DNA of 64,000 nt from Bacteroidales bacterium (lineage in GTDB: Bacteria; Bacteroidota; Bacteroidia; Bacteroidales; UBA932), in the NCBI GenBank assembly GCA_017447265.1, contig JAFSOA010000015.1:1-64000 (forward strand), written 5' to 3'. The translations under genes were made by a program, and so were the position numbers. The notes under the pieces are model-generated. The model was not told where the DNA came from and did no database searches. It saw only the letters and a program-made list of their open reading frames with translations. Below, piece after piece: positions 1 to 64,000 of the stretch (positions within the stretch are counted from its first letter, which is position 1; each line of letters opens with the position of its first letter).

Positions 1-557
<557 letters not shown>

Positions 558-649
558 CTATTTTATTTTTGTTTTTTTCGTTTCAACGCCCCCTACTTTA
601 TCGAAGATTGTGCCAGCGGATTTTTGCTGACAATGTGACATAAAAAGCG

Positions 650-657
650 TAACTTTG
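650..657 (+). promoter_or_regulatory. -7 promoter box TAACTTTG before the ThrE-like exporter
   Basis: Matches the Bacteroidetes sigma-ABfr -7 consensus TAnnTTTG; the start codon follows after 7 bases, leaving essentially no leader. Confidence 0.6.
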
Positions 658-664
658 TGACAGA

Positions 665-1909
665 ATGATGACAGAAGAACAGCAAGCACAGGCATTGGCC
701 ATCGCCTCGGAAGCGGGGCATATCCTGCTGGAGAACGGCGCCGAGATCTCGCGCGTCGAAGAGACCATGGAACGCATCGCCTCCCATTACGGCGTCGACT
801 CCAAAAGCTTCTTCGTGCTGAGCAACGGCATCTTCACCACCAGCAGCTTCAACAAATATGCGAACGTCGAGTTCATCCCCTTCAAGGGCACCCAGCTCGA
901 CAAAGTGGTGGCCGTCAACCAGCTCTCCCGCGACATCGTCGCCGGGAAATACACCCTTGATGAAGCGAAGATACGCCTGCGCGAGATCCGCACGATGCGC
1001 CCCCACCCCGTCTGGGAGCAGGTCCTGGCCTCGGCGCTTGGCAGCGCCGGCTTCTGCATCGTGTTCGGCGGCGGCCTGCTCGACTGCGCCGCCTCGTTCG
1101 TCTGCGGCATCTTGCTCTGGCTCTTCGTGCTCTACGTCACGGCACCCCACATGTCCAAGATCGTGGGCAACATCGTCGGCGGCCTGTTCGTCACCGGCCT
1201 GTGCATCGCCTTCCACCGCATCGGCTTCGGCCACAGCCTGCCCAACATGATCATCGGCGCCATCATCCCGCTGATCCCGGGCGTGCCGTTCGTCAACGGC
1301 GTCCGCGACCTGGCCAACGAAGACTACATCGCGGGCGCCACGCGCCTGCTCGACGCGCTGCTGGTGTTCTTCTGCATCGCGGCCGGCGTGATGCTGGCTT
1401 TCGTCGGCGACCGGCTGGTCACCGGCTCGATGATCGTGCTGCAAGGCATGACCGTCGATGCCTTTACGTTCAAGATGCCCGTGCAGATCGTGGCCTCGTT
1501 CATCGGCACGGCGGCCTTCGCCGTCCTCTTCGGCGTGCCGCGCAAATACTATGTGCTCTGTGGTGTGAGCGGTGTCCTGGGATGGATCCTGTACATGATT
1601 CTGGCCCGCTACGCCGGCTTTACGCCGCCGGCCGCCACGCTCTTCGCCACGATGCTGGTCGTGCTGTCGGCCCGCTGGTTCTCCGTGCTGGACCGCTGCC
1701 CCGCCATCGTGTTCCTCCTCTGCGGCATCTTCCCCCTCGTCCCCGGCGCCGGCGTCTTCTGGACGTCCTACTATGTCGTCTCCAACCAGCTGCGCCTGGC
1801 CCTCTCGAGCGGCTTCATGGCCGTCAAGGTGACGATCGCCATCGTCCTCGGCATCATCCTGATCAGCGAGCTGCCGAACCGGTTCTTTACATCGATCCGC
1901 CGCCGATGA
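665..1909 (+). CDS. Threonine/serine exporter family protein (ThrE-like, fused halves)
   Basis: A 414-residue integral membrane protein with an N-terminal cytosolic DUF1212-type segment (about residues 10-120, including the conserved GAEISRVEETMERIASHYG stretch) followed by about ten hydrophobic helices. This matches the full-length ThrE layout in which the large and small ThrE domains are fused. The family exports threonine and serine across the inner membrane; substrate here is inferred. A TAACTTTG -7 box at 650-657 lies only 7 bases before the ATG at 665, so the transcript is probably leaderless; an in-frame ATG also follows at 668. Its last 23 bases overlap the convergent kinase gene. Confidence 0.85.
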   Translation: MMTEEQQAQALAIASEAGHILLENGAEISRVEETMERIASHYGVDSKSFFVLSNGIFTTSSFNKYANVEFIPFKGTQLDKVVAVNQLSRDIVAGKYTLDEAKIRLREIRTMRPHPVWEQVLASALGSAGFCIVFGGGLLDCAASFVCGILLWLFVLYVTAPHMSKIVGNIVGGLFVTGLCIAFHRIGFGHSLPNMIIGAIIPLIPGVPFVNGVRDLANEDYIAGATRLLDALLVFFCIAAGVMLAFVGDRLVTGSMIVLQGMTVDAFTFKMPVQIVASFIGTAAFAVLFGVPRKYYVLCGVSGVLGWILYMILARYAGFTPPAATLFATMLVVLSARWFSVLDRCPAIVFLLCGIFPLVPGAGVFWTSYYVVSNQLRLALSSGFMAVKVTIAIVLGIILISELPNRFFTSIRRR

Positions 1910-3554
1910 AGGCACGCAGCAGCGACGTGGCCGGGACTTCCTTGTCCGAAACCGGCGTAAAATAACGGATGAACTTCAGCAGGCGGTGCGCCTCGCTGTA
2001 CTCCGGACAATTCTTCGGCACCGTGTCCAGAATCAACTCCGCGTGCGACCTCAGCACCGCAAACTCCACCAGATACGCCGAATTGAACATCACGTCCGCA
2101 TTCTCCTGGTACGGATAGATCCACTGCTCCTCCGCCCGGCGGACATTCGGCCACTGATTGATGGTCTCCCGGGCCGAGAAAGCCCCTTTGTTGTAGTCGC
2201 GGATGATGCGCCGCAGCAGCCGGTTGTCGCTGGTAGGCACCCAGTTGTGGTCGTCGAGCGCAATGCTGGTCAGCGTGGAGATGAAAATCTTGAACGTGCA
2301 CGCCGACGGCACCTGCGGGATCAGCTGCGGGTTCAGCGCATGGATACCCTCGATGAGCAGCACCCGGCCCGGCGCCATCTGCAGATGCTTGCCGTTGTAT
2401 TCGCGGCGGCCCGTCACGAAATTGAACTCGGGCACGTCCACCACCTCACCGCGCAGCAGCTTGAGCACATCCTTCTCCAGGGCCCGGTGATCGACCGTCT
2501 CGAAATTGTCGAAATCATAACTCCCGTCCGGCAGCTTGGGCGTTTCGATGCGGTTCACGAAATAGTCGTCGGTCGAAAACGAGATGGGCCGCAGGCCGCA
2601 GGCCTTGAGCTGCACGCTGAGCCGGCGCGTGACCGTCGTCTTGCCGCTGCTGGAAGGCCCCGTGATCAACACGATGCGCACGGGATTGACCGGATCGTTG
2701 TAGCGCCGCTCGATCTCCTCCGCCATCTGCACCAGTTTCTTCTCCTGCAGCGCCTCCGAAATCTGGATCAGGTCGGACGCGCCGCCTTCCAGGCAGATGC
2801 GGTTCACGTCGCCCGCGTTCCGCAGGTTCATGATGCGGTTCCACTTGAAATCTTCTGAAAACACCTCGAAGGTCTTGGGCTGGTCCACCAGCGGCGCCAG
2901 GACGTCGGGATTCACCCGGTCCGGCACGCGCAGCAGCAGGCCGCCGTGGTAGCTCACCAGGTCCCACACCTTGATGTAACCCGCCGAGGGCAGCAGGCGC
3001 CCGTAATAGTAGTCCACCGTGTCGCCGAGCATGTAGTAGTCCACGTAGGGCTGGCCGCTGGTCTCCAGCAGCCGCACCTTGTCCTCATAGCCGTTGGCCC
3101 GGAAGATCTCGATCGCCTCCTCGAGCCGGACTTCGCGCCGGTGGAACGGCAGGTTCTGATCAATGATCTCCTGCATCCGCGCATGGATCCGCTGCACGTC
3201 GTCTTCAGTCAGGGCGCTCTTGTCGGGCTTGTGAAGCTCGCAGAAGTAGCCGTTGGAGATGGGGTGCTTCATCTCGATCTGCGCCTTCGGGCAGATGTCG
3301 AGCGTGGCCTTGCACAGCAGGAACGAGAGCGAACGGCAGTACACGCGGCGGGCACTGGAGTCGCGCAGGTCGAGGAACTCGATGTCGCGGTTGTTGTAGA
3401 CGCGGAAGCGCAGGCCCTGCGACACGTTGTTGACTTTGGCCGAGACGATGGGATAAGGACGCTCGAATTCGAAGGACGGCAGCATTTCCTCCAGCGTGGT
3501 GCCTTCGCTGAAATCCAGGTAGCTGCGGGTGTTTTTGCAGTAGATCTTAAGCAT
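1887..3554 (-). CDS. Uridine kinase-like nucleoside kinase with N-terminal TGS-like domain
   Basis: A 555-residue protein with a ubiquitin-like/TGS-like N-terminus (about 1-60), a threonyl-tRNA-synthetase-like second domain (about 65-210) and a C-terminal P-loop kinase of the phosphoribulokinase/uridine kinase family. The Walker A motif GPSSSGKTT is clear and is followed by FSTDDYF, typical of uridine kinases. This three-part layout is common in Bacteroidetes and Firmicutes annotated as nucleoside kinase; the substrate is not proven. I start it at the ATG at 3554 (MLKIYCKN) because upstream in-frame sequence lies in the hydrolase gene, leaving an 8-base overlap that suggests co-transcription. 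Confidence 0.85.
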   Translation of the reverse strand: MLKIYCKNTRSYLDFSEGTTLEEMLPSFEFERPYPIVSAKVNNVSQGLRFRVYNNRDIEFLDLRDSSARRVYCRSLSFLLCKATLDICPKAQIEMKHPISNGYFCELHKPDKSALTEDDVQRIHARMQEIIDQNLPFHRREVRLEEAIEIFRANGYEDKVRLLETSGQPYVDYYMLGDTVDYYYGRLLPSAGYIKVWDLVSYHGGLLLRVPDRVNPDVLAPLVDQPKTFEVFSEDFKWNRIMNLRNAGDVNRICLEGGASDLIQISEALQEKKLVQMAEEIERRYNDPVNPVRIVLITGPSSSGKTTVTRRLSVQLKACGLRPISFSTDDYFVNRIETPKLPDGSYDFDNFETVDHRALEKDVLKLLRGEVVDVPEFNFVTGRREYNGKHLQMAPGRVLLIEGIHALNPQLIPQVPSACTFKIFISTLTSIALDDHNWVPTSDNRLLRRIIRDYNKGAFSARETINQWPNVRRAEEQWIYPYQENADVMFNSAYLVEFAVLRSHAELILDTVPKNCPEYSEAHRLLKFIRYFTPVSDKEVPATSLLRAFIGGGSM

Positions 3555-4530
3555 ATGGTTGGCAGATGGTTTCGAAAAAGCGGAGCAGGTCGTCCAGGAC
3601 CTCCCGGCGGCGGGTCTCATTGAGGATCTCGTGGCGCATGCCGGGATAGCGTTTGGCGGAGACGTTGGCGTAGCCGACTTGTCTCATCCTGTCGACGGCC
3701 TGCTGGAACTGGGCGTCGCTGCCGCGGCAGGGATCTTCGGCGCCGGAGATGAAGCGGACGGGCAGCGCGGGCCGGGCGATTTGCCAGCCCCGTTTCGCGT
3801 AGCAGTCCTGCATCAGGCCCAGCAGGTTGTAGAAGCCGTTGGCGGTGAAGACATATTGGCAGAGCGGGTCGGCGTGGTACTCCTTCAGGGTACCGGGGTC
3901 GGAGCAGACCCAGGCGGCGGGCCATCCTTCGGTTTCGAAGGGCTTGTTGTAGGCGCCCAGGGAGAGCCGCTGCAGGAGCTGGGAACGGTAGTGCCAGCCG
4001 CATGTCCGGCCGATGCACCAGGCGAGTGTCTTGCCCATGCCCTTGACGGGATTGTCGGCGGGCGTGCCGCAGACTACCAGGGCGTCGACGCTGTCGTCGT
4101 AACGTTTAACATAGGAGCGGACGGCCATGGAGCCCATGCTGTGGCCGAACAGGATGACTTTGCGGCCGGGGAAGCGCTGATGAATCCAGCTGTTGACGAC
4201 ACGGATGTCATCGACCATCGCCGGCCAGCCGCCCTGGTAGAGGAAGCCGAGGTCCTTTTCGTGCTTGACGGAGGCGCCGTGGCCGCGGTGGTCATGAATG
4301 ACGCAGGCGTAGCCGTGCTCTGCCAGAAAGCGCATGGTGTCTTCGTAGCGTTCCTTGTGCTCGCACATGCCATGCACGAATTGCACGATGGCCCGGGGCT
4401 CCGCCGCCGCCCGGCCCGCATCGATTGCTTCGCCGGCCTCGCCGGCGGCTCCGCCTTCCGGCAGCACCAGCATCGCTGCCAGCTGCAGCCCGTCGGCCGA
4501 TGCCGACAGCGTAAAATGCTCCGTCTTCAT
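3547..4530 (-). CDS. Alpha/beta hydrolase, monoacylglycerol lipase/lysophospholipase type
   Basis: A 327-residue cytoplasmic serine hydrolase. It has the oxyanion-side motif VHGMCEH, an HDHRGHG segment, the nucleophile elbow GHSMGS and a C-terminal catalytic histidine in MRHEILNE, as in monoglyceride lipases. An odd Gly/Ala/Glu-rich stretch of about 20 residues (GGAAGEAGEAIDAGRAAAE) interrupts the region just before VQFVHG. A TAAATTTG -7 box lies at 4552-4559 on this strand. The 3' end overlaps the start of the nucleoside kinase by 8 bases. Confidence 0.82.
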   Translation of the reverse strand: MKTEHFTLSASADGLQLAAMLVLPEGGAAGEAGEAIDAGRAAAEPRAIVQFVHGMCEHKERYEDTMRFLAEHGYACVIHDHRGHGASVKHEKDLGFLYQGGWPAMVDDIRVVNSWIHQRFPGRKVILFGHSMGSMAVRSYVKRYDDSVDALVVCGTPADNPVKGMGKTLAWCIGRTCGWHYRSQLLQRLSLGAYNKPFETEGWPAAWVCSDPGTLKEYHADPLCQYVFTANGFYNLLGLMQDCYAKRGWQIARPALPVRFISGAEDPCRGSDAQFQQAVDRMRQVGYANVSAKRYPGMRHEILNETRRREVLDDLLRFFETICQPYA

Positions 4531-4551
4531 CGTCGTTTTCCGTTGATCTTA

Positions 4552-4559
4552 CAAATTTA
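4552..4559 (-). promoter_or_regulatory. -7 promoter box TAAATTTG before the alpha/beta hydrolase
   Basis: Perfect TAnnTTTG match on the minus strand, 21 bases before the start codon at 4530. Confidence 0.55.
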
Positions 4560-4605
4560 CAAAATGAATTGGGAAAATCAAAGGATTGTCTTCAGCGCGA
4601 CCTGC

Positions 4606-4735
4606 GTCATGCCGGACCTGATCCGGCATCTCCTTATTATGGCGGGCCTTTCCTGAGGCGATTTTGGTCTTGCAGTCACGGAGGGCCTCGACGCGCAAGA
4701 CGCAAAATCTCCACCAGGCCAACGCACGGCCCGCC
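4606..4735 (-). repeat. Structured dispersed repeat, family B, intergenic copy
   Basis: About 130 bases closely matching, in reverse orientation, 43225-43353 inside cobD. It folds into an outer stem (GGCGGGCC at 4641-4648 with GGCCCGCC at 4728-4735), an inner stem (GATTTTGC.. with ..CAAAATC) and a separate hairpin ATGCCGGA..TCCGGCAT at 4609-4629. In the cobD copy the outer stem is GCGGGCTC/GAGCCCGC, so pairing is kept while bases differ. It fills most of the 250-base gap between the hydrolase and the SprT-like gene; no other feature is seen there. Confidence 0.8.
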
Positions 4736-4780
4736 TGCTACGCCTTCCGTCCTCACGGGAGGCGTTCTTTGAGGATGGAA

Positions 4781-5428
4781 TCAGTCGGAGAGGATGGATT
4801 CGGGGAAATGTGCCAGGAGGTCGGGATCGGCCGGGAAGAAGATGTTGAGCGCCGCCGACTTGGGGAAGCGCAGGAAGTAGGGATCGGCGGTCTCGCAGAA
4901 GGCGACGGAGGCCACTTCGCCGCTCAGCAGTAGGCCGCGCCGGTAGGCCCTGATCCGCCGCGGGTCGTCGGGCAGCCGCTTGACGCCCATCCGGCCGTCT
5001 CGCATCCGCACCAGGGCCACGACTTGCGGTTTTGCATTTTGCGAGGCTGCCACAGGCGGCAGGGCATGGCGGTGCGAGACGGCGATATGCCGGCCGGTCC
5101 GGTTGATCTCCTGCATCCGCGCCCGGAAAAGGCGGCCATGGGCCGACGTGTCCTGCCGCTGGTTGACCAATATCTCATAGTGAATCATCTCGTGGAGCAG
5201 GATGTCCTCGAGTTCTTCTTCCTGCAGATCGTAGCGACGGCTGATATGGAGGCAGAAATCGTAGTATTCCGTTTTGCCGAACAACCTGCGCCGCTTTTTA
5301 TAGGTACACGACCCGAGGCTGCGAACCGCCCGGCCCAGTTTGATGGGAACCGGGGGCAGCGCGCCGCCGAAATAAGCGTGGTTAAACGATTCGAAACGTT
5401 TGACCAGAAAGTCAAGTGTGGCAATCAT
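4781..5428 (-). CDS. SprT-like zinc metalloprotease-fold protein
   Basis: A 215-residue protein with the zinc-binding HExxH motif (HEMIHYEI, about residue 80) of the SprT/Spartan-like family, preceded by an N-terminal helix and the YFGGALP segment typical of the family. Family members act on DNA-bound proteins, but the bacterial short forms are uncharacterised, so the substrate is unknown. I choose the ATG at 5428 (MIATLDFLVK); a TATTTTTG box at 5433-5440 is only 4 bases upstream, again suggesting a leaderless transcript. It is divergent from glpK. Confidence 0.75.
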   Translation of the reverse strand: MIATLDFLVKRFESFNHAYFGGALPPVPIKLGRAVRSLGSCTYKKRRRLFGKTEYYDFCLHISRRYDLQEEELEDILLHEMIHYEILVNQRQDTSAHGRLFRARMQEINRTGRHIAVSHRHALPPVAASQNAKPQVVALVRMRDGRMGVKRLPDDPRRIRAYRRGLLLSGEVASVAFCETADPYFLRFPKSAALNIFFPADPDLLAHFPESILSD

Positions 5429-5474
5429 CGTCCAAAAATACAAATTTTTATGTGTGCCTTCGCGGCAAAATCCC

Positions 5475-5482
5475 TAAATTTG
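5475..5482 (+). promoter_or_regulatory. -7 promoter box TAAATTTG before glpK
   Basis: Perfect TAnnTTTG match with 6 bases to the glpK start codon, predicting a leaderless or near-leaderless mRNA. Confidence 0.6.
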
Positions 5483-5488
5483 TAAGAC

Positions 5489-6958
5489 ATGAACGAAAAC
5501 GCCTACATCCTCGCCCTCGACCAGGGCACTACCAGTTCCCGCGCCATCATCTTCGACCATGAAGGAAAGATCGTGGTAACCAGCCAGAAAGAATTTCCGC
5601 AATATTTCCCGAAGCCCGGCTGGGTGGAACAGAAACCCGTCGAGATCTGGTCGTCACAGCGTTCCGTCATGGCCGAAGCGGTCGCCTCGCTCTGGGGCTC
5701 CGACTTCAAGATCTGCGGCATCGGCATCAGCAACCAGCGCGAGACCACCATCGTCTGGGACGCCGCCACGGGCAAGCCGGTCTACAACGCCATCGTCTGG
5801 CAGGACCGCCGGACCACGCCCCTCTGCGACGAGCTCAAGCGACGCGGGCTTTCCGACATGATCCGCGAGAAGACAGGCCTGCTGATCGATGCCTACTTCA
5901 GCGCCACCAAGATCAAATGGATCCTCGACCATGTGCCGGGCGCCCGGGAACGGGCCCGGAAAGGCATGCTGCGCTTCGGGACGGTGGACAGCTGGCTGAT
6001 CTGGAATTTCACGAAAGGCATGGTGCACGTGACGGACGTGAGCAACGCCTCGCGCACCCTGCTCTTCAATATCCATACGCTCGACTGGGATCCGGACCTG
6101 CTGAAACTCTTCGATATCCCGGCATCCATGCTGCCGCGCGTGGCCTCGTCGAGCGAAATCTACGGCTATACGCCGACGCAGGTACCGATCGCGGGCATCG
6201 CAGGCGACCAGCAAGCGGCCCTGTTCGGCCAGATGTGCCTGGAGCCGGGCTTCGTGAAATGCACCTACGGCACCGGCAGCTTCCTGCTGATGAACAGCGG
6301 CCCGAAGCCGATGGCCTCGCAGAACAACCTGCTGACCACCGTGGCCTGGAAGATTGGCGAGCGCGTCGATTACGCCCTCGAGGGCAGCATCTTCGTGGCC
6401 GGCAGCGTGGTGCAGTGGCTGCGCGACGGCCTGGGCATCATACGCGCCTCGGACGAGATCGAAGCGCTGGCGGCGCGCGTGCCGGATGCCGGCGGCGTGG
6501 TGTTCGTGCCGGCGCTGACCGGGCTCGGTGCGCCCTGGTGGAATGCGGAGGCGCGCGGGAGCCTCTATGGCATCACGCGCGGAACGACAGCGGCGCACAT
6601 CGCCCGGGCCGCCCTCGACGGCATCGCTTTCCAGACCATGGACATCGTCGCCGCCATGGAGAAAGACGCCGGCGTCCCGCTCCAGAACCTGAAGGTCGAC
6701 GGCGGTGCCGCCCGCAACAACCTGCTCATGCAGTTCCAGGCCGACCTGCTCGGCGTCGACGTCGTCCGGCCGAATACGACGGAGACCACGGCGCTGGGCG
6801 CCGCCTTCCTCGCCGGCCTGGCCACCGGCTTCTGGTCTGACATCGACGAAATCAAAGCCGTCTGGCAGGCCGAACGCCGCTTCACACCGTCCATGCCCGC
6901 CGATGCCGTCGCCGACGCCAAGGCCGCCTGGGCCGACGCCATCCGCCGGACTTTATAG
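5489..6958 (+). CDS. glpK: Glycerol kinase
   Basis: A 489-residue FGGY-family kinase phosphorylating glycerol to sn-glycerol 3-phosphate in the cytoplasm. The N-terminal ATP-site motif [10 protein letters not shown], the substrate-region segment WQDRRT, and the C-terminal [20 protein letters not shown] and [19 protein letters not shown] motifs are all present. Length is normal for GlpK. No glpF or glpD is adjacent, so it stands alone between the SprT-like gene and dtd. Confidence 0.96.
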
Positions 6959-7005
6959 CTGCCGAACACCAGAGCCAGCGGAGCGCCTCAGGAAAGGACC
7001 GCCTG

Positions 7006-7461
7006 CTAAAAATCTTTTTGTTGAGAATCGATGATGATGGTGACGGGACCGTCGTTGACGAGGGCGACCGCCATCTCCGCGCCGAATTCCCCCGTGCCGA
7101 CCGGCCGGCCGACGGCGGCCGTGAGGGCCGCACAGAAAGCCTCGTACATCGGCACCGCCAGCTCATGGCCCGCCGCTCCGATATAGGACGGGCGGTTGCC
7201 TTTCTTCGTCGATGCCATGAGGGTGAACTGGCTGACCACCAGCACTTCTCCCCCGATCTCCACCACCGAGCGGTTCATGACGCCGTTCTCATCGTCGAAA
7301 ATGCGCAGGCCTGCCACTTTCTTGACCAGATATTCCAGGTCCGCCTGCTCGTCGGCGGGCCCGACGCCCAGCAGCACCAGCAGTCCCTGTCCGATGGCCG
7401 ATTTGACCGTGTCCCCGATCGTCACCGAGGCCGAAGACACCCGTTGTACGACAACCCGCAT
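7006..7461 (-). CDS. dtd: D-aminoacyl-tRNA deacylase
   Basis: A 151-residue protein starting [13 protein letters not shown], typical of DTD. The two signature motifs are visible: SQFTLMAS (catalytic region) and NDGPVT near the C-terminus (variant of the NxGPVT motif that forms the cross-subunit site). The enzyme hydrolyses D-aminoacyl and glycyl mischarged tRNA. It lies 4 bases downstream of the beta-galactosidase stop codon on the same strand, so it may be transcribed with it. Confidence 0.95.
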
Positions 7462-7465
7462 AAGC

Positions 7466-12840
<5,375 letters not shown>

Positions 12841-12860
<20 letters not shown>

Positions 12861-13737
12861 CCACCGTGTCGGCTGGATGGTGGCCGACTACCTGAACGAC
12901 TCGCCTTGCGCGGTGACGCCGGAACTGCTCGCGGAGCTGTTGCCGGAGGGGGCGGACGCGGCGGCGGAGGAGCGGGTCTACGGGGCGCTGCTGGGCGCTT
13001 TCTGGGGTCTTGACCCGGAGGCCTCTGCAGAGGACCGCTTCATTGAGGAGCGCTATCTCAGGCCGGGCCTGCGGCGGCTGGATCCGGCGGTCTACCGCGA
13101 CAATCCCTATTACCGGTCGATCCGGATTCCGGAGCAGTCGGTCGGCCCGTGGCAACTGACGCATCAGTCGTATGCGCCCTACGAGCTGTTCCTGCGCGAC
13201 GATCTGATCCTGACGGAGGATTTGCGGCAGATTCCGGCGACGGGGTATTTTCCGGAGGCTTTCTCCTACCCTTCCGTCCTGCAGGACGGGCGCGAGTGGA
13301 TGTCGATCAAGCCGAGCGAGATCGAGAGTTCGCAAGCGGCGATTGACGCGGCTTCCGGCCGCGTGGTGACGTTCGGGCTTGGGCTCGGGTACTTCGCGTT
13401 CATGGCGGCGCGCAAGGAGACGGTCGTTTCGGTGACGGTCGTCGAGCGGGATCCGGCTGTCATCCGGCTCTTCCGCGAGCAGCTTCTTCCGCAGTTTTCA
13501 TGCGAGGATAAAATATCTGTTGTTCAGTCGGATGCTTTTGATTACCTTAAGCACGACATGAAGTCGGTTTCTCCCGACTTTGTCTTCATGGACATCTGGC
13601 ACGACATCGGCGACGGGGTCGATCTGTACGTCCGCGCCCGCCAGTACGAAGCGCAATTTCCGAAGACCCGTTTCATGTACTGGATCGAGCGTTCGTTGAA
13701 GTGTGCGCTGGTGGATTACCTGGAGAATAAAGTTTAG
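12841..13737 (+). CDS. Class I SAM-dependent methyltransferase-like protein (spermidine-synthase-like fold)
   Basis: About 298 residues. The C-terminal half has a Rossmann methyltransferase core: motif I VVTFGLGLGYFAFMAA, the acidic motif II VVERDPAVIRLF and a motif IV-like FVFMDIWHDIGDG. The N-terminal ~150 residues are unassigned. It overlaps the end of the antiporter gene; possible starts are 12820, 12841 and 12853, and I prefer 12841 with a 20-base overlap. The substrate is unknown. Confidence 0.6.
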
Positions 13738-13752
13738 CGGCTTGTGCTTGGC

Positions 13753-14313
13753 TTAAAAAAACAGATGCTCTACGAGGATTTTGAGGCCGATGGCGATCAG
13801 GATGACGCCGCCGAGGATCTCCGCGCCGGCATGGAAACGGCTGCCCACCTTCTTGCCGATGAGCAGGCCCACAGCAGAGAAGACGAAAGTCGTCAGGCCG
13901 ATGATCAGGATGGAACGACAGAGATCCGTCCCCAGGAAGGCGAAGGAGATGCCCACCGCCAGTGCGTCGATGCTCGTGGCGATGGCCAGCACCAGCATCG
14001 TCCGGAAGGCGAACGAACTGTCCACCGGCTTGTCGTCCTCCCCTTTCAGGGCGTCACGGATCATGTTGCCGCCGATCAGCAGCAGCAGGCCGAAGGCGAT
14101 CCAGTGGTCGATTTTCGTCACCAGGTCGGCGAAACTGATGCCCAGGTAATAGCCGATGACCGGCATCAGCGCCTGGAAGCCGCCGAACCAGAGTCCGACC
14201 GTCAGCGCCTCGCGCCAGGACACCCGCTTCGCCGACAGGCCTTTGCCGATCGACACCGCGAAAGCGTCCATGGAGACGCCCACAGCCAGCAGGAAGATCT
14301 CCCAGAACGACAT
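13753..14313 (-). CDS. mntP: Manganese efflux pump MntP
   Basis: A 186-residue inner-membrane protein with six hydrophobic helices. The N-terminal VGVSMDAFAVSIGKG and the repeat-related ATSIDALAVGISFAFL segment carry the conserved Asp residues of the MntP/YebN family. It exports Mn2+. The gene starts one base after the stop codon of the CaCA exporter, so the two cation exporters form an operon. No yybP-ykoY-type riboswitch was recognised upstream. Confidence 0.92.
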   Translation of the reverse strand: MSFWEIFLLAVGVSMDAFAVSIGKGLSAKRVSWREALTVGLWFGGFQALMPVIGYYLGISFADLVTKIDHWIAFGLLLLIGGNMIRDALKGEDDKPVDSSFAFRTMLVLAIATSIDALAVGISFAFLGTDLCRSILIIGLTTFVFSAVGLLIGKKVGSRFHAGAEILGGVILIAIGLKILVEHLFF

Positions 14314-14314
14314 T

Positions 14315-15286
14315 TTAACGCATCAGGAACAGGTAAGCGAAATAGAGCACCTGGATCAGCACCAGCGCCACGCCTTCCAGCCGGTCGATGCGGTTGCGCT
14401 GGCCAGTCCAGGAGAAGATGACCAGGCTCATCGCGCACATGAACACGGCGGTGTAGTCGAGATAAGTCATGTTGCCCATGCTCAGCGGGTTGATGACGGC
14501 GGAGCCACCCAGGATCAGCAGGATATTGAAGGTGTTCGAACCCAGCACGTTGCCGAGCGCCAGCTGCCCCTTGCCCTTCGCCGCCGCAAGGCAGCTGGTG
14601 GCCAGTTCCGGCAGCGAGGTGCCGGCCGCCAGGACGGTGATGGCGATGAACTTGTCGCTCAGGCCGGCCATCCGGGCGATGGTCTGCGCATGGTCGACGA
14701 ACAGGTGTCCGCCGTACACGAGGGCGGCGAGGCCGCCGGCGAGATAGAGGATCGACAGGGCCAGCGGCTTGGGTTTCGCCGCCGCTCCGGCGTCGGATGC
14801 CTCCTCCGCCAGGTTATCCTTGTCATGGACGAACGAGGTGATCATGTACCAGACGAACAGGGCCAGGAAGACGATGCCTTCGATGCGGCTGAGGCCATTC
14901 TCCCCGATGCCGAAGAGCGTTTTCTTGAGGCCGAGCAGGATGAGCAGCGCGGTGATGCCGATGTTGACCGGGATGTCGCGGCGCAGGTTGCCGCGGGTGA
15001 TGGCGACCGGGGCGATGATGGCCGAGAGGCCGAGAATCAGGGCCGTGTTGAAGATGTTGGAGCCGATGATGTTGCCGACGGCCATGTCGGAGTTCTTTTC
15101 CGCGGCCGAAATGAAGCTGACCACCATCTCGGGGGCCGAGGTGCCGATGGCCACAATGGTCAGGCCGATAATGAATTCGCTGATGCCCCAGCGGCGCGCC
15201 AGGGCCGACGCTCCGTCGACGATGGCTTCCGCACCGACCAGCACGAGCACCAGTCCCGCAACCAGCAATAAGATTTCAATCGCCAT
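14315..15286 (-). CDS. Calcium/sodium antiporter, CaCA family (YrbG-like)
   Basis: A 323-residue membrane protein with two inverted repeats of five helices. The alpha-repeat signatures GTSAPEMVVSFISA (first) and AAGTSLPELATSCLAA (second) are exactly those of K+-independent Na+/Ca2+ exchangers. It is first in an operon with mntP. A near-consensus box TATCTTCG lies at 15313-15320 on this strand. Confidence 0.93.
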   Translation of the reverse strand: MAIEILLLVAGLVLVLVGAEAIVDGASALARRWGISEFIIGLTIVAIGTSAPEMVVSFISAAEKNSDMAVGNIIGSNIFNTALILGLSAIIAPVAITRGNLRRDIPVNIGITALLILLGLKKTLFGIGENGLSRIEGIVFLALFVWYMITSFVHDKDNLAEEASDAGAAAKPKPLALSILYLAGGLAALVYGGHLFVDHAQTIARMAGLSDKFIAITVLAAGTSLPELATSCLAAAKGKGQLALGNVLGSNTFNILLILGGSAVINPLSMGNMTYLDYTAVFMCAMSLVIFSWTGQRNRIDRLEGVALVLIQVLYFAYLFLMR

Positions 15287-15365
15287 AATCCTGCGTTTTT
15301 CGTTTTGCGCCGCGAAGATACAAAAACGATTTTAATTCCAAGCATCCGTTTCTTCATCCATTGCT

Positions 15366-15468
15366 GCAACGGACACGGCTGATTATCAGCCACATACAAT
15401 AAAAGCTCCCCCTCGAAACAAGGGAGAGCTATTGACATAAGTTGCTGGCAATCAGCCGTGTCCGTTGC
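15366..15468. repeat. Palindromic element with 19-base perfect terminal inverted repeats, downstream of clpB
   Basis: The arms GCAACGGACACGGCTGATT (15366-15384) and its exact reverse complement (15450-15468) enclose 65 bases containing a weaker internal hairpin (AGCTCCCCCT/AGGGAGAGCT). It lies between the divergent CaCA promoter and the clpB stop codon. It could be a MITE-like element or a long terminator; no target-site duplication was identified. Confidence 0.8.
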
Positions 15469-15482
15469 GGCGGAAGGAGGGG

Positions 15483-17534
15483 CTAGCGCAAAACCAGCTG
15501 GCCGTTCTCGAAGGTGGCGGTGATGGCGGCGTCGCGGCTGAGGGAGCCGTCGAGGAGCTTTTTGGCGAGTTCGTCGATGAGTTCCTTCTGCAGGACCCGT
15601 TTCACCGGACGCGCGCCGTAGGCCGGATCGTAGCCCTTCTCGCTCAGGTAGTCGATGAAGTCTTCGGTGAAGTTGAGCGTGATGCCCATCGAAGCCATCT
15701 TCTCCTTGAGCTGGCCGATCTGCAGCTGGACGATCTGCCGGATGTCGGACGGCGTCAGCTCGTGGAAGACGATGATCTCGTCGATTCGGTTGATGAACTC
15801 CGGCCGGAAGCTTTCCTTGACCAGTTCAGGCTTCAGGTTCGAGGTCATGATCAAGATGGTGTTCTTGAAGTCGACCGTCCGGCCCTTGTTGTCGGTCAGA
15901 CGCCCGTCGTCGAGCACCTGCAGCAGCACGTTGAAAACGTCGGGATGTGCCTTCTCGATCTCGTCGAGCAGGATCACCGAATAAGGCTTGCGCCGCACGG
16001 CTTCGGTCAGCTGACCGCCCTCGTCGTAACCGACATATCCCGGAGGCGCGCCGACGAGCCGGCTCACCGTATGCCGCTCCTGGTATTCGCTCATGTCGAT
16101 ACGCGTGATCATGTTCTCATCGTTGAACAGATATTCCGCCAGGGCCTTCGCCAGTTCGGTCTTGCCCACGCCCGTGGAGCCCAGGAAGAGGAAGCTGCCG
16201 ATCGGCCGCTTCTCGTTCTGCAGGCCCGCCCGGCTGCGCCGGACGGCGTTCGACACGGCCTCGATGGCTTCGTTCTGGCCGATGACGCGCTGGTGGAGCA
16301 CCTCTTCGATGTGCAGCAGCTTCTCGCGTTCGCTCTGCAGCATCTTGTTGACCGGGATGCCGGTCCACTTGGCCACGACCTCGGCGATGTCTTCGTCGGT
16401 GACCGCTTCGTTCATGATCGGAGCGGGATTCTCGGCCTTCTGTTTCTCGAGGGCCTCGATCTGCTTCTGCGCCTCAGCCATCTTGCCGTAGCGCAGTTCA
16501 GCCACCCGGCCGTAATCGCCGCTGCGCTCCGCTGCGTCGGCCTCGATGCGGTAGTCCTCCATGGCCTGCCGGTTCTCCTGGATGGCTTTCAGCAGGCCTT
16601 TCTCGCTGTCCCACTGTTCGCCCAGGCGACGACGCTCGATGCGCGCTTTCGCGAGTTCCTCTTCGATGGTCTTGAGCTTCGGCGACTCCCCTTCCCGCTT
16701 CACGGCCTCGCGCTCGATCTGCAGCTGCTTGATGCGGCGGTCCAGTTCGTCGATGCACTCCGGCACAGAGTTCATCTCGAGCCGCAGCTTCGATGCCGCC
16801 TCGTCGACCAGGTCGATGGCCTTGTCGGGCAGGAAACGGTTGGTGATGTAGCGGTGCGAAAGTTCGACGGCCGCGATGATGGCGTCGTCTTCGATCCGCA
16901 CCTTGTGGTGGTTCTCGTATTTCTCTTTCAGGCCTCGCAGGATGGAGATTGACTCGGCCACGGTCGGTTCGTCGACCATCACCATCTGGAAGCGGCGTTC
17001 CAGCGCCTTGTCGGTCTCGAAGTACTTCTGGTACTCGTCGAGCGTCGTGGAGCCGATGGCCCGCAGTTCGCCGCGCGCCAGGGCGGGTTTCAGGATGTTG
17101 GCCGCATCCATGGCGCCGCTGCTGCGGCCTGCGCCGACCAGCGTGTGGATTTCGTCGATGAAGAGGATGATCTGGCCGTCGCTTTCGGTCACGGCCTTGA
17201 CCACGCCCTTCAGTCGCTCTTCAAACTCACCCTGGTATTTTGCGCCTGCGATCAGCGCGCCCATGTCCAGGGAATAGATTTCCTTGGATTTCAGGTTCTC
17301 GGGGACATCTCCGTTGACGATGCGCTGGGCGATGCCCTCGGAGATGGCGGTCTTGCCGACGCCCGGCTCGCCGACCAGGATCGGGTTGTTCTTGGTGCGG
17401 CGGCTCAGGATCTGCAGGACGCGGCGGACTTCTTCGTCGCGGCCGATGACCGGGTCGAGTTTGCCGCTCCGCGCCCGTTCGTTCAAATTGATGGCATATT
17501 TGCCAAGCAATTCAAGATTTTCTTTGTTGTTCAT
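15483..17534 (-). CDS. clpB: ClpB-type AAA+ disaggregase lacking the N-terminal domain
   Basis: A 683-residue protein with both ATPase modules of ClpB: NBD1 with Walker A GEPGVGKT, a complete coiled-coil middle domain (about residues 240-370, rich in Glu/Arg/Lys), and NBD2 with [21 protein letters not shown]. Full-length ClpB is about 860 residues; the ~150-residue Clp N domain is absent and translation begins at the linker ([27 protein letters not shown]). The start is supported by a strong Shine-Dalgarno sequence, AAAGGAGGTT at 17543-17552. Upstream sequence is a palindromic repeat, not coding. It should still disaggregate proteins with DnaK. Confidence 0.93.
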
Positions 17535-17542
17535 ATCCTATT

Positions 17543-17552
17543 AACCTCCTTT
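17543..17552 (-). promoter_or_regulatory. Strong Shine-Dalgarno site of clpB
   Basis: AAAGGAGGTT on the minus strand, 8 bases before the ATG at 17534. Such sites are rare in Bacteroidetes, and it fixes the start of the N-domain-less ClpB. Confidence 0.7.
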
Positions 17553-17586
17553 ATATTTTTCGTTTTTTTCGGGCTTTGTTCGTCCG

Positions 17587-17694
17587 GGGATATTGCTCTG
17601 AAACCGTCTCGCTTTGCTCGACCCCTCCCAAGCTGTGCTTGGGCCCCTCCCTCTTACAATGCCGAGGGTGGCATGGGTTTCAGAGCAATATCCC
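17587..17694. repeat. Palindromic element with 19-base perfect terminal inverted repeats, upstream of clpB
   Basis: GGGATATTGCTCTGAAACC (17587-17605) and its exact reverse complement (17676-17694) enclose 70 bases with an internal CCCAAG..CTTGGG hairpin. It occupies the 339-base gap between clpB and the divergent C1 peptidase. Same architecture as the element on the other side of clpB but different sequence. Confidence 0.8.
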
Positions 17695-17826
17695 ACTCCC
17701 TCACATCGCCCCATGATATAGGCGTCATCACTACAGGCGGCAAAGCCATGAAACGAAATATCAAAAAAGCGACCAAGGGCCATTTTATGCCAAAATGTCA
17801 GTCTTGCTTTTCTCGGAGCGATTCCT

Positions 17827-17834
17827 TATATTTG
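17827..17834 (+). promoter_or_regulatory. -7 promoter box TATATTTG before the tandem C1 peptidases
   Basis: Perfect TAnnTTTG match, 39 bases upstream of the ATG at 17874. Confidence 0.55.
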
Positions 17835-17873
17835 TGGATTGAAGAAAAGACAATTCATCAAAACCATCCTGCT

Positions 17874-19091
17874 ATGAAGAAAATCCTTCTTTTTGCCCTT
17901 GCGCTCATCAGCATCGCCGCCACCGCGCAGCCCCCGATGGGCCCCCGTCCCGAAGACAAAGGTGAAGGGTTCCAATTCACCGTCGTGAAAGAGAACCCCA
18001 TCACCTCCGTGAAGAACCAGGCCAGCACCGGAACCTGCTGGTGCTTCTCCTCCCTGTCGTTCATCGAATCGGAAGCCATCCGCATCAACAAGCTGAAAGA
18101 AGCCGATTATCCCGACCTCTCCGAGATGTTCGTCGTCTCCCACGCGTATGCTGACAAGGCCAGGAAATATATCCGCGTCGACGGCGCACTGAACTTCGCC
18201 CAGGGCAGCTCCTTCGGCGACCTGATCTACGTGCTGCGCGACTACGGCATCGTGCCCAACGACATCATGCCCGGCCTGAACTACGGCACCGACCGCCACA
18301 TGCACGGCGAGTTGATCGCCGGCCTCAAGGGCTACATGGACGGCATCCTGAAGAACCCCAACCGCAAGCTCTCCACCGCCTGGTATCCGGGCCTGCAGGG
18401 CATCCTCGCCGCCTACCTCGGCCCCATTCCGGAGGAATTCACCTGGAAAGGAAAGAAATACACCCCGAAGAGCTACTTCGAGAGCCTGAACGTCAACCTC
18501 GACGACTACCTGGACTTCACCTCCTGGACCCACCTCTCCTACTATGAGAAACATCCGGTGGAAGTGGCCGACAACTGGCGCTGGGAGCATGCCTACAATG
18601 TTCCGCTCGAAGACATGATGGCCATCATCGACTATGCCGTCGAGAACGGCTACACCGTGGCCTGGGCTTCCGACGTGAGCGAAACGGGCTTCACCCGCGA
18701 CGGCATCGGCATCGTGCCCGACATGGCAGCCATCCAGAAGCAGGCCCAGCAGGCCGGCTCCGACCAGGCGCGCTGGGTGGGTGTCGCTTCGCAGGGCCAG
18801 CGTCCGAGCTTCAACAAGCCGGTTCCCGAGCTGACCATCACCCCGGAGCTCCGCCAGCAGGGCTATGAAGAGAAGAACACCACTGACGACCACGGCATGC
18901 AGATCTACGGCATCGCCAAGGACCAGAACGGCAACAAATACTACATGGTGAAGAACTCCTGGGGCGAAACGGGCAAGTACAAAGGCCTGTGGTACGTCTC
19001 CGAGGCGTATGTGCGCTACAAGACCATGGATTTCATGGTCCACAAGAACGCCATTCCGAAAGATATCCAGAAGAAACTCGGCATCAAATAA
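17874..19091 (+). CDS. Secreted C1 family (bleomycin hydrolase/PepC-like) cysteine peptidase, first copy
   Basis: A 405-residue papain-fold peptidase. The start at 17874 gives a signal peptide (MKKILLFALALISIAATAQ). Active-site elements: Gln/Cys in KNQASTGTCWCFSSLSF, His in TTDDHGMQIYG and Asn in VKNSWGETG. The family is usually a cytosolic aminopeptidase; the signal peptide implies a periplasmic or exported form. It is followed with no gap by a paralogue (stop 19089-19091, next ATG 19092). Confidence 0.9.
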   Translation: MKKILLFALALISIAATAQPPMGPRPEDKGEGFQFTVVKENPITSVKNQASTGTCWCFSSLSFIESEAIRINKLKEADYPDLSEMFVVSHAYADKARKYIRVDGALNFAQGSSFGDLIYVLRDYGIVPNDIMPGLNYGTDRHMHGELIAGLKGYMDGILKNPNRKLSTAWYPGLQGILAAYLGPIPEEFTWKGKKYTPKSYFESLNVNLDDYLDFTSWTHLSYYEKHPVEVADNWRWEHAYNVPLEDMMAIIDYAVENGYTVAWASDVSETGFTRDGIGIVPDMAAIQKQAQQAGSDQARWVGVASQGQRPSFNKPVPELTITPELRQQGYEEKNTTDDHGMQIYGIAKDQNGNKYYMVKNSWGETGKYKGLWYVSEAYVRYKTMDFMVHKNAIPKDIQKKLGIK

Positions 19092-20216
19092 ATGAAACGG
19101 TTTTACACGTTAGCTTTGGCAGCGGTCCTGTGCACCGCTGCTTTTGCCCAGACCCAGACCATCTACCAGTTCACGCCCGTGCGTGACATTCCCGTCACGC
19201 CGGTCAAGGACCAGGCCCGGACCGGCACCTGCTGGTGCTTCGCAACCATCTCCTTCCTCGAAGCGGAACTCATCCGCCAGGGCAAGGGTGAGTATGACCT
19301 TTCCGAGATGTTCGTCGTCCGCAACAACTACACGGACCGCATCTTCGACAACTACCTGCGCCGCGGCAACGGCAACATCAACCCCGGTTCCATCGCCCAC
19401 ATGGCCACGCAGGCCATCGCGAAATACGGCATCGTGCCGGAAAGCGCCTACCACGGCATCAACTACGACTCCCCGGGGCACAACCACGGCGAGATGTCCG
19501 CGTACCTGAAGGGCATCGCCGATGTCTCCGTCAACCTGAAGAGACTCAGCCCCGAGTACGACAAGCTCGTCAAGAGCCTGTTCGACATCTACCTGGGTGA
19601 AATGCCCGAGACCTTCCGGTACAACGGCAAGGAGTACACCCCGAAGAGCTTCGCCAGGATGCTCGGCCTGGACAATGTGAGCGACTACATCGAGCTGACG
19701 AGTTTCAGCCACCATCCTTTCTACGAGCAGGTTCCCCTCGAGATTCCCGACAACTGGGACCATGCCCGCCTGTGGAACGTGCCGCTCGACGACATGATGG
19801 CCATCATCGACAACGCCCTGACCAACGGCTACACCGTGGCCTGGGACGGCGACCTGACCGCCGGTGAATTCAACCACAACCGCGGCATCGCCATCTGCCC
19901 GAATCCGGAAGACTTCGCCGAGGCCGTCAAGCTCGAGAAGGTCTATCCAGACCGCGAGGTGACCCAGGAGATGCGCCAGAAGGACTTCGAGACCTTCCGC
20001 ACCGTCGACGACCACCTGATGCACCTGACCGGCTTGTACAAAGACCAGAACGGCGGCAAGTTCTACAAGACCAAGAACTCCTGGGGCGAAGGCCGCAACA
20101 CCGAGCTGAAGGGTTATCTCTTCATGTCGAAGGCCTACCTCCAGATGCGCACCGTCAGCATCATGGTCCACCGGGACGCCATTCCGAAGGACATCCGCAA
20201 GAAGCTGGGCCTCTGA
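19092..20216 (+). CDS. Secreted C1 family (bleomycin hydrolase/PepC-like) cysteine peptidase, second copy
   Basis: A 374-residue paralogue of the preceding gene with signal peptide MKRFYTLALAAVLCTAAFAQ. Catalytic elements KDQARTGTCWCFATISF, VDDHLMHLTG and KTKNSWGEG are intact. It shares long segments with copy one (DLSEMFVVRNNYTD, NVPLDDMMAIIDNALTNGYTVAWDGD), pointing to tandem duplication. Its stop codon overlaps the pssA start by one base, so the three genes are one operon. Confidence 0.9.
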   Translation: MKRFYTLALAAVLCTAAFAQTQTIYQFTPVRDIPVTPVKDQARTGTCWCFATISFLEAELIRQGKGEYDLSEMFVVRNNYTDRIFDNYLRRGNGNINPGSIAHMATQAIAKYGIVPESAYHGINYDSPGHNHGEMSAYLKGIADVSVNLKRLSPEYDKLVKSLFDIYLGEMPETFRYNGKEYTPKSFARMLGLDNVSDYIELTSFSHHPFYEQVPLEIPDNWDHARLWNVPLDDMMAIIDNALTNGYTVAWDGDLTAGEFNHNRGIAICPNPEDFAEAVKLEKVYPDREVTQEMRQKDFETFRTVDDHLMHLTGLYKDQNGGKFYKTKNSWGEGRNTELKGYLFMSKAYLQMRTVSIMVHRDAIPKDIRKKLGL

Positions 20217-20920
20217 TGAAAAAACACATTCCCAACCTGATGACCCTGTGCAACCTCCTTTCGGGTTGCACAGGGGTTGTTTTTGCCATGCGGGGCAACT
20301 TCCAGGCCGTGCTCGTTACCCTGATGGTTTCCGAATTCTTCGACTTTTTCGACGGCTTCGCGGCCCGGGCGCTGCACGCCTACTCCGCGATCGGCAAAGA
20401 GCTCGACTCCCTGGCCGACCTGGTGAGTTTCGGCCTCTGCCCCGCCGTCTGCCTTTTTTCCTGGTACGGCATCGCCCAGCCGGATGTTCCCTTCCTGCGC
20501 TGGTTTCCCTTCGTGCTTACCGCCGCCTCGGCGCTGCGGCTCGCCAAATTCAACATCGACACCCGTCAGAGCACCAGCTTCCTGGGACTCGCCACTTCGG
20601 GCTGCGCCCTGCTGCTCACGCCCCTGGCTGTCTATTCCTTCTATACCGACGGCTTCCTGCACACGCTCATGGGCACGGTCTGGTTCATTCCCGTGCTGAC
20701 GGCCGTGTTCTCGTTCCTGCTGGTGTGCGAGCTGCCCATGTTCTCGCTCAAGAAGATGACGGGCCAGCTCAAGGCCTTCATCGTCGGCAGCGTCGTGATT
20801 ATCATCGCGTGCGTCATCCGCGAGATCAAAGGTCCCTGGCATGTTACCGTGAGCCTCTGCATCTTCCTGATCCTGACTTATTATCTGGTACTGAACCTCG
20901 CCACGCTGAAACGCCGATAG
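20216..20920 (+). CDS. pssA: CDP-diacylglycerol--serine O-phosphatidyltransferase
   Basis: A 234-residue membrane enzyme making phosphatidylserine from CDP-diacylglycerol and serine. The CDP-alcohol phosphotransferase motif is visible as DFFDGFAARALHAYSAIGKELDSLADLVSFG, with all four acidic residues. Six to eight hydrophobic segments follow. It is translationally coupled to the C1 peptidase gene before it and converges on cardiolipin synthase, so two phospholipid enzymes lie end to end. Confidence 0.94.
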   Translation: MKKHIPNLMTLCNLLSGCTGVVFAMRGNFQAVLVTLMVSEFFDFFDGFAARALHAYSAIGKELDSLADLVSFGLCPAVCLFSWYGIAQPDVPFLRWFPFVLTAASALRLAKFNIDTRQSTSFLGLATSGCALLLTPLAVYSFYTDGFLHTLMGTVWFIPVLTAVFSFLLVCELPMFSLKKMTGQLKAFIVGSVVIIIACVIREIKGPWHVTVSLCIFLILTYYLVLNLATLKRR

Positions 20921-20930
20921 GCGTCGCAAG

Positions 20931-21023
20931 CGAGTAAATGCGTAGCTGAGCGGGTGGTGTCCGGCGTAGCGACCTTTTTTCGGGAGCGAGACGGACACCA
21001 GAGCGAAGCGGAGCATTTACTCG
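20931..21023 (-). repeat. Palindromic repeat family A, intergenic copy
   Basis: A nested palindrome between the convergent pssA and cls stop codons. Outer arms CGAGTAAATGC (20931-20941) and GCATTTACTCG (21013-21023); inner arms GGTGTCCG (20956-20963) and CGGACACC (20992-20999). The core GGGAGCGAGACGGACACCAGAG and the CTTTTTTCG loop match the copies embedded in cobD, cbiJ-cbiD, cbiG-cbiF and the ATR gene. Here it could also act as a bidirectional terminator. Confidence 0.8.
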
Positions 21024-21024
21024 T

Positions 21025-22425
21025 TTACAGCAAAGGCGAGAAAAGCCGCGCCAGCGACTCCTTGAGCTTTTCCCAGCGGGGACGCGCCATCCAGGCTTCG
21101 AGATTGATTGCGACCGACTGCGCCATGTCGCGCTCGAAGATGGCCTTCTGCTGTGCGGCGAAGGCCGGGTCGTAGCAATAAGCGTCGATTTCGAAATCGA
21201 GGGTAAAACTGCGCACGTCCAGGTTGGTGGAGCCGACCGATGCGAAACAGTCGTCGCAGACGATGGTCTTGGCGTGGAGGAAGCCTCCCTGGTAGAAATA
21301 AATCTTCACGCCGGCGGAGAGCGCTTCCTTGACATAAGACCGGGAAGCCAGGTTGGTCAACGTGCCGTCGCTGCGCTCGGGCATCATCACCCGCACGTCA
21401 AGCCCGGACAGAGCGGCATTCTTGAGGGCCAGCATCATCGTGGACGTAGGCACGAAATACGGTGTCTGCAGATACACATAGTCGCGCGCCGTGCCCAGCA
21501 GCTGGATCAGGCCCTGCATGGCGGCATGCCAGGGTCCCAGCGGATCGGTGGTCACGATCTGGACAGGCGTCTCCCCCGCCGCCTCGCAGGACGGAAAATA
21601 GCGCGTCTCGGCTAGCAGTTCGCCGGAAGAGAAGCGCCAGTCTGCCAGGAAAGAAAGCTGGAGTTCTGCCACGGCCGGTCCTTCGATGCGCAGGTGCGTA
21701 TCGCGCCACGGCCCCCAATCCAGCCCTTTGCCGTAGCGCTCGGCGATGTTCATGCCGCCCGCATAGCCCACCCGTCCGTCGACCACGACGATCTTGCGGT
21801 GGTTGCGGAAGTTCGTATCGGGTGAAATAAAGGGAAAATTGACCGCCAGGAAAGGCTTGACCTCGATGCCGGCGCCCTTGAGCTGCCGGTAGAACTTCCT
21901 GCGGAAGATATTGGCCAGGTCGTCGTACTGGACCCGGACGCGCACGCCTTCGCGGGCCTTGCGGATGAGCAGTTCCGCCATGCGGCGGCCCACTGCGTCG
22001 TTCTCGAACTTGAAGAACTGGAAATGGATGTGGTCACGGGCCTGCTCCATGTCGGCGACCAGGTCGTCGATCATGGCATCGAACTTCGTGTAGGTCCGGA
22101 GGGCATTGCCGCCCAGCGGCTCCCCCTGCCCGAGTTGCCGCTGCAGTCTGTCGAGCTTGGCGAAGGGCGCGGGCGCGACGGTTTTGTGCGGCGCCTGCGA
22201 GTCCCGCACCAGCTGCCACAGGGCTTTCCTTTCAGCGGGCGGCAGCAGGCTCTTCCGCAGCGGACGATGCCCCACCAGGAAATAGAGGATCAGCCCGATG
22301 ACCGGCAGGAAAACGATCACCACCACCCACACCAGGGTCTGGGTCGGTTGCTGGTTTTCGGCGATGATATAGATCAGCACGCCTACCAGCGCCAGCACAA
22401 GGAGGATGGAGACAAGCAGGTTCAT
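21025..22425 (-). CDS. cls: Cardiolipin synthase (phospholipase D family)
   Basis: A 466-residue inner-membrane enzyme: two N-terminal transmembrane helices followed by two PLD domains. The two HKD motifs are NHRKIVVVDGRVGYAGG and HAKTIVCDDCFASVGSTN. It joins phosphatidylglycerol (or PE) molecules to make cardiolipin. The start is 3 bases after the cobT stop, so it appears to be the last gene of the cobU-cobT transcript. Confidence 0.93.
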   Translation of the reverse strand: MNLLVSILLVLALVGVLIYIIAENQQPTQTLVWVVVIVFLPVIGLILYFLVGHRPLRKSLLPPAERKALWQLVRDSQAPHKTVAPAPFAKLDRLQRQLGQGEPLGGNALRTYTKFDAMIDDLVADMEQARDHIHFQFFKFENDAVGRRMAELLIRKAREGVRVRVQYDDLANIFRRKFYRQLKGAGIEVKPFLAVNFPFISPDTNFRNHRKIVVVDGRVGYAGGMNIAERYGKGLDWGPWRDTHLRIEGPAVAELQLSFLADWRFSSGELLAETRYFPSCEAAGETPVQIVTTDPLGPWHAAMQGLIQLLGTARDYVYLQTPYFVPTSTMMLALKNAALSGLDVRVMMPERSDGTLTNLASRSYVKEALSAGVKIYFYQGGFLHAKTIVCDDCFASVGSTNLDVRSFTLDFEIDAYCYDPAFAAQQKAIFERDMAQSVAINLEAWMARPRWEKLKESLARLFSPLL

Positions 22426-22428
22426 CGC

Positions 22429-23469
22429 TTAAAAATACAAGGTGATGGCGGCTTCACTGAACGTATCCATCTCGTTGATCATCCGGATCGCGGAATCCAG
22501 GATCGGATAGGCGCAGATGGCGCCGGTTCCCTCGCCCAGGCGCAGGCCCAGGCTCAGCAGGGGCTTGGCACCCAAGGCATCGAGAAGCTTGCGGTGGCCG
22601 GATTCGTCGCCGCAATGGCCGAACACGGCATAGTCCAGCACCGCGGGGCAGAGTTTCGATGCAGCCAGCATGCAGCTGGTCATGATGAAGCCGTCGACCA
22701 GAATGACCATCTTCCGTTCGGCCGCCTGAAGCATGGCGCCGACGGCCATCACCATCTCGAAACCGCCGAACCAGCGGATGAGGTCGCGCGGCGATCCGTC
22801 GCCCCGGTAGTTATCTTTGGCACGGGAAAGTACGTCGAACTTGTGCAGGATTCCCTTGATGTCGAGCCCACTCCCCGCGCCTACGCACTCCGAGAGCGGA
22901 ATGCCGGTGAAATAGTGCATCCACAGCGAGGATGCAGAGGTGTTTCCGATGCCCATCTCCCCGAAGCTCAGCACGTTGCTTCCTTCTTCGGCACATTGGC
23001 GGACCACCCGGGCGCCCCCGGCCAGGCACTGTTCCATCTCCGCTTCGGTCATCGCCGGGCCGTGCAGGAAATTGCTCGTGCCGCGGCGGACCTTCAGGTC
23101 GATGATGCCGCGGTCTTTCGGAAAGCTATGGTCCACCCCGGCGTCGACCACCTTGAGCGCAAAGCCGTGCTGACGGCAGAGGAAATTGACCCCGCCCGTA
23201 CCCTGCGGATGCGTGAAGTGGAGTACCTGCTGCCAGGTCACCTCCTTCGGCGCGACACTGACGCCTTCCTCCACGATGCCGTGGTCCGCTGCAAAAACGA
23301 TGTTCTGCGGATGGCGGAGCTGCGGCGTGAGGGTCTGCTGGATCAATCCGACCTGCAGCGCCAGGTCCTCCAGCATGCCGAGCGAGCCTTTGGGCTTGGT
23401 CAGCAGGTCGATCTTCGCCTGCAGGGCAGGACGAAGTTTCGGGTCCGGAGGCGTGATGGAAAAGTTCAT
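22429..23469 (-). CDS. cobT: Nicotinate-nucleotide--dimethylbenzimidazole phosphoribosyltransferase
   Basis: A 346-residue enzyme that activates the lower-ligand base as its alpha-ribotide for cobalamin assembly. Diagnostic segments: [15 protein letters not shown] near the N-terminus, [48 protein letters not shown] and LRLGEGTGA at the C-terminus, which contains the catalytic Glu. Length is normal. It lies one base downstream of cobU. Confidence 0.96.
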
Positions 23470-23470
23470 G

Positions 23471-23986
23471 TTATCCTTTGATTTTGACGGGAATGCCGCT
23501 GACCATCAGCAGCACTTCATCCGCCTGCGATGCGACATACTGGTTCATCCAGCCCTGCAGGTCGGTAAAGCGGCGCTGGAGGACATTGTCGGACGTGCCG
23601 CCCATTCCGATTTCGTTGGTGACGAAGAGGAAGGTGGCATCCTGGCCGGTGAAGCGGTCGAATTCGGCCTTGAGCGCCGCGAGCGAGGCGTCCACGTCGC
23701 TCTGGCTGTCGAAGAAGAAATTGGTGCACCAGAGCGTGAGGCAGTCCACGACGACGACGCGGCCTGCCAGGTCAACATGACGGCTCAGGTACTTTTCTTC
23801 CTCGAGGTTGGTCCACTGGGGCCCGCGGCGTTCCTGATGGCGGCGCACCCGTTCCCGGAACTCTTCGTCCCAGATGCGGGCCGTGGCCAGATAGACCGGA
23901 GAATCTGACAGCGACAACGCCAACTGCTCGGCGTAGCTGCTTTTCCCCGAACGGGAGCCACCGGTAATCAAAATGACGCGCTTCAT
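23471..23986 (-). CDS. cobU: Adenosylcobinamide kinase / adenosylcobinamide-phosphate guanylyltransferase
   Basis: A 171-residue bifunctional P-loop enzyme converting adenosylcobinamide to its GDP derivative. Walker [10 protein letters not shown], the conserved [10 protein letters not shown] segment, [10 protein letters not shown] and [10 protein letters not shown] are all present. I start it at the ATG at 23986 ([10 protein letters not shown]). A TATCTTTG box at 23993-24000 is only 6 bases upstream, so the mRNA should be leaderless. It is divergent from cobS across a 42-base promoter region. Confidence 0.95.
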
Positions 23987-23992
23987 TGCATA

Positions 23993-24020
23993 CAAAGATA
24001 GCGAATAATCACTAAATTTG
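23993..24020. promoter_or_regulatory. Back-to-back -7 boxes for cobU (minus) and cobS (plus)
   Basis: Minus-strand TATCTTTG at 23993-24000 and plus-strand TAAATTTG at 24013-24020. They are 6 and 8 bases from their respective start codons, so both divergent transcripts are predicted to have almost no leader. Confidence 0.6.
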
Positions 24021-24028
24021 TAACCGAT

Positions 24029-24799
24029 ATGCTCATCTTACTGGCCACCTTGATCTTTTTCACACGGCTGCCTTTCTGGCGGCTGATCGACGTGCCCGCC
24101 GAGGATTTCAAGCGCGTCGTGCCGCGCTGGCCCCTCGTGGGCTGGCTCTCGGGCGGCCTGATGGCCCTTACCCTCTGGCTCAGCAGCCACATCTTCCCCC
24201 TGACCGTCGCCTGGATCCTGGCGCTGCTGGTCCGGATCGTGCTCACCGGCTGCCTGCACGAAGACGGCCTGGCCGATTTCATCGACGGCTTCGGTGGCGG
24301 CACGTCCCGCGAGAAGACCCTGGCCATCATGAAGGACTCGCATATCGGCACCTTCGGCGTCATCGGCCTGATCATCTATGTTGCGCTGATGCTGACGATG
24401 CCGTCCACCATCTCCCGCGACACGCTCTGCATCCTGCTCGTCTGCTGCGACTGCTGGGCCAAGTGCTGCGCCGCCCAGCTCATCAATTTCCTCCCCTACG
24501 CGCGCAGCGAGGAAGAGGCCAAGAACAAGACGGTCTATGCGCGGATGACGCTGCCCGAGTTGCTGCTCTGCTTCTTCGGCGGCCTGGCGCCGAGTTTCAT
24601 CTGCGTTTTTGCGCTGGGCTGGCTGCCCCGGCAGTTCCTCCTGCTGATGATCGTCCCGATGCTGCTCATGTGGCTGCTCCGCCTGGTGATGAAGCGCAAG
24701 ATCCAAGGCTACACCGGCGACTGCTGCGGCGCCACCTTCCTTCTCTGCGAACTCTCGCTCTACCTGGCCTTCCTGGCCGCTTATCCCCACTGGTGCTGA
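24029..24799 (+). CDS. cobS: Adenosylcobinamide-GDP ribazoletransferase (cobalamin synthase)
   Basis: A 256-residue inner-membrane enzyme joining adenosylcobinamide-GDP and alpha-ribazole. Family features: FFTRLPFWR near the N-terminus, the acidic DGLADFIDGFGGG motif, the REKTLAIMKDSHIGTFGVIGL segment and GDCCGAT near the C-terminus; about 6-7 hydrophobic segments. The gene is followed after 5 bases by cobC. Confidence 0.96.
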   Translation: MLILLATLIFFTRLPFWRLIDVPAEDFKRVVPRWPLVGWLSGGLMALTLWLSSHIFPLTVAWILALLVRIVLTGCLHEDGLADFIDGFGGGTSREKTLAIMKDSHIGTFGVIGLIIYVALMLTMPSTISRDTLCILLVCCDCWAKCCAAQLINFLPYARSEEEAKNKTVYARMTLPELLLCFFGGLAPSFICVFALGWLPRQFLLLMIVPMLLMWLLRLVMKRKIQGYTGDCCGATFLLCELSLYLAFLAAYPHWC

Positions 24800-24804
24800 C
24801 AAAA

Positions 24805-25335
24805 ATGGAAGTCATCCTGATCCGCCATACCACGCCCGATGTGCCGACAGGCACATGCTACGGGCAGAGCGACGTGCCGTTGAAAGAGACCTTCGAGGAG
24901 GAAGCCGCCGTCGCGAAGGCCGCGCTGGACGCCTGCGGCCCCGTCGACTACGCCTACACCAGCCCCCTGTCGCGCTGCACGCGGCTGGCCGCCTATTGCG
25001 GCTATGCCGACGCCCAGCGCGACGCGCGCCTGATGGAAATCAATTTCGGCGAATGGGAGATGAAAGTCTTCGACGACATCATCGACCCGCATCTCCAGGC
25101 GTGGTTTTCCGACCACATCCACACGCAGGTCACCGGCGGCGAATCGTTCATGCAACAGTGTGAGCGCGTGAGCCGTTTCCTCGACGAACTGCGGCAGCAG
25201 GCCTGGCGGCGCGTGGTCATCTTCGCGCACGGCGGCGTGCTGGTCGCCGCCCAGGTCTATGCCGGCCTGGTCACGCCCGAAGAGGCCTTCTCCTCCCTCC
25301 CGCCCTTCGGCGGCCTCATCCGCATCAGCCTCTAG
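24805..25335 (+). CDS. cobC: Histidine phosphatase, probable alpha-ribazole phosphatase
   Basis: A 176-residue protein of the histidine phosphatase (phosphoglycerate mutase) superfamily: the phospho-acceptor RHTTPD motif at the N-terminus, SPLSRC, FGEWE and the second catalytic histidine in FAHGGVL. Position immediately behind cobS supports the alpha-ribazole-5'-phosphate phosphatase role in lower-ligand assembly. The first in-frame methionine fitting the family is at 24805. Confidence 0.88.
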   Translation: MEVILIRHTTPDVPTGTCYGQSDVPLKETFEEEAAVAKAALDACGPVDYAYTSPLSRCTRLAAYCGYADAQRDARLMEINFGEWEMKVFDDIIDPHLQAWFSDHIHTQVTGGESFMQQCERVSRFLDELRQQAWRRVVIFAHGGVLVAAQVYAGLVTPEEAFSSLPPFGGLIRISL

Positions 25336-25359
25336 GCCTCTTGCTCCCGCCTTTTCCCG

Positions 25360-27645
25360 TCAAAAGTTGAACTTGACGCCGAAGAGCCAGGTCCGTGGTT
25401 GGGCCGGTCCGTACATGTAGCCCGAATCTTTCAGCATCCCGCTGTCGATATCTTTCTGGAAACTGTCCAGTAAATTCTTGCATGAAAGAGACAACTCACA
25501 TTTCAGGAAGGAGGTTGGATGGAAATGCCAGGCGATACGGACTGATCCGTCGAAAAACGCAGGCGTCATCACTTCCTCGTCCTCCAAGATCCATCCAGCA
25601 TAATGTTCGATCAGCATCGGCCCTGTAAAGGTGCCATTGAACGACGCCTGAAAATGCTTTGCAAAGTCCCAGGTCGCCGTGGCGTAACCATACCAGCCCG
25701 GCGAACGAAACATTTTCTGCTGAGGTGTCACCTTGGGGCTCCACGCAAAGGGCTCTTTGTACCGGCTGCGCTGGATGGTAGCGCCGGCCTGCAGTTCCAG
25801 GCTGGAATTGAAGGCTGCCCGCAATTCTGCATTCGCACCGGCGACATAAGCTCCGGAGGCGTTGGTCCGCAGCAAGTGAAGGTTCCCCTGCGCATCATAA
25901 CCTGCGTTTTCCAGAACGAACACATGTCTGAGATTGGTGAAGAAGCCTTCCAACATAGCGTCAAAACGCCATTCTCCGCTTTGCCGCCAATAATCGACGG
26001 AGAGCGTGAAGGCATCGGAATGTTCAGGGAGCAGGTTGTCATCCAAGTCGATGATGGAGACCTCCCCTCCGACCGCTGCCACATGGAGGTCTTCATCGTA
26101 AGCCTGCGGAGCGCGGAAGCCTCGCGCATAGCCAGCCCGCAACGTCCAGTGAGCATCGGGAGCATAGCGCACGATGAGCCGGGGCGAGAGGATCGGGAGC
26201 GAAAGAAGATTGTGCTTGTCCAGCCTGAGGCCAGCCAGCAGGCCGAAATGCGCATTGCTCCATTCATTCTGGAGGAATATACCTGCAATATGCGTGGTTT
26301 GCTGCAAATGACGATGATAGCCCGTCATCCGGTCATCCAGTCGATTGAACGTATAATCAAAACCGGCCATCAAGTTAGAGGGCATGAAGAGGAAGCGCTC
26401 GAAATGACGGACATACTGCGCGCCTGCGTTGATCGTCAAGTCTTTTGTCCGGCCGAAGGCATCCGGATTGCGATTGGTACCGTAGTAGGAACTGCGGCCG
26501 ATGTGCTGCGCTGAGCCATACACACTGATAGAATTGTATCCGCGGGCGAAATCGAATGAAAGGCTGCCGCCGTCGATGTAGTGCTCCGCCTGTTCGGCGA
26601 TCAGGCAGAACTGAGGGGGAAGGGCCAACGAGTCGCCGCCACGCCGGTATTCATGGATATGATGATACTCGGCCGTTAGTTTCGCCGCCGGAGAGAACTT
26701 ATAGTAACTGCGCATGCCGACGGTCTCGCTCCGCAGTCTGGGAAGTTCCGAGAAGCCGTCCCCATTGCGGTCGTAGGCTCCGCGTCCGCGCACCATCGTG
26801 AAAAGATAAGCACCGGCCCGCCGGTCTTCGCTCAGCAGAGACGCATTCAGGGCCGTGTTGTGCTCAAACGACTGTCCGCCGAGAACGCCGGACTGGTTGC
26901 TAAAACTGAGGCTCGGGGCAACCGGCTCCTTGGTGATGATGTTCACAGTGCCGCCGATAGCATTGGCGCCGAACAGCGCAGATCCACCTCCCCGGACGAC
27001 CTCGATGCGCTCAATCATCGATGCCGGCATCTGTTCCAGCCCATAGACCATGGAAAGGGAACTGAACACCGGACGGCTGTCGAGCAGCACTTGCGTATAC
27101 TGGCCTGACAAGCCATTGATGCGCAACTGTGAGAAACCGCAGTTGCTGCAGTCGTATTCCACGCGGAGGCCTGGCTGAAAGTCGAGGACGCCAGCGGGAT
27201 TCACGGCGACGGTCTGCTCGAACAATCTGGGTGGCACGACGTTGACCAGCTGGCCAGTCTCCCGGCGCTTGGTCGAGTATCGGCTGCCCGTGACAACCAA
27301 CTGGTCGAGTAAATTCGTTTCGGGGACGAGATGGAAGTTGTACTCCAGCGTCTGCCCCATCTCAATGTTAATCGTAGCTGAACGAGTACGATAGCCCATG
27401 AATGACACTTCTATGGTATGACGGCCCTCGGGCAGGTTGGAGAGAAAGAAGTGGCCGGTGGAATCCGTCTGTGTGCCGATACCCAGGTCTTTCAGTACGA
27501 CCGAAGCGAAACCCAGGTGATCGCGCGTATGCGCATCGAGAACGTGTCCGTAGATATTAGCATCCGTCAACCTGCTCTGTGCATGCGCGGACTGCACTAT
27601 GAGCGCAACTGCCAATAAAGGCAGAATAAAATAAATATGTTTCAT
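25360..27645 (-). CDS. TonB-dependent outer-membrane receptor with N-terminal carboxypeptidase-regulatory-like domain
   Basis: A 761-residue receptor: signal peptide to about residue 22, a carboxypeptidase-regulatory-like (CarboxypepD_reg) domain (~30-110, ending GYRTRSATINIEMGQ), a plug domain with VTGSRYSTKRRETG and RGGGSALFGANAIGGTVNI, and a 22-strand barrel. A conserved-looking cysteine pair sits in the plug (YDCSNCGFSQLRINGLSG). Ligand not determined. It lies inside the B12 region, downstream of a His-rich small protein on the same strand, suggesting metal import, perhaps cobalt (inference). Base composition looks less GC-rich than its neighbours. No riboswitch was found upstream. Confidence 0.88.
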   Translation of the reverse strand: MKHIYFILPLLAVALIVQSAHAQSRLTDANIYGHVLDAHTRDHLGFASVVLKDLGIGTQTDSTGHFFLSNLPEGRHTIEVSFMGYRTRSATINIEMGQTLEYNFHLVPETNLLDQLVVTGSRYSTKRRETGQLVNVVPPRLFEQTVAVNPAGVLDFQPGLRVEYDCSNCGFSQLRINGLSGQYTQVLLDSRPVFSSLSMVYGLEQMPASMIERIEVVRGGGSALFGANAIGGTVNIITKEPVAPSLSFSNQSGVLGGQSFEHNTALNASLLSEDRRAGAYLFTMVRGRGAYDRNGDGFSELPRLRSETVGMRSYYKFSPAAKLTAEYHHIHEYRRGGDSLALPPQFCLIAEQAEHYIDGGSLSFDFARGYNSISVYGSAQHIGRSSYYGTNRNPDAFGRTKDLTINAGAQYVRHFERFLFMPSNLMAGFDYTFNRLDDRMTGYHRHLQQTTHIAGIFLQNEWSNAHFGLLAGLRLDKHNLLSLPILSPRLIVRYAPDAHWTLRAGYARGFRAPQAYDEDLHVAAVGGEVSIIDLDDNLLPEHSDAFTLSVDYWRQSGEWRFDAMLEGFFTNLRHVFVLENAGYDAQGNLHLLRTNASGAYVAGANAELRAAFNSSLELQAGATIQRSRYKEPFAWSPKVTPQQKMFRSPGWYGYATATWDFAKHFQASFNGTFTGPMLIEHYAGWILEDEEVMTPAFFDGSVRIAWHFHPTSFLKCELSLSCKNLLDSFQKDIDSGMLKDSGYMYGPAQPRTWLFGVKFNF

Positions 27646-27729
27646 GTTTTGATTGCTTGATTGATAATAAGATGATAGTGCGCCGCCCCAAACGTTGGTC
27701 TGGAGTGGAAAAAAGAAAAATGCAGAGGA

Positions 27730-28101
27730 TCAATCAAGCACAGGAGGAGCGCGGAGAGAAGGGTGAAGCCATTCGGCGACGGTGACCGCAGAAGCGGGCA
27801 AAACTGCCATGACCGCTTCCAGCGGGCAGAAGGGCTCCAGTTCGAAGACTTCGAAGGCTTCCTCCGTATAAGCCGCATGATTGACGATGTTCAGCAACAG
27901 GAACTGGGCGGCCGTATGGCCTCCGGCCGAGTGGTCGCTCCGGTGGGCTTTTCCGCTGATATGGGAATGCAGCACCACCGTACCATGCACCCGGTGACTG
28001 TGCAGGAACATCGAGGAATTGACATAGCCGAAAAGAAAGACGAAGATGCAGAGCATCATCATCCCGCTCCTGAAGTATCGGTTATGCAGAATCCCTTTCA
28101 T
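27730..28101 (-). CDS. Small His-rich membrane-anchored or exported protein upstream of a TonB receptor
   Basis: A 123-residue protein with one N-terminal hydrophobic helix (about residues 12-32) and a histidine-rich stretch right after it (HSHRVHG..HSHISGKAHRSDHS..GGH, nine His in about 35 residues). The rest is unremarkable and contains one cysteine. I do not recognise a named family. The TonB receptor follows on the same strand after 84 bases. The His cluster suggests metal binding (inference). A TATCTTTG box at 28110-28117 lies 8 bases before the ATG. Confidence 0.6.
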   Translation of the reverse strand: MKGILHNRYFRSGMMMLCIFVFLFGYVNSSMFLHSHRVHGTVVLHSHISGKAHRSDHSAGGHTAAQFLLLNIVNHAAYTEEAFEVFELEPFCPLEAVMAVLPASAVTVAEWLHPSLRAPPVLD

Positions 28102-28109
28102 AGCCGGGA

Positions 28110-28117
28110 CAAAGATA
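28110..28117 (-). promoter_or_regulatory. -7 promoter box TATCTTTG before the His-rich small protein
   Basis: Perfect TAnnTTTG match on the minus strand with 8 bases to the start codon; probably drives the small protein and the TonB receptor. Confidence 0.55.
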
Positions 28118-28182
28118 AGGATTCTTGTAATAAATGCAAATCTCCTAGTAAAGAGAACTGGCGGTAGATCCGCGATAAGGTA

Positions 28183-30054
28183 TCAGCAAGGCAATGATTC
28201 GAAAACATTGCCGTCTTCGTCGAGCAGCAGAATGGTGAGCGAAGCGGCGAGCGCGTTTTCGGCGAGCGAGCATTTTTCTGCGAGTGAGACGGAAACCGGA
28301 GCCGCGGAGCGAACCGGCATGGGATAGACCGGGGCGCAGGCAGCGTAGCAGCGGTCGAGGATGGCGGAGAAGAAGCGGCGGGCGTCCGCATCGCCGAGAC
28401 CCTTCCAGAGTTCACGCGCCAGCGTCAGGCGGTCGATGGCTTCGGCGGCGGCCGGCGAGCAGCCCGCTTCGGCGGCGACTCCTTTCAGAAATTCCTTGTT
28501 CATCACCACGCTCCGGCTGTGCGTGTCGAGATGACCTTCGGCCAGCTTGACCGCCTTGCCGAGCATGATGCCCATCACCACCTTCGGCAGCCGGAGGTCG
28601 GCGGCGATCTTCAGGGTTTCACCGATGAAATTGCCGTAATGAACGAAGGCCTGCGGCGGCAGATCCGGGAAGCGCGCCTTGAGAAAGGCCTCGCTCTTCG
28701 CCCCCGAATTGATGACCAGCATAGGTGAACCGACAGCCACGGCCACTTCGACTTCGCGCCGGATGGCCTCGACGAAAGCCTCATTCGAGAAAGGCCGGAC
28801 GATGCCCGAGGTGCCGATGATGGAAATGCCGTCGACGACGCCCAGCCTGGGATTGAAGGTATGCTGCGCCAGCTCGCGGCCGCCGGGCACGGAGATCGTC
28901 ACGTCCAGGCCGCCGTCGTACAGCGCCGACAGGTTCTGCTCCATCATCTGCCGCGGTACGCGGTTGATGGCCGGTCCGCCGACCGGAATGCCGAGTCCGG
29001 GCAGGGTCACGCGGCCGACGCCTTCTCCCTGCAGGAAATGAATCCCCGGTTCGTCGCTGAAAGCGACGGTGGCCACGATCTGCCGGCCGTTCGTCACATC
29101 CGGGTCGTCACCGGCATCCTTGACGACGATGGCCGTTGCAGAATCTCCTTTGCGGGGATTCAGCAATTCGACAGGAAGCGAAAGGGTTTCGCCATCCGGA
29201 AACAAAATATCGACCGTCTCCCCCACTTCGTGGCCCAACAAGGCCAGCAACGCGGCCTTTGCGGCAGCCGTGGCGCAGGCGCCCGTGGTGAAGCCGCTGC
29301 GCAGCGGGAAGAAGCCCGGCACCAGCCGCTCGATGGCCTTCCGCAGGCCATGCTCGCCCGTGACCACTGCGAAGCCCGCGGGCAGCGCCGGCCGGCGGAC
29401 GGCATACAGCGGAATGCCGGCGGCCTGCGCCGCCTCCAACTTCTGCGGGAAGCCGCCCGATTCGCCACTTTCTTTCGTCAGGATGGCTTGCGGCCGCAGG
29501 CGCGCGATGAGCGCCGCCTCGTCATCCTCTTCGTAATAGACCAGCCTGTCAGCCGGAAAACCCTGCTGCGCCGCCTTTTCCAGCGACTCATCGCGGTGCA
29601 GGATGCGGAACCAGCAGTCATGCCGTTCCCAATACGGCCGCAACTTTGCGATGGTCTGCACGCCCGTGAGCGCCAGCAGGCGCGTGATGCCGTCGGCTTC
29701 CAGCCGCCGGATGGCCTCTGTATAATCATCACACCAGTGAATACCCGGATCCTCCTCCGGATACCTACGTTCCACGCGCACGACCGGCAGATCGAGCGAC
29801 TCGGCGACGGCCGCCACGGTCCGGTGCAGCTCCGACGCGAACGGATGCGCCGCATCGACCAGCAGCCGGATGTCCTGCGCCTGGCAGAACGCCGCCATCG
29901 CAGCCTCGTCCAGCGCGCCGGTGATGTGCGTGCCGTGCTTGCAGTCTATCTGCTGCAGCTCGCCGCGCGTGGAGTACCAGTACGGCGATCCCGCCGCATC
30001 GGCCAACCGGACTGCGAGCCGGCCCTCCGTCGTACCGCCGAGTATCAGGATCAC
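28183..30054 (-). CDS. cbiD: Fused precorrin-6A reductase (CbiJ/CobK) and cobalt-precorrin-5B C1-methyltransferase (CbiD)
   Basis: A 623-residue bifunctional enzyme. Residues 1-~245 are CbiJ/CobK (LILGGTTEGRLAVRLADAAG at the N-terminus, DAAHPFA, VRVERRYP). From ~250 the CbiD domain begins with RSGFTTGACATAAAKAALLALLG. It reduces the corrin macrocycle and methylates C1. The start is GTG at 30054, overlapping the stop of cbiG-cbiF as GTGA. Near the C-terminus (about residues 575-610) an in-frame copy of repeat family A encodes SAAPVSVSLAEKCSLAENA, which is not part of known CbiD sequences. Confidence 0.92.
   Translation of the reverse strand: MILILGGTTEGRLAVRLADAAGSPYWYSTRGELQQIDCKHGTHITGALDEAAMAAFCQAQDIRLLVDAAHPFASELHRTVAAVAESLDLPVVRVERRYPEEDPGIHWCDDYTEAIRRLEADGITRLLALTGVQTIAKLRPYWERHDCWFRILHRDESLEKAAQQGFPADRLVYYEEDDEAALIARLRPQAILTKESGESGGFPQKLEAAQAAGIPLYAVRRPALPAGFAVVTGEHGLRKAIERLVPGFFPLRSGFTTGACATAAAKAALLALLGHEVGETVDILFPDGETLSLPVELLNPRKGDSATAIVVKDAGDDPDVTNGRQIVATVAFSDEPGIHFLQGEGVGRVTLPGLGIPVGGPAINRVPRQMMEQNLSALYDGGLDVTISVPGGRELAQHTFNPRLGVVDGISIIGTSGIVRPFSNEAFVEAIRREVEVAVAVGSPMLVINSGAKSEAFLKARFPDLPPQAFVHYGNFIGETLKIAADLRLPKVVMGIMLGKAVKLAEGHLDTHSRSVVMNKEFLKGVAAEAGCSPAAAEAIDRLTLARELWKGLGDADARRFFSAILDRCYAACAPVYPMPVRSAAPVSVSLAEKCSLAENALAASLTILLLDEDGNVFESLPC
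28235..28315 (-). repeat. Palindromic repeat family A, copy embedded in the cbiJ-cbiD gene
   Basis: On the gene strand it reads ..CCGGTTTCCGTCTCACTCGC then AGAAAAATGCTCGCTCGCC. It aligns with the cobD copy in the same orientation and the same reading frame (peptides SVSLAEKCSLA here, SVSLAKKCSLA in cobD). The inner arms are partly decayed compared with other copies. Confidence 0.8.
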
Positions 30055-31961
30055 TTTCGGAAGAGGTGTTTGAATTCGTGGGCATAAAGCCGCGAGAGGC
30101 CCTCCCGGTTGCCGATGGCTTCACCGACAACCAGCAAGGTCGTGAGTGTCAGATTGTTGTCCCGGACGATTTTCGCCAGATCTTTCAGCGCTCCGCGATA
30201 GATGCGCTCCTCTTTCCAGGTAAGCTTGTAGCAGGCGGCAACCGGCGTCTCGGGCGGATAGGCCTGCAGAAGCTCCGCCTGCACCTCTTCCACGATGGCG
30301 GCACTCAGATAGATGCACATCGTGCTCTGCGACTGCGCGAGCTTGTGGAGTTGCTCCCGCTCGGGCATGGGGGTACGACCCTCCCCGCGCGTGAGGATGA
30401 TGGTCTGCACCTTCTCCGGAATCGTGAACTGCGAACGGAGCGCCGCCGCAGCGGCCTGGAAGGCCGAGATACCGGGCGTGATGTGGTAGTGCATGCCGTA
30501 GCGGTCGAAAAAGGCCATCTGCTCCTGGATAGCGCCGTAGATGCAGGGGTCGCCGGTATGAAGCCGAACCACGAGCAAACCCTTGTCGTAGAACGCCTTC
30601 ATCAGGGCGAACTGTTCTTCCAGGTCCATCGACGCGGAGCTGCGCACCGTACAGCCGGGCTTGGCATAGTGCGTCAGTTCGACCGGCACGAGACTGCCGG
30701 CGTAGAGGATGAGGTCGGCCTGCTCGAGGAAACGCTTGCCGCGCACCGATACGAGCTCCGGATCGCCCGGACCCGCCCCGACGATTTCGATATGGCCGGT
30801 GCGAAGCGAAGCGGCGTCGCGGGCCAGGGCGAAAGTGAAATCATTGCCCTCCGTAAGACGTCCCTTCTGCTTCTCCATCAGCAGCGGCCCGCCCTGCGCG
30901 CTCTCCAGCGCCGCCGCCTCGGCCACACCGGCGCTGCCGGTGGCTTCCAGGGCCTTTTCGGAAGGATTCGGCACGTCGACGGCGGCCAGGGTCCCGGCCG
31001 GATAGACGGCGGCGTGCGCCTGCGGCCAGCGGGCCAGCAGGGCCTGCAGCAGGGGCTCGTCTTTCTTCAGCTCGATGGTGCCGACCGTCGCAACGGACAG
31101 CGGTGACCACCCCGCTTCGCGGAGCTGCGCCTCGATATACGCGGGGATGCCGGCAGGGTCGCATTGCTTCCGGCAGCCGAAGCCCAGATGGAGTACGGGC
31201 GGGTGGAAAGCCAGGACGGGCTTGTCGCCGGGAATCTCCGGCAGGCAGCGGGGCGTGACGGCGATCAGCAGATCAAAATCCTTGGGATCCAGGTCTTCGC
31301 ACCGGTAGCAGAGCTGCACGTGCTCGGGTTTGGTGCGTTCCAGAAAGGCGGTGCCGGCGTCGCGGACCTCCAGGAGGAGGGCGGTCGGCTTCTTTTCGAC
31401 AAAGGCGAAGATGGCGCGGTTCATCTGGGATGGCGTGGCTTCCGTCTGCCAGCCGTAGCTTCGTCCGAGGGTGTCAAGGGCCCAGAGGCCTTCGTTGTCG
31501 CTCTGCGTCGTCACAATGGCCTGGGCGCCGATGTGGCCGGCAATTTGGCGGGCCAGGTCGTTGGCGCCGCCGATGTGGCCGGAGACGACGGGGATGACGT
31601 AGCGGCCGGTGCTGTCGATGCAGACGACGGCGGGATCGTCATATTTGTTTTTCAGGGCCGGGGCGATGCTGCGCGTGCAGATGCCGAGGGCGCCGATGAA
31701 GATGACGGCGTCGAGTTCCTGCCAGTTGTCTTTCAAGAACTTGCTATAACTTCCGATCTCTTTCTTCGTATAAATGACAACGCTCTGCGGCGCTGGCATA
31801 TCGCGTTCCCTCTCGCTCGCAGAAAAATGCCCGCGCTCCGTTTCGCTCTGATATTTCCGCTCGCTCGCAGAAAAATGCTCGCGCGAGGAAATATCACCCG
31901 CTATACTCCGCGCTAAGGGTAATGACGATTCAGAAACTACAATGATGACTGTCTTGCTCAT
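30051..31961 (-). CDS. cbiG: Fused cobalt-precorrin-5A hydrolase (CbiG) and cobalt-precorrin-4 C11-methyltransferase (CbiF/CobM)
   Basis: A 636-residue bifunctional enzyme. CbiG occupies ~1-330 (IFIGALGICTRSIAP, VVSGHIGGANDLARQIA, LHLGFGCRKQC); CbiF occupies ~385-636 (IEIVGAGPGDPELVSVRGKR, ILYAGSLVP, RLHTGDPCIYGAI, GISAFQAAAAAL). CbiF methylates C11 and CbiG opens the ring lactone. Between residues ~22 and ~55 an in-frame repeat family A copy encodes SSREHFSASERKYQSETER and a second EHF-like half. The linker at ~335-385 is unusually long. ATGA overlap with the CbiE-CbiT gene upstream. Confidence 0.92.
   Translation of the reverse strand: MSKTVIIVVSESSLPLARSIAGDISSREHFSASERKYQSETERGHFSASERERDMPAPQSVVIYTKKEIGSYSKFLKDNWQELDAVIFIGALGICTRSIAPALKNKYDDPAVVCIDSTGRYVIPVVSGHIGGANDLARQIAGHIGAQAIVTTQSDNEGLWALDTLGRSYGWQTEATPSQMNRAIFAFVEKKPTALLLEVRDAGTAFLERTKPEHVQLCYRCEDLDPKDFDLLIAVTPRCLPEIPGDKPVLAFHPPVLHLGFGCRKQCDPAGIPAYIEAQLREAGWSPLSVATVGTIELKKDEPLLQALLARWPQAHAAVYPAGTLAAVDVPNPSEKALEATGSAGVAEAAALESAQGGPLLMEKQKGRLTEGNDFTFALARDAASLRTGHIEIVGAGPGDPELVSVRGKRFLEQADLILYAGSLVPVELTHYAKPGCTVRSSASMDLEEQFALMKAFYDKGLLVVRLHTGDPCIYGAIQEQMAFFDRYGMHYHITPGISAFQAAAAALRSQFTIPEKVQTIILTRGEGRTPMPEREQLHKLAQSQSTMCIYLSAAIVEEVQAELLQAYPPETPVAACYKLTWKEERIYRGALKDLAKIVRDNNLTLTTLLVVGEAIGNREGLSRLYAHEFKHLFRK
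31811..31916 (+). repeat. Palindromic repeat family A, copy (one and a half units) embedded in the cbiG-cbiF gene
   Basis: The core CTCGCTCGCAGAAAAATG occurs twice (from 31811 and from 31859). Inner arms GATATTTCC (31850-31858) and GGAAATATC (31887-31895) pair perfectly. It is inverted relative to the gene, so the protein reads EHFSASER and SETERGHFSASER, the opposite-strand frame of the family. Confidence 0.8.
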
Positions 31962-33145
31962 TCTGCCGTTAATATGGTGATGGGATTGAACGCGTCTATC
32001 GAGACGTGCATTTCGCCGGTGAGGCGGCGGCCGACGGCGGCGACGGACGAGCGGAAAAGAGCCTGGCTCTGGTCGCTGACGGCATTGAAGACGATGCGGC
32101 CACCGGGAAGGAGGACAGTGTCGATGCGGCGCACGATATCCGCCAGGCGGCCGCCATGGCCGCCGATGAAGACGGCGTCGGGCGCGGGCAGCGCGGACAG
32201 GTCGGCCGCGAGGAAATCGCCGATATGAACATCGATGCCGGGAGCGCCGAACTTGCGGGCATTCTCGTCCATCAGGGCCCGGCCGGCTTCGCGGATTTCA
32301 AAGGAAGTTACCTTCAGCTGCGGGAACTGCAGCCGCGCTTCGATCGATACGGAGCCGGTGCAGAAGCCGATGTCCCAGAAGGAAGTGCGGCGGGACAGGT
32401 CCAACTGACTGAGGGCCAGCAGCCGGACGGGCATCTTGGTGATCATGTTCACCCGGCCGTCGAGCAGAGCGAAGTCCTGCTCGGGGAGTCCGAAGGGATG
32501 CGGCCGGACGGCCGTCCTTTCCAAGATGAGGCAATTGGGAAAAGCGCAGGCGGCTTCCACCGCTTCGGCCAGGGACAGGGCACGGACCTGCTCCGCCTCC
32601 CGGTTGCCCAGGCACTCTCCGATGGTCATCCGGTAGTTGTCATAGCCATAATCAAGCATGCGCCGGGCGATCATCGCGGGCGTTTTCTGGCGGTCGGTCA
32701 GGACGCCGATGAGGCGCTCGCCCCGGATCAGGGCCTCGTCGAAAGCATCCCAGGGCCGGCCGGTCAGGGAAACCGTGCGCATGTCCGCGTACGGCAGCTG
32801 CATCCGGTGCGCCAGCAGCTGGAGCGAGTTGAACGACGGAAAAACCACGATTTCCGCATCGGGCAGCTCCCGGCGCAGCGTATTGGCGAAGCCGAAGAAG
32901 AGCGGGTCGCCCGAGGCGAAAACCACCACTTCCGGATGGCCGGCGTATTGCGCGAACACGGCTTCCAGCGGCACTGTGATGTCGATCCACTGCGCACCTT
33001 CCGGCAGCAGCGACGCCACGATTTCGTGGTGGCGCCGGCCGCCGGAAAAGATGCGGCCTGCCGCGATGGCATCCCGCACCTCGGGCGGGAACCAGACCGA
33101 TCGGTCGTCGGTCATTCCGATGACGATGAAGCGTTGCCTAGACAT
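31958..33145 (-). CDS. cbiE: Fused cobalt-precorrin-7 C5-methyltransferase (CbiE) and C15-methyltransferase/decarboxylase (CbiT)
   Basis: A 395-residue CobL-type enzyme. CbiE is N-terminal (FIVIGMTDDRSVWFPPEV, VVFASGDPLFFG, FNSLQLLAHR, TDRQKTPAMIA). CbiT is C-terminal with DIGFCTGSVSIEARLQFP as the SAM-binding motif and PDAVFIGGHGG. It methylates C5 and C15 and decarboxylates the acetate at C12. I start at 33145 (MSRQRFIVIGM), which overlaps the previous gene by 8 bases; the next gene overlaps its stop by ATGA. Confidence 0.95.
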   Translation of the reverse strand: MSRQRFIVIGMTDDRSVWFPPEVRDAIAAGRIFSGGRRHHEIVASLLPEGAQWIDITVPLEAVFAQYAGHPEVVVFASGDPLFFGFANTLRRELPDAEIVVFPSFNSLQLLAHRMQLPYADMRTVSLTGRPWDAFDEALIRGERLIGVLTDRQKTPAMIARRMLDYGYDNYRMTIGECLGNREAEQVRALSLAEAVEAACAFPNCLILERTAVRPHPFGLPEQDFALLDGRVNMITKMPVRLLALSQLDLSRRTSFWDIGFCTGSVSIEARLQFPQLKVTSFEIREAGRALMDENARKFGAPGIDVHIGDFLAADLSALPAPDAVFIGGHGGRLADIVRRIDTVLLPGGRIVFNAVSDQSQALFRSSVAAVGRRLTGEMHVSIDAFNPITILTAE

Positions 33146-34547
33146 CGCGGCCGGGTCTGAGCGCCTCCGCATCGTTGAAGCAGAGGATGGAATTGACGAG
33201 GGTCGCGGCGAGGTTGCTGCCACCTTTCCTACCCTCAACAATCAGTTTAGGTATTTCCCGGAAAGGCTTGACCATGTGCTTGCTTTCACGCACATGAACA
33301 AAGCCGACCGGTGCCGCGACAATGCCTGCGGGGCGAGCCTTTTTCTGGCGGATGAGCGCGCAGAGTTCCATCAGCGCGGTGGGCGCGTTGCCGAAAGCAT
33401 AGAGCGCGTCGGGGTGCTCCTCCACGGCCAGCCGGATGCCGGCCTGGGTGCGGGTAATCCCCTTTTCTTCCGCCAGCGCAGCCGTGCGCGGATCACCGAG
33501 ATAGCACTTGACCTCGACCCCCAGGCGCTGCAGGGCGCCCTTGCGGATGCCCGCCGCCACCATTGTCACGTCGGTCACGATGGTCTTGATGCGCCCCTCC
33601 GCAAAAGCGGCGTAGAGCGTCTCCACGGCACCGTCGTCGACGTGCAGGATGTTTTCCATGTCGAAGTCCGCCGTGGTGTGGATCGCGTGCAGCAAGGGCC
33701 ACTTCCGGCCGAGCGGGATATCGGGATGGCGCAGTTCCTTCTCAATCGTCCGGAAGCTCTCGATCATGATCTCCTGGCCGATGCCCTTCGCCGCCCCGTC
33801 AGGCTCCTCCCGGTAATAGCCGCGGGGCGTAATAAACTTACCCTCAAAGGTATATGACTGGGAATTGCCGATGATGACCACGGTGAACATGTCCACCTGC
33901 TCCGGATCAAATGCTTCCAGCGTAGTGAGCGTCACTTCCTGTTCTTCCCTACCCGCCTGGCGCACGAAACCCACCGGCGTGGAAGGGTCGCGGTGCTGCA
34001 GGAAGATCTCCTGCAGACGGTACAGCTGCCAATAGCGGCCGTTGCTCTTCGGGTTGTAGACCGCCGTGACGAAATCGGCCACGGCGGCGGCGCGGATGCG
34101 GCGTTCGATCTTTTCCCAGGGCGTCATCAGGTCGGACAGCGAAAGGATGCAGAGGTCGTGGCCGATGGGGGCCCCGAGCAGCGAAGCGGCCTTCTGGAAG
34201 GCGCTGATGCCCGGCAGGACCTCGATCTCGACGTCACTCCCCCGCTCGCGTCTCATCTCCCAGATGAGCGGCGCCATGCCATAAATGCCGGCGTCGCCGG
34301 AACTCACCACGCACACCGTCCTGCCCTGCTCCGCCTGTGCAAACGCCTCCTCGGCCCGTTCGCGCTCCTTCTTCATCCCAGTGTCGATGCAGGCGGCACC
34401 CGGCTTCACGTACGGTTCAATGAATTGCAAATAATATTTGTAGCCGATGACCACATCGGAGCGGCGTACGGCATCCAGCACCGCCGGCGTCATGTCGCCC
34501 GCACTCCCCGGTCCGATGCCGGCCACGATAATTCTGGCTTTGTTCAT
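33138..34547 (-). CDS. cbiH: Fused cobalt-factor III C17-methyltransferase (CbiH/CobJ) and cobalt-precorrin-8 methylmutase (CbiC)
   Basis: A 469-residue bifunctional enzyme. CbiH spans ~1-250 (IIVAGIGPGSAGDMTPAVLDAV, VVSSGDAGIYGMA, VLPGISAFQKAASLLGAP, TAVYNPKSNGR); CbiC spans ~255-469 (IHTTADFDMENIL with the catalytic His, VTDVTMVAAGI, APTALMEL, APVGFVHVRESK). First gene of the four-gene minus-strand operon. ATGs occur at 34550 and 34547; a TAATTTTG box at 34555-34562 fits the 34547 start as a leaderless transcript. Confidence 0.95.
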   Translation of the reverse strand: MNKARIIVAGIGPGSAGDMTPAVLDAVRRSDVVIGYKYYLQFIEPYVKPGAACIDTGMKKERERAEEAFAQAEQGRTVCVVSSGDAGIYGMAPLIWEMRRERGSDVEIEVLPGISAFQKAASLLGAPIGHDLCILSLSDLMTPWEKIERRIRAAAVADFVTAVYNPKSNGRYWQLYRLQEIFLQHRDPSTPVGFVRQAGREEQEVTLTTLEAFDPEQVDMFTVVIIGNSQSYTFEGKFITPRGYYREEPDGAAKGIGQEIMIESFRTIEKELRHPDIPLGRKWPLLHAIHTTADFDMENILHVDDGAVETLYAAFAEGRIKTIVTDVTMVAAGIRKGALQRLGVEVKCYLGDPRTAALAEEKGITRTQAGIRLAVEEHPDALYAFGNAPTALMELCALIRQKKARPAGIVAAPVGFVHVRESKHMVKPFREIPKLIVEGRKGGSNLAATLVNSILCFNDAEALRPGRDV

Positions 34548-34554
34548 CATGTTA

Positions 34555-34562
34555 CAAAATTA
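34555..34562 (-). promoter_or_regulatory. -7 box TAATTTTG for the cbiHC-cbiET-cbiGF-cbiJD operon
   Basis: TAnnTTTG match 7 bases before the ATG at 34547. There is no room for a leader or riboswitch, so this biosynthetic operon is not under direct B12-riboswitch control. Confidence 0.55.
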
Positions 34563-34575
34563 CAAAAATATTCCC

Positions 34576-34583
34576 TATATTTG
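34576..34583 (+). promoter_or_regulatory. -7 promoter box TATATTTG for the riboswitch-led uptake operon
   Basis: Perfect TAnnTTTG match; the riboswitch fold begins about 5 bases downstream, where transcription should start. Confidence 0.6.
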
Positions 34584-34587
34584 CGCC

Positions 34588-34790
34588 CGATTCAGGTAAT
34601 CGGCCTGTGCCGATGCAAGGGAACCCGGTGCGAAACCGGGGCTGTACCTGCAGCTGTGATCCCCGATAAGGGTCTGCTTCCTAAAACGCCACTGGGCGCT
34701 CCGCCATCCCCCGTCTGCCGGGCAGGAACGGAGCCGGAGCCCGGGAAGGCGGAGCAGACCGGGGAAAGCCAGAAGACCTGCCCGAATCGG
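34588..34790 (+). ncRNA. Cobalamin riboswitch
   Basis: Shows the class core GGGAACCCGGTGCGAAACC followed by GGGGCTGTACCTGC, a GCCACTGGG segment (34688-34696) and the B12 box AGCCAGAAGACCTGCC (34768-34783). The ends pair (CCGATTCAGG with CCCGAATCGG). A variable GC-rich hairpin lies between 34696 and 34760. It precedes the TonB receptor by about 40 bases and should shut off uptake when cobalamin is abundant. Confidence 0.95.
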
Positions 34791-34829
34791 AAACACGCAC
34801 GCGTTCAGGAGCAAGCGGGCTGCGGAAAC

Positions 34830-36986
34830 ATGAAGATTGTACGGATTCTGATCATCGGATGGGCCTTGTGCCTGGTCCAAATGCTGGCAGCGCAATCGTA
34901 TCAGCAGGATACGATTCCGGAGACCGTGGTCACGGCCACCGGCACGCTCCACCTGTTGAAAAACGTGCCCGTACAGACCGAAGTCATCACCGGCAGAATG
35001 CTGCAGAACTATGCCGGCCGCTCCCTGGAGGACATTCTTTCCGGCCTGACCTCCTCGTTCTCCTTCAATGAAGACGACATGGGATCGCACATGCAGCTCG
35101 GCGGCCTGGGCAACAGCTACATCCTCATCCTGATCGACGGCAAGCGCATCCACGGCGACGTGGGCGGCGAGAACGACCTCTCGCTGATCGACCCGCAGAA
35201 CATCGAGAAGATAGAGATCGTCAAGGGCGCATCCTCCGCCCTGTATGGCAGCGACGCCATCGCGGGCGTCATCAACGTCATCACGCGCAAGCACCGCGAC
35301 GAAGGCCTGCTGCTGGAAAACGGAACGCGCTTCGGCTCCTATATGGACCTGCGCCAGCACAACGCCGCCGGCCTGAAATACGGCCGTTTCAGCTCGCTGA
35401 CCAACTTCCAGCTCCAACACTCCGACGGCTGGCAGAACACCTCCGTGGAGCACACCGCCGGCACCCAGAAGCCCATTACCGATTCCCAGAACAAGACCGT
35501 GAACCGGCACACCAACGCCCAGGTCGGCGAGCAGCTCAGCTTCACGCTATCCGACAAGCTGGAGTTCTACGCCGGCGGCACCTGGTATGCCAAACGCATC
35601 TACCGGCCCATCGGCAAGTACGCCCAGTTCGACGTACATACCTATGATTTACAGTATCGCAACGCATCGGCCTCCGCCGGGGCGAAATGGCGGCCCAACG
35701 CCACGGACATCGTGACGCTCGACATCGACTGGAACCGGCACGCCTATATGTATTATTTCACCGCCACGACGCTGGTGGAAGACTACGAGAAAAGCAAGGG
35801 TACCCTCTATTATCCCTACTACCCCTATCTCCCCGGCCAGACAGAGCTCCAGAGTGACCAGCGCCGGACGATGGCCAGCCTCAAGGGCGTCTTTTCCCTC
35901 CCGGCGGAAAACCTGCTCAACACGGGTCTGGAGTACCGTTACGACTGGCTGAATGCGCCTTCCCGCGTGGTCGGCGGAACGGTGAGCGACTGGACCGCCG
36001 CGGTCTATGCGCAGGACGAGTGGCAGCACGACTTCGGCCGGAACCGTCTGCAGCTGGCCGCCGGCGCCCGCCTCACCTGGAACGGACAGTTCGGCGTCAA
36101 ACTCACGCCCAAGGTTTCCGCGATGCTGGCACTCGGCCTTCCCTGGCGCATCCGCGCCACCTGGAGCCAGGGCTTCAAGACCCCGACGCCCAAGGAGCTC
36201 CACTACCGCTACGTCAAGCAGATGAGCGGCACCTATCTGTATCTGGGCAACACGGGACTCCGCCCCCAGACCAGCAACTACTTCTCGCTGGGCGGCGAGT
36301 ACACGCTATCCGGCCTGAGCATCAATCTCACGGGCTACTACAACCGGGTGAAGGACATGATCACCCTGGTGACGATCCCCAACTACGAGGCACCGGCGGA
36401 ATACGTCATCCAGTACGACCCGGTCCGGACCCGGCAATACCAGAATGTGGACGACGCCCGCACCTTCGGCGTGGACCTGAGCGTCCGCTACAGCCTTCGC
36501 AAATGGGCTTTCGGCCTGGGTTACAGCTGGCTCGACACCGACGCCAACCAGTACGACGCCGAGCACGACCGCATGCGGAAAGTGACCATCGACGGAACGG
36601 CGCACCACAAGGGGAACCTGTTCGTCACGTGGAACCACCGCTTCTCCCCGAACTACCGGCTGAACGCCGGCCTCTACGGCCGGATGTCGTCGAAGCGCCA
36701 CTACCAGATCGACGGCGACGGCAAGGGCTACCAGATCTGGCGCATCTCCACGGGGCACGACCTGGGCCATTCCAGCCGGACGACCTGGCGCATCGAGGCC
36801 GGCGTGGACAACATCTTCAACTATGTGGACTGCACGCCGCACGGCCTGCACTTGGGCACGACGACCCCGGGCACGACGGTGTATATCGGCCTGACCGTCC
36901 GCTTCAACCAGGGAAAGAAAGTCAAGAATCAATTCAATACCACAATCCATAACAATTACAATTCCAAGCAATATGAAGAGAATTAA
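34830..36986 (+). CDS. btuB: TonB-dependent receptor for corrinoids (BtuB-like), riboswitch controlled
   Basis: A 718-residue outer-membrane receptor with signal peptide MKIVRILIIGWALCLVQMLAAQ, a TonB-box-like ETVVTATGT, a plug domain (GNSYILILIDGKRIHGDVGG, KGASSALYGSDAIAGVINVIT) and a 22-strand barrel ending VYIGLTVRF. It lacks the N-terminal regulatory-like domain of the receptor at 25360. Control by a cobalamin riboswitch makes corrinoid import the best-supported role. It overlaps the following CbiK lipoprotein gene by 14 bases. Confidence 0.9.
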   Translation: MKIVRILIIGWALCLVQMLAAQSYQQDTIPETVVTATGTLHLLKNVPVQTEVITGRMLQNYAGRSLEDILSGLTSSFSFNEDDMGSHMQLGGLGNSYILILIDGKRIHGDVGGENDLSLIDPQNIEKIEIVKGASSALYGSDAIAGVINVITRKHRDEGLLLENGTRFGSYMDLRQHNAAGLKYGRFSSLTNFQLQHSDGWQNTSVEHTAGTQKPITDSQNKTVNRHTNAQVGEQLSFTLSDKLEFYAGGTWYAKRIYRPIGKYAQFDVHTYDLQYRNASASAGAKWRPNATDIVTLDIDWNRHAYMYYFTATTLVEDYEKSKGTLYYPYYPYLPGQTELQSDQRRTMASLKGVFSLPAENLLNTGLEYRYDWLNAPSRVVGGTVSDWTAAVYAQDEWQHDFGRNRLQLAAGARLTWNGQFGVKLTPKVSAMLALGLPWRIRATWSQGFKTPTPKELHYRYVKQMSGTYLYLGNTGLRPQTSNYFSLGGEYTLSGLSINLTGYYNRVKDMITLVTIPNYEAPAEYVIQYDPVRTRQYQNVDDARTFGVDLSVRYSLRKWAFGLGYSWLDTDANQYDAEHDRMRKVTIDGTAHHKGNLFVTWNHRFSPNYRLNAGLYGRMSSKRHYQIDGDGKGYQIWRISTGHDLGHSSRTTWRIEAGVDNIFNYVDCTPHGLHLGTTTPGTTVYIGLTVRFNQGKKVKNQFNTTIHNNYNSKQYEEN

Positions 36987-38115
36987 ATTATTCATTTCCG
37001 TCGTCATCCTGACGGCGCTCACCTTCTCCATCGCGGCTTGCGACCCGTTCAATAACGAAGAGTACAACTACAATGCGTACCAGCGTGCCGTTAACGAGAC
37101 CGTCAAGACGCACAAGAAAAACAACAAGGTCATCCTGCTGGTCGCTTTCGGTTCGACCTGGCAGCAGGCCTTCGACGCGTTCGACACCACGGTGGATGCC
37201 TATCAGAAGGCTTTCCCGGGCTACGATGTCTTCCTCTCCTTCTCTTCCGCGATCTGCATCAACCGTGCAGCAGCCGGTGAAAACGCCGCCGACGGCGCCG
37301 AAGTGCGCAACTACTACGCACCGCCGTTCTGGCTCACCGCCTTCGCCCAGAAGGGTGTCATGTACAGCGAGATCGTGGTCCAGTCCCTGCAGGTGATCCC
37401 GGGCGAGGAATATACGCGCGTGATCAACTACATCAAGGATTTTGCCAACAACGCAAACGGCGACTTGAGTGACGACTATCTGTCGAAGGTCATCCTGAAG
37501 CTCGGCGTTCCCCTCCTCCAGGACGAAGACGCCGACGTCAACGCCGTCGCCAGCGCGCTGAACGCCCTCTACAAGACCCAGGCCGCCAACGACCTCGTCG
37601 CCTTCATGGGACACGGCAACCCCGACTCTTACGACACCTACAAGGCCAATGTCCGCTACACGCAGCTGGAAGAGGCCCTCCAGGCCATCAACCCGCACTA
37701 CTTCGTGGGTACCGTCGACATGATGGAGAACTTCAAGCCCCACGTCTATGAGCGCATGGCGGAAGCCGGCCTGAACACCGGCGACAAGAAGGTGTACCTG
37801 CACCCGCTCATGTCGATCGACGGCGACCATGGCCACAACGACATGGCCGGCGACGACCTGCCCGAGAAGTTCAAAGGCAAGAGCTATACTTTCGACGACC
37901 TGCTGGCGGAAGCCAACGACGAAGGCGAAGTGGAAGACTGCAGCTGGAAGATTTTCTTCGGCGCCCCGGGCTCCGGCTTCAACTGCAACAATTCCACGAT
38001 GATCGAGAAAGGCCTGCTCGAACTGCCGAGCATCCGTCAGATCTGGATGAACCACACCCGCGACGCCATCAACGGCGAGCCGCTCGACTACTACCACTCC
38101 AAGAATCCGGAATAG
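36973..38115 (+). CDS. cbiK: CbiK-family cobaltochelatase-like lipoprotein
   Basis: A 380-residue protein of the CbiK (sirohydrochlorin cobaltochelatase) family with a lipoprotein signal (ALTFSIAAC, Cys at ~23). Family motifs remain: VAFGSTWQQAFDAFD, FMGHGNPDS with the first metal-site His, and YLHPLMSIDGDHGHND with the second. Classical CbiK is cytosolic and ~260 residues; this one is exported and longer. P. gingivalis IhtB/FetB is a known outer-membrane CbiK-like lipoprotein tied to haem, a possible parallel. Co-transcribed with the riboswitch-controlled receptor, it may insert or remove metal in an imported tetrapyrrole. Confidence 0.85.
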   Translation: MKRIKLFISVVILTALTFSIAACDPFNNEEYNYNAYQRAVNETVKTHKKNNKVILLVAFGSTWQQAFDAFDTTVDAYQKAFPGYDVFLSFSSAICINRAAAGENAADGAEVRNYYAPPFWLTAFAQKGVMYSEIVVQSLQVIPGEEYTRVINYIKDFANNANGDLSDDYLSKVILKLGVPLLQDEDADVNAVASALNALYKTQAANDLVAFMGHGNPDSYDTYKANVRYTQLEEALQAINPHYFVGTVDMMENFKPHVYERMAEAGLNTGDKKVYLHPLMSIDGDHGHNDMAGDDLPEKFKGKSYTFDDLLAEANDEGEVEDCSWKIFFGAPGSGFNCNNSTMIEKGLLELPSIRQIWMNHTRDAINGEPLDYYHSKNPE

Positions 38116-38121
38116 TCTTCC

Positions 38122-39627
38122 ATGTTCAAGAACTTTACTGGCTTTAATCTGGTAGAATCGATCTACCAGATGGGCGTAGAGCTGAAGCAGCAGGCCCGGC
38201 GGATCAAACGGAGAACCGCCAGCCTGCTGGTGGTCGCGGCTGTCACCATCACGCTTTTCCTGCTGCCGACCAGCTCCTTCGGCCTCGAAGGCCTGACCGT
38301 CGTGCAGCAGCGCATCATCGCCGTCTTCGCCTTCGCCACCCTGATGTGGATCCTGGAGCCGGTGCCGTCCTGGGCCACGTCCATCGGCATCATGACGATG
38401 CTGCTGTTCTTCGCCTCCGACTCCGGCATCAAGTGGATTTGCGATCCCGCGCAGGTGGGTACGCTGCTGAGCTACAAAGGCATCATGGCGTGCTTCGCCG
38501 ATCCGGTGATCATGCTGTTCCTGGGCGGTTTCGTACTGGCCATCGCGGCCACCAAGACCGGCCTGGACGTACATCTGGCCAAGATCCTGCTCAAGCCGTT
38601 CGGCAACAAGAGCGAGATGGTGCTGCTGGGCTTCCTGCTCATCACCGGCCTGTTCTCGATGTTCATCAGCAACACGGCCACTGCGGCCATGATGCTCACC
38701 TTCCTGGCGCCGGTCTTCAAACAGCTGCCCGCCAATGGCAAGGGCCGTATCGCCATGGCCCTCAGCATTCCGGTCGCCGCCAACCTGGGCGGCATCGGCA
38801 CGCCGATCGGCACGCCGCCGAACACCATCGCCCTGAAATATCTCAACGACCCCGAAGGCCTGAACCTGAACATCGGCTTCGGCCAGTGGATGCTCATGAT
38901 GGTGCCGCTGGTCATCCTGCTGCTCTTCATCAGCTGGCTTCTCATCAAGAAGATCTTCCCCTTCACCCAGAAGACCGTCGACCTGGTCATCGAAGGGGAG
39001 ATGAAGCGCGACCGGAAGACCACCATCGTCATCGTGACCTTCATCGTAACCGTGCTGCTCTGGCTGCTCGACTCGGTAACCGGCATCAACACCTATACGG
39101 TGGCCCTGCTGCCGATGGCCGTCTTCTGCGCAACCGGCGTCATCGACCGGCGCGACCTCGAGGAGATCAACTGGTCGGTCATCTGGATGGTGGCCGGCGG
39201 CTTCGCGCTGGGTTATGCGATGAATGTCTCGGGTCTTGCTTCGCTGGTGGTCAAGAGCATTCCGTTCGATTCGTTCTCGCCGCTGCTGATCCTGATTCTG
39301 TCGGGCCTGCTCTGCTACGCGCTGTCGAACTTCATCTCGAACTCGGCGACGGCAGCCCTGCTCATGCCGATCCTCGCGGTCGTCTGTACGGCCATGGGCG
39401 ACAAGCTCGCTTCCATCGGCGGCACGGCCATCGTGCTGATCGGCGTGGCCATCGCTGCCAGCAGCGCCATGGTCCTGCCCATCTCGACGCCGCCGAACGC
39501 CCTGGCCTTCGCCACGAACCTGGTGCAACAGAAAGACATGGCCAAGATCGGCCTGATCGTCGGTTTCATCAGTATGGTTCTGGGATATGTCTTCCTCTAT
39601 GGATTCGGTACCCTCCGCTTGATATAG
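38122..39627 (+). CDS. SLC13/DASS family sodium:anion symporter
   Basis: A 501-residue inner-membrane carrier with about 12 helices and the two DASS signatures: SNTATAAMMLTFLAPVF with GGIGTPIGTPPNTIA in the first half and SNSATAALLMPILAV with SSAMVLPISTPPNALAF in the second. The family imports di- and tricarboxylates or sulfate with Na+. It sits 6 bases behind the lipoprotein CbiK under the same B12 riboswitch, an unusual partner. It could carry a carboxylate-rich substrate, but none is proven. Confidence 0.87.
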   Translation: MFKNFTGFNLVESIYQMGVELKQQARRIKRRTASLLVVAAVTITLFLLPTSSFGLEGLTVVQQRIIAVFAFATLMWILEPVPSWATSIGIMTMLLFFASDSGIKWICDPAQVGTLLSYKGIMACFADPVIMLFLGGFVLAIAATKTGLDVHLAKILLKPFGNKSEMVLLGFLLITGLFSMFISNTATAAMMLTFLAPVFKQLPANGKGRIAMALSIPVAANLGGIGTPIGTPPNTIALKYLNDPEGLNLNIGFGQWMLMMVPLVILLLFISWLLIKKIFPFTQKTVDLVIEGEMKRDRKTTIVIVTFIVTVLLWLLDSVTGINTYTVALLPMAVFCATGVIDRRDLEEINWSVIWMVAGGFALGYAMNVSGLASLVVKSIPFDSFSPLLILILSGLLCYALSNFISNSATAALLMPILAVVCTAMGDKLASIGGTAIVLIGVAIAASSAMVLPISTPPNALAFATNLVQQKDMAKIGLIVGFISMVLGYVFLYGFGTLRLI

Positions 39628-39660
39628 AGGCTTTTTCCTTTTTTCATTATAGTGTGTACC

Positions 39661-39689
39661 GGCCCCGCAAGACTGCCATTTGCGGGGCC
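39661..39689 (+). terminator. Strong hairpin between the SLC13 gene and the second CbiK gene
   Basis: Perfect 10-base arms GGCCCCGCAA (39661-39670) and TTGCGGGGCC (39680-39689) with a 9-base loop. There is no U-run after it, so it may be a weak terminator or a processing site separating the two CbiK genes. Confidence 0.5.
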
Positions 39690-39714
39690 ATTTACGCGAC
39701 AATAAACCGTAAAA

Positions 39715-40617
39715 ATGCTTGCTTTACAATCTCTGAAGAAATACTTGCCGATCCTGTTCCTGCTGTTCGTTTCGCTCAGTCTCCAGGCACAAGACAAGAC
39801 CGCCCTGCTGCTGGTGCATTTCGGCACCACCTACGACGACACCCGGTCCAGGACCATCGACGCCATCAACGCCAAAGCGGCGGAAGCCTTTCCGGAGCTG
39901 ACGCTGCGGGAGGCATACACCTCGCGCATCGTGATCCGCAGGCTCAAAGCACGCGGCCTCGACAAGCATACCCCGCTCGAGGCGCTGCTCTCCCTGCGTG
40001 CCGAAGGCTTCACCCGCGTCATCGTCCAGACGACCACCCTGCTGGAAGGCGCCGAAATGGAATCGCTGCGCCGCGACGCAGCCAGCGTGGCGGGCTTCTT
40101 CACGGACATCCGCGTCGGCGCTCCCCTGCTCTATGACGTAGCAGACTGCCAGCGGGTGGTGGACATCCTCTCCGCACGCCATGCAGACAAAGCGGACGCG
40201 AAGCAGAAAGCCCACGTCGTATTGGTCGGTCACGGCACCTATACCCCCGCCACGGCCACCTACAGCCAGTTAGACTACATGCTGCGGGCACAGGGCCATC
40301 CCCTCTTCCATGTCGCCACACTCGAAGGTTATCCGACCTTTGAGACGCTGCTCGCGCAGCTCAAGGCCGCCAGGGCCCGCCGCATCACGCTCGTGCCACT
40401 GCTCTTCGTGGCCGGCGACCACGCCGCCAACGACATCGCCGTCGATTGGAGACAAGCGCTGGAAGCCGAAGGCCTGCAGGTGGGCTGCTGTCTGGAAGGC
40501 CTTGGCGAAATCCCTGAAATCCAGGACATCTACATCGAACACATCCACCGCTCCCTGCAACAGGCCCCTGTGGACATTATGAAGAAGAAAGAGGCGTATG
40601 CCGCTGGCAAGGAATAG
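39715..40617 (+). CDS. cbiK: Second CbiK-family cobaltochelatase with a signal peptide
   Basis: A 300-residue CbiK family protein with an N-terminal signal sequence (KKYLPILFLLFVSLSLQAQ) but no lipobox cysteine, hence probably periplasmic. Motifs: LLVHFGTTYDDTRSRTIDAI, VGHGTYTPATATYSQLDYML (first metal-site His) and LVPLLFVAGDHAANDIAVDW (second). After signal removal the length is close to classical CbiK. No cytosolic CbiK or CbiX was seen in the window, so cobalt insertion for the adjacent biosynthetic genes may happen outside the cytoplasm or elsewhere in the genome. Confidence 0.88.
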   Translation: MLALQSLKKYLPILFLLFVSLSLQAQDKTALLLVHFGTTYDDTRSRTIDAINAKAAEAFPELTLREAYTSRIVIRRLKARGLDKHTPLEALLSLRAEGFTRVIVQTTTLLEGAEMESLRRDAASVAGFFTDIRVGAPLLYDVADCQRVVDILSARHADKADAKQKAHVVLVGHGTYTPATATYSQLDYMLRAQGHPLFHVATLEGYPTFETLLAQLKAARARRITLVPLLFVAGDHAANDIAVDWRQALEAEGLQVGCCLEGLGEIPEIQDIYIEHIHRSLQQAPVDIMKKKEAYAAGKE

Positions 40618-40628
40618 CGTTTTTTTCT

Positions 40629-40636
40629 TAACTTTG
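40629..40636 (+). promoter_or_regulatory. -7 promoter box TAACTTTG before the ATR-cbiP-cobD-cbiB operon
   Basis: TAnnTTTG match with only 5 bases to the ATG at 40642; leaderless transcript predicted. Confidence 0.6.
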
Positions 40637-40641
40637 CATTT

Positions 40642-41313
40642 ATGGCCCATCGCATCTATACACGAACCGGCGACCAGGGGATGACAGGCATCCACGGCGG
40701 CACCCGCGTCCCGAAAGACGATCCCCGCATCGAAGCCAATGGGAATCTCGATGAACTGAACTGCCAGATCGGCGTCATTCGTTCTATGCTGAGCGAGCGT
40801 TGCGGCGGGTGTTTTTCGGAGCCGCGAGCTTTATTCAGCGGGCGAGAGGAAAAACAGAGCCGAAAAGCGAGCGAGACGGATACCGGAGCCACGGAGCGAG
40901 CGCTATTTGACGAAATCCTGCATACGATACAGAAGAACCTGATGACCGTCATGAGCCAGGTGGCGACACCGTCGGCCGAACGCGACAAGAATCCGAACGA
41001 ACTGCCGCAGAACCTCGTCACCGACTGCGAAGCCATGATGGATGCCCTCACCGCCGAAGCCGGTCCCAGCCGCCACTTCATTCTCCCCGGCGGCACTCCC
41101 CTCGCCGCCCAACTACAGATGGCCCGGGCCATCTGCCGCCGCGCCGAACGCCGGCTCTGGGCCCTGCACCGCATCGACCCCCTCCCCGAAGTAATCCTGC
41201 AATACATCAACCGCCTCTCCGATCTGCTTTTCGTGATGGCCCGCCACGAACTGGCCCGCCAGGACTGGCCCGAAGACCGTTGGCAAGCCTTCGCCTACAA
41301 GAACCAGCTATGA
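40642..41313 (+). CDS. Corrinoid ATP:cob(I)alamin adenosyltransferase, PduO type, with repeat-derived insertion
   Basis: A 223-residue enzyme adding the 5'-deoxyadenosyl group to cobalt. PduO-type motifs: IYTRTGDQGMTGIHGGTRVPKDD at the N-terminus, VATPS, FILPGGTPLAAQLQMARAICRRAERRLW and YINRLSDLLFVMARHE. Residues ~52-88 (from SERCGGCFSEP to ATERA) are an in-frame copy of repeat family A placed between two helices where homologues have a short loop, so activity is probably retained. First gene of an operon with cbiP, cobD and cbiB linked by ATGA overlaps. Confidence 0.92.
   Translation: MAHRIYTRTGDQGMTGIHGGTRVPKDDPRIEANGNLDELNCQIGVIRSMLSERCGGCFSEPRALFSGREEKQSRKASETDTGATERALFDEILHTIQKNLMTVMSQVATPSAERDKNPNELPQNLVTDCEAMMDALTAEAGPSRHFILPGGTPLAAQLQMARAICRRAERRLWALHRIDPLPEVILQYINRLSDLLFVMARHELARQDWPEDRWQAFAYKNQL
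40790..40902 (-). repeat. Palindromic repeat family A, copy embedded in the adenosyltransferase gene
   Basis: Contains GCGAGCGAGACGGATACCGG and AGCCACGGAGCGAGCG, matching the reverse complement of the cbiJ-cbiD copy. The protein reads ASETDTGATER, the same opposite-strand frame as in cbiG-cbiF. The left half is diverged. Confidence 0.75.
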
Positions 41314-42806
41314 AGGAACGACTCCATCCCGTCATGCTGGCCGGAACCGGCAGCGACGTCGGCAAAAGCATCCTGGCCACAGCCCTCTGCCGCATCTTCC
41401 GGCAGGACGGATACAACCCGGCCCCGTTCAAGGCCCAGAATATGGCCCTCAATTCCTTCGCCACGCCGGAAGGCCTGGAGATCGGCCGGGCCCAAGCCGT
41501 GCAGGCCGAAGCCGCCGGCATCCCCTGCCATACCGACATGAATCCGCTGCTGCTCAAGCCCCAGAGCGACCATAGCTCGCAGGTCGTGTTGAACGGCAGG
41601 CCCATCGGCAACCGCGATGCCTACGACTATTTCCGGAAGGAAGGCCGGGCCGAACTGCGCGAGGCCGTGTACGCCGCCTACGACCGGCTGGCCACCCGCT
41701 TCAATCCCATCGTCATGGAGGGAGCCGGCAGCCTCGCCGAGATCAACCTGCGCGACAGCGACCTGGTCAACGTGCCGATGGCCATGCATGCCGGCGCCGA
41801 CATCCTCCTGGTGGGCGATATCGACCGCGGCGGCATATTCGCCAGCGTCTACGGCTCCATCATGCTGCTGCGCCCCGAAGAGCGGAAGTACGTCAAAGGC
41901 ATCCTGATCAACAAGTTCCGGGGTGACCTGCGGCTTTTCGAAGAAGGACGCCGGATGCTGGAAGATCTCTGCGGCATCCCCGTGCTGGGCGTCGTCCCCT
42001 ATTACCACGACATCCATATCGAAGAAGAAGACTCCGTGGCGCTGGCCGCCAAGAGCGCCGCGGCGCAGCGGGGCAAGATCAACGTGGCCGTGGTGCTGCT
42101 GCGCCACATCAGCAACTTCACGGACTTCAACGCATTGGAGCGCGATCCGCGCGTCCATCTGTTCTACAGCAACAACGTCGATGAAATCGCCAAGGCCGAC
42201 ATCGTCATCCTGCCGGGCAGCAAAAGCACCCTCGACGACCTCTACGAGCTCCGCCGCAACGGCGCAGCGCAGGCCATCCTGCGTGCCCGCCGCGAAGGGG
42301 CCTCGGTGCTGGGCATCTGCGGCGGATATCAGATGATGGGCGTCCAGATCCGCGATCCGCAGCATGTGGAAGGCGACATCGAAGCCATGCCCGGGCTCGG
42401 GCTGCTGCCCATGATCACCGAGATGCTGGGAGAGAAAGTGACCCGCCAGGTGCGTTTCACGCCCGCTGACGGTACGGGCGATCCGATGGAAGGCTATGAG
42501 ATCCATATGGGCCGGACCCTGCCGGCAGAGGGCGGTCCGTTCAGGCCGCTGAACCGGCTCGAAGACGGACAGGAAGACGGCTGCCTCGCAGATGAAAAAT
42601 GCATGGGTACCTACATCCACGGCATCCTCGACAACCCGGCCTTCATCGACCGGCTGCTGGCACCGCACAGCGCCAGCATTACGGAGGCTGCGGAAGCGTT
42701 CGACTACCATGCCTTCAAGGAAGAACAGTACGACCGCCTGGCCGCACACGTACGGAAGTATGTGGATATGCCCCGGCTTTACGATATCTTACAAGGAAAG
42801 CGATGA
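41310..42806 (+). CDS. cbiP: Cobyric acid synthase
   Basis: A 498-residue glutamine-dependent amidase (CbiP/CobQ) that amidates four side chains of adenosylcobyrinic acid a,c-diamide. The N-terminal dethiobiotin-synthetase-like domain has GTGSDVGKSILATALCRIF and FKAQNMALNSF; the C-terminal class I glutamine amidotransferase domain has the nucleophile Cys in GICGGYQMMG and a C-terminal YIHGILDN. The start at 41310 overlaps the previous stop as ATGA. Confidence 0.96.
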   Translation: MKERLHPVMLAGTGSDVGKSILATALCRIFRQDGYNPAPFKAQNMALNSFATPEGLEIGRAQAVQAEAAGIPCHTDMNPLLLKPQSDHSSQVVLNGRPIGNRDAYDYFRKEGRAELREAVYAAYDRLATRFNPIVMEGAGSLAEINLRDSDLVNVPMAMHAGADILLVGDIDRGGIFASVYGSIMLLRPEERKYVKGILINKFRGDLRLFEEGRRMLEDLCGIPVLGVVPYYHDIHIEEEDSVALAAKSAAAQRGKINVAVVLLRHISNFTDFNALERDPRVHLFYSNNVDEIAKADIVILPGSKSTLDDLYELRRNGAAQAILRARREGASVLGICGGYQMMGVQIRDPQHVEGDIEAMPGLGLLPMITEMLGEKVTRQVRFTPADGTGDPMEGYEIHMGRTLPAEGGPFRPLNRLEDGQEDGCLADEKCMGTYIHGILDNPAFIDRLLAPHSASITEAAEAFDYHAFKEEQYDRLAAHVRKYVDMPRLYDILQGKR

Positions 42807-43993
42807 TCAACGGACACGGTGACGATGCCTTCCGGTTCGACCGGCCGATAACGGCGAACTTCAGTTCCAACGTCTACAGCCATGTAGACCTGGAGCCGTT
42901 GAAAGAGCATCTGCGCCAGCGGCTCGACCTTGTCAGCCATTATCCCGAGCCGGAGCCCTACACCCTCGAGCGGGCCCTGGCCGGACGACTGGGCATCCCG
43001 GCTTCATCCGTCTGCGTTACGAACGGGGCCACCGAGGCTATCTATCTGACCGCCCACGCGTTTCAGGACCGTCATTCGACGATCCTTGCGCCGACCTTCA
43101 GCGAATATGCGGATGCGTGCCGCTTATACGCTCACTCCGCGCCTCTGGTATCCGTCTCGCTCGCGAAAAAATGCTCGCTCGCCGGATACCACCCGGCGCT
43201 ACGTTCGCTTACTATAAGCGGAGTGCGGGCTCTGCGTTGGCCTGGTGGAGATTTTGCGTCTTGCACGTTGAGGCCCTCCGAGACCGCAAGACCAAAATCG
43301 CCTCAGGAAGAGCCCGCCAAGCGGAGCGAGATGCCGGATCCAGTCCGGCATGATGTATTGTGGCTTTGTAATCCGAATAATCCGACCGGAGGTGTTATTC
43401 CGAAGGAACAGTTGGTGAAGGCCATCGAAGAGAATCCGAAGACCGTCTTCGTCATCGACCAGTCTTACGGATTCTTTACGAAAGCAAAACTCCTCACGGC
43501 CGCCGAAGCTGTGCGGTATCCGAATGTCCTCCAGCTGCACTCGATGACCAAGCGCTACGCCATGCCCGGCTTGCGCCTCGGCTACATCACCGCGAATCCG
43601 GCCCTCCTGGAAAAGATACGCGCCGTCCGTATGCCCTGGAGCGTCAACGCCCTGGCCGTCGAGGCGGGCATTTACCTGTGTGAACACCCCGAGACCGGCC
43701 CCATCGACCTGGAGGCCCTGCTCGCTGAGACACAACGACTTCACGAGGCACTCAACGCCATCCCCGGCCTCACGGCCGAACCGACGCAGACCCATTTCTT
43801 CCTCTGCCACCTGCAGAAAGGACGCGCCGCCGACCTTAAGCAATGGCTGGCTGAAAAGCAAGGCATCCTCATCCGCGACGCATCCAATTTCGAAGGCCTG
43901 GATGCCGGACATTTCCGCATCGCCACCCAGACGCCCGAAGAAAACGACCTGCTGGCAGCGGCTGTCCAACACTATCTGAAGGATCACCGATGA
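42803..43993 (+). CDS. cobD: L-threonine-O-3-phosphate decarboxylase-like PLP enzyme (CobD) with a repeat-derived insert
   Basis: A 396-residue fold-type I PLP enzyme supplying aminopropanol phosphate for the corrin side chain. Typical features: ANFSSNVY at the N-terminus, VTNGATEAIYL, CNPNNPTGG, VIDQSYGFF, and the PLP lysine in SMTKRYAMPGLRLGY. Homologues are about 330-360 residues. Here ~75 residues (about 112-185) between ADACRLYA and VLWLCNPNNPTG are encoded by a repeat family A copy followed directly by a family B copy. The frame is open and catalytic residues are intact. Flanked by ATGA overlaps. Confidence 0.9.
   Translation: MINGHGDDAFRFDRPITANFSSNVYSHVDLEPLKEHLRQRLDLVSHYPEPEPYTLERALAGRLGIPASSVCVTNGATEAIYLTAHAFQDRHSTILAPTFSEYADACRLYAHSAPLVSVSLAKKCSLAGYHPALRSLTISGVRALRWPGGDFASCTLRPSETARPKSPQEEPAKRSEMPDPVRHDVLWLCNPNNPTGGVIPKEQLVKAIEENPKTVFVIDQSYGFFTKAKLLTAAEAVRYPNVLQLHSMTKRYAMPGLRLGYITANPALLEKIRAVRMPWSVNALAVEAGIYLCEHPETGPIDLEALLAETQRLHEALNAIPGLTAEPTQTHFFLCHLQKGRAADLKQWLAEKQGILIRDASNFEGLDAGHFRIATQTPEENDLLAAAVQHYLKDHR
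43129..43224 (+). repeat. Palindromic repeat family A, copy embedded in cobD
   Basis: Outer arms ACTCCGC (43134-43140) and GCGGAGT (43218-43224); inner arms GGTATCCG (43147-43154) and CGGATACC (43183-43190); loop with CTCGCGAAAAAATGCTCGC. It encodes SAPLVSVSLAKKCSLAGYH in the same frame as the cbiJ-cbiD copy. It abuts a family B copy. Confidence 0.85.
43225..43353 (+). repeat. Structured dispersed repeat family B, copy embedded in cobD
   Basis: Closely matches the reverse complement of 4606-4735 over about 125 bases, including GGCCTGGTGGAGATTTTGCG and AAGACCAAAATCGCCTCAGG. Outer stem GCGGGCTC (43225-43232) with GAGCCCGC (43310-43317); terminal hairpin ATGCCGGA..TCCGGCAT. It is read in frame in cobD. 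Confidence 0.85.
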
Positions 43994-44934
43994 GCCGCGT
44001 TTTCTCTTTGCTGGCCGGATGGCTGCTGGACCTGCTGCTGGGCGACCCCGCCTGGCTGCCCCACCCCGTCGTGGGCTTCGGAAAATTGATTGCAGCCGGT
44101 GAAAAGCGCTGGAACAAAGGCGAAAAGCGTCGCCGGAAAGGCGCGCTGCTGAGCCTCTTTCTGGTATTGGCCAGTTTCGGCATCACCCTGGCCCTGCTCA
44201 TCGGCCTCCGGAATCTCGGAGAGAAGAGCGGATGCGGCGTATGGCTGGAACGTTTCGCCGAAGCCATCCTGATCTTCTGCTGCCTGGCCGGCACCACCCT
44301 CATTCGCGAAGTGCGCGAAGTGTTCCGCGCCGTAGACCGTTCGCTGGAGGAAGGCCGCACCCAGGTGGCCCGCATCGTGGGCCGCGACACGGCCCGTCTC
44401 TCCGCCCAGGAAATCCGCACGGCCGCCCTGGAGACGCTGGCGGAGAATCTCAACGACGGCGTCATCGCGCCCCTCTTCTGGCTGGCACTGCTCGGCGTAC
44501 CCGGCATGGTGGCCTACAAGATGATCAATACGCTCGACTCGATGATCGGCTACCGCAACGAACGATACCGCGATTTCGGGCGCTTCGCCGCCCGCCTCGA
44601 CGACGCGGCCGGATGGATTCCGGCCCGCCTGACGGCCTTCCTGATGCTGCTCGTATCAGGCCGCCTGCGGCGCATCGCCTGGGTCCATGAAAACGGCGGC
44701 AAGCACCTGAGTCCCAACTCCGGCCACCCTGAGGCCGCCCTGGCCGCCATCCTCGACTGCCGCTTCGGCGGTCCGCACGACTATTTCGGGGAAGAAGTAT
44801 GGAAACCGTACATCGGAGAAAACGACCGGCAGCTGACGACCGCCGACATGCAGCGTGCCGTCCGCGTCAACCGCGGCGCCGAAATCCTGATGGTCATCCT
44901 GGCCGCCGCAGCCCGTTTCTTTTGTACGCTTTGA
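43990..44934 (+). CDS. cbiB: Adenosylcobinamide-phosphate synthase
   Basis: A 314-residue inner-membrane enzyme attaching aminopropanol phosphate to adenosylcobyric acid. Family segments: LLDLLLGDPAWLPHPVVGFGKLI at the N-terminus, AAL.TLAENLNDGVIAPLFW, MINTLDSMIGYRNERYRDFG and NSGHPEAALAAIL. Four to five hydrophobic segments. It is the last gene of its operon and converges on the ABC ATPase gene with a 3-base gap. Confidence 0.96.
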   Translation: MSRVFSLLAGWLLDLLLGDPAWLPHPVVGFGKLIAAGEKRWNKGEKRRRKGALLSLFLVLASFGITLALLIGLRNLGEKSGCGVWLERFAEAILIFCCLAGTTLIREVREVFRAVDRSLEEGRTQVARIVGRDTARLSAQEIRTAALETLAENLNDGVIAPLFWLALLGVPGMVAYKMINTLDSMIGYRNERYRDFGRFAARLDDAAGWIPARLTAFLMLLVSGRLRRIAWVHENGGKHLSPNSGHPEAALAAILDCRFGGPHDYFGEEVWKPYIGENDRQLTTADMQRAVRVNRGAEILMVILAAAARFFCTL

Positions 44935-44937
44935 GGT

Positions 44938-45681
44938 TTACCTTTCGAAATTGAACCGTCCAGTTTCGGGGTCGATGACAAGGTTTTCAGGCGAGCCTGT
45001 CTGCAGCCGGCCCGGCTTGGACATCAGCCAGACCCGGTCGGCGACACGGAGGGCCAGTTCCAGGTCGTGCGTCGACAGGAAGATGGTTTTGCCGAAATCC
45101 CGGGAGAGGCGGCCCAGCAGACGCAGGATCTCCACCTTACTCGGGTAATCCAGGAAAGCCGTGGGCTCGTCGAGGAAGATGACGGGCGTTTCCTGCGCCA
45201 GCGCTTTGGCGATCATCACTTTCTGCCGCTCGCCATCACTCAGGGTCTGGACCATGCGGCCGCGAAGGCCGGTGATGCCGACCATCTCCAGCGACTCCCC
45301 CACCTTGCGGCGGTCTTCCCCGGAGAGCCGCCCCCAGAAACCCGTGTAGGGACTGCGTCCCATGCCCACCAGCTCTTCGACGGTCATGTTCTGGAGATTC
45401 GTCTTTTCGGTCAGCACGACGCCGATGATCGTGGACAGCTCGCGCTCGCCATAGCTGCGGAGCGGCTTGCCGAGGAGGATGATCTCGCCCGAGACGGGCG
45501 GCAGGAAGCCGGACAGCGTACGGAGCAAGGTCGATTTGCCGGCGCCGTTTTCGCCGATCAGGCAGGTCAGCTCACCGCTGAAGATCGTTTCGGTAATCCC
45601 CGTGCACACGGTTTTCACGCTGTGGCGGGTCGTATAACCGATGGCGAGGCCTGTCAGGCGGATGGTCTCTTCACGTTTCAT
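44938..45681 (-). CDS. btuD: ABC transporter ATP-binding protein, corrinoid/iron-chelate type (BtuD-like)
   Basis: A 247-residue ATPase of the FecCD-associated family. Walker A GENGAGKST, signature LSDGERQKVMIAKAL, Walker B VIFLDEPTAFLD and the switch His in STHDLEL are present. It energises corrinoid import with the preceding permease and lipoprotein. The ATG overlaps the permease stop by 4 bases. Specificity is inferred from the B12 riboswitch at the head of the operon. Confidence 0.88.
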   Translation of the reverse strand: MKREETIRLTGLAIGYTTRHSVKTVCTGITETIFSGELTCLIGENGAGKSTLLRTLSGFLPPVSGEIILLGKPLRSYGERELSTIIGVVLTEKTNLQNMTVEELVGMGRSPYTGFWGRLSGEDRRKVGESLEMVGITGLRGRMVQTLSDGERQKVMIAKALAQETPVIFLDEPTAFLDYPSKVEILRLLGRLSRDFGKTIFLSTHDLELALRVADRVWLMSKPGRLQTGSPENLVIDPETGRFNFER

Positions 45682-46715
45682 TCGCCCGTATCCTCCTTTC
45701 TGCGTTTAAAGAGCACCACGGCCACCACGGGCGCGCCGATCAGTGCCGTGACGGAATTGACGGGCAAGGCGCCCTCGAAGCCCGGCATCCGGGCGATCAG
45801 GTTGCAGAGCAGCGCCAGGGCGGCACCCGCCAGCAGCGACGCCGGCATCAGCACCCGATGGTCGGAGGTGCGGAAGATGCCCCGGCACAGATGCGGGACC
45901 GCCAGGCCCAGAAAAGAGATCGGTCCGCAATAGGCCGTCACGATGGCCACCAGCACACCGGCGCAGGTGATGACGGAGATCCGCGCCCGGCGCACGTTCA
46001 GGCCCAGGTTGCGGGCATAGCCGTCGCCCAGCAGCAGCAGGTTCAGGGTCTTGACCAGCAGGAACGAAAGCGGCAGCAGGAGGGCCATGATCACGACAAA
46101 GGTCGTGACCTGTCCGCCCGAGACGCGGGCGAAACTGCCCAGGCCCCAGACCACGTAGGCCCGCACATCCTCTTCGGCGCTGAAGAACTTCAGCACGCCG
46201 ATGATGGCCGTCGCCACATAGCCGATCATCACGCCGATGATCAGCAGCGTCACGTTGCCGCGCACCTTCTGCGCGATCCAGACAATGAGCAGCATGATGG
46301 CCAGCGCACCGATGATGGCCGCCATCGTCATCGCGAATTCACCCATATAGCCGAGCCGGCTCAAGGCCACGCCGCCCAGCCGGCCGGAGAGCAGCACCAC
46401 GAAAGCCACGCCCAGGCTGGCGCCCGAGCTGACACCCAGCACAGACGGGCCGGCCAGCGGATTGCGGAAGACCGTCTGCATCTGCAGACCGGCCACTGAA
46501 AGGCCGGCACCCGCCGCCAGGGCCGTCAGGGCCTGCGGGAAACGTGACTTGAGGATGATGTTCTGCCAGATGGTATTGTCCGCTTCCCCGCCCCAGAGCA
46601 CCTTCCAGACCTGGCCGGCCGGCACGGATACCGAGCCCAGCAGCAGGTTCAGGAAAAACAGGACGAGGATGGCCACGCCCAGCAGGATCATGCCGACGGC
46701 GACGGGACGTTTCAT
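45678..46715 (-). CDS. btuC: FecCD-family ABC permease (BtuC-like)
   Basis: A 345-residue inner-membrane permease with about ten helices. FecCD signatures: LSVAGLQMQTVFRNPLAGPSVLGVSSGASLG and FLGLAVPHLCRGIFRTSDHRVLMPASLLAGAALALLCN. Four-base overlaps link it to the binding protein upstream and ATPase downstream. Confidence 0.88.
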   Translation of the reverse strand: MKRPVAVGMILLGVAILVLFFLNLLLGSVSVPAGQVWKVLWGGEADNTIWQNIILKSRFPQALTALAAGAGLSVAGLQMQTVFRNPLAGPSVLGVSSGASLGVAFVVLLSGRLGGVALSRLGYMGEFAMTMAAIIGALAIMLLIVWIAQKVRGNVTLLIIGVMIGYVATAIIGVLKFFSAEEDVRAYVVWGLGSFARVSGGQVTTFVVIMALLLPLSFLLVKTLNLLLLGDGYARNLGLNVRRARISVITCAGVLVAIVTAYCGPISFLGLAVPHLCRGIFRTSDHRVLMPASLLAGAALALLCNLIARMPGFEGALPVNSVTALIGAPVVAVVLFKRRKEDTGE

Positions 46716-47863
46716 GGCAGCAGTGCGTAAAAGACGGGCTGGTAGTCAGCCGGCAGCAGTTCCGGATGGAAAATATGGATCAGGTCGGCCAGCACCACGT
46801 CGGGCTGGACCGGCATGCTTTCATAGAAGGGTTTCTCCCGCATGTTGCAGTAGATGACGCCTTTGTTCTGGAAGGCATTGAGGTCGGCGTAGCGGGCGTC
46901 TTCGGCTTTGAGCGCCTCGTAGCTGAAATCACCGTTGTAGCTGTTGACGATGCGCCAGTACCGGGCCTGGGCCGTCTGGCTGTAGACCGTCTCGAAATCG
47001 AGGTTCAGGCCGCCCGCATTCGTATCTTCCGGCAGGAAGTATTCGCCGCCGGCGTCACGGAAGATCTGCGCGAGGAAACTGCGGCCGCCGCCCACATACC
47101 AGTTGCCGCCGTGCAGCTCGCCGCTCAGGACCACCGGCCGGTCCTTGACGTCGGCCGTCAGCGCCTTCAGGGCCAGGTAGCGCTGCTCGATCCCGGCAAA
47201 GAGCGCATTGGCCTTCTCCTCCTCCCCTGTCAGCAAGCCGGCGAACTTGATCCACTCGGCCTGTCCCAGGGGCGTCGCCTCCTGATAGCCCAGGTGCGGC
47301 ACCAGGGGGATGTCCACCCCGCGCAGCGCTTCGTAGCCCCCGCGCTTGAACGGAGAGATCAGGATCAGGTCCGGATCGAGCGCCAGGATCACCTCACTGT
47401 CGAAATTGCCTTCGATGCCGATCTTACGGGTGCGGCCGTCGGCGAGCCGCTGTTTCATGTCCGGATTGAAGAGATGCCGCGTGCTCGTCACGCCGGCCAC
47501 CCGGTCGAGTTCATCCAGGCAGATGAAATTCGACAGCTGCAGGGATGTCATGCAGACCACCCGCTCCACCGGAACTTCCAGCACGGAATACCCGGCCGGT
47601 ACCTGGGCCGGGGCCGTACCCCGCGGAACCAGCAGGAAATGGAACGATTCCTGCTCCCCGCGCTGCGGATCCTGGATGTCGAGCAGACAGCCCGCATCGG
47701 TATACCGCACGCGGAAGCCTTCCGCATAGCGGGGTTCGACCAGTCCGGTCTGCGCGCCGCCCCCGGAAACGGCGGTGCCGGCCCCTCCGGCGGCCTCCTT
47801 TTTACAAGAAACTGCCGGCAGCAGGAGAACGGCCAGCAGGAGCAAGGAAAGGATTCGTTTCAT
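46712..47863 (-). CDS. btuF: ABC transporter substrate-binding lipoprotein (BtuF-like)
   Basis: A 383-residue class III periplasmic binding protein with a lipoprotein signal peptide (LLLAVLLLPAVSC). The Fe/B12-type binding fold is visible from VERVVCMTSLQLSNFICLDELDRVAGV onward with DLILISPF and a C-terminal DVVLADLIHIFHPEL. I start at 47863, one base after the cbiA stop. A TATCTTTG box at 47872-47879 inside the cbiA end is 8 bases upstream, so an extra internal promoter may exist. Confidence 0.87.
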   Translation of the reverse strand: MKRILSLLLLAVLLLPAVSCKKEAAGGAGTAVSGGGAQTGLVEPRYAEGFRVRYTDAGCLLDIQDPQRGEQESFHFLLVPRGTAPAQVPAGYSVLEVPVERVVCMTSLQLSNFICLDELDRVAGVTSTRHLFNPDMKQRLADGRTRKIGIEGNFDSEVILALDPDLILISPFKRGGYEALRGVDIPLVPHLGYQEATPLGQAEWIKFAGLLTGEEEKANALFAGIEQRYLALKALTADVKDRPVVLSGELHGGNWYVGGGRSFLAQIFRDAGGEYFLPEDTNAGGLNLDFETVYSQTAQARYWRIVNSYNGDFSYEALKAEDARYADLNAFQNKGVIYCNMREKPFYESMPVQPDVVLADLIHIFHPELLPADYQPVFYALLP

Positions 47864-47864
47864 T

Positions 47865-49160
47865 TCAATTCCAAAGATACAAAAAATCCGTCTCACCCCA
47901 GTACAGATGGGTGTAGCCGGCAATGACGTTCTTGTAACGGTACAATGGCGTGGAAACCGCCCCGCCGCGGGCATCGAACTGCCGCGCCGACGAGGGTAGC
48001 GCATCGGGTTTCCGCAGCCGGGAATAGTGGAATTCGTGCCCTCTCCATTCCCGTCCCGCCGCATCCACCAGGCGACGGTAACCCAACTGGAGCCGGGCTC
48101 CTTCCATCGTTGCGGTAAATGGCAGAATACCGCACATCCGGAAGGAGCCTTCTCCAGCACACACTATAAATGAAGAAAGATAAATCATGCCGCCACACTC
48201 GGCCAGGATCCGTCCCCCGGCCCCGGCATAGTCACGCAACTGCTCCATGGTCCTCCGCCGCGACGCGAGTTCGCGGGCGTAGAGCTCGGGATAGCCGCCG
48301 GGCAGATAGACGATGTCGGCTTCGGGCAGCGGATCGCCCGCCAGCGGGCTGAAATACGTCACCGTACCGTATGCGGACAAACGGTCTAGGTTTTCCCGGT
48401 AGGTAAAGTTGAACGCGTCGTCACGCGCCACGGCAATCCGCATCTTCCCGGTTGCCGCTGCGGGCGCCGGTACGGGTGCCGCGAACGGAGTGGTGCTGGC
48501 ATCCAGCAGCGCCTGCAGGTTCAGGTGCTGCTCCACCAGGTCGGCGGCACGGTCGATCCACTGGTTCATTTGCTGTTCTTCCGCGAGGGTCAGACCCAGA
48601 TGCCGGGAAGGGACTTCCAGCCCTTCGGTCCGGGGCAGGAAGCCGAAACAAGGCAGGTCCGCATCGTCACAGGCCTGCTGCAGCAGCAGGGCATGGCGCC
48701 GCGAAGCGACCTGGTTGAACACCACGCCGGCGATGCGGAGGCCCGGACGGAAGGTCTTCACGCCATGCAGCAGCGCCGCCACGGTATAGGCCGTGCTGCG
48801 GGCGCTGACCACCAGCAGCACCGGGATGTCGAGCAGCAGCGCCATGGCGGCGCTGCTGCCCTCCATCCGGTCAAAGCCGTCGAACAGCCCCATCACACCT
48901 TCCACCACGCAAGCATCCGACTCCGCCCCATAACGGGCGTAGATGTCTTTCACATGCGCTTCGGAAGCGAGCCAGGTATCCAGGTTAACGGAATCCCGGC
49001 CGGAGGCCACAGCGTGGAAACGGGTGTCGATATAATCGGGACCGCACTTGAACGGCTGCACTTGCAGGCCCTTGCGCTGTAAGGCGCGCAGCAGGCCCAT
49101 CGTGACGGTGGTCTTGCCACCGCCCGAATGCAGGGCGCCGATAAGCAGTTGCGGTTTCAT
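47865..49160 (-). CDS. cbiA: Cobyrinic acid a,c-diamide synthase
   Basis: A 431-residue glutamine-dependent amidase acting on the a and c carboxylates of cobyrinic acid. N-terminal ATPase domain with ALHSGGGKTTVTMGLLRAL and KCGPDYIDTRFH; C-terminal amidotransferase with the Cys nucleophile in AECGGMIYLSS and a C-terminal GHEFHYS. It is the only corrin-ring enzyme placed in the second riboswitch-led uptake operon, between a DUF4374 lipoprotein and btuF. Confidence 0.95.
   Translation of the reverse strand: MKPQLLIGALHSGGGKTTVTMGLLRALQRKGLQVQPFKCGPDYIDTRFHAVASGRDSVNLDTWLASEAHVKDIYARYGAESDACVVEGVMGLFDGFDRMEGSSAAMALLLDIPVLLVVSARSTAYTVAALLHGVKTFRPGLRIAGVVFNQVASRRHALLLQQACDDADLPCFGFLPRTEGLEVPSRHLGLTLAEEQQMNQWIDRAADLVEQHLNLQALLDASTTPFAAPVPAPAAATGKMRIAVARDDAFNFTYRENLDRLSAYGTVTYFSPLAGDPLPEADIVYLPGGYPELYARELASRRRTMEQLRDYAGAGGRILAECGGMIYLSSFIVCAGEGSFRMCGILPFTATMEGARLQLGYRRLVDAAGREWRGHEFHYSRLRKPDALPSSARQFDARGGAVSTPLYRYKNVIAGYTHLYWGETDFLYLWN
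47872..47879 (-). promoter_or_regulatory. Possible internal -7 box TATCTTTG before btuF
   Basis: Lies within the last codons of cbiA, 8 bases before the btuF ATG. Could give a riboswitch-independent transcript of btuFCD. Confidence 0.45.
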
Positions 49161-49172
49161 CTATTCTGTTGC

Positions 49173-50495
49173 TTACTCTACTTCCATGGCCCGGATGATG
49201 TCGAAGCAGAAGCCCTTGGAGAGCTCCACGCCCTTCTCCACCGTGCCGGTCTTGCAGTCGTAGATGTAGATGGTCGGATAGGTCGCCTCGGCCTCGCCTT
49301 CCACTTCACCGCCGACACCGATATAGGCCTTGCCGTTGACGACCACGCTGCGCTGCGAGAAACGGCCGCCGCAGTACTGCAGGTCCGTGCCGTTGTATTT
49401 CACGCGCATGCGCGTTCCGCTGGCCAGGTCGATGATGGAATAGAAGTGGCTCTTGCTGTCGATCTTCGTGCCGAGCGACTCGTCGCGCGAGTAGCAGAGG
49501 GCACGGCCGTAACCCAGATACTGGACAGTCAGCAGCTTGCCTTCCGGATTGGGGAAACCGTTCCAGGAAGCGTCGAAAGTCTTGGAACCCACAGGAATGC
49601 GGCGCAGGATGCCCATTTCCTGATCGTTCACCGTAACCATGCCGGCCACATACAGGTTGTCGGCCTCGTCATACATGATCATGCTCTGCATCAGCTCGCC
49701 ATAGGCGCTGCCGGCCGTCTCTTCCATCACGCTGGACGGAACGGCCGTGTTCGATTCGACCTGCATCGTAGCGGGATCGATGACGGCGATATAGGTCACG
49801 GACGTAGCGGCGTCAGACTGGCCGGCCTCACGCTTGGCCAGATAGAAGTAATAGAGCTTCTTGTCGCTCTTGCGATAGGTCAGCAGGCCCGACGTGGAAA
49901 AGGCGTTGAAACCCTCGGGCAGACTGATGGCCAGCGTGCCTTCGGACTGGACGGCCAGGGTCGACTCGGAGAGCTTGGACCAGATGATCTTGGTCGCCTT
50001 GTCGGCCGTACCTACGATGACCAGCGTGGTGCTGTCACCGACCCATGCGTGCGTGTATTTGCGTGCGGCATAGACGTTCTCCTTGAACGGAACTTCCGCA
50101 TCCTCGACGATGCGCTCCTCTCCGGCGGCGTTACGCTCGATGTGGAACTTTACGAAACCGCCCGTAGCGCGCTGCGGCACCTGGTAGTAGTACTTGCCGC
50201 GGGTGATGCTTTCCAGTGTATAGTCTTCCGTAATGTCGATGCCTTTGCCGGTGAATTCCACGCGCGGCTGGTCGGCCGTCAGCGCGGGGACGCTGCGCAC
50301 ATACGTACCGTTCTTGTTCTTCGACATGCCGCCGTGCTTGACGGCGCAGACGAAGAGGTCGAAATTGTAGTCCTTCACCACCGGCTCCGGTTCCGGTTCG
50401 GGCTCCGGTTCGGGTTTCTCACAGCTGATAGCCAGCATCATCATGGAGACCATCGCAATGGCCAGGATGGCCAGCATTTTTTTCATTTCTTTCAT
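49173..50495 (-). CDS. DUF4374-type lipoprotein paired with the riboswitch-controlled TonB receptor
   Basis: A 440-residue lipoprotein (LAISCEKPEP, Cys at ~25) with a Pro-Glu repeat tether after the cysteine, then a predicted beta-propeller with recurring short strands. It resembles DUF4374 proteins, which in Bacteroides accompany TonB receptors (the XusB siderophore protein belongs, to my knowledge, to this type). Lying 31 bases behind a receptor with a B12 riboswitch, it is a candidate surface corrinoid-capture protein analogous to BtuG, which belongs to a different family. Alternative starts exist at 50495 and 50486. Confidence 0.7.
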   Translation of the reverse strand: MKEMKKMLAILAIAMVSMMMLAISCEKPEPEPEPEPEPVVKDYNFDLFVCAVKHGGMSKNKNGTYVRSVPALTADQPRVEFTGKGIDITEDYTLESITRGKYYYQVPQRATGGFVKFHIERNAAGEERIVEDAEVPFKENVYAARKYTHAWVGDSTTLVIVGTADKATKIIWSKLSESTLAVQSEGTLAISLPEGFNAFSTSGLLTYRKSDKKLYYFYLAKREAGQSDAATSVTYIAVIDPATMQVESNTAVPSSVMEETAGSAYGELMQSMIMYDEADNLYVAGMVTVNDQEMGILRRIPVGSKTFDASWNGFPNPEGKLLTVQYLGYGRALCYSRDESLGTKIDSKSHFYSIIDLASGTRMRVKYNGTDLQYCGGRFSQRSVVVNGKAYIGVGGEVEGEAEATYPTIYIYDCKTGTVEKGVELSKGFCFDIIRAMEVE

Positions 50496-50526
50496 ATCTT
50501 TTAAATGATGTGTTAATTGAGGTAAA

Positions 50527-52683
50527 TTATAAAAATAGTCTGAATTTCAAAAAGAAAGCGCGTCCAGGCTTCTGCAGCCTGTAGTTGTCGAAAGCCAGTG
50601 CATTGAGCAGGTTGGTGCACTCCAGCGACAGGTTGTAGCGGCCGCCCCGCCAGGAATAAAGCAGCGAGGCATTGGTGATGTGCTGGGTGGGAACTTTCGA
50701 CTTGGTACTCGCAGAACCGTAGGCCTCCCAGGTCAGGTAGAACCAATGGACATACTGGTAGTCGAAGCCCAGGCGAAGCCGGCTGTCGCGCAGGCCCACC
50801 TGGTGGAACGTGTAGGATACTTCCGTGTTGGCGTATGCCCAGGGACGGTTCGGCGTCCGGTTCCGGTAGGTCACCGACAGGTCGCCCGACTGGGTGTATT
50901 TCCGCATGTCGCGGCTGTCGTCGAAGCTGGCGTTGGCGGCGATGTGCAGCTTGCCGGCCCAGTCGTAGCGGATCTCTCCGTCCACGCCCTTGATGTGTAC
51001 GGCGTCCACGTTGACATACTGCATCATGCTCTCCGTCTCCGTGACCGTGGCCCGGATATAGTTGTCCACCAGCCGGAAGAAGCCGTTCACCTCATAGGAC
51101 AGCGAATGGCCGCCGCCCAGGTCGGCGGTGCCGAACAGGCCCAGGTTGAAATTTTCGCTGATTTCGGGCTTCAGTGCCACGTTGGCATAGATCGTCGAGC
51201 CGTTGCCCAGCACCTCGCGCGAAACCGGAAGCCGGATGCTGTGCTCATAGGAGCCCTTGACGGCCAGCTCGTCCAGGAAGAGGTAGCGGGAGCCCAGGCC
51301 GCCGCCCAGGTAGTTCTGCGTGTTGGAGCCTGTCACCTTGTCGGCGCCCGTGGTAGACGGCAGCTCGTTCTGCCCCACCGTCAGGTGGTTGATGTAGTCC
51401 TTCACGAAGAAGGCGTTGTTCAGTCGTCCGCCCAGCAGCGACTGGTCGTACGACAGGCTGACGATGTGCTTGGCCAGCACGTCGCTGCTGGGCTCGAACT
51501 CCGTGTCCCAGGCATCCTCCTGCCGGTTTCCCGCCCGGTTGAGCAGGTAGTTCAGCGCCAGGTCGTGTCCTTCGGCGAAACGGTAGTTCAGGTTGGCGCG
51601 CACCACCGTCAGCGGGCGATGGTAGTGCCGCCAGGTCTTTCCGCGGCCGCGGATCTCACTGTACGAGCCGTCGATATAGGTACCATCCCAATAGTAGCGG
51701 CGATACGTGGTATCGATGGTCTGGGAGTGGTCCCAGGTCTGGGAGACCGTCGCCAGCAGCTGCAGGCCCTCCGTCAGGAAATCGGCCTTCTCATAGCGGG
51801 CCGAGACGTTGACGGCCCGGGAATGTCGCTCCGCCATGCCGATGACATGGTCCTGGGTGGCCCCTGTCTGGATGTCCTTGTCGATCATCGCCACGGAAGC
51901 GGACACGAAGAAGGCGTCTGTCCAGCTGCGGTCCGCCACGCCGGCCTCCAGTTGTCCGAAGAGCGAGAGGTAGTCGTCGTGGAAACGCGGCAAATCCTTG
52001 ATGACAAAGGCCGTATGCTCCTCATTGCGCACCTTGACGTCGCGCATGATGTAGTTGTTCTTCGAATAGCTGGCACTGATGACAGGCTTGAGGATGATGC
52101 CGGTCTTTTTCCCCGTATACTGCGCGTTGAAATCAGCCTTGTGGGTGTGGAACGAGCCGAAGCCGTAGGAGAAGTCCAGGTAGTTGCGGTTGCGGCGGTT
52201 GGTGATGATATTGACGGCACCGCCCAGCGCGTCGCTGCCGAAGCTGGCCGGGATCACGCCCTTGTAGATCTCGACCCGGTCGATGATATTCACGGGCAGG
52301 TTGGCCAGCGTCATGCCGCTGCCCTTGGCGTCGAGCGGCATCCCGTCGAGGAAATAGCGGATGGAGTTGCCCGACATGCCGTTGATCGACAGGTCGAATT
52401 CGCTGCCGACGCCCCCCTCTTCCCGGATGCGGATGCCCGCGGTCCTGTCGATGGCCTGCGTGAGCGACTGCAGCGTACTGGCCTGCAGGCGGATGTTGAG
52501 CGCGCCTACGGCAAAGGCGCCTTCGCGTAGCTTCTGCTCCCGGCTCCGGGCCGTGACGGTGGCATTGCGCAGCATCAGCGTATCGTCCAGCGCGCCCCTC
52601 ACCGACAGGCTGTCCTGTCCGAGGAGCGGCACAAAGCATCCCAGCAGGGATATCAATGACATCCAAATACGTCTGAATTGCAT
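50527..52683 (-). CDS. btuB: Second TonB-dependent corrinoid receptor (BtuB-like), riboswitch controlled
   Basis: A 718-residue outer-membrane receptor with signal peptide (MSLISLLGCFVPLLGQ), a TonB-box-like NATVTARSREQ, a plug (GNSIRYFLDGMPLDAKGSGMTLANLP, GVIPASFGSDALGGAVNIIT) and a barrel ending AFFLKFRLFL. It heads a transcript with the DUF4374 lipoprotein, cbiA and btuFCD. The ATG at 52683 follows a hairpin and the riboswitch. It is clearly distinct from the receptor at 34830, so two corrinoid receptors may differ in specificity. Confidence 0.9.
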   Translation of the reverse strand: MQFRRIWMSLISLLGCFVPLLGQDSLSVRGALDDTLMLRNATVTARSREQKLREGAFAVGALNIRLQASTLQSLTQAIDRTAGIRIREEGGVGSEFDLSINGMSGNSIRYFLDGMPLDAKGSGMTLANLPVNIIDRVEIYKGVIPASFGSDALGGAVNIITNRRNRNYLDFSYGFGSFHTHKADFNAQYTGKKTGIILKPVISASYSKNNYIMRDVKVRNEEHTAFVIKDLPRFHDDYLSLFGQLEAGVADRSWTDAFFVSASVAMIDKDIQTGATQDHVIGMAERHSRAVNVSARYEKADFLTEGLQLLATVSQTWDHSQTIDTTYRRYYWDGTYIDGSYSEIRGRGKTWRHYHRPLTVVRANLNYRFAEGHDLALNYLLNRAGNRQEDAWDTEFEPSSDVLAKHIVSLSYDQSLLGGRLNNAFFVKDYINHLTVGQNELPSTTGADKVTGSNTQNYLGGGLGSRYLFLDELAVKGSYEHSIRLPVSREVLGNGSTIYANVALKPEISENFNLGLFGTADLGGGHSLSYEVNGFFRLVDNYIRATVTETESMMQYVNVDAVHIKGVDGEIRYDWAGKLHIAANASFDDSRDMRKYTQSGDLSVTYRNRTPNRPWAYANTEVSYTFHQVGLRDSRLRLGFDYQYVHWFYLTWEAYGSASTKSKVPTQHITNASLLYSWRGGRYNLSLECTNLLNALAFDNYRLQKPGRAFFLKFRLFL

Positions 52684-52690
52684 CAATTCC

Positions 52691-52716
52691 GGAAGCTTTT
52701 ATTACCCGAAAGCTTC
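52691..52716 (-). promoter_or_regulatory. Hairpin between the riboswitch and the btuB start codon
   Basis: On the minus strand GAAGCTTT and AAAGCTTC pair around an 8-base loop, ending about 8 bases before the ATG at 52683. No U-run follows, so it fits translational control better than termination. Confidence 0.5.
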
Positions 52717-52727
52717 AAAAACAACCG

Positions 52728-52895
52728 ACTCGGCAGGTCTTCTGGCTTGTCCCCGTTCCGGCGCCTTCCCGCTTTGGGCAGTGGCTGACGAATGCCGAAA
52801 CCATGGTTGGGACTTACAGCAGCGGTGTCTGCTCAGGTTTTTCACCTGATTCCCTTTTCATCCGGACTTTCGAAAGAAAGTACCGGACACCGAAA
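52728..52895 (-). ncRNA. Cobalamin riboswitch, second copy
   Basis: On the minus strand it shows the region leading to GCTGCTGTAAGTCCC, a CAGCCACTG segment, and the B12 box AAGCCAGAAGACCTGCC (52748-52732). A long first stem (GTCCGGTACTTTC/GAAAGTCCGGA) is present. It lies between the -7 box at 52903-52910 and the TonB receptor. Confidence 0.93.
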
Positions 52896-52902
52896 TCGGA
52901 CG

Positions 52903-52910
52903 CAAAGATA
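52903..52910 (-). promoter_or_regulatory. -7 promoter box TATCTTTG of the second riboswitch operon
   Basis: Perfect TAnnTTTG match on the minus strand, just after the Nudix gene stop codon; the riboswitch begins about 8 bases downstream. Confidence 0.6.
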
Positions 52911-52911
52911 G

Positions 52912-53307
52912 TCAAATTTTCTTCAATTCCTCGACAATCAGCGGAAGGAGCATTTCATCGGCCGGGAGCCAGCGGACGGAATGGATCGAGGACGCGTCGA
53001 GCCAGCGCGCCGCCTCATGTTCGTTCAGGTGGAGCGTGTCCTGCAGCAGCGAGGCCATGAAGCAATGCAGGGTCAGATGGAACTGGGGATAATCCCACTC
53101 GACAGTATGGAGAAACTTGTCGATGCGGATCTCCGTGGCCAGTTCTTCGCGGATCTCGCGCAGAAGCGCCTCCTCCGCCGTCTCGCCCGGCTCCACTTTC
53201 CCGCCCGGGAACTCCCACCAGTCCTTGAACGCGCCATACCCGCGCTGGGTGGCGAAGATCCGGTCCCCTTTCCGGATGACGGCGGCAACGACTTCGATTC
53301 TCTTCAT
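52912..53307 (-). CDS. Nudix hydrolase, MutT-like (8-oxo-dGTP diphosphatase type)
   Basis: A 131-residue Nudix protein with a full Nudix box, [22 protein letters not shown], and the MutT-like start [20 protein letters not shown] and WEFPGGK. It probably cleans oxidised nucleotides in the cytoplasm; exact substrate unproven. It is upstream of, and on the same strand as, the second riboswitch operon. Confidence 0.88.
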
Positions 53308-53393
53308 TTTTTCTGCCAGGACGGTGACAATGTTGGTTCGATTCTTGTGTAAAGGTATAAAAAATCTACTTTTTTTCGTAACTTGCCATCGCT

Positions 53394-54533
53394 ATGAACA
53401 AGTTTCAGCAGTATCTGCGGCACATCGTCTACCTGGAAGACGATATCGACCGGGCGGCGGCAGCGGCGGCCATCAAGAAGAACATCGCTTTCCGCGGGCC
53501 GAACGTCATCATCCTGGCCTGCGCCATCATCATCGCGGCCATCGGCCTGAACGTCAACTCCATTCCCGTCATCATCGGCGCGATGCTCATCTCGCCTGTC
53601 ATGGGGCCGATCATCGGCTTCGGACTGGGCCTGGGCACCAACGATACGGAGCTGATGAAAAACGCGCTGAAGAACTACCTTGTCATGGTGGCTATCAGCA
53701 TCATCGTGGCCAGCCTCTATTTCCTGGCCTCCCCGCTGAAACTGAACAACCCCACCGAACTCCTGGCGCGTACACGCCCCACGATCTACGACGTGCTGAT
53801 CGCCTTGTTCGGCGGCATCGCCGGCATGATGGAACACTCCCGGAAAGAGCGGGGCAACGTGATCTCCGGCGTCGCCATCGCCACGGCACTGATGCCGCCC
53901 CTCTGCACCATGGGCTACGGCATTGCCCGGCTCAGCCTGACATATATTCTGGGGGCCACCTATCTCTTCCTGATCAACAGTTTTTTCATTGCCCTGGCCA
54001 CCTTCTTCATGTCGAAGTTCCTGGGGTTTGAGAGCGCCTACGCCGACGAAAGCACCCTGCGCCACAGCCGCCGCGTCGTGACCGCCGTGCTGCTGGTGAT
54101 GATCGTCCCCAGCATCATATCGGCCATCGGCACCATCCGCGACAACAATTTCGAGACCAGCGCCGAGCGCTTCGTCCAAAACAACAAAACCATCGGCTCC
54201 ACCTACATTTTCGACCACCAGGTCAATCTGGGCGGGCGAAACAGCCAGACGCTGGACATCTACCTGGCCGGAGAGGCGCTCGACTATACCGCCAAGCAGG
54301 TTCTGCTCAAGAGCGCCCAAAGCTACGGACTGCACAGCGACCAGATCATCTTCCACGAAGAAGCGGCGGTCCAGAGTATCAACAAGAATGAAGTGATCCG
54401 CGACCTGAACGACCACTACCTGAAAAAAATCCAGGAACTCAACCAGACCATCACGGAGCTGCAGATCGAACTGGCAGGCTATAAAGGCGCCCAGAAGGCC
54501 AAAGCCGCCGCCGACTCGCTCCAGAATCGATAA
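53394..54533 (+). CDS. DUF389 family integral membrane protein
   Basis: A 379-residue protein. The membrane part (about 35-240) has the DUF389 signature VNSIPVIIGAMLISPVMGPIIGFGLGLG and SGVAIATALMPPLCTMGYGIA. The C-terminal ~140 residues are soluble and end in a short coiled coil (EIQELNQTITELQIELAGYK-like). Function of the family is unknown. It is followed after 17 bases by a DUF1232 gene. Confidence 0.85.
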   Translation: MNKFQQYLRHIVYLEDDIDRAAAAAAIKKNIAFRGPNVIILACAIIIAAIGLNVNSIPVIIGAMLISPVMGPIIGFGLGLGTNDTELMKNALKNYLVMVAISIIVASLYFLASPLKLNNPTELLARTRPTIYDVLIALFGGIAGMMEHSRKERGNVISGVAIATALMPPLCTMGYGIARLSLTYILGATYLFLINSFFIALATFFMSKFLGFESAYADESTLRHSRRVVTAVLLVMIVPSIISAIGTIRDNNFETSAERFVQNNKTIGSTYIFDHQVNLGGRNSQTLDIYLAGEALDYTAKQVLLKSAQSYGLHSDQIIFHEEAAVQSINKNEVIRDLNDHYLKKIQELNQTITELQIELAGYKGAQKAKAAADSLQNR

Positions 54534-54550
54534 CAAGACTGATACTGACC

Positions 54551-54985
54551 ATGATAACCATCTGCCTGCTGATCCTCCTCTACTCCATCCTGAAACGTCC
54601 CGTCAGGAAGCTGAGCGGAATGCTCAGGAACGTCGACTGGAAACGCGCCGCCCGCGGCGTACGGAAAAAAATTGTGGATTACGCCAGGCGGGCGGGCCGG
54701 GCCGGCTCTCGCGTCGTCTTGAAGCTCTATTATACGCTGCAGGAAGGAGAGCTCTCCGCCACGGAGAAAGCGATGATCTACGCCGGCATCATCTACATCG
54801 TCGTGCCCCGCGACCTGCTCCCCCGTAAATTGCTGGGCCTGTTCGGCGCGCTGGACGACGTCGGCGTCGCCGCGTGGATCTTCGAGCGCGTCGGGAAGAG
54901 CATCACCCCGGAAATCGAACGGAAAGTCGAGGAGACCCTCGACAGCTGGTTCGGCCCCGTCGTCACCATCAGTTACCCGAAGTAA
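54551..54985 (+). CDS. DUF1232 (YkvA-like) protein
   Basis: A 144-residue protein with the DUF1232 core AMIYAGIIYIVVPRDLLPRKLLGLFGALDDVGVAAWIFERV, preceded by an N-terminal hydrophobic segment and a basic stretch. Family function is not known. Probably an operon with the DUF389 gene. Confidence 0.78.
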   Translation: MITICLLILLYSILKRPVRKLSGMLRNVDWKRAARGVRKKIVDYARRAGRAGSRVVLKLYYTLQEGELSATEKAMIYAGIIYIVVPRDLLPRKLLGLFGALDDVGVAAWIFERVGKSITPEIERKVEETLDSWFGPVVTISYPK

Positions 54986-55021
54986 CGCCCGCGGCGCAAG
55001 CAGGCTTGCTGTCCAGATCCA

Positions 55022-55894
55022 TTACATCGATCGATAATCAGACGGCGTCAGGCCGGCATGTCGCAGAAAATAGCGATAGAAATCCATCTGGTTCTTGAAG
55101 TGGAGCTTCCAGGCGATTTCCTTGACGGACAGCGATGTGTGCTTCAGATAATAGCGGGCTTCCATCAACACATATTCGGCAATCCATTCCGGAACCGTAC
55201 GGCCGCTGTCGGCCTTGACGGCCGCAGAGAGGTATTTGGGGGTCAGGCCCAACCGTGATGCGTAGAAATCCATGTCGCGGTGCTCCGTGTGGTAGCGGGC
55301 CAGCAAGGCGATGAAACGGCCGGTTGTCGGGTTTTTTCCCTGCCGGGAGATCATTTCCTGGTCTGCGATCCGGTCCCAGATATGGGTCAGCTCGATGCTC
55401 ATCGAGCGCAGCAGATAGCCCAGGCTGCGCGTCAGGTCGGCATGCCGGTCGCCCATGACGGAGCGGAAGATGTTCTGGAAGTTGTGGATCAGGATCATCG
55501 TGCGCCGGTCGACCTTCACCATCCGGCAGCGGAACGCATACAGGGCGCCCAGGCGATCGAACGCCATCTCTTCCAGCATCTTCTCGGAAATGGCCATGAT
55601 GGTGACCTTCCCGGGCTGCTGGCTTTCACGCCAGGAAAAGGAAAGGATGTCTTCGGGCAGGCTGACCGCGAAACAGTCTTTCCGGACCGTGTAATGGTTC
55701 AATCCGATATCCAGGTCAAAGACGCCTTCTTCACAATACAGGCAGATGACGCCGGCGAAGCGGCAGGGAAAAGCGAAATGTCTCTCTTCGCCCGGCCGGA
55801 AAAAAAGATTCATGATGAAGAAATCCTCGCCGCGTGACAATACGGGACGGTTCGGCAAGGATTCCTGCAATCGGGCTAAGGTCAAACTTTCCAT
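55022..55894 (-). CDS. AraC family transcriptional regulator
   Basis: A 290-residue regulator. The N-terminal ~180 residues form a cupin-like ligand domain; the C-terminal ~100 carry two helix-turn-helix motifs, the last being IAWKLHFKNQMDFYRYFLRHAGLTPSDYR. I use the ATG at 55894 (MESLTLARLQ). It is divergent from the acyl-ACP thioesterase at 56042 across an AT-rich gap, so it may control that gene. Confidence 0.85.
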   Translation of the reverse strand: MESLTLARLQESLPNRPVLSRGEDFFIMNLFFRPGEERHFAFPCRFAGVICLYCEEGVFDLDIGLNHYTVRKDCFAVSLPEDILSFSWRESQQPGKVTIMAISEKMLEEMAFDRLGALYAFRCRMVKVDRRTMILIHNFQNIFRSVMGDRHADLTRSLGYLLRSMSIELTHIWDRIADQEMISRQGKNPTTGRFIALLARYHTEHRDMDFYASRLGLTPKYLSAAVKADSGRTVPEWIAEYVLMEARYYLKHTSLSVKEIAWKLHFKNQMDFYRYFLRHAGLTPSDYRSM

Positions 55895-56041
55895 CAAAAA
55901 AGCCAAAATGTATAATCACACTATATATATCATTGGCAAATGTAGCACATTAATATTTTTTCAGCAAATATGTATAACAATAAACTTGCATCGGAACAGC
56001 CGGGAGCGTAGCTTTGCAGATCGAACAAAAAAAGAAACGCC

Positions 56042-56797
56042 ATGAAAAAACACCCTAAAAGATACCATCACATCTACTCGCTCACCATGGCCGACATCGA
56101 CCTGCAGAACCGGATGTCGCCGATGGCCGTCCTCAACTACTTCCAGGATGCCATCGGCAGGTTTCTGGCCGAAGCCCGCGTCTCCGCGCTCGACCTGCTG
56201 GAAGAAGGCGCCACCTGGATGATTACGGAATTCCACGCCACTTTCGCCGATGAACTCCCCTCCTGGCCGGGCATCGTTTCCATGGAGGTGTACCTTTCGG
56301 AACTGTCGACGGTCAAGGCGTATGTCGACTATCTGATCCGGGACGTACGAGGCAATATCGTGGTGCGCGGCACGAGCGCCTGGGTCATGATGGAGCTGGC
56401 CTCCCGCCGGATGATACCGTGCCACAGTTGCCAGCGATTTGTAGAACAGTATGACGAATCCAACCATACGCCGCACGCCCGTTACGTCTTCCCGCCCCTT
56501 CAGCCCGCCTCGGGGCATCTGTCCGGCACGCATGCGATAACCCAGATGAACACCGACTTCAACGGGCACGTCAGCAACAGGGAGTATTTCCGTATTTCCT
56601 TGTCATTGGCCGACTTGCAGAAAAAGAAAAACCACAGGCTCCGGGACATCCACATCAAATTCCTGCAGGAGACCCGTATCGGGGAATCGCTGCGCTGCTA
56701 CCAGCACGAAACAGGGCCGGGCGCCCTCTTCGTCCAACTCGTCAAAGCGGAAACCGGAGCCATCGTCTGCCAGCTGATGATGCAGTGGGAATCATGA
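56042..56797 (+). CDS. Acyl-ACP thioesterase-like protein
   Basis: A 251-residue double-hotdog protein of the acyl-[acyl-carrier-protein] thioesterase family: YHHIYSLTMADIDLQNRMSPMAVLNYFQDA in the first hotdog and QMNTDFNGHVSNREYFRISL in the second, where the catalytic Asn/His lie. It would release fatty acids from ACP. The gene is divergent from the AraC regulator. The following 277 bases (56798-57074) hold no gene that I can see, only a promoter box. Confidence 0.82.
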   Translation: MKKHPKRYHHIYSLTMADIDLQNRMSPMAVLNYFQDAIGRFLAEARVSALDLLEEGATWMITEFHATFADELPSWPGIVSMEVYLSELSTVKAYVDYLIRDVRGNIVVRGTSAWVMMELASRRMIPCHSCQRFVEQYDESNHTPHARYVFPPLQPASGHLSGTHAITQMNTDFNGHVSNREYFRISLSLADLQKKKNHRLRDIHIKFLQETRIGESLRCYQHETGPGALFVQLVKAETGAIVCQLMMQWES

Positions 56798-57051
56798 AGA
56801 TAGGTGTTACGTTCTGCTAAGATAATTCTTTGGCGCCGAGATGAGAGACGCATTCTGGTAATATAGCCTTGCATAAAGAAAAAGCACTACCGTCTGATGA
56901 TAGTACCTCTGATAAAGAGGGGGGCATCGTTTACAGTAGAGCTAAATCCGATTACAAAGTTAAGGAAATTATTCACAAAAATTCTGACGAATAACGGGAG
57001 CAATTATCCACTAATCCTGACGGATCGCCATCATTTTCCCCGTTATTTTCT

Positions 57052-57059
57052 TATCTTTA
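57052..57059 (+). promoter_or_regulatory. -7 box TATCTTTA before the S9 peptidase
   Basis: One mismatch to TAnnTTTG, 15 bases before the ATG at 57075. Confidence 0.4.
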
Positions 57060-57074
57060 GCTCAAAAATGTACT

Positions 57075-58121
57075 ATGAAAAACCTCTTCACCACCCTGAC
57101 GTTCCTTATGATCCTGGCCCTAAACCTGCAGGCCCAGGAAAACAATTCCAACTTCGCCACCCAGACCGTCGACCGGAAAGTCGAGTCGCTGCTGCTGATG
57201 GAGCGGCTGGACGACATTGCCTATGTGGACGTGGTCAGGCTGGCCGGACCTGCCCCAGCCTATCAGAAGGAAACAGGTACCGCATTCAAGGACTCCCTGC
57301 TCGGCAACCAGCTGAAATTCTACGCATACGTGTTCATTCCCCGGGAGACGAAGCAGAACAAGAAATATCCCCTGCTGGTGTTCCCGCACGGCGGCGTGCA
57401 CAGCAACTTCACATCGGGATCTGTGCACATCCTGCGTGAGATGCTGGCACAAGGCTATATCGTCGTGGCGCCGGACTACCGCGGCAGCACAGGATACGGG
57501 CGGGGCTTCTATGAAAACATTGACTACGGCGGACTGGAGAACGAGGATGTGATGGCGGCGCGCGACTATATGGTGGAGAGCTACGACATCGTGGACCCTG
57601 ACCGCGTGGGCATCATCGGCTGGAGCCATGGCGGCATGATCACGCTGTTGAACATCCTGCGCTACCCGGAGAAGTTCGCCTGCGGTTATGCCGGCGTACC
57701 CGTCAGCGACGTGGGCTACCGGCTGAGCTACCAGCAGCCCGACTACAGCAAAAACTTCACTGCAGAGTATCACATCGGCGCCACGCCTCAGGAGAAGCCG
57801 GAGGAATATGCCCGCCGCTCCCCTGTCACCTACGCCAGGCATCTGTCAAGGCCTCTGCGCATCGTCACCTGCGAGAACGACGACGACGTGAGCGTCACGG
57901 AAGTGCAGCGGATGATCGACTCGCTCAGCTTCCATCACCGGGATTTCGAATACAAGGTATTTCCCAAGATGCCCGGTGCTCATGCCTTCGAGCGCATTGA
58001 CACGATGGAAGCCTGCGAAATCCGCCTCGATACCTACGCTTTCCTGGCCCGCTACCTCAATCCGCCCAAGCCTTTCCGGAATCTCAAGGACCTGCGGAAG
58101 GCCGGCTATCTGTTTTATTGA
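57075..58121 (+). CDS. Secreted S9 family prolyl-oligopeptidase-type hydrolase
   Basis: A 348-residue alpha/beta hydrolase with a signal peptide (MKNLFTTLTFLMILALNLQAQ) but no beta-propeller. Catalytic Ser in GWSHGGM, oxyanion segment VVAPDYRGSTGYGRGF, Asp near CENDDDV and His in GAHAFERID. The form resembles single-domain dipeptidyl-peptidase-like hydrolases of Bacteroidetes. It probably acts in the periplasm. Confidence 0.85.
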   Translation: MKNLFTTLTFLMILALNLQAQENNSNFATQTVDRKVESLLLMERLDDIAYVDVVRLAGPAPAYQKETGTAFKDSLLGNQLKFYAYVFIPRETKQNKKYPLLVFPHGGVHSNFTSGSVHILREMLAQGYIVVAPDYRGSTGYGRGFYENIDYGGLENEDVMAARDYMVESYDIVDPDRVGIIGWSHGGMITLLNILRYPEKFACGYAGVPVSDVGYRLSYQQPDYSKNFTAEYHIGATPQEKPEEYARRSPVTYARHLSRPLRIVTCENDDDVSVTEVQRMIDSLSFHHRDFEYKVFPKMPGAHAFERIDTMEACEIRLDTYAFLARYLNPPKPFRNLKDLRKAGYLFY

Positions 58122-58149
58122 CGGGGATTTAAACCTATAGACGCATAAG

Positions 58150-58442
58150 TCATTTGAACAGATCCACCGGATTCAAGGAAAGGAAATCTTCAACCTTCAA
58201 TCCTCCGCTTCCAACAACGAGCGACAAATAAGGCTTGAATGCTTCCTTGAATTCCTTCATGCCAGTATTCCATTCATCATCATTGCTCTTTACCTCAATG
58301 GCCACCAGCCTGCCCTTCTTTTCCAATACGTAATCCACCTCACAACCTACGCCACTGCGCCAATAAAACACTTTGTAGTCACCGGCATAAGCGTAACTCA
58401 CGATGTGGGCGCCGACGGCTGATTCGAACAGGCGGCCTTCTA
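58150..58442 (-). pseudogene. Truncated DUF4143 C-terminal fragment of an AAA ATPase
   Basis: The minus strand reads GRLFESAVGAHIVSYAYAG then YKVFYWRSGVGCEVDYVLE and VAIEVKSN, the nuclease-like C-terminal domain of AAA/DUF4143 proteins. The N-terminal ATPase domain is missing; sequence upstream belongs to an ArdC-like fragment on the other strand. The longest ATG-initiated reading frame is only 83 residues (58150-58401). Confidence 0.75.
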
Positions 58443-58827
58443 CCGCCCATCCACTGACGAGGTCGTCGTGCCTGTGCTTTCCCAGTATGACAGCTCAGAT
58501 GAATACTACTCGACCCTTTTCCACGAACTAGGCCACAGCACCGGTCACAAGGATCGGCTCAATCGCAAGGGCGTCGCGGACATCACCTTCTTCGGCGACC
58601 ACGAATACTCCAAGGAGGAGCTCGTGGCGGAGATCACCGCCTCGATGCTCGTGTCACAAGCCAGCCTCGCCGCAGAACGGGCGTTCAAGAACTCCGTCGC
58701 CTACCTCCAGTCCTGGCTCCGCGCCCTCAAGGACGACTCGAAGATGATCGTCTGGGCCGCCGGTAAGGCCGAGGCAGCAGCAAGGTTCATTCTGGGAGAA
58801 TCTTGCAGCCCATTGACAACTTTTTGA
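58426..58827 (+). pseudogene. Truncated ArdC-like zincin metallopeptidase fragment
   Basis: Reads FEQAAFYRPSTDEVVVPVLS, then FHELGHSTGHKDRLNRKG with the HExxH zinc motif, and ends after AAARFILGE with an aberrant tail. This is the C-terminal metallopeptidase part of ArdC antirestriction proteins carried by conjugative elements; the N-terminal ssDNA-binding domain is absent. It joins the DUF4143 fragment head to head, a rearrangement junction. Confidence 0.72.
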
Positions 58828-58911
58828 GGATTTCGAGAAAAATACCGCATTAAAAAATGAGAATTTTGAGTAAAATACCTAAATACATTTTGAGGTAGTT
58901 CTGAGATACAT

Positions 58912-58919
58912 TATCTTTG
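58912..58919 (+). promoter_or_regulatory. -7 box TATCTTTG before the AAA/DUF4143 ATPase
   Basis: Perfect TAnnTTTG match, 8 bases before the ATG at 58928. Confidence 0.5.
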
Positions 58920-58927
58920 CGCTATCA

Positions 58928-60283
58928 ATGCATATTATCATGGAACCTGTAAGACTATTCAAGCGCAAGATTTATGATCGCATGTTGCAGTGGAAGGAGC
59001 AAAGTAACGGAAAGAGCGCCCTGCTCATTGAAGGAGCACGCCGGATCGGCAAGTCAACCGTAGTCAAGACGTTTGCCAGGAACGAATACGAATCGTTCAT
59101 CTTCATCGACTTTACGAAATGCTCTCAGGAAGTGAAGGACCTGTTCAATGACGTTTCGGACTTGAACTACATCTTCCTTCGCCTCCAACTGGTATACGGC
59201 GTGCAACTGAAGGAACGCAAGTCACTAATCGTGTTTGATGAAGTCCAGTTCCAGCCCCTTGCCCGTCAAGCCATCAAATCGTTCGTGGAGGACCATCGTT
59301 ACGATTACATAGAAACCGGATCCCTGATCTCCATCCGGAAAAACACGGCGAACATTCTCATTCCCAGCGAAGAAGAGCGAATCAGCATGTATCCGATGGA
59401 CTATGAAGAGTTTCGTTGGGCACTGGGAGACACGGCCACCATACCATTGCTCCGTTCTGTCTGGGAGAACCCCCATCCGCTAAAGGAAGCCCACCGTAAA
59501 CTGATGCGCGATTTCCGTCTCTACATGCTGGTGGGAGGTATGCCCCAGGCCGTCGACGCCTATATTGAGTCCAACAACTTCGAGGTAGTAGATCACGCCA
59601 AACGGCTGATTCTGGACTTATATGACGAAGACTTCGGCAAGATCGACCCTACCGGAAAAGCCGCGAGGATCTTTGCCGCCATACCAGCCCAGCTCAACAG
59701 CAACGCCTCCCGGTACCAGATTTCCAGCGTCTTTCCCGGAGCCCACGCCGAGGACTTCATCGAACTCATTTCTGAAATGGAGAAATCCAAGACCGTCAAT
59801 GTCTCGCATCACAGCGATGATCCCAATGTGGGCCTGGGCAGCACGGAAGATTTGATACAGTACAAAATGTTCGTCGGGGATACCGGCCTCTTCGTCACAC
59901 TGGCCTTCAAGGACAAGGCTTTCACGGAGAACGTCATCTATGAACGCCTGCTGAGCGACAAGCTGGCTGCCAATCTGGGATATCTCTATGAGAATATCGT
60001 AGCGCAGATGCTCACCGCCTCCGGAAACAAACTCTTCTATCATGTATGGCCCACGGAAAGTGGGAAGCATAACTATGAAGTGGATTTCCTGCTGTCACGT
60101 GGCACCAAGATCCTGCCCATTGAGGTTAAGTCTTCGACGTACAAGACTCACGCCTCTCTGGACGCCTTCTGCAAAAAGTACTCAGCGCGTGTTGCAAATG
60201 AGCGTTATCTCATCTACACAAAGGATTACGCCCATATAGAATCAGTGAAGTACATACCTCCCTATCTCGCCTTCTTCCTCTAG
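58928..60283 (+). CDS. AAA family ATPase with C-terminal DUF4143 domain
   Basis: A 451-residue protein with Walker A EGARRIGKSTVVK, Walker B SLIVFDEVQ and a sensor-like ETGSLISI in the N-terminal AAA_14 domain, and a C-terminal DUF4143 domain with the PD-(D/E)xK-like NYEVDFLLSRGTKILPIEVKSS. Its function is unknown; such genes are often on mobile or variable regions. Base composition is lower in GC than the surrounding genome. MEPVRLFKRK at 58940 is an alternative start. Confidence 0.82.
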   Translation: MHIIMEPVRLFKRKIYDRMLQWKEQSNGKSALLIEGARRIGKSTVVKTFARNEYESFIFIDFTKCSQEVKDLFNDVSDLNYIFLRLQLVYGVQLKERKSLIVFDEVQFQPLARQAIKSFVEDHRYDYIETGSLISIRKNTANILIPSEEERISMYPMDYEEFRWALGDTATIPLLRSVWENPHPLKEAHRKLMRDFRLYMLVGGMPQAVDAYIESNNFEVVDHAKRLILDLYDEDFGKIDPTGKAARIFAAIPAQLNSNASRYQISSVFPGAHAEDFIELISEMEKSKTVNVSHHSDDPNVGLGSTEDLIQYKMFVGDTGLFVTLAFKDKAFTENVIYERLLSDKLAANLGYLYENIVAQMLTASGNKLFYHVWPTESGKHNYEVDFLLSRGTKILPIEVKSSTYKTHASLDAFCKKYSARVANERYLIYTKDYAHIESVKYIPPYLAFFL

Positions 60284-60298
60284 ATTATCTGAACAAAT

Positions 60299-60742
60299 AT
60301 GGAGAAAGATAATTACGTCGTCGGCCTAGGCGAAATCCTATGGGACAAGTTCGGGGATGCTAAACGCCTGGGCGGCGCTCCGGCTAACTTTGCCTACCAC
60401 GCCTCACGCTTCGGGCACGAAGGCCTCGTTGTCAGTGCCATCGGCAAGGATGCGGACGGTGACGACATCGTCGCAGAATTGGACCGCAAGAGGCTTCCAT
60501 ACCATTTGGAGCGCGTGTACTCCCCTACCGGCACCGTAAATGTGGACCTGACGGACGCAAACAACCTGGTCTACACCATCAACACGGACGTAGCCTGGAG
60601 CCGAATCCCATTCACCGATGAGCTCGCGGATATCGCCGCCGCAACGAAGGCGGTCTGCTTCGGGAGCCTGGCGCAGTGGGGACCGAAGGCAGCGAGATTC
60701 TCTGGGAGGATGGCCGATCTTTTCTGGATACCCCGACGGTGA
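60299..60742 (+). pseudogene. Truncated PfkB-family sugar kinase (fructokinase-like)
   Basis: The first ~125 residues match PfkB carbohydrate kinases (VVGLGEILWDKFGDAKRLGGAPANFAYHASRFG, GTVNVDLTD, AVCFGSLAQ), then the frame runs into unrelated residues and stops at 147. The C-terminal half with the DTxGAGD catalytic motif is absent, so it should be inactive. It follows the AAA/DUF4143 gene by 15 bases. Confidence 0.75.
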
Positions 60743-61059
60743 AGGTCAAAAGGAGTCAGCGCTTCAGACGCCTCCGTCGGAATCTGTCGGGAAAATGTCG
60801 GGAAAATTAAATGAAAAAACCGCGCCACAGATATCTGTAGCGCGGTTTCAGTGTGATTCCGTCAGGATTGACAATCATTTTGGTGGTGGGAGCTTCGACG
60901 GGATCACGTAACCTAGCAGTCAGCTAATTCGGATTTGGCGAAAGTGCGGGTAACGTCCCATTTCCAGGGACGTCTCCATCAAATAAGGCTGATTTTGACG
61001 GTAACGTCCCGGTTTTTGGGACGTTACCAGCATCATAGCAGTACCGCGCGAAGAGAGCC
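60743..61059. other. Non-coding stretch with terminator, tRNA-end remnant and twin hairpins
   Basis: No gene is seen. It contains the terminator at 60817-60848, a 17-base near-copy of the tRNA-Arg 3' end at 60853-60869, and two related hairpins: ACGTCCC/GGGACGT at 60953-60973 and GGTAACGTCCC/GGGACGTTACC at 61000-61028. Confidence 0.6.
60817..60848 (-). terminator. Intrinsic terminator
   Basis: Arms AAACCGCG (60817-60824) and CGCGGTTT (60841-60848) with an inner ACAG/CTGT pairing; on the minus strand the hairpin runs into TTTTTT. Confidence 0.7.
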
Positions 61060-61248
61060 ACCAGGTCGAGGCAGATCCATTCCATGCGGCCGCAATGGCG
61101 TTCCAGGGCAAGCTCGCCCAGATATTTCAGCATCGACCTCATCTGAACACTGCTCATAGTCAGCCAGTCTCCTGATGAAATCAAGGATGACCCCGGCCTC
61201 GTCCGGGCGCGCCGGACGGATGGTAAATGGCGGTTGGCTGTTCATCAT
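61060..61248 (-). pseudogene. Decayed GNAT N-acetyltransferase
   Basis: The first ~35 residues (PPFTIRPARPDEAGVILDFIRRLADYEQC) match the start of GNAT enzymes. At about 61130 the reading moves to another frame that gives KYLGELALERHCGRMEWICLD, the normal C-terminal part. The central acetyl-CoA-binding region (about 80 residues) is missing. An internal deletion with a frame change has destroyed the gene. Confidence 0.72.
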
Positions 61249-61251
61249 GCT

Positions 61252-61923
61252 TTATTCCGTGAACTTTTTCCCGTCACCCCAGGCCTTGCCGACGATGTCG
61301 CCGATAGAACGGTAAGACATCGAGGCAGCGTCGAAGACGATAGGCTGGAGCTTTCCGAGGTCTACTTTGCCGTCCGTGAGGATGCGTTCGTCTGCGCTCA
61401 TGTTCACGACCTCGCCCACCAGGACGCCGTCGCCCCAGCTCACCACCTTGCACTCCAGCGTAAGCGGGTATTCGTTGATGATGGGCGCGTCCACGTTCGG
61501 GCTGGGCGTAACCGTGAAGCCGACCTTGGGCACCTTGTCGGGAACATCGTTACCGCTTACCAGGCCGAAGTAGTCGGATTCGGCGACGGTGTGGATGTCA
61601 GCAAAACTCACGGTAAAGGCACCGGTCATCTCCAGGTTGTCCGTGGTCTTGTGTTTGGACAAGCTAATGACGATCTGGTTGTAGTCATACTGTCCGGCCC
61701 AGGCGGCCATCATCACGTCGGGGGTGTGGTTCTTGTCCCAGGTGGCAATCATCACGCAGGGCTGCGGCGTGGTCATCAGTGCGTGCTTGGGGCCGAAGTT
61801 CGTGCGGCCCGCGACTTCCTTGAAGGGTTCGTTGGTATTCATATCTTTCGTGTTTTGATTGTCGTTTTTCTTGCAGCCGATCAGGGAAAGGAGGATGGCC
61901 AGGATCATCAGGAATCGTTTCAT
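61252..61923 (-). CDS. Flavin reductase-like FMN-binding split-barrel protein with lipoprotein signal
   Basis: A 223-residue protein. The body (about 40-215) is a flavin reductase-like split barrel (PCVMIATWDKNHTPDVMMAAWAGQY, SLSKHKTTDNLE, GAFTVSFAD, HTVAESDYFGLVSG). The N-terminus is a lipoprotein signal, MKRFLMILAILLSLIGCKK, unusual for a family that is mostly cytosolic. A second possible start, MNTNEPFKEV after the signal, would give a cytosolic form. A TAACTTTG box lies at 61947-61954. Confidence 0.82.
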   Translation of the reverse strand: MKRFLMILAILLSLIGCKKNDNQNTKDMNTNEPFKEVAGRTNFGPKHALMTTPQPCVMIATWDKNHTPDVMMAAWAGQYDYNQIVISLSKHKTTDNLEMTGAFTVSFADIHTVAESDYFGLVSGNDVPDKVPKVGFTVTPSPNVDAPIINEYPLTLECKVVSWGDGVLVGEVVNMSADERILTDGKVDLGKLQPIVFDAASMSYRSIGDIVGKAWGDGKKFTE

Positions 61924-61946
61924 GTTTCAGGAGAAAGTGTTTTCTA

Positions 61947-61954
61947 CAAAGTTA
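61947..61954 (-). promoter_or_regulatory. -7 promoter box TAACTTTG before the flavin reductase
   Basis: Perfect TAnnTTTG match on the minus strand, 23 bases before the ATG at 61923. Confidence 0.5.
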
Positions 61955-62065
61955 ACAAGAATTCTTCAATATTATTTTGTAAATTATCCGGCGTCAGCCG
62001 CGACCGGGCACTGACGCGCTGGGATACATCGTGCCAGCACGTTGCCGTCGGGATTGTGCTCGCCC

Positions 62066-62230
62066 GCAAGCGGGCTGCGCATTCCCTTTGTCATCATGGG
62101 GGACCGAAACTGCGAAAACGCGCCGCCGGCTCGCCGGCGGCTTTTTGTTGAAGTACCCCGGTTCTTACGAGAGCAAGCTCTCGACGACCGGGGTACTTCA
62201 ACAAACGCGGGGACCGTGGTCCCCGCGTTT
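62066..62230. terminator. Stack of four hairpins between tRNA-Arg and the flavin reductase gene
   Basis: In order: GCCCGC/GCGGGC near 62066-62080; GCCGCCGGC/GCCGGCGGC at 62122-62141 followed by TTTTT; a long palindrome TTTGTTGAAGTACCCCGG at 62144-62161 with its exact complement at 62188-62205 and a nested GAGAGC/GCTCTC; and AACGCGGGGA/TCCCCGCGTT at about 62203-62230. The last is the likely terminator of the tRNA transcript. The interval 61924-62241 holds no gene. Confidence 0.65.
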
Positions 62231-62241
62231 TCGTTGCTTCG

Positions 62242-62315
62242 TGATTCCGTCGGGATTCGAACCCGAGACCCACAGCTTAGAAGGCTGTTGCTCTATCCAG
62301 CTGAGCTACGGAACC
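62242..62315 (-). tRNA. tRNA-Arg (anticodon UCU)
   Basis: 74 bases folding as a standard cloverleaf: acceptor GGTTCCG/CGGAATC, anticodon stem ACAGC/GCTGT with loop CTTCTAA giving anticodon TCT, T-arm GGGTTCGAATCCC, discriminator A. CCA is not encoded. A TACCTTTG box lies at 62333-62340 upstream. Confidence 0.97.
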
Positions 62316-62332
62316 AGCCATGCATGAGGCTG

Positions 62333-62340
62333 CAAAGGTA
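62333..62340 (-). promoter_or_regulatory. -7 promoter box TACCTTTG before tRNA-Arg
   Basis: Perfect TAnnTTTG match on the minus strand, 17 bases before the tRNA 5' end. Confidence 0.55.
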
Positions 62341-62356
62341 TCGCTTTTTGGGAACT

Positions 62357-62779
62357 TCACCAAATTAATCGCGGAAACCCGCTAGCTGGGAAGTTCCTTT
62401 GATTTCTTGAAGAGTTCGTACATGGCGTTGAAGCTGGCGGAGCGGTCTTCGGACGGAGCTCGCCGGGTGCGGACGCGGTGGCCAGGGTGGACGGATCTTC
62501 GGCCATCAGATAATCGAACATGGCCTGATAGAGTTCCACCATATGTGCTGCCAGGTCGAGGGCATCTTCTGCTTGCATGCCGGCACGCAGGTCTTCGCTG
62601 TCCTGCGCATACTGCTCCTTGATCTGGCGGTAAAGGCCGCGCATCCGCTCGACGTCGGCCGGCGCCCGCCCCTCTTTCTCGTCCTGCTCGAGGACCCAGA
62701 GGAAATCGTCGATATCCTCACCCGCATAGGTAAGGCAGACCGAAAGCCGGTCGAACACCTTCTTCAAAAAATCGTCCAT
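62357..62779 (-). CDS. Unknown small acidic protein, possibly frameshifted near its C-terminus
   Basis: About 140 residues from the ATG at 62779 (MDDFLKKVFDRL); no family recognised. The first ~95 residues look like a helical acidic protein. The last ~45 residues in this frame are Pro/Ser/Arg-rich and unlike the rest, while the neighbouring frame over the same bases reads SEDRSASFNAMYELFKKSKELPS and stops at 62392, a natural-looking end. A frameshift or sequencing error near 62460-62480 is likely. The start overlaps the stop of the lipoprotein gene upstream by one base (TGATG). Confidence 0.6.
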   Translation of the reverse strand: MDDFLKKVFDRLSVCLTYAGEDIDDFLWVLEQDEKEGRAPADVERMRGLYRQIKEQYAQDSEDLRAGMQAEDALDLAAHMVELYQAMFDYLMAEDPSTLATASAPGELRPKTAPPASTPCTNSSRNQRNFPASGFPRLIW

Positions 62780-63543
62780 CAATATTTGTCTTCAATTCTG
62801 TCTTCTTCGTCCTCGATGTACTTGCGGAACTGCTGGTACACACTCTCGGGAACGCTCGGATCGGCCTTCACTTTCTTGCAGATGGCATAGAGCTCGTCCT
62901 CAATCTTTTTGGCTTTCTTCTTATCCTTGTCCTTCAGCGCTTTGTCGTATTGCGACAGCTTGCCGAAAATGCCGTATTTCGACATCAGCGACTTGAACGT
63001 GACGGGTTCCTTCTTCTCTGCCTTCTTCTCAGCGGCCACCTGTTCGACGGCCACCTCGGGCTGCTGCTGGACCACGTTGACATTCATCGCCACAGATTTG
63101 ACGGCGTTCAGCAGATCGGATGCTTCCTTGTAGGAGAAATACTTGCGGGAGCCTTCGGCAGCGGAGAAAACGATGTTCTTCTCGACGTTCTTCTCAGCAT
63201 TGAATTTCGGGATAAGGTTGACCAGCTCTTCAGCTGTCAGCACGAAGCCATCGCGCACCTTCATCCCGTTCTCGTCGAGCAGGTTGACGTCGATGGCCGT
63301 CTCTGCCAGCAGGTCTTCGGATACTTTCATCAAAGGCACGCTGCCGCGAATCATCCATTCATCGGCCTTGTCGGGGTTCTGGACCGTGACCAGCTTGAGG
63401 TCAGCGCCCAGGCGGAAGATCTGGAAACCGTTGCCGGTGAGTTCCACGTTCTGCTTGGGGATCAGCACCTCCACAGGTTTCTTTTCCGTCGCACAACCCG
63501 CGACGAGCACGAGGGCCGTAAGGAGTAACAAAACTTTTTTCAT
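62779..63543 (-). CDS. Unknown lipoprotein with Lys/Glu-rich C-terminus
   Basis: A 254-residue protein with a lipoprotein signal (LLLLTALVLVAGCATEKK). Residues ~25-150 form a mixed domain of unknown family; a charged linker (VAAEKKAEKKEP) and a helical Lys/Glu-rich C-terminus follow. It is translationally coupled to the next small gene. I do not recognise the family; function unknown. Confidence 0.7.
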   Translation of the reverse strand: MKKVLLLLTALVLVAGCATEKKPVEVLIPKQNVELTGNGFQIFRLGADLKLVTVQNPDKADEWMIRGSVPLMKVSEDLLAETAIDVNLLDENGMKVRDGFVLTAEELVNLIPKFNAEKNVEKNIVFSAAEGSRKYFSYKEASDLLNAVKSVAMNVNVVQQQPEVAVEQVAAEKKAEKKEPVTFKSLMSKYGIFGKLSQYDKALKDKDKKKAKKIEDELYAICKKVKADPSVPESVYQQFRKYIEDEEDRIEDKY

Positions 63544-63569
63544 AGGTAATAAGGTATTGGTTCGTCGTC

Positions 63570-64000
63570 TTATTCAATGCCCTTGAAGGCATAGTCGGCA
63601 TAGTGGTAGCCGCACTTGTCGTAGATGGGTTTCAGCCCCCCGGTCAAACGTGCGAGGAAATCGTCGTACGAGGTACGGTTGTCGCAGCTCCAGGCCACCT
63701 CGGAAAGGGCGGCCATGCGCGGAAGCACCATGTGCTGCACGTGATCGAAGGTCGCCACATACTCGGTCCACATGTTGGCCTGGATGCCCCGGATATGGGC
63801 TTTCTCTTCGTCGTTGAGCTGGTCATACGGGTCGAAGGCATAGCACTTGCTGAGGGGCAGGTTGCCGCCGATGCCCATAGGTTCGTCGTTGCCGGCCGGA
63901 TCGCCGGTCTGGTAGTAGTCGAAGTAGAAATAGCTGTTGGGAGTCATGATCACGTCGTTGCCCATCTTGGCCGCCTCGATGCCGCCCTTGGCACCGCGCC
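63570..64000 (-). CDS. GH20 beta-N-acetylhexosaminidase, C-terminal part
   Basis: The window holds the last ~143 residues; the N-terminal part lies beyond base 64000. The frame is open to the edge and reads KGGIEAAKMGNDVIMTPNSYFYFDYYQ, then GIQANMWTEYVATFDHVQHMVLPRMAALSEVAWS, the highly conserved end of the GH20 barrel with the WTEYV motif that contacts the substrate. It removes terminal N-acetylhexosamines from glycans, typically in the periplasm. Confidence 0.92.
   Translation of the reverse strand, partial: RGAKGGIEAAKMGNDVIMTPNSYFYFDYYQTGDPAGNDEPMGIGGNLPLSKCYAFDPYDQLNDEEKAHIRGIQANMWTEYVATFDHVQHMVLPRMAALSEVAWSCDNRTSYDDFLARLTGGLKPIYDKCGYHYADYAFKGIE

Follow-up and report, generated by a model that had tools for sequence, protein, structure and literature searches.

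The stretch of DNA analysed here (64 kb, hereafter the window) belongs to a gut-type Bacteroidales bacterium, whose assembly comprises 2.13 Mb in 19 contigs and is 78.7% complete. It carries a cbiJ-cbiD fusion on the minus strand (28183-30054; Pfam CbiJ 1.4e-49, CbiD 7.3e-91), a cbiG-cbiF fusion on the same strand (30051-31961; Pfam CbiG_N, CbiG_mid, CbiG_C and TP_methylase), a cobalamin adenosyltransferase gene, ATR, on the plus strand (40642-41313; Pfam Cob_adeno_trans 1e-55), and the plus-strand ORF of cobD, encoding threonine-phosphate decarboxylase (42599-43993; Pfam Aminotran_1_2; phmmer to 3fkd 1.4e-75), in which the homology to 3fkd starts at residue 69 (~42803). All four are hosts to a palindromic repeat of ~93 bp, here called F1. 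The only strong Rfam match in 20800-43400 is a cobalamin riboswitch at 34577-34799.

The original prediction that five places in the window hold one element is borne out by matches to a covariance model (R1) at 20933, 28230, 31823, 40788, and 43122. The intergenic copy (20933-21026, +; 80.7 bits, E 2.3e-17; DNA folding z -5.35) separates the convergent ORFs 20216-20920 (+) and 21025-22425 (-), with the perfect 11-bp inverted repeat CGAGTAAATGC/GCATTTACTCG on its two sides. The copy near the C-terminus of cbiJ-cbiD (28230-28322, +; 72.1 bits) lies antisense to the gene and in frame, and that in the N-terminal part of cbiG-cbiF (31823-31918, -; 67.2 bits) lies sense and in frame, as does the ATR copy (40788-40880, +; 82.4 bits). 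The original description needs correction as to the composition of the inserts. The cbiG-cbiF copy adjoins a partial second F1 copy (31806-31840, -; direct-repeat family D8, inverted repeat I8), and the ATR insert likewise includes the right half of another copy (40867-40902, +), which forms inverted repeat I5 with 43129-43164. The cobD insert is a composite that begins with an antisense, in-frame F1 copy (43122-43213, -; 83.8 bits), continues with an adjoining palindrome of the GGCCTGGTGGAG type, F2 (43225-43319, +; 95 nt, 92% complementary to 4640-4734), and ends with a short palindrome, F3 (GATGCCGGATCCAGTCCGGCATGA; 43328-43353, +; 26 nt, 92% complementary to 4607-4632). F2 and F3 thus recur in inverted orientation at 4607-4734 (-; inverted repeats I1 and I21), and several F1 copies have F3 next to them. 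An F2 pattern matched just twice and missed both window copies.

The R1 model, of length 93, was trained on 23 rows that include the five window copies; in the 2.13-Mb genome it gives 47 matches at E <= 1.6e-6, spanning 89-96 nt, with 24 of the 47 outside the training set. Forty-five copies are distinct, and the pair at C8:91239 and C8:92549 is identical to that at C9:24389 and C9:25699. The covariance-model search that had been proposed as a check therefore adds 40 further distinct copies. A 15-base core pattern allowing up to two mismatches matched the genome 57 times, against 15 for the reversed pattern, and a pattern of the ends only matched 33 times against 2 for its control, two of the 33 being unlike F1. 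The layout consists of constant ends, GCGNAGCnGnGCGGGTGG ... CCAGAGC ... GCGNAGC, enclosing a self-complementary core. No transposase or autonomous partner of F1, such as a MITE of an insertion sequence would have, was found in this 78.7% complete genome, where left ends were searched on their own. The sole left end with no R1 match, at C3:57092, is a further short palindrome with a different core and not a transposon.

Seventeen of the 45 distinct copies lie in frame within 16 Pfam-supported ORFs; seven more ORFs that span F1 copies match no Pfam family and were left out of this count, and the other 28 copies may or may not interrupt genes. Besides the four cobalamin genes, the hosts include dnaX, HydF, RluA, RsmF, two ABC-F ATPases, an FGGY kinase, and others. 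The earlier impression that one pathway is favoured is not supported, with 12 non-cobalamin genes carrying F1; the restriction to cobalamin genes is an effect of the window, which shows only part of the genome. The in-frame copies are oriented sense in ten cases and antisense in seven, and five of the six combinations of orientation and frame are in use. Among the 67 copies whose anchors are intact, 49 have an F1 core without stops in any of the six frames, where 12.5 would be expected. Codon usage at the flanks was scored for all of the 45 copies but one, which sits at a contig edge, and gave no clear sign either way on gene disruption by the other 28.

Comparison with orthologues identifies frame-preserving insertions in six genes: ATR, cbiJ-cbiD, cbiG-cbiF, cobD, the FGGY kinase, and an HI0933-like protein. 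For the four cobalamin genes, Pfam support together with orthologues lacking the insert confirms in-frame insertion in both orientations, as originally claimed. The ATR insert is absent in four related genomes (G010, G015, G017, and G003), and its peptide shows compensating shifts between G000 and G023. At the cbiJ-cbiD site, none of seven aligned orthologues carries F1, and one (G006) has another palindrome there, judged by eye. The cbiG-cbiF loop of G007 holds F1 in the opposite orientation. F1 orientation at one and the same loop varies between genomes in dnaX, cbiG-cbiF, the FGGY kinase, the HI0933-like gene, and cobD, and for the first three of these both flanks match across the oppositely oriented copies. 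In other species, the corresponding loops of these proteins hold unrelated palindromes, with up to three families per loop (in relatives, F1 was assigned by the model, F2 and F3 by eye). In the HI0933-like loop, two F1 inserts align above shuffled sequences (0 of 500 shuffles reach the score), whereas alignments between F1, F2, and F3 inserts score within the range of shuffles (211, 393, and 500 of 500 reach the score). No constant target-site duplication, as looked for in a MITE of an insertion sequence, was seen by eye in the insert/empty comparisons of the six genes, where divergence blurs the boundaries.

Homologues outside the genus were compared for CobD and ATR, and the other host proteins within the genus. 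The linker at the cobD insert has 68 residues against 15 in the nearest solved homologue, 3fkd, and that at the ATR insert 40 against 10 in 1rty; the outcome named in advance as refuting, the same peptides in distant homologues, did not occur. In the predicted CobD model, residues 121-132 and 135-180 have pLDDT below 50 (mean 82.7). The earlier suggestion of tolerance in loops is supported.

The F1 ends are constant while the arms co-vary copy by copy, and the arms pair copy-specifically, with a score of 352 against 273.8 for permuted arms (0 of 10,000 permutations). When folded with RNA parameters, 37 of the 45 copies have z < -2, with a mean z near -4.3; with DNA parameters, only two of the five window copies fold clearly better than shuffles. 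The arm pairings proposed earlier are right for the copies at 20933, 43122, and 31823, but the cbiJ-cbiD and ATR copies fold poorly (RNA z -1.4 and 0.0). Near-identical orthologous copies mostly differ on a single arm (19 single-arm and 3 double changes, counted with reuse of sequences), so pairing is not tightly kept after insertion.

Copy-specific palindromy in the host flanks was not significant in a first test with narrow windows (45 copies; 1105 of 10,000 permutations). A second test with wider windows covered 99 of 105 F1 copies (six were skipped for want of anchors or flank) and gave 12 with score >= 9 against 1.1 expected, three of the 12 being orthologues of one site. In the HI0933-like gene, host codons left of F1 are mirrored on its right, with letters that differ by species (CTGCAACGGG/CCCGTTGCAG and ATGAAACGGA/TCCGTTTCAT). 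It is conceivable, if doubtful, that F1 is a constant-end module bracketing exchangeable palindromic cores, which extends outward as host DNA is copied from one side of the hairpin to the other, and thereby rewrites codons of the host gene.

F1 was found in 19 of 40 genomes of the genus, the host genome included. A family-wide sample of 25 genera had one positive, the genus of the window, and F1 was absent from the other 24. The filters of the order- and family-wide searches were stricter and recovered 14 and 35, respectively, of the 47 known own-genome copies, so weak or rare copies elsewhere may have been missed. The genome- and genus-wide searches support the idea that F1 is a dispersed palindromic family sitting in frame in protein genes, much as Rickettsia palindromic elements (RPE) do.

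We consider F1 likely to be a small mobile palindrome of the non-autonomous kind, a counterpart of RPE that is specific to this genus and tolerated in surface loops. Its moving form would be a folded single strand that an enzyme of the host or of a mobile element recognises in trans, and its arms may be complementary because mobility needs pairing. Copies that break essential genes would be lost, and those landing in frame in surface loops would persist, possibly because most frames of the core are free of stop codons and the encoded peptide remains disordered. Resident copies would then slowly decay.

The same loops could instead each have received one ancient palindrome, later diverged, inverted in place or replaced by local conversion, with no repeated insertion; this alternative has also been raised for RPE-4/6/7 in the account of PMC3767692. 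Loops often filled in many species are compatible with it, as is cobD of G023, which looks like what a deletion within a G000-like insert would leave behind. Among orthologous F1 copies of 0.70-0.85 identity, double changes that keep the pairing number 63, where 20.5 doubles of all kinds would be expected; sequences enter these counts more than once, which makes them non-independent. If an old copy were inverted in place, opposite orientations would likewise result, yet orientation differs at one loop in five genes, and F1, F2, and F3 inserts of one loop align no better than shuffled sequences would. Empty and occupied sites are both present among the genus genomes, compared without a species tree. 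Taken with these observations, a single ancient insertion per loop seems rather improbable. Mobilisation of F1 by the RAYT/TnpA-REP transposases of these genomes, as a REPIN-like system without flanking REPs, is unlikely but a little less so. Y1_Tnp is present in 18 of 19 F1-positive against 9 of 21 F1-negative genomes of the genus (Fisher p 0.0006, uncorrected for phylogeny), and GCGNAGC is strand-specific, occurring at both ends of 57 of 105 F1 copies and at one end or more in 76, with the reverse form in three. However, G017 carries eight F1 copies and no Y1_Tnp match, and only two of 28 RAYT loci searched have an F1 match, one ~1.9 kb away and the other weak (E 0.005) at the edge of the sequence searched. 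Other palindromes, identified by eye, and not F1, stand beside all four RAYT genes of the host genome, so the flanks give no support to F1 as the REP of the local RAYT genes.

Selection of F1 hairpins as RNA regulators or functional peptide inserts would account for the stable hairpins predicted with RNA parameters, but F1 is used in both orientations and several frames, its peptide drifts as in the ATR shifts described above, and the modelled CobD loop is of low confidence, as with disordered loops. A known Rfam RNA family was also rejected, with no match over the F1 copies in 20800-43400 up to E 1, and we regard a selected function as very improbable. An assembly or binning artefact of metagenome assemblies might be suspected from the 19 contigs, the incompleteness, and the C8 pair repeated identically on C9. 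The recurrence of orthologous inserts in other assemblies of the genus contradicts it and leaves it with hardly any probability.

If F1 is a mobile palindrome, it illustrates how conserved proteins may gain disordered segments from short mobile DNA, and its sequence gives a starting point in the search for the enzyme by which such elements move. This Bacteroidales genus, with relatives from the ruminant gut, presents sites with and without an insert, insertions in both orientations, and as many as three unrelated families per loop in ordinary enzymes; because one genus offers all of these, the choice between hot spots and a single diverged insertion becomes testable by phylogeny.

The best-known cases of in-frame, protein-coding palindromes come from Rickettsia and Wolbachia. 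RPE-1 to RPE-7 and the Wolbachia elements are described in PMC3767692 as short palindromes found between genes and within ORFs with the frame kept, different repeat groups of which may fill the same gene regions in different species; hot spots and one diverged insertion are both left open there, and many host genes encode conserved proteins according to PMC2229807. F1 is similar in lying within ORFs with the frame intact, as 17 of the 45 distinct copies do; for six genes this was verified by comparison with orthologues. It differs in size, ~93 bp with matches of 89-96 nt against the 100-150 bp given for RPE in PMC3767692, in its host, a Bacteroidales and not a member of the Rickettsiales, and, as compared by description and not by sequence, in its constant ends, exchangeable cores, and use of both orientations at one site. 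CGTC-tagged REPs are presented in PMC3733652 as small palindromes without a dedicated transposase, some within ORFs and also in Bacteroidetes, with a CGTC head, an 8-9 bp stem, a 4-5 nt loop, and a CCA tail. Against that definition, F1 has no CGTC head, single 8-9 bp stem, or 4-5 nt loop, and the F3 repeat CGTCATGCCGG...CCGGCATCTC resembles such a REP by eye. Like GTAG REPs and REPINs, F1 is hairpin DNA in a genome with RAYT-like genes, but GTAG, conserved at one end of those REPs, occurs in F1 only where the N of GCGNAGC is T, and F1 flanks none of the four RAYT genes of its host. Inverted repeats within translated genes, as predicted for F1, are also reported from Nematomorpha mitochondria, where template switching is discussed for arm identity; those are described as perfect repeats, believed to be maintained actively, whereas each F1 copy is imperfect and belongs to a dispersed sequence family (PMC6649704). 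By analogy, F1 appears to work like Rickettsia palindromic elements, while fitting no definition among the families compared, RPE by description.

The five places that the original prediction had grouped as related palindromes are confirmed, by alignment and by a covariance model (R1), to be one ~93-bp repeat family, F1. Copies were collected by a short core pattern and then aligned, and R1, built on 23 aligned copies, gives 47 matches (E ≤ 1.6e-6) in the 2.13-Mb assembly of the window's own genome (G000), an additional match at E 0.6 being left out of the count. Two matches on contig C9 are identical repeats of C8 copies, which leaves 45 distinct copies, 23 of them the R1 training set. The paired F1 copies and their 25-base flanks are identical between C8:91239-92640 and C9:24389-25790, which is a duplicated or overlapping contig stretch. 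Both ends of F1 are constant (left, GCGNAGC, then GCGGGTGG; right, CCAGAGC, then a GCGNAGC-like end), and a pattern of the ends alone gives 33 matches vs 2 with a reversed control. The core varies among copies yet pairs with itself, with an own-arm pairing sum of 352 vs a permuted mean of 273.8, a score equalled in 0 of 10,000 permutations. At least six low-scoring copies (e.g. C17:114277 and C3:87455) keep the F1 ends around a very different, mostly still pairing core, and an element at C3:57092 (locus L378, about 3470-3615, minus strand) combines F1 ends with another stem (TATTTTGCTCCAGAACC/GGTTCTGGAGCAAATG) and with a payload that is longer. R1 missed this last element, and 47 is thus a lower bound.

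Seventeen of the 45 copies, in 16 genes, are each spanned by an uninterrupted ORF with a Pfam match; the remaining 28 are outside Pfam-supported ORFs spanning the copy. On this basis of ORF and Pfam match, the hosts are the window's cbiJ-D and cbiG-F fusions, cobalamin adenosyltransferase (ATR) and cobD, the DnaX, HU-CCDC81 and helix-hairpin-helix proteins, an HI0933-like flavoprotein, two ABC-F ATPases, an FGGY kinase (presumably rhamnulokinase), a methyltransferase that we take to be PrmC-like, an RsmF-type methyltransferase, HydF, a SpoU methylase and, with two copies side by side, an RluA-type pseudouridine synthase. The Pfam domain of HydF and of SpoU is matched in two stretches. The DnaX, HU, helix-hairpin-helix, PrmC-like and RluA-type proteins are less secure hosts, their support being an ORF open through the insert and a Pfam match to one side of it. 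The in-gene copies (10 sense, 7 antisense) occupy five of the six orientation-frame combinations.

In the four cobalamin genes, where in-frame insertion had been predicted, comparison with genus orthologues bears out frame-preserving inserts. The cbiJ-D insert of G000 stands between VYP and ASLTILLLDE, a site empty in G007 and G010, and relatives without the insert also exist in the genus for cbiG-F and ATR. CobD has 68 residues where the solved homologue 3fkd has a 15-residue linker; its AlphaFold2 model has a mean pLDDT of 82.7, and 58 of the 68 inserted residues (121-132 and 135-180) fall below 50. The cobD of G023 (87-88% identity) retains only apparent fragments of the ends of F1 and of F2, a second palindrome family, a pattern that, judged from sequence, looks like the outcome of internal deletion. 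Upstream of the point where homology starts, the cobD ORF stays open for ~67 codons (window 42599-42800), as it does in G006, G010 and G003; here it probably overlaps the preceding gene in a different frame. The cobalamin gene region further contains a cobalamin riboswitch aptamer (RF00174, window 34577-34799, plus strand, E 7e-23). At window 17972-20220, two adjoining stretches, 74-78% identical, look like a tandem gene duplication; one reads YYMVKNSWGE, which we take to be a C1-peptidase-like motif.

The same protein loops are hit repeatedly by repeats. In relatives, F1 was assigned by R1, and F2 (a GGCCTGGTGGAG hairpin) and F3 (a CGTC-type short palindrome) by eye. Among 16 species compared, the HI0933-like loop carries F1 in sense (G000, G023, G001, G007) or antisense (G053), or, by eye, F2-like (G014, G017, G051, G022) or F3-like (G052, G042) inserts; it is ambiguous in G043, G054 and G010 and lacks an insert in G003 and G055. 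Alignment of its F1 (G000), F2 (G017) and F3 (G052) inserts is no better than that of shuffles (211, 393 and 500 of 500 reach the score); two F1 inserts of this loop align above chance (0/500). The FGGY-kinase gene is found in 22/40 genus genomes, and its loop, readable at 12/15 loci, holds F1 in antisense (G000, G052, G023, G055) or sense (G001), or F3-like inserts by eye (G014, G046, G022), is empty in G042, G003 and G012, and is ambiguous in G017. The cobD loop has F1 in antisense (G000, G007) or sense (G022, G010), a weak F1 match (G006, E 0.03) and, by eye, F2-like inserts (G006, G003, G022, G000). F1 is sense in G000 and antisense in G007 in cbiG-F, and occupies the ATR loop of G000, G023, G007 and G022. 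In dnaX, cbiG-F and the FGGY kinase, the sequence on each side of F1 matches in the orientation opposite to that of the element. Two F2 palindromes in G000 (C15:140296-140364 and C17:30887-30955) match at their ends and differ slightly in their cores.

Tolerance of F1 within genes would follow from its shortage of stop codons. The F1 core (GGGTGG to CCAGAGC, both anchors exact in 67 of 105 copies) is stop-free in all six frames in 49/67 copies vs 12.5 expected from dinucleotide shuffles, and in G000 alone in 19/29 vs 4.5; the longer element averages 4.4 open frames of six vs 3.7 expected. This openness could have arisen by filtering within genes, but in-gene and other copies have nearly equal numbers of open frames (4.47 and 4.36), and it is therefore a property of the element. 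The ATR insert peptides drift, those of G000 and G023 differing by compensating shifts inside the insert.

With RNA parameters, folding z is below -2 in 37/45 copies; with DNA parameters, 2/5 window copies stand out. Orthologous pairs at ≥0.85 identity (11 pairs) show 19 single and 3 double arm changes (0.5 doubles expected), those at 0.70-0.85 (20 pairs) 59 and 73 (20.5 expected; 63/73 retaining a Watson-Crick pair), and those at 0.55-0.70 (8 pairs) 28 and 33 (12.2 expected; 26/33 retaining pairing), in comparisons that overlap and whose more distant pairs may in some cases be separate insertions. On these counts, arm pairing would be needed for spread, with slow decay after insertion. The arms extend into host DNA at score ≥9 in 12/99 copies vs 1.1 expected, three of the 12 being orthologues of one site; an earlier test on narrower flanks was not significant. 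In the HI0933-like gene, the sequence to the right of F1 mirrors the host codons to its left, in letters that are species-specific; such mirrored flanks may have arisen by template switching across the hairpin.

F1 occurs in 19/40 genus genomes, G000 included. Under strict filters it is found family-wide in 5/119 genomes from 25 genera, all five from the window's genus, and order-wide, with 14 candidates scored per genome, in 1/295, G000 itself. Genes for Y1_Tnp (RAYT-like) transposases are present in 27/40 genus genomes (25 above the family cut-off), namely in 18/19 F1-positive vs 9/21 F1-negative ones (Fisher p 0.0006, uncorrected for relatedness). F1 is not adjacent to any of the four RAYT-like genes in G000, which by eye adjoin palindromes of other kinds. 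GCGNAGC, an unusually stable DNA mini-hairpin, is strand-specific, occurring at both ends in 57/105 copies, at one or both in 76/105 and in reverse form in 3/105; this is compatible with recognition of F1 as a folded single strand, without proving it. Two other window repeats resemble RAYT-associated palindromes by eye: a long imperfect inverted repeat at 15363-15471 (GCTGCAACGGACAC...GTGTCCGTTGCGGC) is like the palindrome preceding the RAYT gene at G000:C11:34937, and an inverted pair with GTAACGTCCC at 60945-61032 is like hairpins beside a RAYT gene in G053:C68.

No description of F1 was recognised among the titles and opening lines of abstracts returned from a largely open-access literature on palindromic and MITE-like in-frame elements. 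In-frame bacterial MITE fusions are covered by a review (PMC2229807), and PMC3733652 describes CGTC REPs that lack a dedicated transposase and are found within ORFs, and reports them from Bacteroidetes. The coding palindromes of Nematomorpha mitochondria (PMC6649704) are another parallel to F1. Rickettsia palindromic elements, according to PMC3767692, measure 100-150 bp and lie within ORFs whose frame is undamaged, and for RPE-4/6/7 both insertion hot spots and divergence from a single insertion are left open there.
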